This document shows, in pieces, positions 1 through 52,329 of a stretch of 52,329 nucleotides of DNA (position 1 is the stretch's first letter; each line of letters begins with the position of its first letter). A program made the position numbers and the translations under genes. The stretch is taken from assembly GCA_947588985.1 (NCBI GenBank), contig CANQBG010000008.1, positions 1 to 52,329 of the forward strand, read 5' to 3'. The DNA comes from an uncultured Clostridia bacterium. GTDB lineage: Bacteria > Bacillota > Clostridia > Christensenellales > Borkfalkiaceae. The notes under the pieces were generated by a model. That model was not told the origin of the DNA, did not search any database, and saw nothing but the letters and a program-made list of their open reading frames with translations.

Positions 1-656
1 GGCGTATCGACCTGCTGCATGAAGCCGTCTTTCATAACGACGATACGGGTGCCCATCGTCATGGCCTCGATCTGGTCGTGGGTGACGTAGATGAACGTCG
101 TCCCGAGGCGGACGTGGAGCTTGGAGATCTCGGTACGCATCTGCGCGCGGAGCTTTGCGTCGAGGTTGGACAGAGGCTCGTCGAGAAGGAATACCTTGGG
201 CTTACGGACGATGGTACGGCCGAGCGCAACACGCTGGCGCTGACCACCGGAAAGAGCCTTGGGCTTGCGGGAAAGGTAATCGGTGATGCCGAGGATCTCG
301 GCGGCCGCCTTCACGTCGCGGTCGATGACTTCCTTGGGGACCTTGCGGAGCTTGAGACCGAAGGCCATGTTGTCGTAAACGGACATGTGGGGATAGAGCG
401 CGTAGTTCTGGAAAACCATTGCGATATCTCTGTCCTTGGGCACGACGTCGTTGACGAGCTTGCCGTCGATATAGAGTTCGCCCGAAGAGATCTCTTCGAG
501 GCCGGCGATCATACGGAGCGTGGTGGACTTGCCGCAGCCGGAGGGACCGACGAATACCATGAATTCCTTATCCCGGATCTCAAGGCAGAAATCGAACACC
601 GCCTGGTTGCCGCCGGGATAGATCTTGTTGATGCCTTTCAGCAAAAGACCTGACAT
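1..656 (-). CDS. Sugar ABC transporter ATP-binding protein, MsmX/UgpC type (3' end outside window)
   Basis: Reading from ATG at 656, the first 218 residues of an ABC ATPase are present and the frame runs off the left edge. Visible motifs are Walker [10 protein letters not shown] (37-45), Q-loop Q83 in [10 protein letters not shown], signature LSGGQ (135-139), Walker B VFLLDEP (155-161) and switch H193. NYALYPH and [13 protein letters not shown] are typical of the MalK/MsmX/UgpC subfamily, which energises carbohydrate importers from the cytoplasmic face. The missing 3' part should hold the OB-fold regulatory domain. A GGGAGGA ribosome site lies just upstream and a sigma-A promoter at 691-719. 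No permease is adjacent, which fits a stand-alone ATPase serving several sugar transporters (inference). The sugar cannot be deduced. Confidence 0.93.
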
Positions 657-690
657 AATTTTCCTCCCGAATCTTGGTGAATTTACCATT

Positions 691-719
691 ATTATACCCC
701 ATCTCCGCGGAAAATGCAA
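691..719 (-). promoter_or_regulatory. Sigma-A-type promoter of the ABC ATPase gene
   Basis: On the minus strand TTGCAT (714-719) and TATAAT (691-696) are separated by 17 bases and lie 35-63 bases upstream of the ATG at 656. Further upstream are near-direct copies GGTTGTGCA and GGTTGTACA, which could be a regulator site. Confidence 0.8.
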
Positions 720-790
720 GGGGTAAACCGCACAAGGTTGGGGCGGAAAATTGTACAACCTGCACAACCTCCCTCCCCCGCCGCGCTCCG

Positions 791-1123
791 CTATGATTCA
801 GAGAGGAATTCTTTCAGTTTGGGAAGATCTTTCGTCACCGTCTGATATATAATGGATAGGTCAACTCTGCCGTAATCGTGGACGATCCTGTTGCGCATGC
901 CGTTGATCGCCTGCCAATCCACGATCCCGTGCTCTTTCTTGAACGCAGCGGTCAACTTCGACGCGCTTTCCGCAATTTGTACCATGCGGAACATCACGGA
1001 GTCGAGCAAAACTTCGTTTTCGGAAAGCTCCTCAAGCGTGATGTTCTGCGTATGCGCGATCACAAACGACACGTCGGTCAAAATTTTAGACAAGTAGTAG
1101 CCGTCATCTTTCCCATTATCCAT
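791..1123 (-). CDS. hepT: HepT-type HEPN RNase toxin (DUF86)
   Basis: 110-residue all-helical HEPN protein. The catalytic signature RX4HXY is intact as R77-NRIV-H82-D-Y84 near the C-terminus. HepT toxins are metal-independent ribonucleases, and the cognate MntA antitoxin blocks them by adenylylating the tyrosine of this motif. The ATG lies inside the last codons of the upstream mntA-like gene (8-base overlap), and no separate ribosome site is visible, so translation is probably coupled to the antitoxin. The pair sits between clpX and the ABC ATPase gene. The length is normal for the family and nothing suggests inactivation. Confidence 0.92.
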
Positions 1124-1586
1124 AGATTTTCACGCCGTCCTTTAGAATTTCTTGCAGTAATTTATCGTTCCCCTCGATTTGCCTTTGATCCAAAACGTCC
1201 ACACGCTTATTGAGCGCCACGCGAAGCGCCTCGACCAAGCCGTAAAAGCGAAGCCCCTCCGCTTCCGTACGCAGAAAGAGATCGACGTCGCTCGTCTCCG
1301 TCGCCCTGCCCTTGGCGTAGGAGCCGAAGAGGTAGCAGTAATCGACTGCATGATCTTGAAACACCTCGCCGCAAATTCTCTTGATCGTTTCTATCGTGAG
1401 AATGCCGTGCTCCTCATCCGTCCTGCCGAGTTCCTGCATTTTGGAAAAAATAAATGCCCGCTTGACGGGGGGGATCTTCTCCTCGTCGCTCTCATACCGT
1501 TTATAAGTACGCAGCGGGATGTTCAAATACTCCGCGCACGCCGCCTGCGTCAGATGATGTAGTTTTCGGATCTCTTTGAGTTTCAC
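1116..1586 (-). CDS. mntA: MntA-type nucleotidyltransferase antitoxin fused to an N-terminal HTH
   Basis: 156 residues starting at GTG (1586) after a GAGGTGG ribosome site. Residues 1-45 form an XRE-like helix-turn-helix (KEIRKLHHLTQAACAEYLNI then a recognition-helix-like RTYKRYE). Residues about 65-150 are a minimal nucleotidyltransferase with the intact GSX10DXD motif (G88-S89 to D100-V-D102) and a third acidic residue D130 in RVDVLD. MntA transfers AMP to the HepT active-site tyrosine and so neutralises the toxin. Most MntA proteins lack a DNA-binding domain. Here the fused HTH suggests autoregulation, probably through the twin palindromes at 1639-1683 (inference). It precedes and overlaps hepT, the usual antitoxin-first order. 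Confidence 0.9.
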   Translation of the reverse strand: MKLKEIRKLHHLTQAACAEYLNIPLRTYKRYESDEEKIPPVKRAFIFSKMQELGRTDEEHGILTIETIKRICGEVFQDHAVDYCYLFGSYAKGRATETSDVDLFLRTEAEGLRFYGLVEALRVALNKRVDVLDQRQIEGNDKLLQEILKDGVKIYG

Positions 1587-1602
1587 GTTCCACCTCGCCC
1601 CT

Positions 1603-1631
1603 ATTCTACCACGTCACGGAGAAAATAGCAA
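1603..1631 (-). promoter_or_regulatory. Promoter of the mntA-hepT operon
   Basis: Minus-strand TTGCTA (1626-1631), a 17-base spacer and TAGAAT (1603-1608) end 16 bases upstream of the GTG start codon. Confidence 0.7.
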
Positions 1632-1638
1632 CCGATTT

Positions 1639-1683
1639 GGTGCCATTTTGGCACTTTTTTATTTTTGGTGCCATTTTGGCACC
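1639..1683 (-). promoter_or_regulatory. Twin palindromes, probable operator of mntA-hepT
   Basis: Two identical palindromes GGTGCCATTTTGGCAC (1639-1654 and 1667-1682) have arms GTGCCA/TGGCAC around TTT. Their starts are 28 bases apart, with an A/T tract between them. They lie immediately upstream of the -35 box at 1626-1631. A tandem perfect palindrome next to a gene for a fused HTH protein is best explained as its operator. A role as short terminators on the plus strand is possible because one copy is followed by T6ATTTTT, but no plus-strand gene lies upstream. Confidence 0.6.
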
Positions 1684-1696
1684 AAAGGCGGGACAG

Positions 1697-1721
1697 AAAA
1701 AAACAAGCCGCAAAGGGCTTG
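1697..1721 (-). terminator. Intrinsic terminator downstream of clpX
   Basis: On the minus strand CAAGCC (rc of 1716-1721), loop CTTTGC and GGCTTG (rc of 1704-1709) are followed by seven Ts (1697-1703). It ends the tig-clpP-clpX unit. Confidence 0.85.
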
Positions 1722-1782
1722 CTTTTCAAAGGATTTTCGGAGAACAGACGTCATCCGATGGGGGCATGTCTGCATTGAGCCT

Positions 1783-3012
1783 TCACGCAGACTTTTTATA
1801 GACCAATGTGGGGCGGGCCCCCGAGGCGACGCAATCGCGCGTGATGATGACTTCCTCCACGTTTTGCTCCGTGGGGATATCGAACATGATGTCCGTCATG
1901 ATTCCCTCGATGATGGTGCGAAGGCCGCGCGCGCCCGTCTTTAGGCGGATGGCCGTATCCGCGATCTCGCGCACCGCGTCCTCCTCCACCGTGAGCTTCA
2001 CGCCGTCGAGCCCCACGAGCTTCTGATACTGTTTGATGATGGCGTTGCGCGGCTTGGTGAGGATGTTCACGAGGGCGTCCTCATCGAGCGCCTGCAGGGC
2101 GACGACGATGGGAACGCGCCCCACGAACTCGGGAATGAGCCCGAATTTGGTGAGATCCTGCGGCTTGACGTCGTCTAAAAGGGCGTAGTCCACCTCGTTC
2201 TCCCCGAGCTTGACCTTGCCGCCGAAGCCGAGGCCGGAATCATCCTTGCGCGCGCCGACGATCTTATCGAGCCCCACGAAGGCCCCCCCGCAGATGAAGA
2301 GGATATTCGTAGTATCGATGTGCATGCAGTCCTGCTGCGGGTGCTTTCTGCCCCCCTGCGGCGGGACGTTGGCGACGGTGCTCTCGATGATCTTGAGCAG
2401 GGCCTGCTGGACGCCCTCGCCCGAGACGTCGCGCGTGATGGAAACGTTTTCCCCCTTGCGCGCGATCTTATCGATCTCGTCGATATAGATGATGCCGCGC
2501 TGGGCGCGCTCGATGTCGTAATCGGCGTTCTGAATGAGCTTTAAGAGGATATTTTCGACGTCCTCCCCCACATAGCCCGCCTCGGTGAGCGTCGTCGCGT
2601 CGCTCGTGGCGAAGGGCACGTTCAGAATTTTTGCAAGGGTACGGGCGAGCAGCGTCTTTCCGCTGCCCGTGGGGCCGAGGAGGAGGATATTGCTCTTCTC
2701 GATCTCCACGCCGTCGTTGTTGCCGGCGGCGATGGCGTTGATGCGCTTGTAGTGATTGTAGACGGCGACGGAGAGCACCCGCTTTGCCTTGTCTTGCCCG
2801 ACGATATACTCATCGAGCTCCTTCTTGATCTCGGCGGGTTTCTTGAGCTCGACCTCGGGCATGGTACCCGCGGGCGGCGCCTTCTCGATGAGATCGCGGC
2901 ACAATTCGATACATTCGTCGCAGATGGCCACGCCCTCGGGGCCCGAGACAAGCTGCCTCGTTTTGGAGCGTTCCTTCCCGCAGAAGGAACAATGTTGTTC
3001 GTTCTTTGCCAT
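1783..3012 (-). CDS. clpX: ATP-dependent Clp protease ATP-binding subunit ClpX
   Basis: 409 residues, near the usual 410-425. The N-terminal zinc-binding domain has C8, C11, C31 and C34. The AAA+ module has Walker A GPTGSGKT (113-120), the pore-loop motif GYVG, Walker B IIYIDEID and the ClpP-docking tripeptide as LGF (more often IGF). ClpX recognises tagged substrates, unfolds them and threads them into the ClpP chamber. It is the last gene of tig-clpP-clpX, 37 bases after clpP with only a weak GGGA ribosome site, and is followed by a clear terminator at 1697-1721. Confidence 0.98.
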
Positions 3013-3049
3013 AGATTTCCCGTTTCAAAAGATTGCGGACGCGAAGGCG

Positions 3050-3643
3050 TTACCGCTTGGTATACACTCTGTCGATGAGCCCGTATTGCATGGCTTCATC
3101 GGCGGAAAGGTAGTTGTCTCTATCGGTATCGCGGGCGACGACGTCGTAGGGCTTGCCTGTGTTTTCCGCGAGGATGCGCGTCATCTTATCCTTGATGCGC
3201 AGGATATGCTCGGCCTGAATTTTGATGTCGCTGGCCTGACCCTGTGCGCCGCCGAGGGGCTGATGGATCATGATCTCGCTGTTTTTGAGGGCATACCGCT
3301 TGCCCTTCGCGCCTGCCGCGAGAAGGAAGGCCCCCATCGAGGCCGCGAGCCCGATGCAGATGGTCGAGACGTCGCACTTGATATAATTCATCGTGTCGTA
3401 GATGGCCATGCCCGCGGAGACCGAGCCGCCCGGGCTGTTGATATAGAGGCTGATGTCCTTGGTCGGGTCCTTCCCTTCGAGATAGATGAGCTGGGCGACG
3501 ACGGTGTTGGCCATGTTATCCTCGATCTCCCCCGAGAGGAAGATGATGCGGTCCTCGAGCAGACGGGAGTAGAGGTCGTAGCTCCGCTCTCCGCCCGAGG
3601 TGCGCTCTACAACGTAGGGGATGAGATAGTTCTTTTCGTTCAT
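3050..3643 (-). CDS. clpP: ATP-dependent Clp protease proteolytic subunit ClpP
   Basis: 197 residues with the complete serine-protease triad S102 (GLAASMGAF), H127 (MIHQPLGG) and D176 (last Asp of DTDRD). [12 protein letters not shown] and INSPGGSV are typical of housekeeping ClpP. It forms the tetradecameric chamber used by ClpX and other Clp ATPases in the cytoplasm. The ATG overlaps the tig stop codon as ATGA, so the two are translationally coupled. It is a normal single-copy core gene. Confidence 0.98.
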
Positions 3644-4950
3644 GCCTTGGCCTCCGTGACCATTTCGTTGTTTGCCATGAGGAACTCGAAGAGCTTGGTG
3701 ACTTTGATGTCGCTCTCGAGATAACTGTATTGGCGGGAATCCATCGACTTTTTATAGCTCTCGACGTCCTTTCCGACGGAAGCCGCCTGCTCCGCGACCT
3801 TCGCTTCGACCTCTTCCGCGGTAGCCTCGATACTTTCGAGCTTTATGATCTTCTCGATGATGAGCTGGTGGAGGGCGTTCTTTCTCGCGTCCTCCTCGAA
3901 GTTCTTCTTATACTCGTCGCGCGTCGTCTGGAGGTAGGCGAGGTAGTCCTCGAGCTTGATGCCCTGATACATGAGGTTGTATTCGAGGCGCTGCATCGCG
4001 GCCTCTTCCTCTTGCTGCACCATCGCGTCGGGGATCTCCGCCGTGGCGCCCCTTGCGATCTCTTCGAGGATGGCGTTCTCGTTTTCGTTGCGGGCGCGGG
4101 TCTGCGCATTGCGTTCGAGACGCTCGCGCACCTTGGCCGTGTAGGCCTCCACCGAATCCGAACCCATCTTCTTCGCAAACTCCTCGTCGAACGCGGGCAG
4201 CTTCTTGCCCGTGATCTTGTGGAGGACGACGGTAAAGACGGCCGGCTTGCCCTTCAGGGATTCCTGCTGGTAATCCTCGGGGAAGGTGACGGCGATATCC
4301 CGCGTCTCCCCGAGATTCATGCCGACGACGCCCTCTTCAAACCCGGGGATGAACTGCCCCGAGCCGAGGGTGAGGTCGTAGCCCTTGGCCGTGCCGCCCT
4401 CAAAGGCGACGCCGTCCACCTTGCCCTCGAAGTCGATATTCACGACGTCTTTGAGCTGTGCGGGCCTGTCCGTCACGTCCATGTCCTCCGCGATGCGCTC
4501 GCGAACGCTTGTGATCTCCTGCTCCACGTCGGCGTCCGTAACAGTATACTCCACCTTGGGAATTTTTATACCCGTGTACGCCGCAATGGCTACGTCGGGC
4601 TTTACGGGGACGGTGGCCACGAGCACGATGTTGCCCGCCTCGAGGTCGAGCCCCTCTCCGAGTTCGAAGGAGGCCCTGCCCACCACTTCGAGCTTTTCCT
4701 TCTCGTCCTCGAGGATCTTATCGAAGTGTTCCTCGAGAAGGAGGTTGAGCGCGTCCTCATAGAAGAGGCCCTTGCCGTAGTAGAGCTCGAGAATGTGCTT
4801 GGGCGCCTTGCCCTTGCGGAAACCGTTTACGGTGTACTTATGGCGGTTCTGAAGATACGCCTTGTCGTTGGCGTCCTTCCACTCCCCGTTTTCAAACGTC
4901 ATGGTGATCTTTACGGTGCTCTTTTCAGCGGGTGCGATCTGATAATTCAT
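3640..4950 (-). CDS. tig: Trigger factor, ribosome-associated chaperone and prolyl isomerase
   Basis: 436 residues, full length for the family. The ribosome-docking signature GFRKGKAP lies at 43-50, an FKBP-type isomerase domain at about 155-245 ([28 protein letters not shown]), and a helical chaperone domain follows. It binds near the ribosome exit tunnel and holds nascent chains. It heads the tig-clpP-clpX operon. The ATG has a GAGGAG ribosome site 6 bases upstream and a promoter at 4985-5013, back to back with the rqcH promoter. Confidence 0.97.
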
Positions 4951-4984
4951 AGTTTACTCCTCAATACCAATGTTTGCATGCTAT

Positions 4985-5013
4985 ATTTTACCATAACCGT
5001 TGCAAAAAGGAAA
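4985..5013 (-). promoter_or_regulatory. Promoter of tig-clpP-clpX
   Basis: Minus-strand TTTCCT (5008-5013), 17 bases, TAAAAT (4985-4990). The -35 box is imperfect. No CtsR- or CIRCE-like operator is obvious between the divergent promoters. Confidence 0.55.
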
Positions 5014-5022
5014 GCGTTTTTG

Positions 5023-5051
5023 TTTACATTTTTTGGTTTTTACGGTATAAT
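5023..5051 (+). promoter_or_regulatory. Promoter of rqcH
   Basis: TTTACA (5023-5028), a 17-base spacer and consensus TATAAT (5046-5051). Transcription should start near 5058, which makes the ATG at 5060 an unlikely start codon. Confidence 0.85.
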
Positions 5052-5092
5052 AAGGTAAAATGCCTGCCTTGAAAGGCGGGCGGGGAGCATTC

Positions 5093-6748
5093 ATGCCGCA
5101 GGACGCATTTACTTTACGATACATCGCGCGCGAGCTCGACGAGGCCCTAAGGGGCGGACGGGTCAATAAGATCGTCCAACCCTCGGCCGACGAGGTCCGG
5201 CTCCTCCTCTACACGGGGAGGCGGACGGTACAGCTCGTTTTGAGCGCAAACGCCTCCGACTGCGGGGCGTACTTCGAGGACGCGGAGCCCGAGGTCCCCC
5301 TCGTCGCGCCCAATTTCTGCATGCTGCTCCGCAAATATATCCAGGGCGCGGAGATCCTCGGCGTGGAGCTTCTCGGCTTCGAGCGCATCCTCCGCTTCAC
5401 CCTCCGCGGCACGAGCGAATTCGAGACGGCCGCGCGCGAGCTCTACCTCGAAGTGATGGGAAAATACTCCAACCTCATCCTCACGGAGGGCGGCGTCATT
5501 CTCGGCGCGCTCAAGACGACGACGCTCGACATGAGCGCAAAACGCATGATCTTCCCCGGCGTCCCCTATGCTCCTCCCGCGCCGCAGGCCGAAAAATACA
5601 CCCTCTCCGCGGATGATCCCGCAGGCCTTCGGGAAGCCCTTAGCGGGGCGCCCCACACCGGCGATCTCGGCCGCTACCTCTTCACGCACCTTGCGGGGCT
5701 CGCCCCCTCCACCGCGCAATCTCTTGCGGAAAATTACCGCGGCGGCGACCTCGCAACCTACGTTTTGGAAAGCGTATTCTCAGACATGGTATGCCCGTGC
5801 GTCGTCTTACGCGACGGCGTGCCCGTGGATTTTGCGGCGCGGCGGACGGGCGAGTTCCTTCCCTTTGCAAGCCTCTCCGAGGCGCAGAGCTATTACTACG
5901 GGGCAAAGCGGTCGGCCACGCGGCGGGAGACGATGCGGCGCAGGCAGCTGGCCGCCGTACACACCGCCCGCAAAAAACACGAGAAGCGGCTCGCGCAGAT
6001 CCTCGAAAAGCAGAAGGAGTGCGCCGAGGCCGAACAGCTCCGCGTAAAGGGCGAACTGCTCACCGCCAACCTCTATGCCCTCACGCGCGGGATGAAGGGA
6101 TGCGAGCTCGCGAATTGGTACGATCCCGCGGGCAAATCGCTCAAGATCGCCCTCGACCCCCGCCTCTCCCCCGCGGAAAACGCGCAGAGCTACTTCAAAC
6201 GGTATAAAAAATGCAAGCGCACGCTCGAGATCCTCGCTCCGCAAGAGGAGGCGGTGCGCGCCGAACTCTCCTACCTTGAGAGCCTCGCCGCGGCCATCTC
6301 TTCGGCCGAGACAGAGGCCGACCTTCTCTCCTGTGAGGAGGAACTTCTCGCGGGAGAGCTCATAAAACAGCCCGAAAAACGCCGCAAAAAGCAGGAGCCC
6401 ATCGGCTTCCGCACCTTCGAACGGGAGGGATTCCGCATCGAGGCGGGTCGCAACAACCTGCAAAACGACAGGCTCGTGCGCGGCGCTTCCCCCGAAGATC
6501 TCTGGCTGCACACCCAACGCTATCACTCCTGCCACGTCGTCATCCGCACGGAGGGGCGGGAAGTGCCCCAAGCGGTGCTGCAATTTGCGGCCGACGTCTG
6601 CGCCAAGTATTCCGACGCCAACGGCGACCGCGCTCCCGTGGACTATTGCAAAGTAAAATTCGTAAAAAAACCCCGCGGCAGCAAGGCGGGATTCGTGACG
6701 TATTCCGATTTTTCCACGCTCGAGGGAAAGCCCTCCCGCCTCTTATAG
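5093..6748 (+). CDS. rqcH: RqcH, ribosome quality-control NFACT protein (FbpA/Rqc2 family)
   Basis: 551 residues from ATG 5093, which has a GGGGAG ribosome site 5 bases upstream. An in-frame ATG at 5060 is too close to the predicted transcription start. An N-terminal NFACT-N domain (MPQDAFTLRYIARELDE) is followed by helical and coiled-coil regions (about 270-420) and a C-terminal NFACT-R domain (LWLHTQRYHSCHVVI, then KVKFVKKPRGSKAGFVTY). RqcH binds 50S subunits that carry stalled peptidyl-tRNA and recruits tRNA-Ala to add alanine tails that mark the chain for Clp proteolysis, so its position beside tig-clpPX is apt. The tRNA-contacting Asp-Arg pair known at 97-98 of the Bacillus protein reads Glu97-Arg98 here. 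Confidence 0.93.
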   Translation: MPQDAFTLRYIARELDEALRGGRVNKIVQPSADEVRLLLYTGRRTVQLVLSANASDCGAYFEDAEPEVPLVAPNFCMLLRKYIQGAEILGVELLGFERILRFTLRGTSEFETAARELYLEVMGKYSNLILTEGGVILGALKTTTLDMSAKRMIFPGVPYAPPAPQAEKYTLSADDPAGLREALSGAPHTGDLGRYLFTHLAGLAPSTAQSLAENYRGGDLATYVLESVFSDMVCPCVVLRDGVPVDFAARRTGEFLPFASLSEAQSYYYGAKRSATRRETMRRRQLAAVHTARKKHEKRLAQILEKQKECAEAEQLRVKGELLTANLYALTRGMKGCELANWYDPAGKSLKIALDPRLSPAENAQSYFKRYKKCKRTLEILAPQEEAVRAELSYLESLAAAISSAETEADLLSCEEELLAGELIKQPEKRRKKQEPIGFRTFEREGFRIEAGRNNLQNDRLVRGASPEDLWLHTQRYHSCHVVIRTEGREVPQAVLQFAADVCAKYSDANGDRAPVDYCKVKFVKKPRGSKAGFVTYSDFSTLEGKPSRLL

Positions 6749-6766
6749 CGCCCTTCCAAACACCTG

Positions 6767-6791
6767 CGGCCGCCCAACGGGCGGCCGTCTT
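6767..6791 (+). terminator. Intrinsic terminator after rqcH
   Basis: Nine-base-pair GC stem CGGCCGCCC/GGGCGGCCG (6767-6775 and 6779-6787) with loop AAC, followed by a short TCTTT. It lies between convergent rqcH and cysK. Confidence 0.75.
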
Positions 6792-6823
6792 TGCGTATTT
6801 GGGTGATTGGGGGGCAGCCGCGC

Positions 6824-7744
6824 CTACTCCGAATAGAGCCCGGTCGAGAGATACCGGTCGCCGCCGTCGGGGAAGATGACTGCGATATTTTTTCCCGCAA
6901 ACTCCTCCCGCGTCGCGAGCTTTGCCGCCGCGCAGAGGGCCGCGCCCGAGGAAATTCCCGCGAGGAACCCCTCCCGCCCGATCGCGCGGGCATAGCGGAA
7001 GGCGTCCGCGTCGGAGACGGCGATGACCTCATCGCACACCCCCATGTCCAAGATGGAGGGCACAAAACCCGCGCCGATGCCCTGAATTTTGTGGCTTCCC
7101 GCCCTGCCCTCGGAGAGCACGGGAGAGGAAGCGGGCTCGACGGCGACGACGTACGCATGCGCGCGTTCCTTTAAGAAGCCCCCTGCGCCCGTGATGGTGC
7201 CGCCCGTGCCCACTCCCGCCACGAAGGCGTCTACCCGGCCCTCGAGGTCGCGGAAGATCTCTGGGCCCGTCGTCGCCCGATGCACGGCGGGATTGGCGGG
7301 ATTTGTAAACTGTCCCAAGATGACGCCGCCCTCCTCGTTTGCAAGCCGCTCTGCCCGCGCAATGGCCCCCTTCATGCCCTCGCTGCCCGGCGTCAAGATG
7401 AGCTCCGCGCCGTAGGCCGCAATGAGGCGGCGGCGCTCCTCGCTCATCGTTTCGGGCATGCAGATGCGGACATGGTACCCCTTGGCTGCGCCGATGGCCG
7501 CAATTCCGATGCCTGTGTTGCCCGACGTCGGCTCAATGACGGTGCCGCCCGCTTTGAGAAGCCCCCGCCGCTCGGCGTCCTCGATCATGGCGAGGGCCAC
7601 CCTGTCTTTCACGCTTCCCGCGGGGTTAAAATACTCGAGCTTTGCGAAGATCTTCGCCTTGAGCCCATACGCCCGCTCCAAAGTTTTCAGCTCGACGAGG
7701 GGGGTATTGCCCACGGCCTCGGTGACGCTTTGCATTCTTGCCAT
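6824..7744 (-). CDS. cysK: Cysteine synthase A (O-acetylserine sulfhydrylase)
   Basis: 306 residues, normal length. It is a PLP-dependent fold-type II enzyme that makes cysteine from O-acetylserine and sulfide. The PLP lysine is K46 in NPAGSVKDR. The substrate-binding loop is EPTSGNTGIGIA, and the phosphate-binding glycine loop is GVGTGGTITG. The start ATG has a GGAGGC ribosome site and a perfect sigma-A promoter upstream. No serine acetyltransferase (cysE) is adjacent and no T-box or other leader structure is visible. It is a single-gene unit convergent with rqcH. A cystathionine beta-synthase role is less likely because there is no regulatory extension. Confidence 0.95.
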   Translation of the reverse strand: MARMQSVTEAVGNTPLVELKTLERAYGLKAKIFAKLEYFNPAGSVKDRVALAMIEDAERRGLLKAGGTVIEPTSGNTGIGIAAIGAAKGYHVRICMPETMSEERRRLIAAYGAELILTPGSEGMKGAIARAERLANEEGGVILGQFTNPANPAVHRATTGPEIFRDLEGRVDAFVAGVGTGGTITGAGGFLKERAHAYVVAVEPASSPVLSEGRAGSHKIQGIGAGFVPSILDMGVCDEVIAVSDADAFRYARAIGREGFLAGISSGAALCAAAKLATREEFAGKNIAVIFPDGGDRYLSTGLYSE

Positions 7745-7769
7745 TTTTCTGCCTCCTTTGCTTCATTAT

Positions 7770-7798
7770 ATTATATTGTGCGGCCGGGCATTTGTCAA
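7770..7798 (-). promoter_or_regulatory. Consensus sigma-A promoter of cysK
   Basis: Minus-strand TTGACA (7793-7798), exactly 17 bases, TATAAT (7770-7775): a fully consensus promoter, expected to be strong. Confidence 0.92.
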
Positions 7799-7857
7799 GC
7801 GTTCTCCCGAGAGATCTACAAACTCGGCGCAACGGATTTTGAGATTTTGTGCAAACA

Positions 7858-7883
7858 AACGGCCTCCCCGCGGGGAGACCGTT
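7858..7883 (-). terminator. Hairpin terminator downstream of the 217-aa Cys-containing protein gene
   Basis: On the minus strand AACGG-T-CTCCCC, loop GC, GGGGAG-G-CCGTT, then TGTTTG. The complementary strand ends in GTTTTT, so it could act in both directions. Confidence 0.65.
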
Positions 7884-7904
7884 TTTGGGCGGTGGCCCGG
7901 TCCG

Positions 7905-8558
7905 TCACTTCTTACTGCATGCCCTGCCCTGCGGATAGAGCGGAAGCTCGAAGAAGCCCGTGCAGACTTCCTGCGAATATTCCTGTGCGGGCGGGATGGC
8001 GCAGTAGCCGTAGCTCGGCACGAGGAGCTCCACCTGCATGGCGACTTTCAGGATGCAGGTGACGCACGCGTCGATCGTGAAGGCGCCCGTCGTCGGGTCG
8101 AAGGAGCCCTCGGGGGAGACGCACGAGGCGACGGACGTCACCGTAAAGGGCATGACCGAGGGAGCGGGCACATACATGAGCACATCCTCGGTGAGGACGA
8201 TGGCGCTCGTGGCGATGCCCTCGTTGCCGTTGGCGTCGAGATAGACGATCTCGATGGGGAGCGTCACGGTGGCCTGCACGCGGGATAAGCACCCCTCAGG
8301 CTGGCGTTCGACGTTGACGTTTGAGACCGTCCCCACCGAACTCGTGGAGCGCGCGCTCACAAAGGTGAGGGGATATGTAGGATCGGCGGGCGTAAAAGAG
8401 GTGGGCACGGCGGTGTAACCGTCGAGACGCGTCTGGATGATGCCCGCGTCGAAGATCTTCTCCGCCTGAATGCACACCTTCTCGCACAGCCCGTTCAGCG
8501 GATTGCCCGAGATGGTGCCGGGGCAGTGGTCCGATGAAAAATTGGAAAAAAACGACAT
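7905..8558 (-). CDS. Conserved Cys-containing protein of unknown function, possibly spore- or surface-associated
   Basis: 217 residues, starting after a GGAGGTAACTC ribosome site. There is no signal peptide or membrane segment. The N-terminus (FFSNFSSDHCPGTISGNPLN, then LCEKVCIQAEKIFDAGI) resembles a family I recall from Clostridia without assigned function. The rest is beta-rich, with many Thr/Val/Ser residues and scattered cysteines (CLSRV, ASCVSPEG, ACVTCILK, YCAI, EVCTGF, ACSKK). Cys-rich soluble proteins of this kind are often cross-linked into spore coats or exosporia, but that is a guess. It follows a LysM protein gene, which would agree with an envelope or spore role. Confidence 0.7.
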   Translation of the reverse strand: MSFFSNFSSDHCPGTISGNPLNGLCEKVCIQAEKIFDAGIIQTRLDGYTAVPTSFTPADPTYPLTFVSARSTSSVGTVSNVNVERQPEGCLSRVQATVTLPIEIVYLDANGNEGIATSAIVLTEDVLMYVPAPSVMPFTVTSVASCVSPEGSFDPTTGAFTIDACVTCILKVAMQVELLVPSYGYCAIPPAQEYSQEVCTGFFELPLYPQGRACSKK

Positions 8559-8576
8559 GAGTTACCTCCGTAAAAC

Positions 8577-8590
8577 AACCGTATCCGGTT
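8577..8590 (-). terminator. Weak hairpin between the LysM gene and the 217-aa protein gene
   Basis: On the minus strand AACCG, loop GATA, CGGTT, then GTTTTA: a five-base-pair stem. It is more likely an attenuator than a full stop, because I see no good promoter for the downstream gene. Confidence 0.35.
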
Positions 8591-8622
8591 TACTGCATGG
8601 TATGCGGCGGGCAAAGTTTGTG

Positions 8623-8904
8623 CTACAACAAGACGCTCTGGCCGGGATAGAGGTGGGGGCCGTTCTTTTCGTTGAACCGCGCGGGAGAGCCGCTGAGGAG
8701 CGTCTTGCTCTCGCCGCCCTGCACGACGTAGAGATCCCCTCTCCGTGCGGGGATCTTTAAGATCTGCCCCTCGAAGAGTTCTTCCGTGAGTGAATTTTCC
8801 ACGGCGAGCAGACGGGGCGGGAGGCGGTAGGCGGCCGCGACGGAGGCCGTCGTCTCTCCGCGCTTTACACGGTAGTAAGAGGGCACATGGAGGGTAAGTT
8901 TCAC
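8623..8904 (-). CDS. Small LysM-domain protein
   Basis: 93 residues from GTG 8904, chosen because AGGA lies 6 bases upstream. An in-frame ATG at 8928 has no ribosome site. It contains one clear LysM unit (YRVKRGETTASVAAAYRLPP to GQILKIP) and a second, degenerate one (DLYVVQGGESKTLL to YPGQSVLL). LysM modules bind N-acetylglucosamine-containing glycans such as peptidoglycan. There is no signal peptide, which is common in LysM proteins that act on the forespore cortex or coat from the mother cell. That context is inference. It is divergent from the SpoVB-like flippase gene. Confidence 0.75.
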   Translation of the reverse strand: MKLTLHVPSYYRVKRGETTASVAAAYRLPPRLLAVENSLTEELFEGQILKIPARRGDLYVVQGGESKTLLSGSPARFNEKNGPHLYPGQSVLL

Positions 8905-8959
8905 AAAGTATCCTATGCGGGAGCTCATAACGGCGTGCCTGCGCGGAATACAATACGGT

Positions 8960-10510
8960 ATGAATCTGTATAAGACAGCGGCCATCGTCACCGTGTTTGC
9001 CGCCTTCGAACACGCGCTCGGCTTTCTCTACCGCATCATCCTCTCCCGCATCCTCGGGCCGGAGGGGCTCGGCGTCTACCAAGTCGCCCTCTCCGTCTTT
9101 GCCGTATTTCTCACGGTCTCCTCTTCGGGGCTGCCCATCACCCTCTCGCGCGTCATCTCCAAGCATCGCGCCCACAGCTTCGATGCGGGGCGGGACCGCG
9201 CCACCACGGCCGCCATCCTCATCGCCCTCGCCATCAGCCTCACCCTCACGCTCGGGCTCTTCCTCCTCCGCAAGCCCTTTTCCCGCGTCTTTTCGGACCC
9301 CCGCTGCGCCGACCTCTTCTACATCCTCCTCTTCGGCCTCTCCTTCACCTCCGTCTACGCCGTCATCCGCGGCAGTTTTTGGGGGAACAAACGCTTCTTC
9401 GCCTACTCCCTCATCGAACTCGTGGAGGAGATCGTCATGATCGCGGTGGGCGTGAGCCTGCTCCTCTTCGTGGATACCGTCCCCGGCGTCAACCTCGCCG
9501 CGGCGGCCGTCGTCGTCTCCTACCTCTCCTCCTTTGCGATCGCGGCCGTGTATTTCTACATTAAGGGCGGCAGACTGCGCGCGCCCAAGGGGGAACTCAA
9601 ACCGCTCCTGAAGGCGGCGGCCCCCGTCACCGTGATGCGCACCTGCTCCTCGCTCACGAGCTCGCTCATCTCCGTCATCTTCCCCATGCGGCTGATGGCG
9701 GCCGGGATGACGGCGGCGCGGGCGATGAGCGCCTATGGCGTCGTCGGAGGCATGGTGATGCCCATTCTTACCATCCCCTGCTCGCTGATAAGTTCCATCG
9801 CGCTCGTCCTCGTGCCCGAGCTCTCCGAATGCTACTACCGCGGCGACAAAGAAAAGCTCGCCGCCCTCACCTCCAAGGCGCTCAACGCGACGCTTCTCAT
9901 CGCGGGCGCGCTCATCCCCTTTTTCACCGTCTGCGGGGAGGGGCTCGGCGTCTTTCTCTACTCCAATGCCGAGAGCGGCGTCCTCATCGCCCGCAGCGCC
10001 CTCATGCTCCTGCCTATGAGCGTGACGATGATCTCCACGAGCATCTTAAACTCCATGGGGTGCGAAAAGCAGACCCTCTTATTCTTCCTCCTCGGCGCGG
10101 GCGCGATGCTGCTCTGCGCGTGGTTTTTGCCCGCCGTTTTAGGGGGCGGCGCCCTCCTTTGCGGCATGGCGCTCGACTACTGCGTCTGTGCGGCCTGCTC
10201 CCTCGTCCTCCTCGTGAAAAAGGCGGGAAAGCTCCGCTGCGGAAGCTACCTTGCAAGGCTCGGGATCGTCGTTTTGGCGCTCTCGATCGCGGGCATGGGT
10301 ATGCGCTTTTTGCTCATGCGCTATCTCGACTACCTCCTCGCGCACGCCATTCTCCTCCTCGTTCTCGGCGGCGCGGAGCTCGCGCTCTTCCGCGCGCTTC
10401 GCCTCTTCGACCTCAAGGAGTTCTTCGCCCGCTTCCGAAAGAACAAACCCTCGCGGGAAAAGCGGGCAAAAAAGGCGCATTTTTCGGCGCGGCCAAAGAC
10501 TTTCGCATAG
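8960..10510 (+). CDS. SpoVB/MurJ-like polysaccharide flippase of the MOP superfamily
   Basis: 516 residues from ATG 8960 (MNLYKTAAIVTVFAAFEHAL). An ATG at 8915 is in frame but would overlap the divergent LysM gene leader. About 14 hydrophobic segments run through the protein, starting with the conserved N-terminal pattern YRIILSRILGPEGLGVYQ seen in Wzx/SpoVB/MurJ flippases. The C-terminus is a basic cytoplasmic tail. Members flip lipid-linked cell-wall precursors, and SpoVB acts in spore cortex synthesis, while paralogues serve vegetative peptidoglycan. Which of these applies here is not resolved. It ends shortly before the pgi promoter. Confidence 0.88.
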   Translation: MNLYKTAAIVTVFAAFEHALGFLYRIILSRILGPEGLGVYQVALSVFAVFLTVSSSGLPITLSRVISKHRAHSFDAGRDRATTAAILIALAISLTLTLGLFLLRKPFSRVFSDPRCADLFYILLFGLSFTSVYAVIRGSFWGNKRFFAYSLIELVEEIVMIAVGVSLLLFVDTVPGVNLAAAAVVVSYLSSFAIAAVYFYIKGGRLRAPKGELKPLLKAAAPVTVMRTCSSLTSSLISVIFPMRLMAAGMTAARAMSAYGVVGGMVMPILTIPCSLISSIALVLVPELSECYYRGDKEKLAALTSKALNATLLIAGALIPFFTVCGEGLGVFLYSNAESGVLIARSALMLLPMSVTMISTSILNSMGCEKQTLLFFLLGAGAMLLCAWFLPAVLGGGALLCGMALDYCVCAACSLVLLVKKAGKLRCGSYLARLGIVVLALSIAGMGMRFLLMRYLDYLLAHAILLLVLGGAELALFRALRLFDLKEFFARFRKNKPSREKRAKKAHFSARPKTFA

Positions 10511-10516
10511 CGCAGA

Positions 10517-10534
10517 GATTTTTTCGAAAAAATC
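10517..10534. repeat. Perfect 18-base palindrome between the flippase gene and pgi
   Basis: GATTTTTTCGAAAAAATC lies 6 bases after the flippase stop codon and 12 bases before the pgi -35 box. It could act as a weak terminator or as a regulator site for pgi. Confidence 0.5.
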
Positions 10535-10545
10535 AGGAACAGTCC

Positions 10546-10574
10546 TTGCCATTCCCATGAAATCGTGCTATAAT
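10546..10574 (+). promoter_or_regulatory. Promoter of pgi
   Basis: TTGCCA (10546-10551), a 17-base spacer and TATAAT (10569-10574), 29 bases before the ATG. Confidence 0.88.
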
Positions 10575-10603
10575 GTTAAGCGATATCAAATCGGGAGGAA
10601 ACT

Positions 10604-12031
10604 ATGAAATTGACGGAAGCACGGCGCAAGGAATTGCGCCTCAAAGTGGACTACACCAACATGACCGACAAGTATCTCGGGGACAAGGGCATCTCGGAAA
10701 AGACGCTCCTTGCGCACAGGAAGCTCGCGCGGGCCGCCCATGCCTATGTGGCGGAAAACCGCGGCAAAGACGAACTCTTCATGGGTTGGACGGAGCTCCC
10801 CTATAACCAGACCGAGATCGTGGAAGATATCCTCTCCACGGCCAAGCTCGTGCGGAAGAAGTTCGATTATTTCGTGGTCCTCGGCATCGGCGGGAGCGCG
10901 CTCGGCCCCATCATGGCCTTCAACGCCCTCTGCCACCTCCACTACAACGATCTTCCCAAATCCAAGCGCCGCGGGCCCAAGTTCTATGTGGAGGACAACG
11001 TAGACCCCGTCCGCATGAAGGAACTTTTAGACGTCATCGACGTCTCCAAGACGTGCTTCAACGTCATCTCCAAGTCGGGCGCGACGAGTGAGACGATGGC
11101 GCAGTACCTCATCATCTCCGACCTTTTGAAGAAGGCGGGCGTCAACCTCCGCGACAACGTCATCTTCACGACGGACGCCTCGCGCGGCAACCTCGTGAAG
11201 ATCTCCAAGGAACTCGGCGGCGTGAAGAGCTATGTGCTCGGAGACGGCGTGGGCGGAAGGTTCTCCGAGCTCTCCCCCGTGGGGCTTCTTCCCGCGGCCG
11301 TGCTCGGCATCGACATCAAGTCGCTCCTCAAGGGCGCGGCCTACATGGACAAGCTCTGCAAGTCCTCCGATCCCCTCAAAAATCCCGCGCTGCTGTGCGC
11401 GACCCTGCAATATATCGCCATGCAGGACGGCAAGAACATCGGCGTGCTCATGCCCTATTCGGATAATTTGCGCTACGTCTCCGATTGGTACGCCCAGCTG
11501 TGGGCCGAATCGCTCGGCAAGAACGTCACGCTCGACGGCACCCCCTGCCACGTCGGCCAGACGCCCGTGAAGGCGCTCGGCGTCACCGACCAGCACTCGC
11601 AGGTCCAGCTCTACACCGAGGGGCCCTACGATAAAGTCGTCACCTTCCTCTCCGTGGAAAAATACAGGGAGGAGACCCCCATCCCCCACGGCTGCGAGAA
11701 CATCCCCGACGTCTCCTTCCTCGGCGGGCACACCATGGAGGAGCTCATCCAAGCGGAAAACCGCGCCACGGCCTATGCCCTCACCAAGGCGGGGCGGCTC
11801 AACTACACCATCATCCTCCCCGAGGTCAACGAGTTCACCCTTGGCCAGCTCCTCTTCCTCTTCGAGCTCCAGACGGCCTACGCGGGGGCCATGTTCCATA
11901 TCGACACCTTCAACCAGCCCGGCGTGGAGGCGGGGAAGAAGGCTACCTTCGCCCTGCTCGGAAAGCCCGGCTACGACCTCCAGAAGCGCGACCTCGACAA
12001 GGCCGCCTCCGACCCCGATTACATCCTGTAA
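10604..12031 (+). CDS. pgi: Glucose-6-phosphate isomerase
   Basis: 475 residues. It interconverts glucose-6-phosphate and fructose-6-phosphate in glycolysis. Family signatures are VVLGIGGSALGP, the phosphate-binding ISKSGATSETMAQ, the PGI signature GVGGRFSELSPVGLLP, and the C-terminal catalytic-lysine region (NQPGVEAGKK). The start has GGGAGGAAACT directly upstream, a consensus promoter lies at 10546-10574 and a strong terminator at 12058-12088, so it is a single-gene unit. It marks the left boundary of the unusual gene block. Confidence 0.97.
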   Translation: MKLTEARRKELRLKVDYTNMTDKYLGDKGISEKTLLAHRKLARAAHAYVAENRGKDELFMGWTELPYNQTEIVEDILSTAKLVRKKFDYFVVLGIGGSALGPIMAFNALCHLHYNDLPKSKRRGPKFYVEDNVDPVRMKELLDVIDVSKTCFNVISKSGATSETMAQYLIISDLLKKAGVNLRDNVIFTTDASRGNLVKISKELGGVKSYVLGDGVGGRFSELSPVGLLPAAVLGIDIKSLLKGAAYMDKLCKSSDPLKNPALLCATLQYIAMQDGKNIGVLMPYSDNLRYVSDWYAQLWAESLGKNVTLDGTPCHVGQTPVKALGVTDQHSQVQLYTEGPYDKVVTFLSVEKYREETPIPHGCENIPDVSFLGGHTMEELIQAENRATAYALTKAGRLNYTIILPEVNEFTLGQLLFLFELQTAYAGAMFHIDTFNQPGVEAGKKATFALLGKPGYDLQKRDLDKAASDPDYIL

Positions 12032-12057
12032 GCCATTCCGACCATTTGCGCTGAAAA

Positions 12058-12088
12058 CGCCCTGCGGTATGCCGCAGGGCGTTTTTTT
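12058..12088 (+). terminator. Strong intrinsic terminator after pgi
   Basis: Ten-base-pair stem CGCCCTGCGG/CCGCAGGGCG, loop TATG, then seven Ts (12082-12088). Confidence 0.93.
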
Positions 12089-12116
12089 GGAGTTGGAGCG
12101 GGGCGATCGCTTGCGG

Positions 12117-12236
12117 GCGGGGGCATGCGTCCCCCGCGCGAAAACGTGCCGCAAAGCGCATGTTTCGCATATGTGTTTTTCCGCAGTTGACCGCGTTTCC
12201 CCCACCCATGTCCGAAAGCACATATGCGGGACATGG
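12117..12236. repeat. Palindrome-rich intergenic segment
   Basis: Within 120 bases there are a hairpin GCGGGGG/CCCCCGC (12117-12123 and 12131-12137), an inverted repeat CGCATATGTG/CACATATGCG (12166-12175 and 12219-12228), and an inverted repeat CCATGTCC/GGACATGG (12206-12213 and 12229-12236). The last two share bases and so could form alternative structures. I see no convincing reading frame in 12089-12267. The rest of the stretch is GC-rich and unassigned. Confidence 0.6.
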
Positions 12237-12267
12237 ATACAGGGGGATTTCGGAACCTTTCCGGCCG

Positions 12268-12428
12268 CTACGGATCGCTCCCCTTTCCGTCGAGGAGGGC
12301 AACGTATTTCGGAAAGACGGCGTTCACCGTCTCCCCGTCGCGCACAAAGAGGAGCCGCGGGGGGATCGACCCGCTCGTCCGCCGCATACGCGAGCGCCGC
12401 CGCCAAGGATCTCCAAAAGATTCTTCAT
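12268..12428 (-). pseudogene. Small ORF with two apparent single-base insertions
   Basis: From ATG 12428, which has an AAGGAG ribosome site, the frame reads MKNLLEIL and then loses sense. Removing one T at the CTTGG restores AAALAYAADERVDPP, and removing one C from the C6 run then gives RLLFVRDGETVNAVFPKYV and ends at TAG (12268-12270). The reconstructed product is 52 residues, and 161 bases equals 53 codons plus two extra bases. It could be a decayed gene, an assembly error in homopolymers, or chance. No family is recognised. Confidence 0.4.
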
Positions 12429-12475
12429 GCCCGCTCCTTCAAAATCTTGTTTTCGAGAAGGCAGACCTCGGACAT
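12425..12475 (-). CDS. Tiny 16-codon ORF coupled to the following small ORF
   Basis: It encodes MSEVCLLENKILKERA. Its ATG (12473-12475) lies 12 bases after the stop codon of the FtsK-gamma protein gene, with GGGGG 4 bases upstream. Its TGA overlaps the next ATG as ATGA, a layout typical of translational coupling. The function is unknown and it may be a leader peptide. Confidence 0.3.
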   Translation of the reverse strand: MSEVCLLENKILKERA

Positions 12476-12487
12476 GGTACCCCCGTT

Positions 12488-13822
12488 TTATGTGATGGGG
12501 CCATAGCGCTTTTCAAACTCCGCGCGCGTTAGCAACACTTTCCAAAAGGGACTGCCTTCGACGGGCGCGACGTAGCCCATGGCTTCCATCACGTTCAAAA
12601 ACTTGCACGCCTCGCCATAGCCGACCTTGCATTCATGGCGCAGGAAGGTGATGGAGGCCCGCCGTTTGACGACGCAGCTTCTGAGGGCGCGCACGAAGGC
12701 GGGGTCGTCGAGGCAGTCGGAAACGGTACCCGTGGGCGCGACTTCCGCCAATTCGATGATCTGCGTGATCGCGCCCATGAGCTTGACGAGCTGCTCCACG
12801 CCCTCCCCGAGGTTGTCGAACCCGATGCGCAGTTCCCCGTCGCGGACGGCGATCCCGTAGCGATTGGTGATCTCCTCCACGGCGTCCTCCACCTCCTCGG
12901 TGCGGCCCGTCTTGGCATACAGCTTATCGAGCGTGCCCTCGCGGTCGCTGATGTACTTCTCCTCCGCGGTATCCACGACTTGTAGGAGCATGGAATGATC
13001 GCCCTCGCGGGCTCCGCCGACGCGCACCAGAAAGCCCTTTTGGGCGGGCGTGAGGCAGAGGCCCATCAAAAACTCCTCCTTCTGCCGCTCAAACGCCGCC
13101 TCCGCGGGCGTCTGGGGCGGGGGCTCCTTGCCGAGCTTTGCGGCGTCCTCCCGCTGTTTGCGGACGAGCGCGGCGAAGCGTTCGGCCAGCGTCTGCGTCT
13201 GCTCGCTCGCCGTGGGGCGCTCGGGCTTCTTTTCCTCCTCCGCCTCCTTCACGGCGTCTTGCACCATGCGGCTGACGATCTCCTGCCTGTGCCGCTCGAG
13301 TTCTCTGCGGAAGGCCGCGAACGAATCGGATTCCGACGCGACGGGGCGTTCCCCTCCCGTCTTTCCGGGGACGGTGAAGGGTTCCAACCGGATATCTGCG
13401 TCGCGCGGCCGCGGGGACGCGCCCTCCGGATAGGCCAATTCGTCTTGGGGCGGGGCGGACGGCTTGGGCCGAAAATCTTCTTCGGGGCTCCATTTGGAAC
13501 TCATCAGACTCTCGAGCGTCACCGTGCTCTCCGCCTTCTTGGCGGGCGACTTGCCCTTTGCGGAAAAGGCGAGGAAGTGATCGCGCAACACGGCCATGTC
13601 GGCCGAGATGACGTATTGGCGCTTTTGGACCTGCACGAGCAACCCCAGCTCCTCGAGTTCCTCGATGAAGTCGCCCGCTTCCACGTCCTCTTCATAGGTA
13701 TTTTTATTCTCCTCCGTCACGAGTTCTGCGATCTCCTGAAAGGAGATGTCGCGCTCCCCGAGATTGCTCTTGAGCAAGAGGAGGCGCAGGACTGCGCGCT
13801 TGGGATCTCCGTTTTTATCCAT
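12488..13822 (-). CDS. DNA-binding protein with C-terminal FtsK-gamma winged helix, no motor
   Basis: 444 residues. Residues about 372-432 match the FtsK gamma domain: DPAFVRALRS, KRRASITFLRHECKVGYGEA, then VMEAMGYVAP and a KVLLT end, aligning with the KRKASIS/RIGYNRA/MEAQGIVS pattern of FtsK. In FtsK this domain reads polar DNA motifs and steers the translocase. Here there is no P-loop and no membrane segment. Residues 1-90 look like another winged helix, 95-290 are charged and probably disordered or coiled-coil, and 295-370 form an alpha/beta region. The ATG overlaps the stop codon of the upstream AAA-protease gene by 8 bases and has a GGAGGG ribosome site, so the two are coupled. It may guide the protease or regulate the block. 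Confidence 0.75.
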   Translation of the reverse strand: MDKNGDPKRAVLRLLLLKSNLGERDISFQEIAELVTEENKNTYEEDVEAGDFIEELEELGLLVQVQKRQYVISADMAVLRDHFLAFSAKGKSPAKKAESTVTLESLMSSKWSPEEDFRPKPSAPPQDELAYPEGASPRPRDADIRLEPFTVPGKTGGERPVASESDSFAAFRRELERHRQEIVSRMVQDAVKEAEEEKKPERPTASEQTQTLAERFAALVRKQREDAAKLGKEPPPQTPAEAAFERQKEEFLMGLCLTPAQKGFLVRVGGAREGDHSMLLQVVDTAEEKYISDREGTLDKLYAKTGRTEEVEDAVEEITNRYGIAVRDGELRIGFDNLGEGVEQLVKLMGAITQIIELAEVAPTGTVSDCLDDPAFVRALRSCVVKRRASITFLRHECKVGYGEACKFLNVMEAMGYVAPVEGSPFWKVLLTRAEFEKRYGPIT

Positions 13823-16673
13823 TTTCTCCCTCCAAGATATTTTTGAGCGCCTCGCCGTCGAGGCTGTTTTTGTCGATCAAGGCATTTGCGAGCGTTTCGA
13901 GGCGAGCACGGCCCTCGCGGATGAGGGTGCAGGCGCGCCCGTATTGCTCGTTCAGAATGCGTTTTACGCTCTCCGTCACCCAAGGGAGCTCGCGCTTTCC
14001 CTCTCCGACGACCATGAGCGAGCCGTCCATGCCGTAGTCGCAGACCATCTGTTCCGCCATCGCGGTGGCAGAGCGCAGATCGCCGGAGGCGCCCGTCGTC
14101 ACGCCGTCCTCGCCGTAAAATTCCACCTCGGCCGCCCGCCCCGCACAGGCGATGCAGATGCGGTCTAAAAGGTCCTTCGCCCGATACTCCGTCATCTTTT
14201 CATCGGCATAGTAGACGTAGCCGCCGTAGCCGCCGCGCGCCGTGATCGTGGTGTGCGTGGGAATGATGCCGAGCATGTAAGCGACGAAGGCGTGCCCGGC
14301 CTCGTGGAAGGCCGTCTTGCGGATGTGCTGTTCGTCGTAATGCTTGATCTCGCCGTCGGAAAAGCTCTCGAAGGCCTCGATGAGCAGTTCATCGGAGAGG
14401 ACGCGCTTGCGCTCCACACAGGTGCGCACCGCCCCTTCCACGACCAACCCGAGCTCCGCGAGCGACCACCCCACCGAGCGCGCCGCAATGGCGTGCACCG
14501 TCCGCGGGGAAACGGTGTGATTGCGCTTTGCGAGGAGACGTTCGAGATAGGTCTCCCGCGCCGCGATGTCGGGGAGCGGGACGCGGATGATGCGGTCGAA
14601 CCGGCGGAGGAAGGCCGCGTCGAGCGCGGAGCTGCCCCCTCCCTTCTTGGCGTCGAAGTTGGTGGCCGCGACGAGGAACACGGGGGAGACGCTCGTCTCT
14701 TCGAAGCCGTCGAGCTCGGAGAGCAGGGCGTTGAGCACATCGGATGTGTAGCGGGAGCCCTCGGTTTCGCGCGCCTTGGCGATGGCGTCGATCTCGTCGA
14801 GGAACAACACGCAGGGCGCGTATTTGCGAGCCGTGGAGAAGAGCTCGCGCAGGGCAGCCGCCCCCTCCCCCACATGCGAGCGGAGGAATTCCGTGGCGTT
14901 CCGCTGAATGAAGGGGAGCCCGGCCTCGTTGGCGAGCGCGCGCGCCATCATCGTCTTGCCCGTCCCGGGAGGGCCCACCATGAGCAGACCCCGCGGGATG
15001 CGGATGCCCTCGCGCAGGTAGTCCTTATAGCCCTTGAGCGCGCCGACGCATTCCATCAAGCTCTCCTTGAGCGCGTCCGCGCCGATGACGTCGGAGAGCC
15101 TGTCGCGCGGGATGCTCCGATCGCTCATCAAAAAGTCGCTGTCGTCCGCCGCGGGCGCCGTCTTTACGTCGATCCCCGAGACGGTGAGGAAGGCCCGTGC
15201 GCCGCGGAAGGAATACGTCGTCTGAAATCCGACGACTTTATTGGTGCGGAAGAGGGCGGTGGCGGCGCTGCCGAGCACCAGTCCGCGGTAGATCTCCCCC
15301 ACCCATGTCGCAAAGTCCGCGCGCGCGGGATAGTAAAATCCGTTTGCGCCGTTGTCGGTATAGGAATAGAAATCGGCGTCCGATGTGGCCCGCTGATCGT
15401 AGACGTAGACGGGGAGCTCGTGCAGGCAGACGGTATCGAAGAGCTTGCCCGAAAAGCGCGTGCGCTCCGTCCTGACGTCTAAAATGGCGGCCGCGTATTC
15501 GAGGGAACGGACGGACTTCATGTCGAAGTCGTCCTCCGCGTAAACGACGCGGATCTTGCTCGCCGCCGTCGTCCGGAAGTATTTTCTGTGCGAACGGGGG
15601 CAGCAGACGAGGACGGAGACGGCATCGGGAGAGAACACGCGGCGGGCGTCCTCCGTCGCATTGGAGAGGTCCATGCGGCAGACGACGGTATCGAAGAATC
15701 CCTCCCCGAGGCTCTTGCGCGTCTTGGCCATGCGCTCGAGATTGCGCTCGAAGAATTCCCGCACTGCCTTGAGAATCGTCCTTACGTCGGCCGCCTCTCC
15801 TTGGTTGAAGAGGATGAGCTCCGCGAGCGCCTCGGCGTCCGCTTCGAGACGGATGAGATAGAGGCTCTCGTAGAAGGCGATGTGTTCGCGGACGGCGTTT
15901 GCCGCAATGGCGTGGAGCACCTCCGGGCGGAGCTTATTGAAGAGGATGACTCTTCCCGAGGCCATGCGGGAGACGAGGGCGCCCGAAAAGACGCGGTCGC
16001 CCGTCAGACGGTCGCGCTCGGTGCGCAGCGCGTTCAGAATGGAGGCCTGCGGCGTCTTGGAGAGGCGGTAGCCGGCCGTCCCGCTATCGTAGATCGCCCG
16101 GCCCACGTTGGTGGTGAGGATGACGATGACGTCGCGGAAGCTCACCGACTGCTTGGTGTAGAGGTCCTGCACCTCCCCCCGTTCGAACACCTGCAAGAAG
16201 CGGTTGCGGACGTTGGGATGCGCCTTTTCGAATTCGTCGAGCAAAAGGACGCACACGGGGTGCTTTTGTACGAAAGAAGTGAGCATCCCCGCTTCCGCCG
16301 CCTTATAGGAGGGGTTGAGCCCGAAGGCGTCGCAATAGCTCTCCTTGTCGTTAAAGGTACTCATGTCGAGGCGAAGGAAGGGGCGGCCGAAGGCGCGGGC
16401 GATGGCCTCGGCCATGGCCGTCTTGCCCACGGCGGGCGGGCCCACAAAGGTCATGAGCCCCCCCACCCCCTTCAGGTTGCGGCGGTTGTTGATGCCGAAG
16501 AGATACTCCTTCACCTGTTGCACGGCGAAGTCCTGCCCGCGCAAAAAGGCGAGTTCGGCGTCTAACCTCTGTATGAGTTCGAAGTCCGCGCCGAGTTTTT
16601 CGTTGATGAATCCGAGATTGCTGCCCGCACCGTTGCCATAGAGGCCGGTGCTTTTGATCACGCCTCTGCTCAT
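13815..16673 (-). CDS. Soluble fusion of a Clp-type AAA module with an FtsH-like AAA-M41 metalloprotease
   Basis: 952 residues with no membrane segments. The N-terminal AAA module resembles the second ring of ClpA/ClpB (Walker A GPPAVGKT 78-85, Walker B VLLLDEFEKAH 142-152, sensor TTN). Residues about 345-505 form an alpha/beta region with a receiver-like look (LVCCPRSHRKYF, YAAAILDVRT). The C-terminal half is FtsH-like: Walker A GPPGTGKT (566-573), Walker B VLFLDEID (621-628), zinc site HEAGH (789-793) and a third-ligand candidate Asp in TTGASGDL (about 864). The peptidase therefore looks active. Ordinary FtsH is about 600-650 residues with two N-terminal membrane helices and one AAA ring. 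It probably unfolds and degrades cytoplasmic clients. The ATG overlaps the upstream stop codon (ATGA). Confidence 0.88.
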   Translation of the reverse strand: MSRGVIKSTGLYGNGAGSNLGFINEKLGADFELIQRLDAELAFLRGQDFAVQQVKEYLFGINNRRNLKGVGGLMTFVGPPAVGKTAMAEAIARAFGRPFLRLDMSTFNDKESYCDAFGLNPSYKAAEAGMLTSFVQKHPVCVLLLDEFEKAHPNVRNRFLQVFERGEVQDLYTKQSVSFRDVIVILTTNVGRAIYDSGTAGYRLSKTPQASILNALRTERDRLTGDRVFSGALVSRMASGRVILFNKLRPEVLHAIAANAVREHIAFYESLYLIRLEADAEALAELILFNQGEAADVRTILKAVREFFERNLERMAKTRKSLGEGFFDTVVCRMDLSNATEDARRVFSPDAVSVLVCCPRSHRKYFRTTAASKIRVVYAEDDFDMKSVRSLEYAAAILDVRTERTRFSGKLFDTVCLHELPVYVYDQRATSDADFYSYTDNGANGFYYPARADFATWVGEIYRGLVLGSAATALFRTNKVVGFQTTYSFRGARAFLTVSGIDVKTAPAADDSDFLMSDRSIPRDRLSDVIGADALKESLMECVGALKGYKDYLREGIRIPRGLLMVGPPGTGKTMMARALANEAGLPFIQRNATEFLRSHVGEGAAALRELFSTARKYAPCVLFLDEIDAIAKARETEGSRYTSDVLNALLSELDGFEETSVSPVFLVAATNFDAKKGGGSSALDAAFLRRFDRIIRVPLPDIAARETYLERLLAKRNHTVSPRTVHAIAARSVGWSLAELGLVVEGAVRTCVERKRVLSDELLIEAFESFSDGEIKHYDEQHIRKTAFHEAGHAFVAYMLGIIPTHTTITARGGYGGYVYYADEKMTEYRAKDLLDRICIACAGRAAEVEFYGEDGVTTGASGDLRSATAMAEQMVCDYGMDGSLMVVGEGKRELPWVTESVKRILNEQYGRACTLIREGRARLETLANALIDKNSLDGEALKNILEGENG

Positions 16674-16966
16674 TGGGTCCTCCTTTCGTCGCGCAATGCG
16701 GCGTAGTATTCTTCGAAGATCTCCTCCGAACAGGCCCGATCGCGGACGGGATAAAACTGTCCGTCCTCTCCGAGGCGGAAGGCGACGGCGGCCGTCTCCC
16801 CGAGGCCTAAGACGGGCTCCACAGGGCGAAGGATGAGATAGATCGCGCCTTCGCGTTCGGTGACGTAGATCTGCCTGAAATGCAGCGTGCGGCCCTGTTC
16901 ATCAGTCATGGCGATCGGCTTTCTGTTCTCTTTGTCCAAGAGGCTCCGATTGGGTGTGAGTTCCAT
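16670..16966 (-). CDS. DUF1292-like (YrzB-like) small acidic protein
   Basis: 98 residues. The core pattern, DEQGRTLHFRQIYVTEREGA then IYLILRPVEP, GEDGQFYPVRD and FEEYYAALRDE, resembles DUF1292 proteins (a beta-rich core with acidic insert and a terminal helix), whose molecular role is unknown. It begins with an ATG preceded by GAGGAGG and overlaps the fusion protease gene as ATGA, so it is the first gene of a three-gene unit. Canonical DUF1292 genes sit next to the Holliday-junction resolvase gene yqgF, which is not the case here, so this may be a dedicated adaptor copy. Confidence 0.6.
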   Translation of the reverse strand: MELTPNRSLLDKENRKPIAMTDEQGRTLHFRQIYVTEREGAIYLILRPVEPVLGLGETAAVAFRLGEDGQFYPVRDRACSEEIFEEYYAALRDERRTQ

Positions 16967-16998
16967 AACTTTTTTTCCTCCTCAAGTTTCTTTTCTCT

Positions 16999-17010
16999 AT
17001 CATACCACAT
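16999..17010 (-). promoter_or_regulatory. Extended -10 promoter of the DUF1292/protease/FtsK-gamma unit
   Basis: Minus-strand TGGTATGAT gives -10 TATGAT (16999-17004) with an extended TGN. No good -35 box is present at 17 bases. Confidence 0.55.
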
Positions 17011-17042
17011 CCGAAGGCGTTTCCGGTAATTTGAATTGCGAC

Positions 17043-17069
17043 AAAAGTGCCATAGCAACGCTATGGCAC
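17043..17069 (-). terminator. Hairpin terminator after the membrane LRR protein gene
   Basis: Ten-base-pair stem GTGCCATAGC/GCTATGGCAC (17047-17056 and 17060-17069), three-base loop, with TTTTG following on the minus strand. It separates two transcription units. The plus-strand side continues into an A/T-rich run. Confidence 0.7.
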
Positions 17070-17091
17070 AAAAATTTTTTATTTTTTGGGC

Positions 17092-19473
17092 TCAGGTGCC
17101 CTTTTTTAAGTACTCCGGGCTCTCGTCCGTCCATTCGTTGAGGCCGACGAGATACTTTACGATCTTCTCCTGCTCGGTATCCCAAGAAAATCTGTCCTTG
17201 CGCGAAAACCATTCATAGACCTGCCACACACTGCCCTCCGGGAGCGTCACCTGCTTCAAGCGGGAACAGCCCACAAAGGCGAATGCGCCGATCACCGCAA
17301 CGCGGTCGGGAATGGAGATCTCCGTGAGGGCGGAACAGTTGCGGAAGGACGCGGTGGGCAATCGCTCGAGCGCCGCCGAAAGGCGTACCTCTTTGAGGAG
17401 GGTACAGCCCGAAAAGACCTCGTCACCGAGTGCGTTCACGCTGTCGGGCAGCGCGATGGCGGTGAGCGCCGTGCAGTTCTTCATGGCCGCGTTGCCCAAG
17501 GAGAGGAGCTCCGCGGGAAGCTCGAGCGCAGAAAGGCGGCTGCAATTTTCAAAGGCGTGCGCCCCGATCGTCCACACCGAATCCGACATCTTCACCTCCG
17601 AGAGGAAGGAGCAGTTGCGGAACGTCCCGTCTCCGATCTCTCCGATCCCATCCGGGATGACGGCCGACTGCAGCTTGTTGCCGCCCTCCTTTACGGGCGC
17701 GCCGATGCCCGTCACGCGGCGTCCGCCGATCTCCGTGGGGTATGTCACCTCGGACATGGTATAGGCGTACGTGTAGACGGTGGCCGTTCCGTCCGTCTCC
17801 ACTTCGTAATAGAAGCCGCCCTCGTAGCCGTCGTTGAAGTTCTGCGCGACGAGCAGCCAGCCGCAAAGCGCCCCGAAAATACAGAGCCCGAAGAGGGAAA
17901 AGGCACAGGCGCGCACCCCGTCCGAATCCGCGAATTCCCAATCGCAGCAACACCCCGCGATGATGAACGCCATCAGAAGCCCGAAGGAGAAATCCACCCA
18001 CAGCCACGCCCGCATGTTGCCCGAGAACCAGCCGATCAGAATGCAGACCGCCGCGAGCGCCCCCTCGAGCCCGACGGAGAAGCCGAGGGCACGGAAGTCG
18101 TAGGCGTCGGCCCCCATGGCCTGCGTGACGAGGTGCACCGCGGTGAGGCCGGCGAGCAGGATGGTGACGGCGAAGTAGGCCGCGTAGTCGGGGGAATCGC
18201 TCACGATATGTACGGCATAGGGAAGGCTCAAGAGGAGGAGCAGGCCGGCAAACTCGATCACCGAGAGGAGGATGCTTACCGCGCAGACCCCTTTGCCCCC
18301 GCGCGCGAAGTAGGACTTGAACTTGCGGAACGCGGCGGTGCGCCGCTTGCTCTTCGTGCGGCGATTATTTTCGCGCTCCTGCTTCTTCGCCTTCTTTTGC
18401 GCCTCTTTTTGGGCCTGCTCTTTGGCCCTTTCGGCCGCCAGCTCTTCCTCGCGGAGCTTGCGTTCCTCCTCGAGGAGCCGCCGCTTCTCCATCTTCCGGA
18501 TCCTGCGGTCCTCGATCGTCTCGCTCTGTCCCGCGCCGCCGAGCCCGCCGATCGCGTCTAAAATGGTGGCCGTGCTCTCGTCGATCTTGCCGCGCGTCTG
18601 TTCGCCCTCGGCGTGAACGTCGTGCTTGAGCTCCTCGATCCCGCTCAGGGTGCGGTCGAGCTTTTGTTTGCAATCACGAAGATCGGCAAGGATGACGTCG
18701 AGCTGCTTTTTGCAGTTTTCCGACCACGCCTCGCCCTCCGGCGTAAACTGCCCAAAGACGAGGGGCGCGCCGCACGCCTCGCAGACGCACTCCCACATCC
18801 CCCTCAGTTGCGCGCGTTCGAGCTTCTTCAAGGAGATGGGCGCATTGCAGTTCTCGCAGGTGAGAATTTGCGTTTTGAGAGCCTTCTTCGCGGACATGGG
18901 TGCCTCGGATTCCGTCTTGAGGAAGAGGCAATCGCGAATTTCCGCCGTGATCTCGTCCTTCAGCGTCGCGTTTTGCACCTCCACCGTGCGGGCGACGAGG
19001 TGCACGATCGCGTCGCTTCTCGAATCGAGTAGGCTCCGCCAATAGTCGGCAGCCGCCGCCTCGATGACGCCGAGCAGCTCCCCGAAGGGCTTTTCGAGTT
19101 CGGGATATTTCCCCGCGCGGGCCGATTGCAGAAGGCCGTCCGACCACGCTTTCAGGCTCTGCCCGCCGAGGTCCCCGAGCGCGGCCGCCGTAAGTTTTTT
19201 GGCGCTCCCCTTGCGCCACGAATAGAGGACCTTCCGCGGCAGGGGAAGGGTGGCCGCCAAGTCGTCGAGGAATTCCTTCGCATGCGGCAGCTTGGAAAAC
19301 GCCGCAAACTCCTTCGCCACGGCGCTCCCGTAATGTTTATAACGTTTGTACGCCACCACGGCGCGATCCTTGAGCGGCCTTACGGCGCTCTCGATGAGAT
19401 CGCTCGCGATCTCTCCGAGGATGTTCCCGGGGAGGTCTGCCGCGATGGCCGACATGCTTTCATAGAAATTCAT
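17092..19473 (-). CDS. Five-span membrane protein with zinc ribbon, coiled coil and C-terminal BspA-type leucine-rich repeats
   Basis: 793 residues, ATG with a CAGGAG ribosome site. An N-terminal helical region contains GNILGEIASDLIESA (17-31), nearly the same as in the soluble LRR protein encoded at 20328-22430. A linker has EAPMSAKKA (190-198). A zinc ribbon uses C206, C209, C231 and C234. A strongly charged coiled coil spans about 320-380. Five hydrophobic spans follow (about 395-420, 430-453, 463-484, 489-510, 520-543), then LRR_5 repeats (about 585-745: IPDGIGEIGDGTFRNC and similar). The basic pre-membrane segment predicts a cytoplasmic N-terminus and an outside LRR region. It looks like a transmembrane sensor or adaptor of the block. 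Confidence 0.8.
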   Translation of the reverse strand: MNFYESMSAIAADLPGNILGEIASDLIESAVRPLKDRAVVAYKRYKHYGSAVAKEFAAFSKLPHAKEFLDDLAATLPLPRKVLYSWRKGSAKKLTAAALGDLGGQSLKAWSDGLLQSARAGKYPELEKPFGELLGVIEAAAADYWRSLLDSRSDAIVHLVARTVEVQNATLKDEITAEIRDCLFLKTESEAPMSAKKALKTQILTCENCNAPISLKKLERAQLRGMWECVCEACGAPLVFGQFTPEGEAWSENCKKQLDVILADLRDCKQKLDRTLSGIEELKHDVHAEGEQTRGKIDESTATILDAIGGLGGAGQSETIEDRRIRKMEKRRLLEEERKLREEELAAERAKEQAQKEAQKKAKKQERENNRRTKSKRRTAAFRKFKSYFARGGKGVCAVSILLSVIEFAGLLLLLSLPYAVHIVSDSPDYAAYFAVTILLAGLTAVHLVTQAMGADAYDFRALGFSVGLEGALAAVCILIGWFSGNMRAWLWVDFSFGLLMAFIIAGCCCDWEFADSDGVRACAFSLFGLCIFGALCGWLLVAQNFNDGYEGGFYYEVETDGTATVYTYAYTMSEVTYPTEIGGRRVTGIGAPVKEGGNKLQSAVIPDGIGEIGDGTFRNCSFLSEVKMSDSVWTIGAHAFENCSRLSALELPAELLSLGNAAMKNCTALTAIALPDSVNALGDEVFSGCTLLKEVRLSAALERLPTASFRNCSALTEISIPDRVAVIGAFAFVGCSRLKQVTLPEGSVWQVYEWFSRKDRFSWDTEQEKIVKYLVGLNEWTDESPEYLKKGT

Positions 19474-19497
19474 GCAATGCTCCTGCCGGGCGGGAGA

Positions 19498-20316
19498 TCA
19501 CTTGATCCCGCGGTCGCCCGAGCCCGTATCGAGATTGTCGGTCAAAAGCCTCTGGCCGTATTCATAGAGATAGAGATTGATTTCTCCGATGTCGTAGTGC
19601 TTCTCCCGGATGAAGTAGAGGACGATGGAATCGAACTTATCGCCGCGCAGCGCATAGCCGGCATGGCGGAAGAGGGACTCCGTCTCCTTCTCGTCGAGCA
19701 TGAGCCCGATGGCGAGGTTAAACACATTGGAACGGGAGATGGTAGAGCTGTTTACGATCCGCGAAAAGTCCTGCCGGCTGAAGTGCGCCCGCTTGTAGAC
19801 TTCCACATGATCCATGCCGCGCGTGCGGATGAATTCGGTCACGTATTTGCCGAAGGTATCCATCTCCTGCTGTTCGGAGAAGAATTCTTCGAGCTTTTTG
19901 CACGTGTTTTCGAAGTCGAGATAGGTCGTTTTGCGCTCTTCGCGGACGGGCGCCTTCTCGGGCGCCTTCTCGGTCTGCTTCTCCACCACTTTCTCCGTCT
20001 GCTTCTCAGACGTCTGTTTCCCGAAGCCGAGCATGGGGACCTCTACGGAGAACGTCGTGCGATAGAGCCCCTTGAGCTTGTGGAAGCCCGGCTCCTTCTG
20101 CGGGGAGATGTCGTAAAAATACCCGTATAGCTTCTTGCGCGCCGCCTCGTCCATGGAGGCATAGCCGTATTTTTCGAGGAGCGCACGGAGCTCCTCGTCG
20201 CAGAGCATGGAGTCGAGCAAGAGCCTCTCCCCCATCACATAGGGCGAATCCGTCGCCGTCTCGGGCGCGCGTGCTACGATGGCGCGCAAGGTTTCATTAA
20301 ATTTTGTGTTATTCAC
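19498..20316 (-). CDS. Unknown protein with C-terminal HTH-like helical domain
   Basis: 272 residues from GTG 20316, which has GGAGG 6 bases upstream. A GTG at 20331 is in frame but contains that ribosome site. Residues 1-85 form a helical region with LLLDSMLCDEELRALLEKYG. A charged linker repeats EKQTEKVVEKQTEKAPEKAP. The C-terminal about 110 residues follow a pattern I know from uncharacterised proteins in bacterial signalling and conflict loci: FIRTRGMDHVEVYKRAHFSR, then SRSNVFNLAIGLMLDEKETE, FRHAGYALRGDKFDSIVLYF, ending YDIGEINLYLYEY. This is XRE-like in helix pattern, but DNA binding is unproven. It lies between the two LRR protein genes. Confidence 0.65.
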   Translation of the reverse strand: MNNTKFNETLRAIVARAPETATDSPYVMGERLLLDSMLCDEELRALLEKYGYASMDEAARKKLYGYFYDISPQKEPGFHKLKGLYRTTFSVEVPMLGFGKQTSEKQTEKVVEKQTEKAPEKAPVREERKTTYLDFENTCKKLEEFFSEQQEMDTFGKYVTEFIRTRGMDHVEVYKRAHFSRQDFSRIVNSSTISRSNVFNLAIGLMLDEKETESLFRHAGYALRGDKFDSIVLYFIREKHYDIGEINLYLYEYGQRLLTDNLDTGSGDRGIK

Positions 20317-20327
20317 GGAATTCCTCC

Positions 20328-22430
20328 TCACTCGGTTTTCGGCAACTTGAATGCCAACTCCGCATTATTGTCGTCGTATGTGACGAATATATGTTTCGGG
20401 GAGACCCTTGTGCCCGCAAAGGCAAATTTCCCCACGGTGACGTCGTCAGGGAGTAAGATCGACCGTAACTGCTCGCACCCATATGCCGCCCCCGCCGCAA
20501 TGCGGGTGAGCGAAAAATCCTCAAAATCCAATAATTCCGCCTTCGAAACTGTGCGATACAAAACCGTCTTGTCCCGATCGAGCAGGCAGTTCTCCTCCAC
20601 GACGAAGTTTCCGCCCTTCTCCGCCTTCACCTCGGCAGGACAGCCCATAAAGACGCCCTCCCCGAGTTCTTCGAGCGACTTGGGAAGCGTGAGCTCCCCA
20701 TCGAGCGCGGCGCATCCGCAGAAGGCCCAACCGCCCAGCTTCCGCAGCGTTTTGGGAAGCGCAAAGGACTTGAGCGCCTTACAGCCGAAGAAGGCCCGCT
20801 CCTCGATGATTTCTACATTTTCTCCGCCGGAGACCTTCTCTAATTTTGGACAAAACGCGAATGCGCCGGCCCCGATCTTTTTGAGCGACGCGGGAAGACG
20901 CACGTTGACGATCTCCTCGTACCCCGCAAAGAATTCCTTTTTGATCTCCTTGACGCCTTCTTTAATTTCGAGCTTGCCGTCCTCCCAGATGCGCTTGTCC
21001 CAATCGGTAAGGACGCCGTTTTTGGTCGTAAATTGAGGCTCTTGGGGCTCGGGAGGTTCTTTGGGCCCTTCAAGCTGTTTCTCTCCGCCGCCTGCGGAAA
21101 GTGCGGCAAGGAACTTCTCACGATCTTTGCGGTCCACTTCAAAACAAGTTTTTATATACTCTGATATAGCAACTTCTTCTTGAAGCCCGGATTCCTTATT
21201 CCATTTAATTAAAAATTCAATAAACCTCGTTCGCTTAATATGATAACTTTTCGTTTTTACGCTTTCAATATTCCCAAATCCGAGCCGCTGAAGCCTTAAG
21301 AAATTGCTTTCCAAATCGGGATCATACTCGGGCTCCTTATCAGTCCTATCCTCGAGAGGATCCATGAAGTACCTATAAAATGCCACCACAGGAGCCACAA
21401 CACGAGAAAGATTTTCATTAGGATCATCAAATGTCCCCAATGTACGTTGAATATTATGAATATATTCAGTAACTTTATCCCTGTCTTTTCTTGGAGATAT
21501 AATTGCATCTATTGTTAAATTATAGAGGTCGCTCAGCAATTCTTTTGTTTTCTCTCTTTCCAAAATGCTGTAAAAGCCGCCGAGGAGATCGCTTTTGAGA
21601 TTCTCGAGCTCCTTGCGTTCGCGCTTAATCTCGGCACTCGCGCGATTGGAGAGGTTTTCGAAATCGAAGTTTTCTATGGTGCATTTGCACTTCTCGCACA
21701 CATAGGCGCCGTCGAGCCGATGAAACAAAGCGCCGGGACCACAGTTGGGGCACTCGCGGAGCATGGCGATCCTGCGAAGAGTCGGCTGCTCGTTTCCGTT
21801 TGGGGCGGCTTTCCCCATTTGTTCAATCATCGATTTCAGTTCGGAAATTTCGCCTTGTAAACTTGCATGGACAACTTCGAGCTCATCGGGAACTTTTGCC
21901 CATTGGGTATCAATCAACCTCTCCCGGAATTCGCAAAGAAATTCAACCAACCCTCTCTGCTGAGCGGGACTCAATTTTTGAAATTCCTTTACTTGTGAGA
22001 AATATTCCAAGAAGTCGTTGCTACGGAAGCTATAGAGCACATCTAACCAACGTTTGAATTTCCCACGGTGAGATTTGATGAAGGGATTCCTATTCTTCTC
22101 CTTTATGGCCGCATTTAAGACATTTCGAAGTTCTTTCGCGCTAATGCCAAAGTCGCCATCTTGTAGCTCTTCCTCTAACGTTTTTTCCGTGTGTTTATCC
22201 TCGATCTTCCCCTTGATGTGCCGGAAGATCACTTTTCCGATTTTGGCGATCTTTCCGAGAACGCTCTCCAAAGCGTCACTGATGAACTCGCCGGCGATAT
22301 TTCCGCCAAGGCCGCCCGTATCCTTCAATTGCCCGAGCAATTGATCGAAAAATGTCCCGGTTTTTTCTCCGATATCCGATGTGGTGTCGACACTGTCTTC
22401 GATAATCGAGAGCTTTTTTCTTTTTGCCAT
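20328..22430 (-). CDS. Soluble LRR protein with zinc ribbon, companion of the membrane LRR protein
   Basis: 700 residues, no membrane segment. The order is an N-terminal helical region with GNIAGEFISDALESV (43-57), a charged helical domain (80-180), a zinc ribbon (C227, C230, C245, C248), a long helical core (260-450), a proline-rich linker (EGPKEPPEPQEPQ) and BspA-type LRR_5 repeats to the end (VRLPASLKKIGAGAFAFCP and similar). The architecture parallels that of the protein encoded at 17092-19473, without the membrane spans. The DNA for about residues 75-435 is markedly A/T-rich (32-40% G+C in three 60-base lines I counted) against the GC-rich ends, so the core may be a foreign domain. The ribosome site is AAGGAGAACG. 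Confidence 0.75.
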   Translation of the reverse strand: MAKRKKLSIIEDSVDTTSDIGEKTGTFFDQLLGQLKDTGGLGGNIAGEFISDALESVLGKIAKIGKVIFRHIKGKIEDKHTEKTLEEELQDGDFGISAKELRNVLNAAIKEKNRNPFIKSHRGKFKRWLDVLYSFRSNDFLEYFSQVKEFQKLSPAQQRGLVEFLCEFRERLIDTQWAKVPDELEVVHASLQGEISELKSMIEQMGKAAPNGNEQPTLRRIAMLRECPNCGPGALFHRLDGAYVCEKCKCTIENFDFENLSNRASAEIKRERKELENLKSDLLGGFYSILEREKTKELLSDLYNLTIDAIISPRKDRDKVTEYIHNIQRTLGTFDDPNENLSRVVAPVVAFYRYFMDPLEDRTDKEPEYDPDLESNFLRLQRLGFGNIESVKTKSYHIKRTRFIEFLIKWNKESGLQEEVAISEYIKTCFEVDRKDREKFLAALSAGGGEKQLEGPKEPPEPQEPQFTTKNGVLTDWDKRIWEDGKLEIKEGVKEIKKEFFAGYEEIVNVRLPASLKKIGAGAFAFCPKLEKVSGGENVEIIEERAFFGCKALKSFALPKTLRKLGGWAFCGCAALDGELTLPKSLEELGEGVFMGCPAEVKAEKGGNFVVEENCLLDRDKTVLYRTVSKAELLDFEDFSLTRIAAGAAYGCEQLRSILLPDDVTVGKFAFAGTRVSPKHIFVTYDDNNAELAFKLPKTE

Positions 22431-22482
22431 TCAACCGTTCTCCTTTGTTGCTTTTTGGGGCATACCCCGATTTCCCGGCAAT

Positions 22483-22507
22483 GCCTTCCCCCATTGCGGG
22501 GGAAGGC
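22483..22507 (-). terminator. Strong hairpin without T-tract after the giant gene
   Basis: Ten-base-pair stem GCCTTCCCCC/GGGGGAAGGC with loop GCAAT (minus strand). No U-run follows, so it may be a mRNA 3'-end stabiliser or processing site rather than a full terminator. It would allow lower expression of the downstream LRR protein genes. Confidence 0.5.
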
Positions 22508-22514
22508 AAGCGCC

Positions 22515-25500
22515 TTATACGTATTGATGATACTTTTCAAACAGCTCGGCCATCAGGTCGGGATCCAAGATCCCCTTCCCGATCGCCACTTTGAAATATT
22601 GTACGTTGAAGGCGTCGAACACTTCCTTCGGGATCGCGCCCTGCATCTCCTCGTAGGTAAACAGCCCGTAGCGGTCGATATCGGCTTGCATCTTCTGCTC
22701 GTCGTATTTGAGGCCGTCTCCGTATTCGAAGATGTTGATAAATTCCACAAAGCCTTGGAAGGAGACCGTGGAGACGAGCCCTTCCGCGATCACATTCCAT
22801 GCGCCCATGGAGACGACCGCATAGCGCCCCGTCCATTCCTTCGTCACGAAATAGCTCTTGAGCGTCACGCTCTCATAGATATATTCTCCGAAAGCGTCCT
22901 GCGCCACATACGCAAACGTATCTCCGAGATAGCTCTCCACGTTATCCACCGAGATCGCGACGTATTTATTCTTCGTCAAATCGAAGAGCGCGTGCTCGTG
23001 GATGATCTTCAAGACAGTCCCGTTGCTGAAGGTTAGATTGAGGATCTCATAGGCCTTTGCGGCCTCTTCGTAGTGGGCCGTCAGCGCAATCGGCCTTGCC
23101 TCGATCTGCCCTGTATAGTGGTTGACGGCCAAGACCATATCTCCGACAGAGAGCGTTTCGATGGGCTTCTTGGTGCCGTCTGCCATGTAGATCATGGTGC
23201 CATCTGAGTAGCACCAATCAGGGTCCGGGGGTTCTTCGTAATCGGAATGCACCTCCAAGGCAACATCGTGAGCGGGCATGTCAAATGTATCGCTGGATAC
23301 GTCGCCTAGATTGTTTCCGTCTCTTACGTAATAACTATTTTTATTCCCGTAATAAGAAATCGTGACGCTGATGTTGGTATTATATTCATACATACCTCCG
23401 TCCACTACACCGCTGATCGAGCCGCCCTTATTCCCGGACGAATTTATCGTGATCTTGTAGCTGTTGATTTTCCACTGCTCGGTGAAGGTCACGGAGATGG
23501 TCGTCTCGTCTTTTGTATCCGCATACGAGCGCAGATCGCTGATGGGATTCGCGTTTGCGGAATACGTCTTATTGTTGAAGGAGTAGTTCGTAAAGTTATA
23601 ACCCGTCTTGCTTCCTGCGCCGGGGAGGGTGAAGGAGCTGAAGTAGTTGATCGTACTTCCGGAGGGCCCGCCGGAGACGCCCGACAGCCCGCTATAAGAG
23701 ATCTTGATCTTCTTCTCCTGCCAAGTGGCCGAGAGAGTGACGGTGACTTCCGCAAGGTCCTGCCCGTCCGCATAGGTGCGGAGCGCGGCGATCGCGCTAT
23801 CCGCGTTCGCTCCGCGCTGCAAACTCCCGGCTTCGCTCGCCCAGCTCGCAAAGTAGTAGCCCGCATGGGTGGTGTAGACGCTCTGCTCGCGGGCGGCATA
23901 CTCATCCTTCCAATTATTCAAGCCGGAATAGGAATAGCGCTCCTCCGGGATGTCCTTGCCGCCTTGGGGATCGTAGCGGATGACGATCTCCCGCTCCGTC
24001 CAGTTTGCCTTAAGGGAGATGTTGAGCGTTTCGCTTGCGTTGACCTCGTCGGCGTACTGCATGAGCAGGCTTGCGAGCTCTTCGATTGCGGCGCTGCGGG
24101 AGAGCGTGTGCTTGCCCTCCTCCCACGTCCACGCGCTGAGGTAATAGCCCGCGCGCATAGACATGCGGAAGGCATACTGCGGCGCGTCGCCCAAGAGGTC
24201 GGCATAGGAGAGAGTCTCCTTGGCTACCGCGGTGCCGTTTTCCGTCTCATAGGAGAGGGCGATCTCGCGCGCCGTGTGCTCCTTGAGCGAGAACTTGGTT
24301 TCGTATGCGGTGGCGTTGCCGCCCCGGTCCAAATAGCCGAGCAACAGCCTTTGCAGCTCGTCGTCGAGGCTTCCCGTGAAGGTCTGCGCGCCGTCCTTAT
24401 ACGTACTCGTTGTGAAGGTGTACAGCACGGCGTCGTCGTTGGAGAAGGCGCTCTCCCACAGCACATAGTAGCCGTTGTGCGCGGGGAGGCGGAATTCGCC
24501 GCCTGCGATCTCCGAATAGGAATAGACTTTCGTCCGCGCCCCTTCTTCGAGCCAATCGGCCCCCGTGAAGTTGACCGTGATCTCCTTTTCCGTGCGGATG
24601 GGCGTGAAGATGAAGGTGAGCTTCGCGCTCCGCACGTCGCCGGAGTATTGCTTCAAATAGGCATCGACGATGGCGTTGATGGCCTCGTCCTCGTAGCGAT
24701 ACTTGCCTTCGCCGTTGATCTGCCAATCTTGCTCGCCTTCGAGGAAGCCGTAGCCATTCTTCTCGTGGAATGCGGGGAGCCTCTCCCCCTCCCCCTCGAA
24801 GAACTCCGAAGCGGTCTTTTCGGTGACGCTCTTATCCCCGGCATTGTCGTCGTAATCGATCGTGATCTCGATGGTGCGGGGCGCCCATTGCGCCGTCAGC
24901 GTGACGGAGACGCCCGCAGCTGCCGTTTCGGAGAAGCTATCGAGCTTTTCGAGATAGGTGCGGAGCTTTTCGAAGAGATCCGCATCGGAGGCGACGGATT
25001 CGCCCTCGCCGTCCGCGATCGCAAGCGTGAAGCCCGTGAGATACTCGTCTCTGCGGAAGGCGGGAAGCCGCTCTCCCTCGAGCGCCCACGCGTTTGCCGT
25101 GAGCAGCTTGGCGTAGTCGGAGGGTTCCGTCTTATAGGCCTCGCCCTCGCCCGCGACATATTGCACCGTGAAGGAAATTGGCTTCCAGACGGCCTTGGCC
25201 GTCGCGGTGAACGCCCCGAGATCGAGATGTTGGTTCAGAACTTCGAGGAAGCCGGTGTGGTAGGAATAGAGGTCGCCGCAGCAGTTTTCCTGCTCGCAGT
25301 CGCAACCCTCCTCGCAGCCGTTGCAGAGGCAGCGGAAGAACATATCTCCGGTTTCGTTGAACACTTCGGCCGTAAGCTGCCAACCCGCGAAGTAGTAGCC
25401 CTTCTTCTGCGGCGGCGTCACGGATCCATCCGCGAAACCGGTGAGATAGGGACTGCCGCTCGAGATCTCGTTGTCCGAGACCGTGAGAACGATCTCGGCA

Positions 25501-28500
25501 GGATTTTCCGTTCCTTCGAGCGCCCAATCCACCTTGAAGCTCACGGTCCCCGCCTTATAGTGCGCGGTCAGCTTGATCGGGATCGCACCTTCCTTATAAG
25601 AAGGATATCTTCCTTCGGACGCGGAGTTGGGGCCGAAGTAGAAGCGTTCGCTATCGAGATAGGCCATGAAGGCGGTGTACATGGGCTCGCCGCGGCCGTA
25701 ATCGGTCGATCCCGCTTCGCCCAACGTCGCGGACCAATTCGTGAAGATATACCCCGCCTCATACGGGCTGAAGAGCTGAAGATTGCCGACGAGCGCGGAA
25801 TAGGCGTAAGGCACCGCCTCTGCCGTCGTTGACGCGTCGCCCTTCACCGTTTCGATGGTGAGGGAGACCTTCTTCTCCGTCCATATCGGGATGAAGGTGA
25901 GGTAGACGTCGGAGAAGTGGGAAGCGGCGTCTTGCCCCTTCACCCATTCTGCGATCTCCTCTACGGGCGCCGTCTCGACTTCGGCAAACGCGCCATCCTC
26001 GCCGTTGTTCCGCGTGATGCGCCAACCGTCGAAGCCGTAGCCCGTGCGGAGCGGCTTGGGCAGGATGAAACCATGCCAATCCGCCTCGTCATCGAAATAC
26101 TTCGCTTCGAGGGAAAGCGGGCTCTCTCCGAACGAGACGTCCGTGTCCCCTTCCGCCGCCTGCACCGCGATGTGGATCGTCTGCGCAAAGATCTGTGCCT
26201 CGAAGGTGAAGGTGTATTCGGCAACGGGCTGATTTTCCAAAAGATCGATAAACTTGGTTCGGAGGTCCTCCGGCTCTCCCGGCAAATCGTAGCGGTTGGT
26301 GGAATCGCGTTTGCTCGTGACGAAGTCGTGCTGTGTGAAGTGATTTTGCGGCAAATACCATTCTTTGAAGAAGTAGCCTTCGAGCTCGAGCGGCGCAAGC
26401 ACATAGGTGCTGTAATTCGGGTCGGTGATAAATTGGCTATACCGGATCTCTTCCTCCGTCCTCGACTCCGCCTCGTTGCCGTGTACGGGGATGATCTTGG
26501 TGATTTTCACCATCTTTTCCGTCCAATCGAGGGTGAAGATGACGTTGATCTCCGATTGAAGCAAGAACTCCGCGCCGTCGGCATACGCCCGCATCGACGC
26601 GATGACGTTTTCATCTTTTTCTACCGCATAACGCGCGTCTCCGCCGTAGTTCGACTGCCATCCCCGGAAGAGGAAGCCGGGCTCGGAGCACGTCTCGAGC
26701 GTGAAGCCGCCGAGCTCCGGATAGGGCATGGAGATGTGCTTGGTATCGTAACGATTGTACGTCTTGCCCGCTTCGTCTTGCTTGACGATTTTGAACATCT
26801 TCTCCTGCCAATTGGCGGTGAAGGTGATCTCGAACTCTGCAATCTCCCTGTTTGCTTCTTCCTGCGCATACGCCTGCAGATACTTGAGGAAGGACTGCGC
26901 CGCGCCATCTTCTCCGACGAGGTAGAAGTCGCCCACGGTTCCGTTGCGGAAGTCGGCATTGAGGAACTTCTTTCCGGCAAAGAATTTGTTATACGTCGCA
27001 TCCCCTTCCTTCTGCTCGCTCGTCCAATAGAGGAAGGCATACCCCAATTTGAGCGCAAAGGTCTCCTCTCGTTCTGCTTCGAACACGCGATTGACGTCGT
27101 AGAAGGCGGCGGACTGATTCGTGTACTCCACGTCGATGGTGGCCTCGCCCTCTTGCCCGTCTTGGAAGTGCAAATGGAAGGTCTGGACTTGCCAAGCGGC
27201 CTTGAAGGTCAGGTTGAAATGTTGGATGAGGCTGAACACGAACCCGTGCTCGCTCGCGATCCCTTGGCCGCTCGGATCCCGGAGCGACGCGCCGATATCC
27301 GTCCCCGGCACGTAGAGCGTTTGCCCCTGTTCCATGGACTCCAATCCGTCGTAAGTGGCATTCCATGTGCCCGCGGTCAACGCCGCAACGGACAACTGCC
27401 AACCGAGGAACACATACCCTTCGCGCTCAAGTTTGCCCGCCTCGATTGTATCCTCGATCGATTTGGGGCCTACCATGACCGCGGTCTGGTTGTCGTGATT
27501 GGGGTCGAAGGAGACGCTGTATTGGATCTCCTGCCTGTTGGCCAACACCGGGACGATGAACTCCTCGCCGTTTTTGGCCTCGTAGTGCTCGTTGAAATAC
27601 TGTGCGATGCTCTCCCCGCATTTTTGATTGAGGGAAATGGGCTCCGAACCGAGATACCACCCGATGATGACTTGGTTTTTATCGTTTTTGCCGAGCGAAG
27701 GGTGCTCTTCGAGAAGCTTCGCGATCTCTTCATAGGTCAGAAGCGAGAAGTTGGGATCGCGCAGATCCGCAAAGCTGTAATGCGTATCGGTATAGAGCGA
27801 GGCGTATGCGTTGCCTGTGCTCTCCCGATATTCGATCGTGATCTTGATCGGCGTGAAGTCGGCCTGAAGGGCGATCGCAAGCGTGCCCTCCGTATCGGGC
27901 GTATCGATCTCCTCGGCCGCATAGCCGTTGGGATATTGGAAGGCAGCGAGCTGCCTGATCCACGCAAGAAGGTCGTCTTGGTCTTTGATCTCCGTGCCCG
28001 TCTGCTCCGCATAGCTTGCCGTCCAGCTCTCTTTGTTGAGATAGCCGGGGACGTCCTCGGGCGGCAAGAGCTTGGTTTTCAGCGGATCCACCCCTTCGGG
28101 CGCGTATTCGCCGTAGTTGTAGCTTGCCTCATCGTCGTCGACCGTCTCCGAAACGGGCGCCTTGTGGAAGGTAAACTGCAATTGAAGCGCCTGCCAATAC
28201 GCCGCGAAGGAGACCTTTTGCACCTTGTTTTCGCTGCCGTATTTGGGCTTCTCTTCGAGATTGTCGTAATACTTTTGGAGGGCCTCCAAAACCGAGCTTC
28301 CCGCCGCGAAATTTCCGGTTACGCTCTCCGCATTCCAATATTTGAAATAATTCCCCACCTTGCGCGGGTAGGCCGTGGGCGCGCAGAAGCCGCCGTTTTC
28401 GCCGTCCCAATAGTCCACGGTGTGTACGGCCTCCGCCCATGCCTTGTCGTCCGCCGCCGTGAAGGCGACTTCGAACTGCACATGCTCCCATTGGGCGACG

Positions 28501-31500
28501 AGTTGCAGCGAGACGCCCTCGGCGCCGTAGGCGGGAATGAAGGTGAAGGCCTCGCCCTCGCCCCAGATCGTATCTTGGACCGCGTCCCAATTGAGGACGA
28601 ACGCCGCGCTGTCCTCCGAGAGCTTCCATCCCTTAAAGAGCATGCCCTGCTGCGTGGCGATCTGCGCCGTGACCGCCTCGGGGGCGTAGACGGCGCCATT
28701 CTGCGCTTCGGGCAGGACGACCGCGTCCGCCTTCTTCTCGCCGTCTGAGTAGCCGTAATTATAGGAATTGCCGATGTAGACGGGGGTGAAGGTCTTGCCC
28801 GCGACCGCGACGGGGAGATCGGCCTGCGTCGTGGCGTCGAGGACGACCTCGCCCGACTGCCATGCCGCATAGTGATAGCCGTCTTGGCGGAACTGCTTGT
28901 AGGCGTCGGCGCCCTCCTCGGGAAGGATGGAGATCTCGCCGTGCAGGACGACTTCGATCTGCTCGCTTTCCTCGCTCTCCGCCAAAGCCTTGAGCGTGAT
29001 CGTGGCGGTGTAGACGGCATAGAGCTTTCTAAAATCTTTTCCGAGATATGTCGTATTGTTCCATCTGTCAACGGTCGTTTCGGGTATGACAAGCCCATCG
29101 TTTGTGAGGCGCTTAGATACATACTCGACTTTCCAACCTTGGAACTCCCAACCTTGGAGCGTGGGAGAAGCGGGAAGGTCCCCGAAAGGCTGCCCGAGCA
29201 CGATTTGAATCGTCTCCTGCTTCTGCGCGTCCCCTGCGGGTTCGCCGCCGAGATAATCCACCTTCATCTGCGCCGTCCAGCGGGCGGTGAGCTTGGCGTC
29301 TCCCTTGCCCGTGTAGGGCTCGCTCGCCTCCACGCGCGTGTCGGGCGAAGCGGGATCGAGGCACCAGCCCTCGAAACTCCAGCCCATATCATCGACGGGC
29401 GTATGCCCTTCGATCTCTGCGGGAGCCACGCCGCGTACGACGGCGATCGGCACGTCTGCGGGAACGGAATCCGGAAGCTCGTCGTGCAGAGAGAGGGTGC
29501 CCTCCCAACGGGACTCATATTGTGCGCTGTGGACGTCGCCCAAGCACACCGCTTCGGGGTTCAAAACGGTCTCGACGGCCGCGCGATTTGTATACCACCC
29601 GGCAAACGTCCAGCCGTCCGCCTCCTCCGCCTCGACGGCGAGCGGATCAAACGGAATGCTATAGTAGATCTCCGCCTCCGTCGCCGCGACGCTGTCTGTA
29701 AGGTTGTTCAAATAGGTGATCGTGCCCTTCCAACGGGGCCATACGGAGAAGGCGCCCGTGCCCGTGTAGGCTGCCGAAGGGTCGAAGGCCACGGCGCGCG
29801 CCGCTTCGTCCGTCGTCCAGCATTCGAAGGTCCAGCCGAGGGCGGAGACGGTGGCGGAAACGTCGTCTGCAACGGCGCCATTCCAATCGTTGGGCGCGGC
29901 GCCATAGACGATCTCCTTGGAGGTCGTCCCATCGAGCCCGACGCAGGAAATGGAGCCCTTCCAGCGGGCATGGTATGCCCCTTCGCCGTCTGCCGTGTAG
30001 GAAACGGCGGGATCGAAGGCCCCTTCTCCCGCGGAGAGAACGTTGAGATACCAGCCCTCGAACGTCCAACTTTGTGCGAATTTCCCGTCCTGCGGGGCGG
30101 CGGGAAGATCGCTTTCGAGCGCGCCGGAGGGAAGGGTGTTGTAGATGAGTTTGACGGAGTAATTTTCGTCGTTGAGGTCGTCGCGGAAGGTGAGCGTGCG
30201 CGTGCGGACGGCATAGAGGGTGAACCCGTTCTCCCCCGTGAAGGGCGCGGAGACATCCACCTGCGCACCGTTCGCGACGGGGACTTCGCTCATCCAGCCC
30301 TCAAACGTCCACGCGCCGAGCGTCGCTTCGGGCGAGACGAGCCCGACGCTTTCCAGCGACACATTGTAGATGGCGGTAAACTGCGTGCCCTCGTCCCCCG
30401 CTTTGGGGTCGACGCGCGTGACCGTCGCCTCCCACTTCGCATAGAGGGTGCGGTTGGCCGCGCCATAGTACTCCTCATCGGGAAGAACTTCGCCCGTGAG
30501 CGTCTCGGCCCAGCCCCGGAAGTCCCAACCTTCTTTCCCGGCGGGCAGTGTGGGCTGTTGGGGACGGCCGGCCTTCAGACCGCGGCGGACTTCGATGCGC
30601 TGCTCCGCGGCAGTTCCATCGGCCGTGAGGTCGTTGTGATAGACGAGAGTGGTTTTCCAGCAGGCGTAGAGGCTTGTGTTGGCGTCGGGAAGGGTGAAGG
30701 GTTGCCCGAGGTCGAGGATATCGGAGGTACCGAAGGTCATGCGGTCCTTCGACCACCCCTCAAACTCCCATCCGCCCTCTTCGTCGGTACGCACAAGGCG
30801 CGCCTCCGTCTCGACGATGCCATAGACGAGGGTGACGGACTCCGTCTCCTCGCTTCCGCCGAGGTTATCGGAGAGGGTAAACGTCCCCTCCCAACGAATA
30901 TAGAGCGTTACCCCGTTTTCGCCGTACCACGGGGCATTCCTGTTTACGCCGAAGCCGTCCTCGAGGCTGCGCGTCTCTTGGGAGAGGCTCCAACCCGCAA
31001 ACTGCCACGCATTGGAGTCGGAATACGTCCCGAAGTCGGCCACGAGGCCGCGCGTGACGGAGACCGCCTTCTCCTGCCGGGAGACATCGGAGGCGCGGTC
31101 GTCGCGCAAGGTGATGCTGCCCGCCCAGCGGGAATAGAGCGTGGCGTTGCCCTTCCCCGTGTAGGGAGCATTCTCTTCGACTTTGGTGCCCGTCTCCTCG
31201 CGGGTCTGATACCATCCCTCGAAGGTCCACGGGTGCGCGCCCTCGTCGGTGCGCTGCGGCAGGGCGGGATTTTCGCCATAGACGACGGGAAGCCTCGTCT
31301 CCTCCTCGTCCTCCTCGCTCGTTGCGCGGAGGTTGTCGCGAAGCGTGAGGGTGCCCGTGCGCTTTGCGGTGAGCTCCAAATTGCCGTCTAAGGTATAGGG
31401 CGCGCCGGGCAAAACTTCCTCGCCCTGCGCCGTGTACCATCCCTCGAAGCTCCAGCCGTTCATCTCCGATTTGGAGGCGGGGAGCTGCGCGGGCGCGGTG

Positions 31501-34466
31501 TTGTAGACGACCTCCACGGAGCTGAGCTTCTCGCCGCTCGTATCCACGGCGTCCGTGAGCCGGAGCGTGCCGCCCCACACGGCGTGATAGGTCGCGTCGC
31601 CGCGGCCCGTGTAGGGATTTTGAAGGTCGAGCTCCGCAGTCTGCGTGAGATCGGCGCGCCATTGCTCCTTGAAGGTGTACCCGCGATCGTTTTGGGGAGC
31701 GGGCACGATCTTGGCGTTGATGTTCGCGCCGCTGTTTCCGAGCACGGTGCGCGCATAGATGACTTCCTGCGAATAGGTCGTGGGCGCGCCGTCGGCAAGG
31801 TGCAGATCGTCAATGAGCTGCAAATTGCCCTTCCAACGGGCGTGGAGCGTGCCAATGGCCGGCTTGCTGTTTGCAAGCTGCGCGGGATCCACGGAGAGCG
31901 TCGCGGCATTTTGGTCGGTCGTCCAGCCGTCGAACACATAGCCGTCCTTTTCCACGCTACCTTCCTGCGGCTCTCCCGCGGGCTTGGGCAGGGTAGGCGC
32001 GATGCCGTAGACCACGGTGAGCGTGTCCCCCGCGGAGGAATTCAATGCGTCGCGGAGGTTGATCGTACACGTCCAGCGCGCATAGAACACGGCGTCGGCC
32101 GCGCCCTTATAGGGATCTTCCGAATTTACTTTCGCCTCGAGCGAGACGCTGTCCGTGCTCCAATATCCGAACGTCCATCCGCTCTCCACTTTGGTGTAGA
32201 TGAGGGAATCGACGTCCCCGAGCGGAACGCCATAGACGGCGGGATAGGGCCCGCAGTCGCGGTTCTCGTGGAAGCCGTCGAGGAAGGAGAGCTTCGCCGT
32301 CCAACGCGCCTCGTAGCGCATGCCTCCGTTGCCGAAATAGGGCTTCTCCTCCAAACGGCCGGTGGGATCGGTGCGGGTGTTGGTCGCATACCATCCCTCG
32401 TAGCTCCAGCCATCCCCGGAGGCCGTAAGCTCAGGCGAGGCGACGACTTCGCCGCGCACGGCCGTGCGCTCCTCGGAGGTATCGTGCAAGGCGTCGTGGA
32501 ATTGGAAGGTGCTCGTCCAGCGCGCATAGAGCGTGGCGTCGCCGCGGCCCGTGTAGGGAGCGGCGGGATCGACGCGCGTTGCCTCCTCGGCGCGGCGATA
32601 ACACCATCCGAAGAAGGTCCAACCCGTGGTCTCGTCCTCGGGTACGGTGAGCGCGGCGGGCGTGACACCATAGTAGAATGTCACCGAAGAGGTCTCTTCG
32701 CTGCCGTTTTCCGTCGTTTTGAGGTTGTCGGAGAGGGTGATCGTCCCCGCGCGGCGGGCGTAGAGCGTCGCATTGCCCTTGCCCGTGTACGGCGCGGAGG
32801 GCTCCACCTTCTCGCGAAGTTGGGCGTCGGAAGTCCAATATTCGAAACTCCAGCCCTCCGAGGCGGCCTTCTCTTGGGGAAGCCCGGGGAATGCCCCGCT
32901 TGCCTCGAGCGGCAGATTGTATGTAACGCCGGGGAGCGTCTCGTCCTCGCCCGCGACTTTGTCGGAGAGGGTGAGCGTGCCCTTGTAGCGCGCCACCAGC
33001 GCGACGTCGTGGGTGTAGGGATAGGGCTCGTCCGCCGTAAACAGCGCGCCGTCGATGGTATCGACGTGCCAGCCCTCAAACTCCCATGTATCGAACACGG
33101 GCTGCGGGAGCGGCTTGGGGATGGCCTCCCCATACTCCACCGCCAAACTTTCGAACTGCTGATCGGCCGGCCCCGCGGCGTCGAACGTCACCCGATAGCC
33201 CTTGGGCGCCCACTGCGCAAAGAGGTGCGTGGACCCTGCGGGCCGCTCCGTGACCGGTTCGCCGCCCTCCGGCTCGGTGTACCAACCGGAGAACACATAG
33301 CCGTTGGCCTCGTCGTTAAGCTCCGGGAGCGCGCCGTCGCCCGCTTCCCAACAGGAGAGCGAGGAGGACGTCTCGGAGAGGTAATCCTCATGCAAGACGG
33401 CGCAGAGGGTGCCGCGGTAGGCCTGCATGGGAAGTACGCTGCGGAAATCCTGCCCCCACGCCGCGCCGTATTGCGCGAGCATCGTCTCGGGGACATAGAA
33501 GGTGCAGTCCGCGGGAAGGCCGACGTTCCGAAGGATATGATCGGAGCCGTCGAGCACGATCTCCTTTACGTTGGGAAGCGCCGCGGAGAGCTCCGAAAAA
33601 TCCACTTGCGCGGGGAAATCGGTGAGCGTGAGCGCCTCGATCTCCGCAAGATCGCTCGCCCCATAGAGCGCGGACGTGCCCTCCGCGATGAGCGCGTTTT
33701 GCAGCACCGTCTCCTTGAGCGAAATGCCGAACTCCCAGACGAGAGTCGTCTTGAGCTGGCGTTCGTCGTTGCGGAAGGTGACGCAGAGCTTCCCCGTCCC
33801 GAGGCCGTTGGCCTTGAAGGTGAGGGCGTGCGCGTTCGTTTCGACGAGGGAGAACACGTCGCCGTCGTCCCCCGCCGTCGCGTCGGCGCTGTCCGTAAGC
33901 TGCTCACCATTGGGGCCCAAGACGGCATAGGTGATCTCCACGTTGCGGCCCGTGATGGAGCTTTCGGCGGGATTGGTCCCGACCTCTAAGGTGAACTGCG
34001 CACCGTATTGTGCCACGACGGAAGCCTCGGAGCGCTTATAGACTTCGCTGAGCTCCGAGGTGATCCACACCGTCACCTCCGTGCGCGCCTTGCCGTTCCG
34101 TTCCACGACGGTGATCGTCTGCGGCTCTTCGGACGCTGTGAGCACGGAAAAGCTATCCGCATCCGTACCGCGGTCGCGGTTCTGCTTGATCACTTGCTCG
34201 TCGCTGACCTCAAAGGAGAACCGGTGGCCGGGTTCGGGCAGACCGTGCTCATTATAATAGAGCGGATTGAGGGAAAAGGCCTGTCCCGGGGAGACCTCCC
34301 GCTCGGTATCTACATAGATATAGGGATCGCTCGTCGGCCCATCGGCCTGATCCGCCCACAGCGCCGAGCCGCCGGTGAACCACCACGCCACCAAGAGACC
34401 GACCGGCACCACCACGGCAAGGGCGCCCACGATCACAATGATCCAGGATAAGATCTTATGCTTCAT
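22515..34466 (-). CDS. Giant surface protein with about 37 InlB-type repeats and a C-terminal Hint domain
   Basis: 3983 residues in one uninterrupted frame; ATG with GAGGAGG. Residues 7-30 are a hydrophobic signal anchor (KILSWIIVIVGALAVVVPVG). Then come Ig-like and short LRR-like regions (about 40-370) and repeats built around a G(W/Y)xFxGW core. The first roughly 20 end in PYTGKGNATLYARWxGT, and the later 17 or so are longer with a helical insert (LRTYAD-like). One repeat carries seven cysteines in 18 residues. The last 232 residues begin at C3752 (WCYSDGTMIYMADGTKKPIE) and form a Hint fold with HEHALFD. InlB-type repeats are beta-grasp modules of cell-surface proteins. No LPXTG motif is present, so anchoring is by the N-terminal helix or by Hint chemistry (inference). 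It overlaps the upstream gene by 11 bases. Confidence 0.9.
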   Translation of the reverse strand: MKHKILSWIIVIVGALAVVVPVGLLVAWWFTGGSALWADQADGPTSDPYIYVDTEREVSPGQAFSLNPLYYNEHGLPEPGHRFSFEVSDEQVIKQNRDRGTDADSFSVLTASEEPQTITVVERNGKARTEVTVWITSELSEVYKRSEASVVAQYGAQFTLEVGTNPAESSITGRNVEITYAVLGPNGEQLTDSADATAGDDGDVFSLVETNAHALTFKANGLGTGKLCVTFRNDERQLKTTLVWEFGISLKETVLQNALIAEGTSALYGASDLAEIEALTLTDFPAQVDFSELSAALPNVKEIVLDGSDHILRNVGLPADCTFYVPETMLAQYGAAWGQDFRSVLPMQAYRGTLCAVLHEDYLSETSSSLSCWEAGDGALPELNDEANGYVFSGWYTEPEGGEPVTERPAGSTHLFAQWAPKGYRVTFDAAGPADQQFESLAVEYGEAIPKPLPQPVFDTWEFEGWHVDTIDGALFTADEPYPYTHDVALVARYKGTLTLSDKVAGEDETLPGVTYNLPLEASGAFPGLPQEKAASEGWSFEYWTSDAQLREKVEPSAPYTGKGNATLYARRAGTITLSDNLKTTENGSEETSSVTFYYGVTPAALTVPEDETTGWTFFGWCYRRAEEATRVDPAAPYTGRGDATLYARWTSTFQFHDALHDTSEERTAVRGEVVASPELTASGDGWSYEGWYATNTRTDPTGRLEEKPYFGNGGMRYEARWTAKLSFLDGFHENRDCGPYPAVYGVPLGDVDSLIYTKVESGWTFGYWSTDSVSLEAKVNSEDPYKGAADAVFYARWTCTINLRDALNSSAGDTLTVVYGIAPTLPKPAGEPQEGSVEKDGYVFDGWTTDQNAATLSVDPAQLANSKPAIGTLHARWKGNLQLIDDLHLADGAPTTYSQEVIYARTVLGNSGANINAKIVPAPQNDRGYTFKEQWRADLTQTAELDLQNPYTGRGDATYHAVWGGTLRLTDAVDTSGEKLSSVEVVYNTAPAQLPASKSEMNGWSFEGWYTAQGEEVLPGAPYTLDGNLELTAKRTGTLTLRDNLRATSEEDEEETRLPVVYGENPALPQRTDEGAHPWTFEGWYQTREETGTKVEENAPYTGKGNATLYSRWAGSITLRDDRASDVSRQEKAVSVTRGLVADFGTYSDSNAWQFAGWSLSQETRSLEDGFGVNRNAPWYGENGVTLYIRWEGTFTLSDNLGGSEETESVTLVYGIVETEARLVRTDEEGGWEFEGWSKDRMTFGTSDILDLGQPFTLPDANTSLYACWKTTLVYHNDLTADGTAAEQRIEVRRGLKAGRPQQPTLPAGKEGWDFRGWAETLTGEVLPDEEYYGAANRTLYAKWEATVTRVDPKAGDEGTQFTAIYNVSLESVGLVSPEATLGAWTFEGWMSEVPVANGAQVDVSAPFTGENGFTLYAVRTRTLTFRDDLNDENYSVKLIYNTLPSGALESDLPAAPQDGKFAQSWTFEGWYLNVLSAGEGAFDPAVSYTADGEGAYHARWKGSISCVGLDGTTSKEIVYGAAPNDWNGAVADDVSATVSALGWTFECWTTDEAARAVAFDPSAAYTGTGAFSVWPRWKGTITYLNNLTDSVAATEAEIYYSIPFDPLAVEAEEADGWTFAGWYTNRAAVETVLNPEAVCLGDVHSAQYESRWEGTLSLHDELPDSVPADVPIAVVRGVAPAEIEGHTPVDDMGWSFEGWCLDPASPDTRVEASEPYTGKGDAKLTARWTAQMKVDYLGGEPAGDAQKQETIQIVLGQPFGDLPASPTLQGWEFQGWKVEYVSKRLTNDGLVIPETTVDRWNNTTYLGKDFRKLYAVYTATITLKALAESEESEQIEVVLHGEISILPEEGADAYKQFRQDGYHYAAWQSGEVVLDATTQADLPVAVAGKTFTPVYIGNSYNYGYSDGEKKADAVVLPEAQNGAVYAPEAVTAQIATQQGMLFKGWKLSEDSAAFVLNWDAVQDTIWGEGEAFTFIPAYGAEGVSLQLVAQWEHVQFEVAFTAADDKAWAEAVHTVDYWDGENGGFCAPTAYPRKVGNYFKYWNAESVTGNFAAGSSVLEALQKYYDNLEEKPKYGSENKVQKVSFAAYWQALQLQFTFHKAPVSETVDDDEASYNYGEYAPEGVDPLKTKLLPPEDVPGYLNKESWTASYAEQTGTEIKDQDDLLAWIRQLAAFQYPNGYAAEEIDTPDTEGTLAIALQADFTPIKITIEYRESTGNAYASLYTDTHYSFADLRDPNFSLLTYEEIAKLLEEHPSLGKNDKNQVIIGWYLGSEPISLNQKCGESIAQYFNEHYEAKNGEEFIVPVLANRQEIQYSVSFDPNHDNQTAVMVGPKSIEDTIEAGKLEREGYVFLGWQLSVAALTAGTWNATYDGLESMEQGQTLYVPGTDIGASLRDPSGQGIASEHGFVFSLIQHFNLTFKAAWQVQTFHLHFQDGQEGEATIDVEYTNQSAAFYDVNRVFEAEREETFALKLGYAFLYWTSEQKEGDATYNKFFAGKKFLNADFRNGTVGDFYLVGEDGAAQSFLKYLQAYAQEEANREIAEFEITFTANWQEKMFKIVKQDEAGKTYNRYDTKHISMPYPELGGFTLETCSEPGFLFRGWQSNYGGDARYAVEKDENVIASMRAYADGAEFLLQSEINVIFTLDWTEKMVKITKIIPVHGNEAESRTEEEIRYSQFITDPNYSTYVLAPLELEGYFFKEWYLPQNHFTQHDFVTSKRDSTNRYDLPGEPEDLRTKFIDLLENQPVAEYTFTFEAQIFAQTIHIAVQAAEGDTDVSFGESPLSLEAKYFDDEADWHGFILPKPLRTGYGFDGWRITRNNGEDGAFAEVETAPVEEIAEWVKGQDAASHFSDVYLTFIPIWTEKKVSLTIETVKGDASTTAEAVPYAYSALVGNLQLFSPYEAGYIFTNWSATLGEAGSTDYGRGEPMYTAFMAYLDSERFYFGPNSASEGRYPSYKEGAIPIKLTAHYKAGTVSFKVDWALEGTENPAEIVLTVSDNEISSGSPYLTGFADGSVTPPQKKGYYFAGWQLTAEVFNETGDMFFRCLCNGCEEGCDCEQENCCGDLYSYHTGFLEVLNQHLDLGAFTATAKAVWKPISFTVQYVAGEGEAYKTEPSDYAKLLTANAWALEGERLPAFRRDEYLTGFTLAIADGEGESVASDADLFEKLRTYLEKLDSFSETAAAGVSVTLTAQWAPRTIEITIDYDDNAGDKSVTEKTASEFFEGEGERLPAFHEKNGYGFLEGEQDWQINGEGKYRYEDEAINAIVDAYLKQYSGDVRSAKLTFIFTPIRTEKEITVNFTGADWLEEGARTKVYSYSEIAGGEFRLPAHNGYYVLWESAFSNDDAVLYTFTTSTYKDGAQTFTGSLDDELQRLLLGYLDRGGNATAYETKFSLKEHTAREIALSYETENGTAVAKETLSYADLLGDAPQYAFRMSMRAGYYLSAWTWEEGKHTLSRSAAIEELASLLMQYADEVNASETLNISLKANWTEREIVIRYDPQGGKDIPEERYSYSGLNNWKDEYAAREQSVYTTHAGYYFASWASEAGSLQRGANADSAIAALRTYADGQDLAEVTVTLSATWQEKKIKISYSGLSGVSGGPSGSTINYFSSFTLPGAGSKTGYNFTNYSFNNKTYSANANPISDLRSYADTKDETTISVTFTEQWKINSYKITINSSGNKGGSISGVVDGGMYEYNTNISVTISYYGNKNSYYVRDGNNLGDVSSDTFDMPAHDVALEVHSDYEEPPDPDWCYSDGTMIYMADGTKKPIETLSVGDMVLAVNHYTGQIEARPIALTAHYEEAAKAYEILNLTFSNGTVLKIIHEHALFDLTKNKYVAISVDNVESYLGDTFAYVAQDAFGEYIYESVTLKSYFVTKEWTGRYAVVSMGAWNVIAEGLVSTVSFQGFVEFINIFEYGDGLKYDEQKMQADIDRYGLFTYEEMQGAIPKEVFDAFNVQYFKVAIGKGILDPDLMAELFEKYHQYV
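22518..23213 (-). other. Hint (Hedgehog/intein-like) autoprocessing domain of the giant protein
   Basis: The region encodes residues 3752-3983. It starts with a nucleophile Cys after PDW, with the block-A-like MADGTKKPIETLSVGDMVLA and block-B-like FSNGTVLKIIHEHALFD. The tail GLKYDEQKMQADIDRYGLFT resembles tails I recall on other Firmicute Hint proteins. The C-terminal His-Asn plus extein of true inteins is absent, so cleavage or ligation to a nucleophile, as in Hedgehog, is more likely than splicing. Confidence 0.75.
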
Positions 34467-35607
34467 CGCTTCCTCCTCGATCCGGCGTTATCAGCCGGCA
34501 GTTCGACTCGCTCCAATACCGCTTGGAAAATTCGAGCTTGTCGAAGATGAATTTGTCGGAATAGTCTTTCTCCTCATAGAAGGCGAGGCCGTCTGCGGGA
34601 AGGGCCCCATCCGAAAGGATGAGGTGCGTGCCCTCCGCCGGGTCTTGGGCGGGGACGCGGGGGCGGACGGTCACGCAGTCGAAGATCGTCCCCTTCCCCG
34701 TGCTGCCGATGACGGCGCCGATCCCGTGGTTGCTCTGGCTGTAATGGGACGTCGAGCCCGAGATGCTCGCGTCGGCGGGGACGGGAAGGGTCTCCGGGAA
34801 GTCCGCATAGGTCGTCCTGCAGGCGAGATAGGCGATCGTCCCCGTGTTGTAGGCCACAGCGCCCCCGATGACGGAGGCCATGTGGAAGATGCTTTCTGTC
34901 GAATCGAGCCGATGAAAACTCGCCTCGACGCGGCAATAGTAGATGCCCCTGTCCTTGGGGGTGACGTCGTCATCCTCGATCACGACGCCTTCCCCGAGGT
35001 TGGTGCCGGAAGCGTGCACGCCCGCATTGCATGCGGCGATCCCCCCCACGATCACCTTGCCCTCCGTCTCAAACGAGACATCGACAAGGCAGTTGTCGAT
35101 CCTGCCCGCGTTGTAGAGCGCGAGCCCGCCGCACAGCGTGGCGTTTCTGTCGTTGTTGTTCTTCACGGCGTACGCGGCGGTATAGCCGAGGCGGGTGACA
35201 ATGCCCTCCTCCCCGATATAGCCGAAGAGCGGACGGGTGTTTTCCACCCCTTCCGCAAAGGTGATGGTATGGCCGTTGCCGTGGAAGGTCCCCTCGAAGG
35301 GACGATCCGCGCTCCCGATGCTCTTGGAGAGCGGGCGGTCGAGTGTGAGATCCTTCTTCAATTCATAGACGTCGTTAAAAATTTTGGTATTGTTGATGAG
35401 GTCGTAAAAGTCCTCTTCGTTTGCGATCGTAACCGTCGTCTTGGCTTCCTCGCGAAATACGCCGGCGCTGTAGGAATGATACGGGGTGAACCAATTCGGC
35501 AGGAACGGCAGAAAAACGACGATCGCGACGAAGATCCCCGCAATGATGACAGCGCGCCTACTAAATTTATGCATCTTTTCCGCTTTGTTATCTGAATGTT
35601 TTCCCAT
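34456..35607 (-). CDS. Membrane-anchored extracellular protein, GLUG/beta-helix-like
   Basis: 383 residues, ATG with an AAGGAG ribosome site. One N-terminal hydrophobic helix (about 18-38) after a basic start (EKMHKFSRR) predicts type II orientation with the bulk outside. The ectodomain has repeating Gly/Asn-rich units (FEGTFHGNGHTITF, GGLALYNAGRIDNCLVDVSF, VIGGAVAYNTGTIAYL, IGAVIGSTGKGTIFDCV), the pattern of GLUG-type right-handed beta-helices found in adhesins. The 3' end overlaps the giant gene by 11 bases, so the two surface proteins are probably made together and may interact. No enzymatic residues are evident. Confidence 0.7.
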   Translation of the reverse strand: MGKHSDNKAEKMHKFSRRAVIIAGIFVAIVVFLPFLPNWFTPYHSYSAGVFREEAKTTVTIANEEDFYDLINNTKIFNDVYELKKDLTLDRPLSKSIGSADRPFEGTFHGNGHTITFAEGVENTRPLFGYIGEEGIVTRLGYTAAYAVKNNNDRNATLCGGLALYNAGRIDNCLVDVSFETEGKVIVGGIAACNAGVHASGTNLGEGVVIEDDDVTPKDRGIYYCRVEASFHRLDSTESIFHMASVIGGAVAYNTGTIAYLACRTTYADFPETLPVPADASISGSTSHYSQSNHGIGAVIGSTGKGTIFDCVTVRPRVPAQDPAEGTHLILSDGALPADGLAFYEEKDYSDKFIFDKLEFSKRYWSESNCRLITPDRGGSDEA

Positions 35608-35622
35608 CGTAAATCTCCTTCA

Positions 35623-38166
35623 TCACAGCGCGGCAAATAGAATAAATCGAATAACCAAATATATGATTTCCAATATGATCACCCCGACCGTACTACGCGC
35701 CGCGTAGGCAAACGCGTTGTCCGAGCGGTCTCCCATCCCCTTTCTTTTCCTCCCCCCGAAGGCGAAAAGGAAGACCGCGAACGCGACGACGGGGAATATC
35801 AGACCGGCGAAGGGGATCAACTTCCATACGGACACAAGATACGCAGACAATGTGCCAATGGGCATTTCCGGAGCGACCCATGAGCAAAACAACGGCAGGA
35901 GACAGACGACTCCGATCGTAATCACGACAAACGGCAAAGACATCAATACGGCGCCCAGCCATTCCTTCCATGTCGCGTTGAACATCGTGACCGCCTCTTC
36001 GCTCATGCGCGGCGGCTCATAGCTGATGTAGACCTCCCGCAGCCGCTCGGAGAAAATTTCCCACGCGCGGCCCTCGGAGACTTCTCTATCCGTCCCTTCT
36101 CCGCGGATCAGTTTTACCAGAGCGTCCACATCGTCTTTGACCTTATCGTCCGTCTCCTTCCCCGATTTGATCCGCTTGAGCAAGTCGTCTGCGTCCGACG
36201 AGGCGTTCGACTTCGCGGTCGCATCCGAAAGACATGCCGCCGCGACTTTGTAGCGCGACGCGCCGTTTTTGCGAGAATCGGGGGGCAAAACCATGAATTT
36301 CTGCTTCAAAAATTCGGTGCGCTCCCTCTGCGTCTCCTTTTCCCAATTTTTAAGAACTTCCGCATGGTCGAGATAGGGCTCGGGTCTCTTGTATTCCCCT
36401 TCCTTCCATGTCGTGTCCCCCTCGAAGCGCTCGAAACAAGCCCGATACGCCGAGAAGTTCGAAGGAAGGATGGAGCTGAGGATCTCCTCGGCAATGAAAT
36501 GCCGTTCCAAGGTCTCGTAGAGGGCAAGGTCCTCCTCCTGCATCGCGTCTGCGATCGTTTTCTCGCGGAAGATGGCGAGAAGCTGCTCGAGCCCGATCTC
36601 CTTCATCGAGGAAAATCCGATGGCACAGACAACGTCCTCCGGCGAAGGCTCGGCCTGCCGGGCAGAGCCCGATTGGGGTTCTGGGGAGAGATCCTCGCGC
36701 CGGAACTCGCTCAACTTCGATCCGATCGAGCCGCCGCTCCAGACGGAGATATTCTTGCAGACGGCGGTCCAGATCTTCACGGCGGTGCATCCGTCGTCGC
36801 TGCGGGCTATCTTTTTGATGTCGGCAGCATAATACGCAAACCGCTTCTTGCGATTGCTCTTCGCCTTCTGCTGTAAGTCTTGCCCGCTCTGCCGGTCGTC
36901 GTCCCGAATGATCACGGAGTAGAGCAGGAAGGATAGCTCCTCCTTCTCGTCCTCACTCAGGGTGTGGCCGTCTAAAAGGGCGTCGAGCCGCGTATGGAAA
37001 TAGGTGACGGTGTGGAGGGTACTGCAATATGCGAGGACGACCTCCCGCGCCGCCGCCTCCTTGGCGGAGAACGAAGCCGCCTCCCGTTTGACCCGCCGAT
37101 ACACGGCAAGCAGCGTACGGAAGATCCCTTCGTTGCGCTTTGTCTCCGCTGGGTCGCCCGTCCGATAGTGGGCGGCGAGCGCGTTCAAATCGCGTTCCGT
37201 GAGTTTGTTCCACTTCTCCGGAGAGATCCCGCGCACGACCGCGGCCCGATCCTTCCCCTCGCCGGGGCCTTTCAGGTAGCCGAGCAGGGCCTCTAAATCT
37301 CCGCCGGCGAGCCATGTAGGATCGGATAGGTGCTTTCTCAGGAGGGCATAGGGCTCCGCGGAGTCCTTCGCCTCGTCGATAAGGCGCGCCTCAAACCCTT
37401 GGATAGCTCCTTCGGGATTGTCCAAAAGTAAATTGCCGTAGGTGCCGAACGGCCATTTTTCCCAATCCTCGTTCGATTGGATCACCGTCGCGATCGCTTT
37501 ATCGGATTCCGAGAGCGGCACCTCCCGATTCACAAGCACGATGAGCCGCAGCCGCATTTTGGGGCTTTCGATCAGCTTTTTCAGGCATGGACCGTTGCTA
37601 TCGAACGGCATGCTCGAGGACGTGCAGAAGTGGACGAGCCGCGCAAACGACGCGGGCAGCATGGAAAGCACTTCTTCGACCGTCTCCTCGGCCTCCCCGT
37701 CGGTTGCGGCATATAAAATAGCGGCCTTCCCGCTCACGATGCAGTCTGCGGCGGCACGGGCCCGCTCCTGCTCCTTCCGGGAAAATTTCGTCTCTTCGGG
37801 GAGAGAAAGTTTGATGCGCTCCATCGCCTTTTCGTCCCCGGGGTATTTCTTTGTGCACCACTCCGGCGCACGCATGCAGGCAGCAAGCGTATATTCCTCA
37901 CTCATCTCGGGAAGATCCCCATAGAGGCAGTGGATCAGGCGGTGTTCTTCCTTATCCCATCCGCGGCGGATGAAGCAGAACTTGCTCCCCTCCTTCGTGG
38001 TGAGATAGAAGAATCCCCGACGGCCGACTTCCTTTTTGACGAGCAGGAGATTTTCGGGATATTCGTCCGAATTTTTTTCGCTCAATATCTCGGACGGGAA
38101 TTGCCCCCTTACGGTATCTTTCCCGTCGTGGATGCAAAAATATTGTGATACTTCCATTGCTTCCAT
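35623..38166 (-). CDS. Large GTPase-partner protein with three C-terminal membrane helices (GAP1-like?)
   Basis: 847 residues; ATG 38166 after GAGG. The N-terminal about 230 residues are alpha/beta (VSQYFCIHDGKDTVRGQF, then AAILYAATDGEAEETVEEVL and LPASFARLVHFCTSSSMPFD), and a helical middle follows. The C-terminus has three hydrophobic spans (about 737-764, 774-803, 825-847), so the bulk should be cytoplasmic and tethered to the membrane. The layout and position right after a GTPase gene resemble GTPase-associated protein 1 (GAP1) partners in NTP-dependent bacterial conflict systems. I base this on architecture and context, not on firm motif identity. It begins 9 bases after the GTPase stop codon. 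Confidence 0.6.
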   Translation of the reverse strand: MEAMEVSQYFCIHDGKDTVRGQFPSEILSEKNSDEYPENLLLVKKEVGRRGFFYLTTKEGSKFCFIRRGWDKEEHRLIHCLYGDLPEMSEEYTLAACMRAPEWCTKKYPGDEKAMERIKLSLPEETKFSRKEQERARAAADCIVSGKAAILYAATDGEAEETVEEVLSMLPASFARLVHFCTSSSMPFDSNGPCLKKLIESPKMRLRLIVLVNREVPLSESDKAIATVIQSNEDWEKWPFGTYGNLLLDNPEGAIQGFEARLIDEAKDSAEPYALLRKHLSDPTWLAGGDLEALLGYLKGPGEGKDRAAVVRGISPEKWNKLTERDLNALAAHYRTGDPAETKRNEGIFRTLLAVYRRVKREAASFSAKEAAAREVVLAYCSTLHTVTYFHTRLDALLDGHTLSEDEKEELSFLLYSVIIRDDDRQSGQDLQQKAKSNRKKRFAYYAADIKKIARSDDGCTAVKIWTAVCKNISVWSGGSIGSKLSEFRREDLSPEPQSGSARQAEPSPEDVVCAIGFSSMKEIGLEQLLAIFREKTIADAMQEEDLALYETLERHFIAEEILSSILPSNFSAYRACFERFEGDTTWKEGEYKRPEPYLDHAEVLKNWEKETQRERTEFLKQKFMVLPPDSRKNGASRYKVAAACLSDATAKSNASSDADDLLKRIKSGKETDDKVKDDVDALVKLIRGEGTDREVSEGRAWEIFSERLREVYISYEPPRMSEEAVTMFNATWKEWLGAVLMSLPFVVITIGVVCLLPLFCSWVAPEMPIGTLSAYLVSVWKLIPFAGLIFPVVAFAVFLFAFGGRKRKGMGDRSDNAFAYAARSTVGVIILEIIYLVIRFILFAAL

Positions 38167-38175
38167 GCACTCACC

Positions 38176-40608
38176 TCACTTTACGATCCCGAATTGGTGC
38201 ATCATCCAAATCAGCGGAAGGCCCACGCGCTTGGGCGAAGAGCGGAAGAGCAGCGTGTTGGTCTCCGATTCCCCCTTCTCGCCCATGTTCGCGTCGCGAT
38301 GCGATATGGAATCCTCGAACTGTAGCACGGAGACGCCGAAGAAGCGGATGTGTTCGGGGTTCACGATTTCGCGCAACTTCTTAAACGAGAAGCCCTGCGC
38401 GTTCAGATAAGAATTGATCTCGCAGCTCGCCTGTTCGATGTTCTCCTCGAGGTCGGAGCCCTCATAGTAGCTCCGGTCGAAGGTGCAGTCCCCCCGAAGG
38501 CACGCGGCGTTGGGCTCAAATTCCTCCTCCAAATAGTCGAATTTCGTAACGACGACCGCGATGGGAATGTTTTCCACATCGACTTCCCGTTCGTTGCCTC
38601 CCCCTTTCGCCGCTGTGAGCGCTCCGCAGAGCTGTTCCAGCGTCTTGGTCTCGGCCGCCCGGGCATCTTTGATCTTTTGGTTTTCGCTGTCCACATAGCG
38701 GGAATACAGTCTGCCGTCGATCACGAAGCAGACGCCGCGGCGGCCGCCCAACAGCAATTTGCCCAATTCCTTTTTCTGTTCGTCGCTGATCTCGTCCTGC
38801 CCCGCGCTCTCGGCCGGCGCCGCGAGGTCGCTGTCCCGATATTCCTCGGCCACCTCGCCCGAGATATCGTAGCAGGCGATCAGTTCCTCACCGATGTCGA
38901 ATAAAAACGGCCTGCGCTTGAGCTCCCGGTTGGTATTGTCGTCGCCCAAGGTCTGATTCAGGAAGGAATGGACGGGCTGCGGGATACAATATTCCTTATA
39001 GATCTCCCGCCCGCTGTTTTCCAGCCACTTCTTGTTGGAGACGATCAGCTTCTTCGAATCCGAGATCTCCACCTCTTCCGGTTCGACGGAGCTGATCGTG
39101 TACCGCCCCTTCCTGCCCCCCTTCTGCTGCGGATCATCGCTGCTGTTCGGGGAGAAGATCTTGTTCAAAAAGAAGCTGCGGGGCTTGTAGATCTTTCCTT
39201 CGGCGCCCGTCTTTTCCTTTTTGTCCTCCATCCGCACATCGAAGAGGGAGGCGAGATAGGTGGATTTGCCCGCACGGGGCGCCCCGAACATCACGAGCTT
39301 ATAGGGCGGATGGCGAACATAGTCGTGCGCGGGCAAGAGCCGATTGTAGCCCGATTCGAATGCCCCCGCTCCCGTCGGTCCACCCTTCTCCTGGAAATCG
39401 TATTCGCAGAAGATCTGCCTTGCGGCGGGCTCGAAGTGCCCCCGCGATTGATTGAACTGCTCCATCTCCAACCGATAGTTGCCCTGGCAGGAGACGGCGC
39501 CCTCGCGGTAGGCCTCTTTATACTCCTTCGCCTCCCGCGCATATTCTCCCTTCTTCAAACTGTGATCGAACCGCTTGGCCTGCTCGTACGTCACCGCAAA
39601 TTCCTTGTGGCAATAGGGGCAGAACGGCGGCGACGCCTGCGTCTTCATCTTCTTTTGTTTGATGCGGGCCTCTTTCTTCTCTTTGGCGTTGCGGATCCGC
39701 TTGAGTACATAGAATTTCTCGTCCGAAGCGTCCCCGAGCGCGAGCGCATAGTGGTTGGCGTTCTTATCCACCTTTCCGTCCGCGACTTCTTTGGGCGAAA
39801 ACTTGATCTTGCCGCGCAGGCGGCCGCTCTTCCCCGCCTTGCCGACGGGAAGTAGCTGTTCCTCCCCGGAACTCCCCGCCTTGCTCTCCGCCTCGCTCTT
39901 CGCCTCGCGGAAATACGGACGGCCCGCCGCGCTGTGGAGGAGCTTGACGGGGAGATCCTTCCCATAGACGCAGCCGCTCCACTTCGCCACGACGGCCCCA
40001 TGCGCAACTTTGAGCGAATAATAGACGGGCTTACGGAACACGAAGTTGACAAAGTAGTCAAACTTGATGCAGTACTCCGTGCCGTTTTCGTCCCAAGATA
40101 GCTCCACATAGCCCGCGCCGGAAAAGTCGCGGTCGGAATTCTCCATGTCCTCTCTGCCGTTATCGAACTTGACGCGACAGGAGCCGGTATAGGCGTAGAC
40201 ATTTTGCTGCCTATCTTCCCCTTTCAGCCGATACCGCTTATCGATCTCGGGTTTCTGCCCCTCCTGCACCGTCTCGCGCAGAAGCGCCCAATCGCGGTCG
40301 AACACGACGTGCGCCTCTTCCTTGGGCGCATTGGCGATCTCTTCGGGCTTCCGGCTCGATTTCTCGATCTCGTACTCCAAATACCGATTCCAATGGGGCA
40401 ACACCATAAAGAGCTGGTAATGCGGCTTGCTGTCGGAGAGATAGCGGTCGTTATACTTGTAGATCCGTTGGACGTGCAGTTTGGGCTTCCGCGCTTCTGC
40501 CCAAGCCTTCCACCGATCCTCCTTTAACAGCCGATCGGGGAATCTCGACTCGAGCAAATTGCAGGAGACTTCATACCCGAAATAAAACTCGGAAAATACT
40601 TCTTCCAT
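38176..40608 (-). CDS. P-loop GTPase (TRAFAC-like) with zinc-ribbon and beta-rich N-terminal region
   Basis: 810 residues from ATG 40608, which has GGAGG 8 bases upstream. An ATG at 40623 overlaps the preceding stop codon (TAATG). Numbered from the 40623 ATG: a beta-rich N-terminal region (about 45-310), a basic helix, CPYC (335-338) and further cysteines C379 and C406 as possible zinc ligands, then the GTPase domain with G1 GAPRAGKST (447-455), G3 YDISGE (585-590) and G4 VVTKFD (691-696). TKxD favours GTP. It is not dynamin-like because no membrane or stalk helices are seen. Such GTPases act as switches in multi-protein bacterial conflict systems (inference). It is coupled to the genes on both sides. 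Confidence 0.78.
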   Translation of the reverse strand: MEEVFSEFYFGYEVSCNLLESRFPDRLLKEDRWKAWAEARKPKLHVQRIYKYNDRYLSDSKPHYQLFMVLPHWNRYLEYEIEKSSRKPEEIANAPKEEAHVVFDRDWALLRETVQEGQKPEIDKRYRLKGEDRQQNVYAYTGSCRVKFDNGREDMENSDRDFSGAGYVELSWDENGTEYCIKFDYFVNFVFRKPVYYSLKVAHGAVVAKWSGCVYGKDLPVKLLHSAAGRPYFREAKSEAESKAGSSGEEQLLPVGKAGKSGRLRGKIKFSPKEVADGKVDKNANHYALALGDASDEKFYVLKRIRNAKEKKEARIKQKKMKTQASPPFCPYCHKEFAVTYEQAKRFDHSLKKGEYAREAKEYKEAYREGAVSCQGNYRLEMEQFNQSRGHFEPAARQIFCEYDFQEKGGPTGAGAFESGYNRLLPAHDYVRHPPYKLVMFGAPRAGKSTYLASLFDVRMEDKKEKTGAEGKIYKPRSFFLNKIFSPNSSDDPQQKGGRKGRYTISSVEPEEVEISDSKKLIVSNKKWLENSGREIYKEYCIPQPVHSFLNQTLGDDNTNRELKRRPFLFDIGEELIACYDISGEVAEEYRDSDLAAPAESAGQDEISDEQKKELGKLLLGGRRGVCFVIDGRLYSRYVDSENQKIKDARAAETKTLEQLCGALTAAKGGGNEREVDVENIPIAVVVTKFDYLEEEFEPNAACLRGDCTFDRSYYEGSDLEENIEQASCEINSYLNAQGFSFKKLREIVNPEHIRFFGVSVLQFEDSISHRDANMGEKGESETNTLLFRSSPKRVGLPLIWMMHQFGIVK

Positions 40609-40622
40609 CTTTTTTTCCTCCA

Positions 40623-41261
40623 TTATCTTCTACCCCCCTTCTTGGGGCGCTCCTCTTTGCGATCTTCCTCCAACCATATTCTCTGGAGATGGGCGATCTT
40701 GGGATCGGAAGAGTAGTTCCCGCGGAAGGAATCGCGTGCCTGCAGCATCTTCTTCTGCCTTCCGTTTTGATTTGAAACATAGAAAAATGTACTTTCGTCC
40801 GCGAACCGGAAAGAGACGCGCCTCTTGCGCAATACGCCGTTTTCCCCGTCGTAGTAGACGCGGAAAAATGCCGCGTCCTCATACGTCTCCTTGCCGACGG
40901 CCGTGCGCAGGGCGCCGATATCGATCGGCCAATCCCGACAAAACGCGTTGATGGCCGCAAGGTTCTTCTCGAGGGAATCCGTCAAGGTATATTTCCCCTT
41001 CAGGAACACGACGCAATGGGAGGGGGTCCATTCCTTTAACCGCTCCTCCAACCAATTCTTGGCATCGCCGTAGGCCTTCTTGACCTCCGCCGGGAGCGGC
41101 TTCCGGATCACAATGGGCCCCGGGTCCCCGTCGAAATCTGCGATAAGCGGCCCGCCTTGTTTGCGCTGCATACGGATGGCATTGCGCAATTGGGGGATCG
41201 TTGCGGACGTCAGAAGTCCCCAAATGGCTTCCAGGTTTGTTTGGTCTAAAGATGTGCTCAT
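40623..41261 (-). CDS. Unknown protein, first gene of the GTPase/giant-protein unit
   Basis: 212 residues from ATG 41261, preceded by GGGAGAGG. An alternative ATG at 41303 would add 14 residues and has only GGGA. The protein is soluble with an alpha/beta composition. Recognisable stretches are PQLRNAIRMQRKQGGPLIAD, WTPSHCVVFLKGKYTLTDSL and FFRVYYDGENGVLRKRRVSF, and it ends in a basic tail (RPKKGGRR). I do not recognise a family. The stop codon overlaps the upstream ATG of the GTPase gene, and a promoter at 41336-41365 makes this the head of a unit of about 24 kb. Confidence 0.7.
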   Translation of the reverse strand: MSTSLDQTNLEAIWGLLTSATIPQLRNAIRMQRKQGGPLIADFDGDPGPIVIRKPLPAEVKKAYGDAKNWLEERLKEWTPSHCVVFLKGKYTLTDSLEKNLAAINAFCRDWPIDIGALRTAVGKETYEDAAFFRVYYDGENGVLRKRRVSFRFADESTFFYVSNQNGRQKKMLQARDSFRGNYSSDPKIAHLQRIWLEEDRKEERPKKGGRR

Positions 41262-41335
41262 AGCCTCTCCCTGTTCGCGGAAAATTTTGCTGCGGGATCC
41301 CATGTTTTTCCCTGCTTTCCTGTTTTGTGTGTATG

Positions 41336-41365
41336 ATTATACCATATTATTTAGCAACATTGCAA
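41336..41365 (-). promoter_or_regulatory. Promoter of the GTPase/giant-protein unit
   Basis: Minus-strand TTGCAA (41360-41365), 18 bases, TATAAT (41336-41341). It lies within a 291-base A/T-rich gap (41262-41552) that also holds the terminator at 41512-41539. I see nothing else in that gap. Confidence 0.82.
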
Positions 41366-41511
41366 GCGTTGGCCATCAAAAAATTTATCGCGAAGGAATT
41401 TTTTTTCATAAAACGCCCCAAAATCTTCCTGCGCGGCCGCAAATTTCCCGTGGGAGCACACGTTTCCATCGTCTATTTTATGATACCACCGCACGCGCCG
41501 AAATGTGTAAG

Positions 41512-41539
41512 AAAAAATGCGACACCGCAAGGGTTCGCA
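41512..41539 (-). terminator. Terminator of the ESCRT-like/AAA unit
   Basis: Stem TGCGA-ACC/GGT-TCGCA with a bulge and small loop (41518-41539), flanked on both sides by T-runs (TTTTTT on the minus strand from 41512-41517, and T7 on the plus strand), so it is potentially bidirectional. Confidence 0.8.
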
Positions 41540-41552
41540 TTTTTTTCGAAAT

Positions 41553-41927
41553 TCAGATGTGACTTTCCCAATCGTTCACTTGTTCGGTGATGACCTTGCA
41601 TTGCTGCTCGGTCGTCGTGAGCGTGCCGAGGGAGGTGTAGGAAGTTTCGATATAGGCGAGCGCTTCCCCGATCATCTTGGCGTTCTCCGCATTGCGGGGA
41701 TCGGGGGAATAGAGGAGGATGTCCAATCGATCCCGCGCCGCCTGCAACAACGCGATGATCCGAGCGACCTGGATTCTGTCCTCCTCGTCGTAACACGAAG
41801 CGATTTTCATGCGATCATTCAGGTTGTGGATCAATGCGTCCAACCGCCCGATCAAGGCGGGTTTTAGGGTTTCATAGACGTCGCGGGGATCCGCCTTTTT
41901 GCGAAATGGCCACATGTGCGCGCTCAC
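41553..41927 (-). CDS. Small helical protein of unknown function
   Basis: 124 residues from GTG 41927, whose GTGA overlaps the stop codon of the RuvB-like gene. An ATG at 41915 (MWPFRKKADP) is a possible alternative. It is predicted all-helical: a basic start, then KPALIGRLDALIHNLNDRMK, EDRIQVARIIALLQAARDRL and ENAKMIGEALAYIETSYTSL. There is no membrane segment and no catalytic motif. Its length and helix spacing would suit a helical-bundle adaptor. It is the last gene of its unit and is followed by a terminator. Confidence 0.65.
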   Translation of the reverse strand: MSAHMWPFRKKADPRDVYETLKPALIGRLDALIHNLNDRMKIASCYDEEDRIQVARIIALLQAARDRLDILLYSPDPRNAENAKMIGEALAYIETSYTSLGTLTTTEQQCKVITEQVNDWESHI

Positions 41928-43903
41928 TCCTCCTCGGCGGAAGTGTTCGCCGCGGGCGCTGGCTCCTCCTCGGGCAAGGCGCCGTCGAGAGGCAGATCGA
42001 TGGGCTCCACGATGTCGGGAATTTCGATGTCCTCCGGCTCCTCGGGCAAGGTGATGTCGGGCATGGGTGCCTCCGGAATCGTCGGTTCCGCGGAAACGGG
42101 CTCATCGGGCACGGAGGGCGCGGGCTCTTCGACTGCGGGAACTTCGGGCATGGGTGCCACGGGCTCTGCGGACGCGGGCGCCTCAGGCACAGAAGGTGCG
42201 GGCATGGGTGCCACGGGCGGCATTTTCGGAGGCTGCTCCTCGGGCATGGGTGGCTCCTTTTCGGTCTCGCCGTCCTTTCCGTCTTTGGGCCCTTTGCGCT
42301 CTCCGACGACGACTCCGTCTCCGAAATCGAAATATCCGTCGCGGAGGTAGTCGAGGGCGCGGTCCGTGAGCGAGCGGCCCCGCGAGATGATAGAGATGAA
42401 GCCGATCTTGATGAGATAGGGTTCGAACTCCTCGGTAAGCACGCCCTTGCTGAGGTAGACGCGTGCGGCCAAGGTTTCCTCTGCGATCGCGCCGGAGGGG
42501 TCGGCCTCGATGGCGTGCAGGATCTCGAGATCCTTGGAGCTGAGGCCGATGGGATCGCGGTCGATATCCTTGAAGTATTCCGCGATCATGGCCGGCGTGA
42601 CGAGTTCGGTGTTTTCGTTGACCGTCTTGCTCTTCAGGCCATCCACGATCGAGTTGACCTCGCGGATAGAGCTGCGGCAGCGGTTGATGCAATCGCGCAG
42701 AATGCTCTCCGTCACCTTCATCCCCTTGGCCGCAAACTTATTCAGGAAGATGCGGCGAAGCTCGTCGCGCGAGTAGTCCTTGAGATAGAAGGTGAGGTTG
42801 TGGCAGCGGTCCTTGATGGTGGCGAGGACGTCCTGCGCGTCCGTGGTGGCGCCGATGAAGGTGAATTCGTCGATGGGCAGTCTGTGCGTCTGGCCCGCGT
42901 CGTCGAGGTAGGAATAGACGCGGTCGTTGAGCAACGTCAAAAGCCCCGTCTGCAGATGTTTGGGCATGGCGTGGATCTCGTCGATCCCGATGACGACGGG
43001 CCGATTCTCCATGGCGATGCGCTGGAAGAATTGATTGACCCGCCGCTTGGATTTCACGTCGTTGGTAAACTGCCCCGCGTCCAAAAATTCAAACTCGACG
43101 CCGAGCTCCTTCGCAATGAGCTCCATGAGCGTACTCTTGCCGAGGCCGCGGTTGCCGAAGAGGAGGATGTTGTCGATGTGCTTCATCCCCTGCTTCTTGG
43201 CCGCGCGGATCTCCGCGAGCACCCGTTTTACGACGTGCTCCTGCCCGATGAACTCCGAGAGCGACTGCGGATCATACGTCGTTCCGCCGGAGACGATCTC
43301 TTCGGGAGCGATGGGTTCCTCCGCTGCGAACGCGGGTTCCTCGGACATGGGTGCCTCCGGTTCTGTGAAAGCGGGCTGTGCGGGCACAATGGGCCGGGGC
43401 TCTTCGTCGAGCTCCGGCATTGCGGGCTCTGCGGGCTCCGCGGGGGCTTCGGGCACTACGGGCTCCGCGGGCGCTACGGGGGCTTCGGACGCTACGGGCT
43501 CCGCGGGGACCTTCCCGGCGGCCGCGGGCGCCTTGCGGCGCTTGGGCTTTGCGCGCTCTTCGTCTAACACGCCCAACCACCCTGCTTCATCGAGGGGCGC
43601 GGAGGGACTGTTGACTTCGGGAAGCCCCGCGGGCACGGCCTTGGAGATCGCGAAGAAATCGAGGACGCGCCGATCGGTGAATTTCCCGCCGCGGATGAGC
43701 GCGGCGATCTGCGTGTAGAGATCAATGCACCCCGTGCACTTCGCCTTTTTCAAAATGGTCGGCTGCAAATTGTAAATTTCGCGGAAGTGCTCCGCCATCA
43801 TGCCGAGACACGTGGCGGCCTCCTCCGCGCGGGAGTGCTCTTCGAGGACGATCACGGCCTTTGCGCGCTGGAATAACGCCCTCAACTCTTCCATTGTTTT
43901 CAT
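41924..43903 (-). CDS. RuvB-like AAA+ ATPase with N-terminal helical domain and Pro-rich linkers
   Basis: 659 residues, about twice a normal RuvB. Residues 1-84 are a helical domain matching the N-terminus of the neighbouring protease (QPTILKKAKC here, APTVMARAKA there). Residues 95-205 are a Pro/Ala/Glu-rich linker. The AAA+ core has GNRGLGKS (250-257), IGIDEIH (305-311) and FIGATTD (349-355). Residues 453-520 are a RuvB-type winged helix (GLSSKDLEILHAIE, FEPYLIKIGFI, RGRSLTDRALDYL). Residues 545-659 are a second acidic Pro-rich tail with repeated APMP. No ruvA or ruvC is adjacent, so this is not the housekeeping branch-migration motor. It probably remodels protein or nucleic acid within this system. 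ATG with AGGAG. Confidence 0.85.
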   Translation of the reverse strand: MKTMEELRALFQRAKAVIVLEEHSRAEEAATCLGMMAEHFREIYNLQPTILKKAKCTGCIDLYTQIAALIRGGKFTDRRVLDFFAISKAVPAGLPEVNSPSAPLDEAGWLGVLDEERAKPKRRKAPAAAGKVPAEPVASEAPVAPAEPVVPEAPAEPAEPAMPELDEEPRPIVPAQPAFTEPEAPMSEEPAFAAEEPIAPEEIVSGGTTYDPQSLSEFIGQEHVVKRVLAEIRAAKKQGMKHIDNILLFGNRGLGKSTLMELIAKELGVEFEFLDAGQFTNDVKSKRRVNQFFQRIAMENRPVVIGIDEIHAMPKHLQTGLLTLLNDRVYSYLDDAGQTHRLPIDEFTFIGATTDAQDVLATIKDRCHNLTFYLKDYSRDELRRIFLNKFAAKGMKVTESILRDCINRCRSSIREVNSIVDGLKSKTVNENTELVTPAMIAEYFKDIDRDPIGLSSKDLEILHAIEADPSGAIAEETLAARVYLSKGVLTEEFEPYLIKIGFISIISRGRSLTDRALDYLRDGYFDFGDGVVVGERKGPKDGKDGETEKEPPMPEEQPPKMPPVAPMPAPSVPEAPASAEPVAPMPEVPAVEEPAPSVPDEPVSAEPTIPEAPMPDITLPEEPEDIEIPDIVEPIDLPLDGALPEEEPAPAANTSAEEE

Positions 43904-43924
43904 GAAACAACTCCTTGATCGGGC

Positions 43925-44917
43925 TCAGAGCTCGATCGAATATTTTTTGGTCCACGCGGCAAGCCGCTCGTCGATGAAATCCATGGGCGTCGCGTTGGTG
44001 AGGCCCTGCGATTCCACGCGCTGTCCGCCGCGGATGAAGGCGGATGTCACCGATTTGTTGATGCCGATACATTCCCCGTTGCGGTTGAACACCGGTCCGC
44101 CCGAGTCCCCCGGGTTGGAGGGCGCGGTGTAGACGAGGTCGCCCGAGTTCCCCTCATGCGTAAACTTGATGGTGCCGGGGATGGGTGCGAGCCCCATGGA
44201 GAAGGCGTTGCCGATGAGGATGACGTCGGCCCCCTGCTTCACGGCGGAATAATCGCGGATCCGCGGCACGACGACGGCCTTGGTGGGCAGTCCCCTCTCG
44301 AGTTGCAACAGCGCGAGGTCGTATTTCCCGTCGCTCGCGACGACATGTGCGTCGTATTGCTTGGAATCCTGTCCGAAGGATACCGCAACCGACGTGCAGA
44401 GCCGCCCGGCGGCCTCATCATAGACGACGTGCTCGTTCGTGAGGAGCAGGCCGTTTTTCGAAATGACGAAGCCCGTCCCGTTGGAATAGCCGACGACGCT
44501 CTGCGCGACCACCCGCACGACGCCGCATTGATACCGCTCGAAGAGGTCAGCGACCCACCCCTGCGAAGGGACCTCCACGGGGGGCTTGGGCTGCGCCGCC
44601 CGCGGGGCGCGCGGGATGATTTTGGGCGGATAGGAGGGGGGTGTCTCGGGCATGGGTGCCTTGTTTTCGATGAGACCGAAGGCCTCAAGGACTTTCGGCG
44701 TCACCCCCTCCATCCGAAGAATGCGCGCATACGAGAGGAACTGCTCGATCATGGCGTTTGCCTTGGCCCGCGCCATCACGGTGGGAGCGGAGAGCCGCAT
44801 CGCGTACAGGATATCGAGGATGGCGAGAACATCCTTCCTCGCCTCCTGCGCATTGCCCTGCTTGAGATAGGTCCTCGTCTCGGCATATAACTGTTTGAAC
44901 TTCAGCAGATCGTTCAT
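43925..44917 (-). CDS. Cytoplasmic trypsin-like serine protease with MIT-like N-terminal helices
   Basis: 330 residues. The catalytic triad is H163 (LLTNEHVV), D200 (KYDLALLQ) and S272 (NPGDSGGP), the pattern of HtrA/S1-type proteases, with no PDZ domain. There is no signal peptide or membrane anchor, which is unusual for the family and implies cytoplasmic action. Residues 1-82 form a helical domain related to that of the RuvB-like protein (FKQLYAETRTYLKQGNAQEA and APTVMARAKA), followed by a Pro-rich linker containing KAPMPETPPSYPP (about 86-118). It lies between the two AAA ATPase genes. The protease may process the coiled-coil proteins or another target when the ATPases deliver it (inference). 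Confidence 0.88.
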   Translation of the reverse strand: MNDLLKFKQLYAETRTYLKQGNAQEARKDVLAILDILYAMRLSAPTVMARAKANAMIEQFLSYARILRMEGVTPKVLEAFGLIENKAPMPETPPSYPPKIIPRAPRAAQPKPPVEVPSQGWVADLFERYQCGVVRVVAQSVVGYSNGTGFVISKNGLLLTNEHVVYDEAAGRLCTSVAVSFGQDSKQYDAHVVASDGKYDLALLQLERGLPTKAVVVPRIRDYSAVKQGADVILIGNAFSMGLAPIPGTIKFTHEGNSGDLVYTAPSNPGDSGGPVFNRNGECIGINKSVTSAFIRGGQRVESQGLTNATPMDFIDERLAAWTKKYSIEL

Positions 44918-44919
44918 CG

Positions 44920-46233
44920 TTACGGTTTGCTCTCCTTATTGGCACCTTTCCTCGCTTCCAGCGCCGCCTTTTCGCGGTCGAGCGCTTCCAACCAACGGAC
45001 GACGTGCCCGGGGAGCTCCTCCCCTGCCGCTCTCGCCGCATAGGCCTTGGGCCTGTACTGTTCGAGATACTCGAAGAGATCCATGCTCGCGCTGTAGGCG
45101 TCGAACTCAAACAGCATCTTGTCGGTGATGGAATTGATATAGCGTTGGATGACGTATTCGCAGTCCTGCTGCGTCACATAGGGATCGACGGGCGCCACGC
45201 CCTTATTTGCCGCGAGGATCTCCCGGTTGAGCGGGCGGTTGACGATCTGCCGGCAGACGGCCTTGATGTCCGCCCCCGAATAGCCGTCGAAGAGATCGAC
45301 GAGCCAATCGATGGTGACGTCGGGCGCGCAGGGCACGTCCACCCGCTTCTTGACGGAGGGATCCTTGCCGAGCGCGAGGGCGATGAGCTTACGGCGCGCA
45401 TCGGGGTCGGGAAGAGGGACGTAGATCTGCGTATCGAATCTTCCGCCGCGCTTTACGGCGCTGTCGAGGGCCCACGGGCGGTTGGTCGCCGCCACGATGA
45501 TGCGGATCTGCCCCTCTTTTACGCCCGAAGTGAAGCCGTCCATATTGGTGAGCAGCGTGGTGAGCTGTTCCTTGGTATGGCGGGATTCATCGTCGTCGCG
45601 GCTGGCGGCGATGGCGTCGATCTCATCGAAGAAGATGATACAGCGATCGTATTTTTTGGCCTGTTCAAAGACGGAGGCGATGATCTTGGCGCCGTCGCCC
45701 ACGAGGTTGGCCATGACGTCCTTGATCTGCACGACGGCGATCTTGCAGCCGAGCTGCCCCGCGAGGCACTTCACGATGTGCGTCTTGCCCGTGCCGGGAG
45801 GGCCGTAGAGCAAGATCTGAAGCCCCATGTCGCTCCGATATTTGTGATAGATGTGCGTATATTTGGGGTTGAGGGGCGCAAAGACGTTCAGCACGAATTC
45901 CTTGCGCACCTCGTAAAGGCCGGCAACGTCGTTGAGCGTGAGCTTGGGGACCTCGGCCGAGAACCAATCGGTGGAGGCGATGGCATTGCCCCCATCCGGA
46001 GCGGTCTTTTTGGGAACCGTTACTGCGGCATCCGCCAACTGTTCACGGATCTTTGCGGTGACGGAGGCATAGCGCGTCTTGAGCGCATCCGGCACGCCCT
46101 CGCGCGCGACCTCCCGCTCACCGATCTCGATGATCTTTCTGCCGATCCGGATCGCCGTCTGCATGTCACCGCTCTTGACCGCTTGATTATAAGCCTTGAT
46201 GTAATCGTTGAAGGCATCCATGGTAGTTGCCAT
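44920..46233 (-). CDS. Vps4/katanin-like AAA ATPase with N-terminal MIT-like domain
   Basis: 437 residues; ATG with AGGAGG. Residues 1-68 form a three-helix MIT-like domain (FNDYIKAYNQAVKSGDMQTA, IGRKIIEIGEREVA, ALKTRYASVTAKIREQLADA). The AAA core has GPPGTGKT (144-151), IIFFDEIDAIAASR (199-212), sensor AATNRP (248-253) and the arginine-finger loop RGGRFD (262-267). It continues with a Vps4-like helical lid (YSGADIKAVCRQIV) and a C-terminal helix region. Vps4 disassembles ESCRT-III filaments after its MIT domain binds their tails. Two coiled-coil protein genes precede this one in the same operon, which is the expected substrate arrangement. A proteasomal or FtsH-type ATPase is less likely because no such partner domain is present. 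Confidence 0.82.
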   Translation of the reverse strand: MATTMDAFNDYIKAYNQAVKSGDMQTAIRIGRKIIEIGEREVAREGVPDALKTRYASVTAKIREQLADAAVTVPKKTAPDGGNAIASTDWFSAEVPKLTLNDVAGLYEVRKEFVLNVFAPLNPKYTHIYHKYRSDMGLQILLYGPPGTGKTHIVKCLAGQLGCKIAVVQIKDVMANLVGDGAKIIASVFEQAKKYDRCIIFFDEIDAIAASRDDDESRHTKEQLTTLLTNMDGFTSGVKEGQIRIIVAATNRPWALDSAVKRGGRFDTQIYVPLPDPDARRKLIALALGKDPSVKKRVDVPCAPDVTIDWLVDLFDGYSGADIKAVCRQIVNRPLNREILAANKGVAPVDPYVTQQDCEYVIQRYINSITDKMLFEFDAYSASMDLFEYLEQYRPKAYAARAAGEELPGHVVRWLEALDREKAALEARKGANKESKP

Positions 46234-46247
46234 GATTTATCCTCCTA

Positions 46248-46934
46248 TCAGCCCTTTCTCTTCTCTTCGTCCATCGCCGCGATGATCTCGTCCACGTCGG
46301 TCGCGCCGTTGCCTGCTCCTGCGATTTGTTCTGCCGTGGCGGGTGTAGTATTCACGGGAGCTGCGACCATGCCGGACACGACGCCCGCTGCAAGACGCGC
46401 ATCCCGTGCGGCCTTCTCGGCCTCGAGGCGCTGCCTGTGTTTGGGATCCGCGGCCGCTTCTTTGGCATTGGTGCTGGTCAAATTTGCGAAGAAATCGGGA
46501 TTGTAGTTGGACTTCACTTGCCCGCGCAGTTCTTGCCGCATCTCGTGCAGGGAGAGGCGCGCCTTATCGAGCTCGGAACGGAAGGACTTCACGGACTTGC
46601 CGATCTTCTTGAAGTTGGGGGATGCGGAAAGGAGCCCCTTGCAGGCCTTTACGGCAGCGGGCAGCGTAGAGAGCTCCCCGAGGACGGCCGCAAGCGTAGC
46701 CTGTTGCAGGACCTGACGGTAGAGCGAATCGAGGTCGGCCACGATCTCGTCGTTTTCCACCTTCTCTTCTATCAGCTGGTTGGAATATTCGTCATCGCCG
46801 TTTTTGGCCGCTTCGTCGATCCATTCCGTGTAGAGCCCGGAGAGCGCGCGGAGCTTATCGGCTACCTGTTTGAAGGTGTTGAGCGATTCCGAAACCTTTT
46901 GCAGTTGTTTCTGCTTTTTCTGTGCTTCTGTCAT
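46248..46934 (-). CDS. Coiled-coil protein, possible ESCRT-III/Snf7-like filament subunit
   Basis: 228 residues, predicted almost all helix, with an AAGGAG ribosome site. A long N-terminal hairpin (1-85) leads to AVKACKGLLSASPNFKKIGK (95-114) and SVKSFRSELDKARLSLHEMR (114-133). This resembles the helix-3/4 pattern of CHMP2/CHMP3-type proteins (Met/Lys-rich, KI..M..F......A....E). An Ala/Lys-rich linker follows, ending in the isolated acidic-amphipathic tail ATDVDEIIAAMDEEKRKG (211-228), like a MIT-interacting motif. It lies 14 bases upstream of the Vps4-like gene. The assignment is by pattern, not by a strong motif. PspA-like or generic coiled coil are the alternatives. Confidence 0.55.
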   Translation of the reverse strand: MTEAQKKQKQLQKVSESLNTFKQVADKLRALSGLYTEWIDEAAKNGDDEYSNQLIEEKVENDEIVADLDSLYRQVLQQATLAAVLGELSTLPAAVKACKGLLSASPNFKKIGKSVKSFRSELDKARLSLHEMRQELRGQVKSNYNPDFFANLTSTNAKEAAADPKHRQRLEAEKAARDARLAAGVVSGMVAAPVNTTPATAEQIAGAGNGATDVDEIIAAMDEEKRKG

Positions 46935-46996
46935 TGTTTTATTCTCCTTAATAATTTTTCAAATTCTATGCGCGCGAGCGCTGTTCGCCATACGGT

Positions 46997-47683
46997 TTAG
47001 CTGTGAAGCGTTGCGGAATTTTCGGCCTGCGCCGTCTCGGGAAGATCGACGACTTCCACATCATCGTCGACATCCAGATCGCCCATCTCGGCTCTCATCC
47101 GTGCATCTTCATCCATTTGGCTATGCCCGGTCAACCGATCGGTCTCGGCCTGTATCGTTTCGGCAATCTTTTGCTGGTTGGCACGTTGTTCCCGGTTATA
47201 CTCGTAATCCTTATCGATGATGTTCCAACGCTGCATTTGTTTGACGAAGTCAGCATCGAGCTCATCCAACAAAGCCAAAAGCATTTGATATTTATTTTGA
47301 TTGCCCGCAAGCCGCTTGAACTTTCTTGCAGGAAGTTTATAGACGATATACCAATATTTATTGAAGTCTGCCAACGTCTCCAAAAGACTGAGCAGTTCAT
47401 CCAACCTGAGACTGATGGTATCATAAACCAAGATTACCTGCTTTTTTCTCTCAAGCTCTTCCTGCCGCGCTTTATAAACTCTGTAAATTCTGCGCTGCTC
47501 CTCGACGGTAGTCGCTTTCTTGTATTGCCGAAACAAATCATCGATGGTTTGTTGCAGGACTTCTGCCTCTTGGAGGAATTTCTGTTGCCTGCTATTGCTG
47601 CTTGCTTGGCAATCTATCACCATCTGCGTCTCTTGTTGGGCCCATTTCTCAAAGGGCGCCGGCCTTCCCGTTTCTTTACTCAT
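46997..47683 (-). CDS. Second coiled-coil protein, possible ESCRT-III-like subunit
   Basis: 228 residues, with a long helical hairpin: FLQEAEVLQQTIDDLFRQYK, QRRIYRVYKARQEELERKKQ, then YDTISLRLDELLSLLETLAD and helices to about 170. It ends in an acidic tail (DLDVDDDVEVVDLPE) rather than a clear MIT-interacting motif. Size and helix order match the preceding and following genes' products and Snf7-type proteins. Its DNA is clearly more A/T-rich (about 38% G+C in a counted line) than the rest of the operon, suggesting separate acquisition or turnover. The ribosome site AAGGAG is 11 bases from the ATG. Confidence 0.5.
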   Translation of the reverse strand: MSKETGRPAPFEKWAQQETQMVIDCQASSNSRQQKFLQEAEVLQQTIDDLFRQYKKATTVEEQRRIYRVYKARQEELERKKQVILVYDTISLRLDELLSLLETLADFNKYWYIVYKLPARKFKRLAGNQNKYQMLLALLDELDADFVKQMQRWNIIDKDYEYNREQRANQQKIAETIQAETDRLTGHSQMDEDARMRAEMGDLDVDDDVEVVDLPETAQAENSATLHS

Positions 47684-47723
47684 AGATATCTATTCTCCTT
47701 CAAAAAATTTTCAGATTTTTATG

Positions 47724-48392
47724 TTACGCCTCGCTCGGCGGAGCGGAGAGCTTCAAGAGCGGCGCAACGCACTTGAACACCCCGATCAACCCGGTCGCCA
47801 TGGAGACCGCTTGCGACAGGATGGCGGAATGCGCGGCGATCGCCAACTGCATGCACAGATCCTTCAGGCTCTTTGCCGCATCCTGCGCCGACGCCTCGAC
47901 GCTTTCGGCCGACTCCATCACGTAGAGATAGTTGTAGTAGTTCAGGCAATAGCCTTTCTCGTATTTCAGGGATTGCTCCACGAGCTCCTTCGAACACTTC
48001 TCGATGGCCTTTGTCGCCCGCTTGCATTCCCGGGCGACCTTCTTCGGATCCAAACGCGCGTCGCCCGCCTTCGCCGCCTGCAAGACGGCGTCGCGGATAT
48101 GATCGAGGTGCTTCATGGTGTCCTCGCGGACTTCTTCGAACCCGATCTTCGCCTCTAAGACTTCGTCTATCTTCCGTTCGATTTCCTCCGTGGGCCTACC
48201 TGCCTCGAGCGCGACCCGATAGTCCTCCTCCACCCGATCCCGCCACCGATTGGCGATCACGACGGCAAACCGAAAATGGATCTCGGTCCGCACGCGAAGG
48301 AGATCGGCCGCAAGGAAGGCCTCCTGCCCTTTCCGCTTGCCTTTTTCGCTGTTCTGTTGGGACGATGTCGTCTCGTTTGGATCGGCCATCAT
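47724..48392 (-). CDS. Helical protein of unknown function with hydrophobic C-terminus
   Basis: 222 residues from the first of two consecutive ATGs (48392 and 48389), after AAAGGAGG. The second ATG has better spacing, so the true start is uncertain by one codon. The protein is mostly helical (FRFAVVIANRWRDRVEEDYR, IERKIDEVLEAKIGFEEVRE, DPKKVARECKRATKAIEKCS). The last about 40 residues are hydrophobic (AIAAHSAILSQAVSMATGLI, then GVFKCVAPLLKL), possibly a membrane-associating amphipathic helix. No catalytic motif is recognised. The longer frame continuing upstream overlaps the preceding gene and lacks a ribosome site, so it was rejected. Confidence 0.65.
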   Translation of the reverse strand: MMADPNETTSSQQNSEKGKRKGQEAFLAADLLRVRTEIHFRFAVVIANRWRDRVEEDYRVALEAGRPTEEIERKIDEVLEAKIGFEEVREDTMKHLDHIRDAVLQAAKAGDARLDPKKVARECKRATKAIEKCSKELVEQSLKYEKGYCLNYYNYLYVMESAESVEASAQDAAKSLKDLCMQLAIAAHSAILSQAVSMATGLIGVFKCVAPLLKLSAPPSEA

Positions 48393-48402
48393 CTTCCTCC
48401 TT

Positions 48403-49119
48403 TCAAGATTGCGCCGGGAGACCGGAACTCGGCGGGATGGGGATATAGTGAATGAGCTTGATCGCGCCGACGACGAATCCGCATCGGGTGCCCGCTTCGA
48501 CGAACTCCAAATAGGCGTCATCCTCCCGGAGGGCCTCGTTGAGCGCGGCTTCATACTCCATCGCACTCGCAAATTCGCGGTCTGCAAGTTTCATCGCCGC
48601 GCCCTTGATATACGTGAGCGCTTCCTCCTTGAGGAACTGCCCCACGCCGAAGGCCCCGCGATCCGACTGCTTTTCCCAAAAGTAATAGGTGGCGCCGCTC
48701 TCCGTCCATGCGTACTTCGGAGGGACCCAGCCCCGCAGCCGTTCGACGAAGTCCCTTTCCGTGACTTTCTCGAAGGCGACATGCACGGTGCCCTGGATCT
48801 TGGCATGGCACTGCGGGCAGGTGATCGGCCCGATGCCCCAATTGAAATCGAATTCTCGGCCGCCCGTCGGGAAGAACTGCAATTCCACGCGCGCATTTTC
48901 CTGTTTCCATGCGCCGTATTTGAACTTTCCCCCCTCCTTCCGATAGGACAGGAGCACGACGGAATCGTAGCCGAGCTGCTGGCCGCAGACTTCCGCCGTC
49001 TTTCCCCCGGCCGTGGCCAGCCAATGATATTCGCTGTTCCCCCGCTGTGCCTCCGCGCTCGTCCAATCGAGGTCGGCAAAGGCCGCGAGGAACTCTTTTT
49101 GGAAAGAAATGGTCTGCAT
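48403..49119 (-). CDS. Unknown protein, first gene of the ESCRT-like/AAA unit
   Basis: 238 residues. The N-terminal half is alpha/beta (FLAAFADLDWTSAEAQRGNS, GYDSVVLLSYRKEGGKFKYG, VELQFFPTGGREFDFNWGIG) and carries a single CPQCH that may be half of a zinc site. The C-terminal half includes YAWTESGATYYFWEKQSDRG and a helical segment. There is no signal peptide or membrane span. I do not recognise a family. It is the promoter-proximal gene, with a TTGACA/TATAAT promoter only about 20-48 bases upstream, so the leader is very short. Its position suggests a recognition or scaffold role, but this is only context. Confidence 0.65.
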   Translation of the reverse strand: MQTISFQKEFLAAFADLDWTSAEAQRGNSEYHWLATAGGKTAEVCGQQLGYDSVVLLSYRKEGGKFKYGAWKQENARVELQFFPTGGREFDFNWGIGPITCPQCHAKIQGTVHVAFEKVTERDFVERLRGWVPPKYAWTESGATYYFWEKQSDRGAFGVGQFLKEEALTYIKGAAMKLADREFASAMEYEAALNEALREDDAYLEFVEAGTRCGFVVGAIKLIHYIPIPPSSGLPAQS

Positions 49120-49137
49120 CGTTTACCCCGTTATTCA

Positions 49138-49167
49138 ATTATACTATACCCACCGCGGCTTTGTCAA
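49138..49167 (-). promoter_or_regulatory. Promoter of the ESCRT-like/AAA unit
   Basis: Minus-strand TTGACA (49162-49167), 18 bases, TATAAT (49138-49143). The stretch from here to the terminator at 49362 is poly-pyrimidine and GC-rich DNA with no convincing gene, and I see nothing further in it. Confidence 0.85.
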
Positions 49168-49361
49168 TAACATGAAATAACTTTTTTTTCCCTGTTTTCC
49201 CCAAAATTCCCTTTCTTTTTGCCTTTTTGAATCGAACGGAACAGCCTTCCCTTGGGGGCGGGGCGCAATCTTAAGCGTTCGCGCGCGCGGGGCGGACGCC
49301 TTTTCAGCGGAAAAATGATACCACAAAGGCGGCGCGATCCCGTCTTAAAATTTGCGACAAT

Positions 49362-49389
49362 AAAAGAAAACCCGGAAAACATTCCGGGT
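49362..49389 (-). terminator. Terminator after rubredoxin
   Basis: Eight-base-pair stem ACCCGGAA/TTCCGGGT, loop TGTT, then TTTCTTTT on the minus strand. A second GC-rich hairpin (about 49402-49437) lies between it and the rubredoxin stop codon. Confidence 0.87.
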
Positions 49390-49437
49390 CCCCTCTAAAG
49401 CGCGGGCATGCAGGGCGCATGCGGGCGCGTGCGCCCG

Positions 49438-49596
49438 TCATTCGGCGCTGAATTCTTCCTTGCCGACGCCGCAGAGCGGGCAGGTGAAGTCGTCGGGGAT
49501 GTCCTCCCACTTGGTGCCGGGCGCGATGCCGTTGTCGGGATCGCCCGCCGCCTCGTCGTACTCATACCCGCAGACGTCGCAGATATACTTTGCCAT
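49438..49596 (-). CDS. Rubredoxin
   Basis: 52 residues, the classic length. The Fe(Cys)4 site is formed by CDVCG near the N-terminus and CPLCG near the C-terminus, with the usual [16 protein letters not shown] and [10 protein letters not shown]. It is a small cytoplasmic one-electron carrier. It lies 47 bases downstream of the flavodiiron protein gene, its usual redox partner for reducing O2 or NO in anaerobes, and the two are most likely co-transcribed. The start ATG has AAGGAGG upstream. Confidence 0.96.
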
Positions 49597-49643
49597 ATTT
49601 GTTTCCTCCTTTTGAGATTTCCGAGTTAAGATTTCCGAGATTT

Positions 49644-50855
49644 TTACTGTGCCGCGTCCGCAAAGAAGTCGTCCGCGACGGCGCGGGCAAGCTCTTTGAG
49701 CGCGGCGTAGCTCTCTTCCTTCACGGCGGAGAGCACCGTGACCGTCTCCCCCGCCTTGCGCATGTTCTTCATCGAGGAGAGCGTCTCCTCCATGAGCGCG
49801 CCCGCCTGCGGCGACCAGCTCCCGTTCTCGACGAGGGCATAGCATTTGTTCTGCATAAAGTGCGCCTTGAGGTCGGAAAGCAGGGCCTCCATCGAGAGGA
49901 ATACGCCGTTGTTATACGTCGTCGAGCAGAACACGAGATGGGAGTAGCGGAAGGCCTCGGAGAGTAGATCCGAGACATGGGTATGGGAGACGTCGTATAC
50001 CTTCACGGGAACGCCCCTTTCTGCGAGCTCCCCCGCGACGATCTCCGCGGCGTTTTGCGTGTGCCCGTAGACGGAGGCATAGAACACGACGGCCCCCTTC
50101 TCCTCGGGCAGATATTTGCTCCACACGTCGTATTTTTGCAGGATCCACGCAAGGTCTTTGCGCCAGACGGGCCCGTGCAGCGGACAGATCGTTTGGATTT
50201 GCAGCGCGGAGGCCTTTTTGAGCACGTTTTGCACCTGAATGCCGTATTTCCCGACGATGTTGAAGTAGTACCGCCGCGCATCATCCAAAAAGTCGCGCTC
50301 GAAGTGAACTTCGTCGGCAAAAATCGAACCGCCGAGCGCGCCGAACGTCCCGAAGGCGTCGGCCGAGAAGAGGATGCCCTCCTCGGGAATGTAGCTCATC
50401 ATCACTTCGGGCCAGTGCACCATGGGGGCCGCGAGAAAGCGAATTGTGCGGCTTCCCACGGACATGGTATCCCCGTCTTTGACGACGCGCACGTTTTTCT
50501 CCGAAAACGGGAAGTAGTTTTTGAGCATCTGCGCCGTCTTGGGGCTGACGACAAGCTCCGCTGCGGGATAGGTCTCTACAAGGCGGAGAAGGCTCGCGGA
50601 GTGGTCGGGTTCCATGTGGTGGACGACGACAAAGTCGAGCGGTCTGCCGCCGAGCGCGGCCTCGAGATTCTCGAAAAATCCCTCCGCAACGGCGCTGTCC
50701 ACCGTGTCGAAGAGCACCGTCTTTTCGTCGAGCAAGAGGTAGGAATTATAGGAGACCCCCCGCGGCACGGGGAAAGCGCTCTCGAAGAGGGCGATGCGGC
50801 GGTCGTTTCCGCCGAGATAGAAAAGTTGCTTCGTGATGGCTTTTACATTGTGCAT
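49644..50855 (-). CDS. Flavodiiron protein (FprA/A-type oxygen or NO reductase)
   Basis: 403 residues from ATG 50855 ([18 protein letters not shown]). The metallo-beta-lactamase domain carries the di-iron ligands H80-M-E82-P-D84-H85, H147, D166 and H227. From about 252 a flavodoxin domain binds FMN ([33 protein letters not shown]). It is a soluble enzyme that reduces O2 to water or NO to N2O with electrons from rubredoxin, which is encoded next. It protects anaerobes from traces of oxygen. The promoter at 50878-50906 is nearly consensus. Class A: no extra C-terminal rubredoxin or flavin reductase domain is fused. Confidence 0.95.
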
Positions 50856-50877
50856 GAAAGATACCTCGTATGAGGGA

Positions 50878-50906
50878 ATTATACCACAGTTTGCCGCGCT
50901 TGGCAA
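50878..50906 (-). promoter_or_regulatory. Promoter of the flavodiiron-rubredoxin operon
   Basis: Minus-strand TTGCCA (50901-50906), a 17-base spacer and TATAAT (50878-50883). Confidence 0.87.
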
Positions 50907-51042
50907 GGATGTGATCGCAAAAAATCAAAAAATCGCGGCGGTATAAAAATTCGACGGCGGGGCAACAATAGAGAGGCGGTGAGCAAAGCAGGGCCCCGTT
51001 ACATAGTATGATAGCGGGGACGGCTCACCAAGGAGAAAGACG

Positions 51043-51396
51043 ATGCAAGTCAGACGCGGAGAACTCTATTATGCGGACCTCTCCCCCGTCGTCGGGAGCG
51101 AGCAGGGCGGGATCCGCCCCGTCCTCGTCGTGCAAAACGACACGGGAAACAAGTATTCCCCCACGGTGATCGCGGCCGCCGTGACGAGCAAGATCCACAA
51201 GGCCCGCCTCCCCACGCACATCGAACTGCCGCAGGCATTCGGACTGCAAAAGGATTCGGTAATTCTCCTCGAGCAGATCCGCACCATCGATAAAAAGCGG
51301 CTGATGTCGCGCATCGGGGAGCTCTCGGCGGCCACCATGTCTAAGGTCAACCGTGCGATCCTCATCTCCCTCGGCTTCGGGGAGCAGTTGAACTGA
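51043..51396 (+). CDS. mazF: MazF/NdoA (PemK-like) mRNA endoribonuclease toxin
   Basis: 117 residues; ATG with an AAGGAG ribosome site. It is full length for the chromosomal NdoA type, with [50 protein letters not shown] and [13 protein letters not shown] all conserved. MazF cleaves single-stranded mRNA at short motifs, and a dimer forms the active site. No antitoxin gene precedes it: 50884-51042 holds no ribbon-helix-helix ORF. In many Clostridia the NdoA gene stands alone or follows alr, so a distant or absent antitoxin is possible. It has its own terminator at 51403-51437. No clear promoter was found. Confidence 0.93.
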
Positions 51397-51402
51397 AAAA
51401 TT

Positions 51403-51437
51403 CCGCCCCGCAATCTGTTTGCCGGGCGGTTTTTTTG
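51403..51437 (+). terminator. Terminator after mazF
   Basis: Stem CCGCCC/GGGCGG (51403-51408 and 51424-51429), extended inside by GCAA/TTGC, then seven Ts. Confidence 0.9.
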
Positions 51438-51479
51438 GAAATTCCGCCCCCAAACGCCCATACGCCCGCACCGTGAGAC

Positions 51480-51513
51480 AAAAAACGACGGGGGCATGTC
51501 CGAGGACTCCCCC
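51480..51513 (-). terminator. Terminator of the lon-engB operon
   Basis: On the minus strand a GGGGG/CCCCC stem encloses GTC/GAC (51490-51513), followed within a few bases by TTTTTT (51480-51485). It faces the mazF terminator. Confidence 0.75.
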
Positions 51514-51566
51514 TTCGGAACCATTTTCAAGACATCGAAGGGAAACCCCTATTTGCCGCTATTTCG

Positions 51567-52148
51567 CTATTCCAAAGCGAGGATGGCGGCGATCTTTTTG
51601 AGCAGTTCGTCCTTCCCTTCTCCCGTGAGCCCCGAGACGGCAAACACGTTGCCCTCGCCCAATCCATAGGCATTGGCCACGGCGCGCACCCGCTCCTTCC
51701 CCTTCATGCGGGAGAGCTTATCCGACTTGGTCGCGACGACGGTAAACGGGATGATGTGGTAGTTTAAGAACGTCACCATCTGCATGTCGTCCTCCGAGGG
51801 GTCGCGGCGGATATCCGAGAGCAAAAAGACGTGCGCGATCTCCTCCTTGTGCGCGAAAAAGTCGTCCAAAAGGCGGCCCCACTTGGCCTTTTCGGCCTTG
51901 GAGACGGCCGCAAACCCATAGCCGGGAAGGTCGGCAAGGAGAAACGGGCCGAAGTCGAAATAGTTGACGAGGCGGGTCCGCCCCGGCTCCGCGCTCGTCT
52001 TGGCGAGCCGCTTCTGCCCCGCGAGCAGGTTGATGAGCGTACTTTTGCCCGCATTGGACCTGCCGCACACGGCGATCATGGGCTTCTCGGGCCGAAGGAA
52101 TTGTTTCTCCGACGCTGCGGAGGTCAAAAATTTTGCTTCAATGCGCAT
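51567..52148 (-). CDS. engB: Ribosome-biogenesis GTPase EngB (YsxC/YihA)
   Basis: 193 residues from ATG 52148. An upstream TTG in frame was not preferred. GTPase motifs are G1 GRSNAGKST (29-37), G3 DLPGYGFA and G4 TKSDK, all characteristic of EngB. It assists 50S subunit assembly in the cytoplasm. The ATG overlaps the end of lon by 11 bases, the usual lon-engB order in Firmicutes. It is terminated by the hairpin at 51480-51513. Confidence 0.96.
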   Translation of the reverse strand: MRIEAKFLTSAASEKQFLRPEKPMIAVCGRSNAGKSTLINLLAGQKRLAKTSAEPGRTRLVNYFDFGPFLLADLPGYGFAAVSKAEKAKWGRLLDDFFAHKEEIAHVFLLSDIRRDPSEDDMQMVTFLNYHIIPFTVVATKSDKLSRMKGKERVRAVANAYGLGEGNVFAVSGLTGEGKDELLKKIAAILALE

Positions 52149-52329
52149 AGCCAAACCCCGTTACCGCGCTGCGGAACACTTCGTCAACGTCGTTCACGCA
52201 GATGAAATGAAGGGTACTGCGGACCTCTTCGGGGATCTCCTCGACGTCTTTCTTGTTCTCCTCGGGGATGATGACGTCGCGGATGCCGATGCGGGAGGCG
52301 GCGAGCGCCTTCTCCTTGAGTCCGCCGAT
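52138..52329 (-). CDS. lon: Lon protease, C-terminal fragment (5' part outside window)
   Basis: 63 residues at the right edge: GGLKEKALAASRIGIRDVII, PEENKKDVEEIPEEVRSTLH, then FICVNDVDEVFRSAV. This is the standard C-terminus of the Lon peptidase domain, where GGLKEKxLAA follows the catalytic lysine region. Lon is an ATP-dependent cytoplasmic protease for misfolded proteins. The reading frame is open to the window edge and overlaps engB. Nothing suggests truncation other than the window boundary. Confidence 0.93.
   Translation of the reverse strand: MGGLKEKALAASRIGIRDVIIPEENKKDVEEIPEEVRSTLHFICVNDVDEVFRSAVTGFGYAH

Follow-up and report, generated by a model that had tools for sequence, protein, structure and literature searches.

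A probable stack of accessory modules, one of them with a candidate ESCRT-III/Vps4-like set and a trypsin-like protease, in a genome of the family Borkfalkiaceae

The window analysed here is a stretch of 52,329 nucleotides, contig C8 (CANQBG010000008.1) of the genome of an uncultured Clostridia bacterium of the family Borkfalkiaceae (GCA_947588985.1, here G000; 1.6 Mb in 69 contigs, 83.5% complete). Between pgi (10604-12031, plus strand) and a rubredoxin gene (49438-49845, minus strand) it contains a 36.6-kb block (12488-49119) of 18 accepted genes, a count that depends on our choice among overlapping open reading frames. All of them lie on the minus strand, from w18, transcribed first, to w01, and all block coordinates below refer to that strand. 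The single-strand, tightly packed arrangement described in an earlier note on this DNA was confirmed, most genes overlapping or standing less than 65 nt apart. The intergenic gaps range from -11 to 62 nt, with the exception of 620 nt between w12 and w11, 84 nt between w07 and w06, and 125 nt between w04 and w03. These gaps divide, respectively, module B from module C, module C from the leucine-rich repeat (LRR) genes, and the LRR genes from module A.

A sigma-70-like site scoring 12/12 was found upstream of w18 (49167-49138, minus strand), a promoter-like site scoring 10/12 with a TG element inside the 620-nt gap before w11 (41365-41336, minus strand), and, within the 125-nt gap after w04, a 10-pair terminator-like hairpin ending in a T tail (17069-17047, minus strand). 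Since promoter-like sites were about as numerous as in shuffled sequence (7 and 7 found, shuffled means 5.6 and 5.0), they were judged on position and score alone. Of the three promoter/terminator breaks claimed earlier, the gaps themselves, the promoter-like site in the first and the hairpin in the third were recovered, but the 84-nt and 125-nt gaps had none of the promoter-like sites listed.

Module B extends from w18 to w12, and its core consists of a helical protein (w15), a Vps4-like AAA ATPase, a trypsin and a RuvB-like AAA protein. Its first gene, w18 (48403-49119, 238 aa), is preceded by the sigma-70-like site and showed no Pfam match. It is followed by two genes for helical proteins, w17 (47724-48392, 222 aa; start placed within a 287-aa open reading frame, no family over cut-off) and w16 (46997-47683, 228 aa), helical proteins being found in the same place as w16 in loci L085, L067 and L083. 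As a second ESCRT-III protein w16 was rejected, its hhalign comparisons with the ESCRT-III and MIT sets giving 0.1% and 0.2%; with so poor an alignment of w16, this amounts to an absence of evidence for it and no more. The proposed ESCRT-III-like filament protein is w15 (46248-46934, 228 aa). The product of w14 (44920-46233, 437 aa) is a Vps4-like AAA ATPase (AAA 1.3e-35, AAA_lid_3) with MIT-like N-terminal helices. The trypsin-like serine protease w13 (43925-44917, 330 aa; Trypsin_2 2.9e-24) has an N-terminal helical domain, and its residues H163, D200 and S272 are invariant in 4/4 relatives; it lacks a transmembrane (TM) or signal segment and is taken to be cytosolic, as proposed earlier. 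Viral contigs yielded one weak trypsin relative (30%). The last gene, w12 (41924-43903, 659 aa), encodes a RuvB-like AAA protein (RuvB_N, and RuvB_C winged helix) with an N-terminal domain like that of w13. Hydrophobic segments were found in none of w12, w13, w14 and w15.

Module C comprises a GTPase, its membrane partner and a giant protein with a Hint match. The first gene of the unit, w11 (40623-41303, 226 aa), is an open reading frame with the promoter-like site of the 620-nt gap upstream. The product of w10 (38176-40623, 815 aa) is a P-loop GTPase, as proposed earlier, with P-loop, D-x-x-G-E and TKFD motifs, all retained in its relative from genome G093, and a CPYC zinc-ribbon motif; the DO-GTPase1 profile reached 15.0 bits against a cut-off of 27, over 21 residues only. 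The adjacent w09 (35623-38166, 847 aa), with three hydrophobic C-terminal segments, fits the membrane partner that had been postulated; a 740-aa protein of locus L090 has its position and plan and no significant blastp match to it. One N-terminal hydrophobic segment is present in each of w08 (34456-35607, 383 aa), which is N-terminally anchored and whose L090 relative has a Glug motif, and w07 (22515-34466, 3983 aa). In this giant surface protein the List-Bact (Flg_new) repeats are clear, but the Hint domain assigned to it beforehand gave a weak C-terminal match of 21.7 bits, under the cut-off of 29.7; a shorter w07 relative in L090 has both Flg_new repeats and Hint.

The LRR genes are w06 (20328-22430, 700 aa, LRR_5) and w04 (17092-19473, 793 aa, LRR_5), the latter with five hydrophobic segments; between them lies w05 (19498-20331, 277 aa, with relatives in L067 and L083). 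In the module B block of genome G123 a TIR-like domain (TIR_2 1.3e-4, below cut-off), a zinc ribbon and LRR_5 occur in one protein (L067:5319-8387).

Module A consists of w03 (16670-16966, 98 aa), which adjoins the Clp-FtsH fusion in 4/4 close relatives, the fusion itself, and an FtsK-gamma protein. The fusion, w02 (13815-16673, 952 aa), joins a Clp-type AAA_2 half to an FtsH-type AAA with an M41 protease (Peptidase_M41 103.2 bits, cut-off 29.9); it has no TM segment and no N-terminal membrane anchor, and reached 306.7 bits with the NCBIfam FtsH model, below its cut-off of 600. In none of the 3435 plasmid records with a match did a single place cover 80% of the fusion; in some plasmids, e.g., NZ_CP013712.1, clpK and ftsH are adjacent, a two-gene counterpart of the fusion. 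The product of w01 (12488-13822, 444 aa) carries FtsK-gamma at its C-terminal end (FtsK_gamma 9e-10) and lacks the FtsK motor, while its relatives in G123 and on contig C4 of G000 carry, by reading, an FtsK-like motor. A 2514-aa YDG-repeat protein, another giant surface-type gene, was seen near module A of genome G110 (L070:1179-8723). Over the whole block, the Pfam cut-offs were exceeded for AAA_2 with AAA and Peptidase_M41, FtsK_gamma, RuvB_N with RuvB_C, Trypsin_2, AAA with AAA_lid_3, LRR_5 (twice) and the Flg_new repeats.

Among 151 genomes of the same family, a close form of module A was found in 5, module B in 3 and module C in 2, and this patchy presence indicates that the parts are accessory. 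The fusion had a full-length match in 12 of these genomes, five of which, counting the window's own, showed at least 44% identity. The w10 GTPase occurred in two; a w13-type trypsin above 200 bits in three, at four places (any trypsin match: 76 genomes); and at 1e-60 the Vps4-like profile matched 20 genomes, exceeding 550 bits at five places in four of them. Beyond the window's own genome, module A, the LRR/w05 genes and module B adjoin one another in G123, of the same genus, in the window's order and with C absent. The order there is helical proteins, w15-like, Vps4-like, trypsin, two-TM, LRR-TM, RuvB-like, two-TM, TIR-like/LRR, w05-like, w03, fusion and FtsK. A 12-kb contig of genome G137 carries B together with w05. 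On contig C4 of the window's own genome a second copy of B is flanked by w03-like and FtsK-gamma genes, the fusion being absent. An FtsK-like ATPase accompanies this copy (L085/L086), and a gene beyond it reads like what we take to be a TraG/VirD4 coupling ATPase.

Other genomes hold the modules apart. In G042, G110 and G082, w03 and the fusion were present without a w13-type B, and in G093 a free-standing module C (giant Flg_new/Hint protein, w08-like protein, 740-aa TM protein and GTPase) lies on a 39-kb contig; that genome contained no w13-like trypsin and no AAA at 1e-60, and the fusion was matched there by its FtsH half only. Overlap of A and B was observed in two genomes against 0.1 expected (p 0.0026, uncorrected for phylogeny and counting the window's genome, whose selection depended on the presence of the two modules), and in one when that genome was left out (p 0.053, likewise uncorrected). 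We regard linkage of A and B as likely and C as independent. The scattering that the earlier note had named as evidence against its single machine was partly found (C alone in G093, the fusion without a w13-type B in three genomes), but A, LRR/w05 and B are collinear in G123. Its idea of one cytoplasm-to-surface machine made of all the genes found no support: G093 has C on its own, G123 has A and B but lacks C, and on account of this separate occurrence of C a single machine of 18 genes was rejected.

Genes of modules A, B and C were missing from the pgi side in 4/4 relatives (G009, G846, G883 and G105; 17.4, 4.1, 2.3 and 14.1 kb covered), LRR matches being present there in G883 and G105, and from the rubredoxin side in the two of four that were readable. 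Because the pgi and FprA genes of almost all genomes listed fall on separate contigs, we do not claim a clean empty site.

The earlier description of module B as ESCRT-like/Vps4-like gained new support from Snf7 ranks, Vps4-like AAA neighbours and MIT-like N-termini, but w15 itself has no Pfam Snf7 match. When the 151 genomes were searched in six frames with the Snf7 profile (cut-off 27.3 bits), the top place was the w15 paralogue on contig C4 of G000 (19.4 bits), the second a 188-aa gene in an SPFH/AAA/trypsin operon of genome G117, and the sixth the w15 homologue of G123 (15.4 bits). In 12 archaeal genomes, 8 of the 25 Snf7 places were at most 3 kb from CdvC and scored 9.9-22.9 bits, a range into which the scores of the w15 paralogue and homologue fall. 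Relatives of the 188-aa protein matched Snf7 in 12 of 25 cases at E <= 1 (best 2.8e-8), and one of them, L253, which is more distant from w15, reached 34.0 bits, above the Pfam cut-off. Comparison of the w15 and 188-aa sets by hhalign gave 73% over 109 columns, and 91% over 134 once two bridging rows had been added. Where relatives of w15 have a Pfam match, it is to Snf7, not PspA.

In the structure list of the w15 model, which is of low confidence, the ESCRT-III superfamily filled the first 11 of 50 rows, chemoreceptor and RipA hairpins also being close; the list of the 188-aa model, likewise of low confidence, was headed by bMERB domains. The ESCRT-III rows fitted at 2.5 A over 105-110 residues and the bMERB rows at 3.7-5.4 A. 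In these VIA-align lists the absence of a family does not mean an unlike structure. The fold comparison, which rests on models, is suggestive of ESCRT-III likeness of w15 and its relatives, not decisive. A strict tail pattern that we take to be MIM1-like was present in 13 of the 25 rows of the 188-aa set, which are related to each other (shuffled mean 0.07), and in 0/6 rows of the w15 set.

Within the order, the 188-aa type, counted apart from w15's own type, was found in 28 of 297 genomes and 17 of 125 genera. A phylum-wide sample of 398 genomes, which contained no positive control, gave no match. No relative on viral contigs (tblastn) and no plasmid match was obtained for the 188-aa gene. 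Two genomes, G638 and G772, have three copies each of this ESCRT-III-like gene. Another ESCRT-like set lies on a separate 8.9-kb contig of G110 (C50; L093:396-8239), with two AAAs, two ESCRT-III-like helical proteins, a coiled coil, an SPFH-like protein with a zinc ribbon, a zinc-ribbon trypsin and a TM protein. A third layout (L203:1843-10923, contig C11 of G120) consists of a trypsin, 280-aa and 427-aa proteins, an ESCRT-III-like protein of 185 aa, an AAA with lid_6, a RuvB-like AAA and a 581-aa protein.

A Vps4 profile matched an AAA inside 18 of 20 short loci (about 1.5 kb of flank) around the 188-aa gene. In an unrooted tree, 28 bacterial operon rows including w14 stood on one side (support 100/98), set apart also from Cdc48, from FtsH and from six further bacterial AAAs, and the 13 archaeal CdvC rows formed a clade of their own (100/100). 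On this tree a recent transfer of archaeal CdvC was rejected. Two MAGs, one of Blautia (L109) and one of Clostridia (L104), belong to the bacterial side, and in both a gene of the 188-aa type adjoins the AAA. A Chloroflexi MAG (L094) has a 68-bit relative and, at a distance of 3.5 kb, a Vps4-like AAA that is not among the rows of the tree. With the NCBIfam CdvC model w14 scored 138.8 bits (cut-off 650), a cut-off that none of the 12 archaeal genomes passed either (best 587.3). In a contig scan with the Vps4 set, the best 80 of 568 relatives (589 stretches) were mostly Cdc48-like AAAs. The AAAs have, by reading, the C-terminal helix that we take to be a hallmark of Vps4.

The MIT profile matched the N-termini of 3 of 11 operon AAAs (best 1.7e-4) and TPR_2 those of 2, and three further AAA N-termini gave no MIT match. 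The N-terminal domains of w12 and w13 are alike and align with the set of AAA N-termini at 79% (controls 0.2%); w14's own N-terminal set aligned weakly with the comparison sets (45% and 21%). Profile searches of the PDB with the N-terminal domains retrieved mainly designed helical and TPR proteins, and mouse 1wfd, presumably a MIT domain, at E 0.28.

The block is probably best explained as a stack of several accessory modules rather than one machine, with module B a bacterial ESCRT-III/Vps4-like remodeller that recruits a protease. For module B we infer polymerisation, recruitment, membrane action and a part in defence or repair; gene content, gaps, distribution, and profile and fold resemblance are observed. 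In such a mechanism w15, perhaps with w16 and w17, would form a membrane-associated helical polymer, which the w14 AAA would bind through its MIT-like N-terminus and dismantle. The trypsin w13 and the RuvB-like w12 would reach the same polymer through their related N-terminal domain, on the model of the MIT-bearing protease CAPN7 reaching IST1 in human cells. Turnover of the polymer could thereby be coupled to proteolysis in the vicinity of a membrane under stress or invasion. Module A would be an unfoldase-protease, soluble and paired with a protein that binds DNA, and able to travel with B; the LRR and two-TM proteins would be the likely sensors and effectors; and module C a separate GTPase-centred conflict-type system sitting between A and B. 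The LRR, TIR-like and two-TM neighbours and the patchiness suggest defence, and the link of ESCRT with SPFH suggests repair.

A wider claim falls just short of probable: that bacteria of this order, and a few beyond it, have a full ESCRT-III/Vps4 machine of their own deep lineage, no recent archaeal gift, in which MIT-like adaptors plug the Vps4-like AAA, the trypsin and the RuvB-like AAA into one membrane polymer, giving a membrane-activated protease for repair or immunity.

It is also plausible, although on balance we doubt it, that module B is a defence system in the style of IetAS, with an AAA and a serine protease, whose coiled-coil scaffolds merely resemble ESCRT-III and whose LRR, TIR-like and two-TM neighbours are sensors and effectors. 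The top defence model for w14 was PADLOC IetA (133.5 bits, no cut-off given), LRR_5 proteins occur in the B blocks of G123 and of contig C4 of G000, one of them with the sub-cut-off TIR_2 match, two-TM proteins adjoin the LRR_5 genes, and a SLATT_1/DUF4231 protein stands beside module A in G110; the patchy presence across genomes points the same way. On the other hand, w14 scored 115.4 bits with NCBIfam IteA against a cut-off of 510, IetS is a subtilisin and not a trypsin, and the searches of phages and plasmids found no carriage of the 188-aa gene. An IetAS-style system would also leave the Snf7 and MIT matches unexplained. It is compatible with the remodeller explanation if the ESCRT part is itself the defence machine.

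A reading of w15 and its relatives as generic adaptors of helical coiled-coil type (e.g., bMERB- or BAR-like hairpins), of no ESCRT-III descent and with compositional Snf7 matches, is unlikely. The low Snf7 scores, with none for w15, the low-confidence models, and the bMERB, chemoreceptor and RipA hairpins in the structure lists would agree with it. Yet L253 exceeds the curated cut-off of Pfam, the Snf7 search found the right genes twice in its first six places together with the sister operon of G117, Vps4-like AAAs whose N-termini resemble MIT are found next to them, and the ESCRT-III rows gave the closer fit. Least of all do we favour the whole block as one co-transcribed and co-functioning machine, a very improbable reading for which the single strand, the tight spacing and the collinearity of A, LRR genes and B in G123 speak, and against which stand the lone C of G093, the lack of C beside A and B in G123, the 620-nt gap with its promoter-like site between B and C, and the terminator-like hairpin between w04 and A.

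On the remodeller reading, a bacterial set whose AAAs form a separate clade is relevant to the age of the Vps4-ESCRT-III partnership, and the protease with its MIT-like domain would connect membrane remodelling and proteolysis in a simple and testable way. The block also cautions that long one-strand blocks may be separate accessory modules stacked together.

Among known systems, FtsH corresponds to the AAA and M41 half of w02, a protein that differs from it in the extra Clp-type AAA_2 half, the missing TM segment and the sub-cut-off score. IetAS shares a classical AAA and a serine protease with module B, which differs in its trypsin fold, its ESCRT-III-like partner and the missed IteA cut-off. 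The DO-GTPase/GAP1-N2 conflict systems, as described in part of PMC7159879 (eLife 2020), resemble module C in a zinc-ribbon GTPase, a glutamate after D-x-x-G, a partner with C-terminal TM segments and a large repeat protein, but have an FNIII protein where C has the Flg_new/Hint giant. Their zinc ribbon and Walker B glutamate were found in w10 and L090 (CPYC, D[IA]-x-G-E); the GAP1 models had no match in w09 or its L090 counterpart, and DO-GTPase1 stayed under its cut-off in w10.

Module B would have in common with the archaeal Cdv system (CdvB-CdvC) an ESCRT-III-like gene next to a one- or two-AAA ATPase whose N-terminus is putatively MIT-like and which, by reading, has a C-terminal helix as in Vps4. 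The two differ in that the module B AAA is in a clade separate from the 13 CdvC rows, the host of B is bacterial, and B adds a trypsin and a RuvB-like protein, both with an N-terminal domain of that type. With PspA/Vipp1 and the PSP loci the module would share, judging from the models, the ESCRT-III superfamily fold, and an SPFH protein lies near sister operons of B, as one has been noted for PspA loci with YdjI; B differs in the matches of w15's relatives to Snf7 rather than PspA, in a dedicated AAA with a MIT-like domain, and in a protease. ESCRT-III with Vps4 and MIT adaptors is generally held to be archaeal and eukaryotic: the abstract of a 2024 survey finds ESCRT components identifiable 'not in bacteria', and a passage of PMC11188069 confines ESCRT to archaea and eukaryotes, PspA excepted. 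In human cells, according to the relevant part of PMC9477494, MIT-bearing proteases and AAAs bind the tails of ESCRT-III. One section of a further study (mSystems 2024, PMC11237479) describes bacterial Snf7 or PspA proteins with AAA+ ATPases, and transfers of Vps4-like AAAs; its Snf7/PspA clade shares with module B a Snf7-type protein accompanied by an AAA+ ATPase, whereas the partners there are an ABC transporter and OmpA/PBPB, that section naming no trypsin, SPFH, RuvB-like or LRR protein. Our literature search found no bacterial ESCRT-III/Vps4/protease set; the ESCRT-like/AAA kind is thus already known in bacteria, and the set with a protease, a RuvB-like AAA and a shared adaptor is new to the literature searched.
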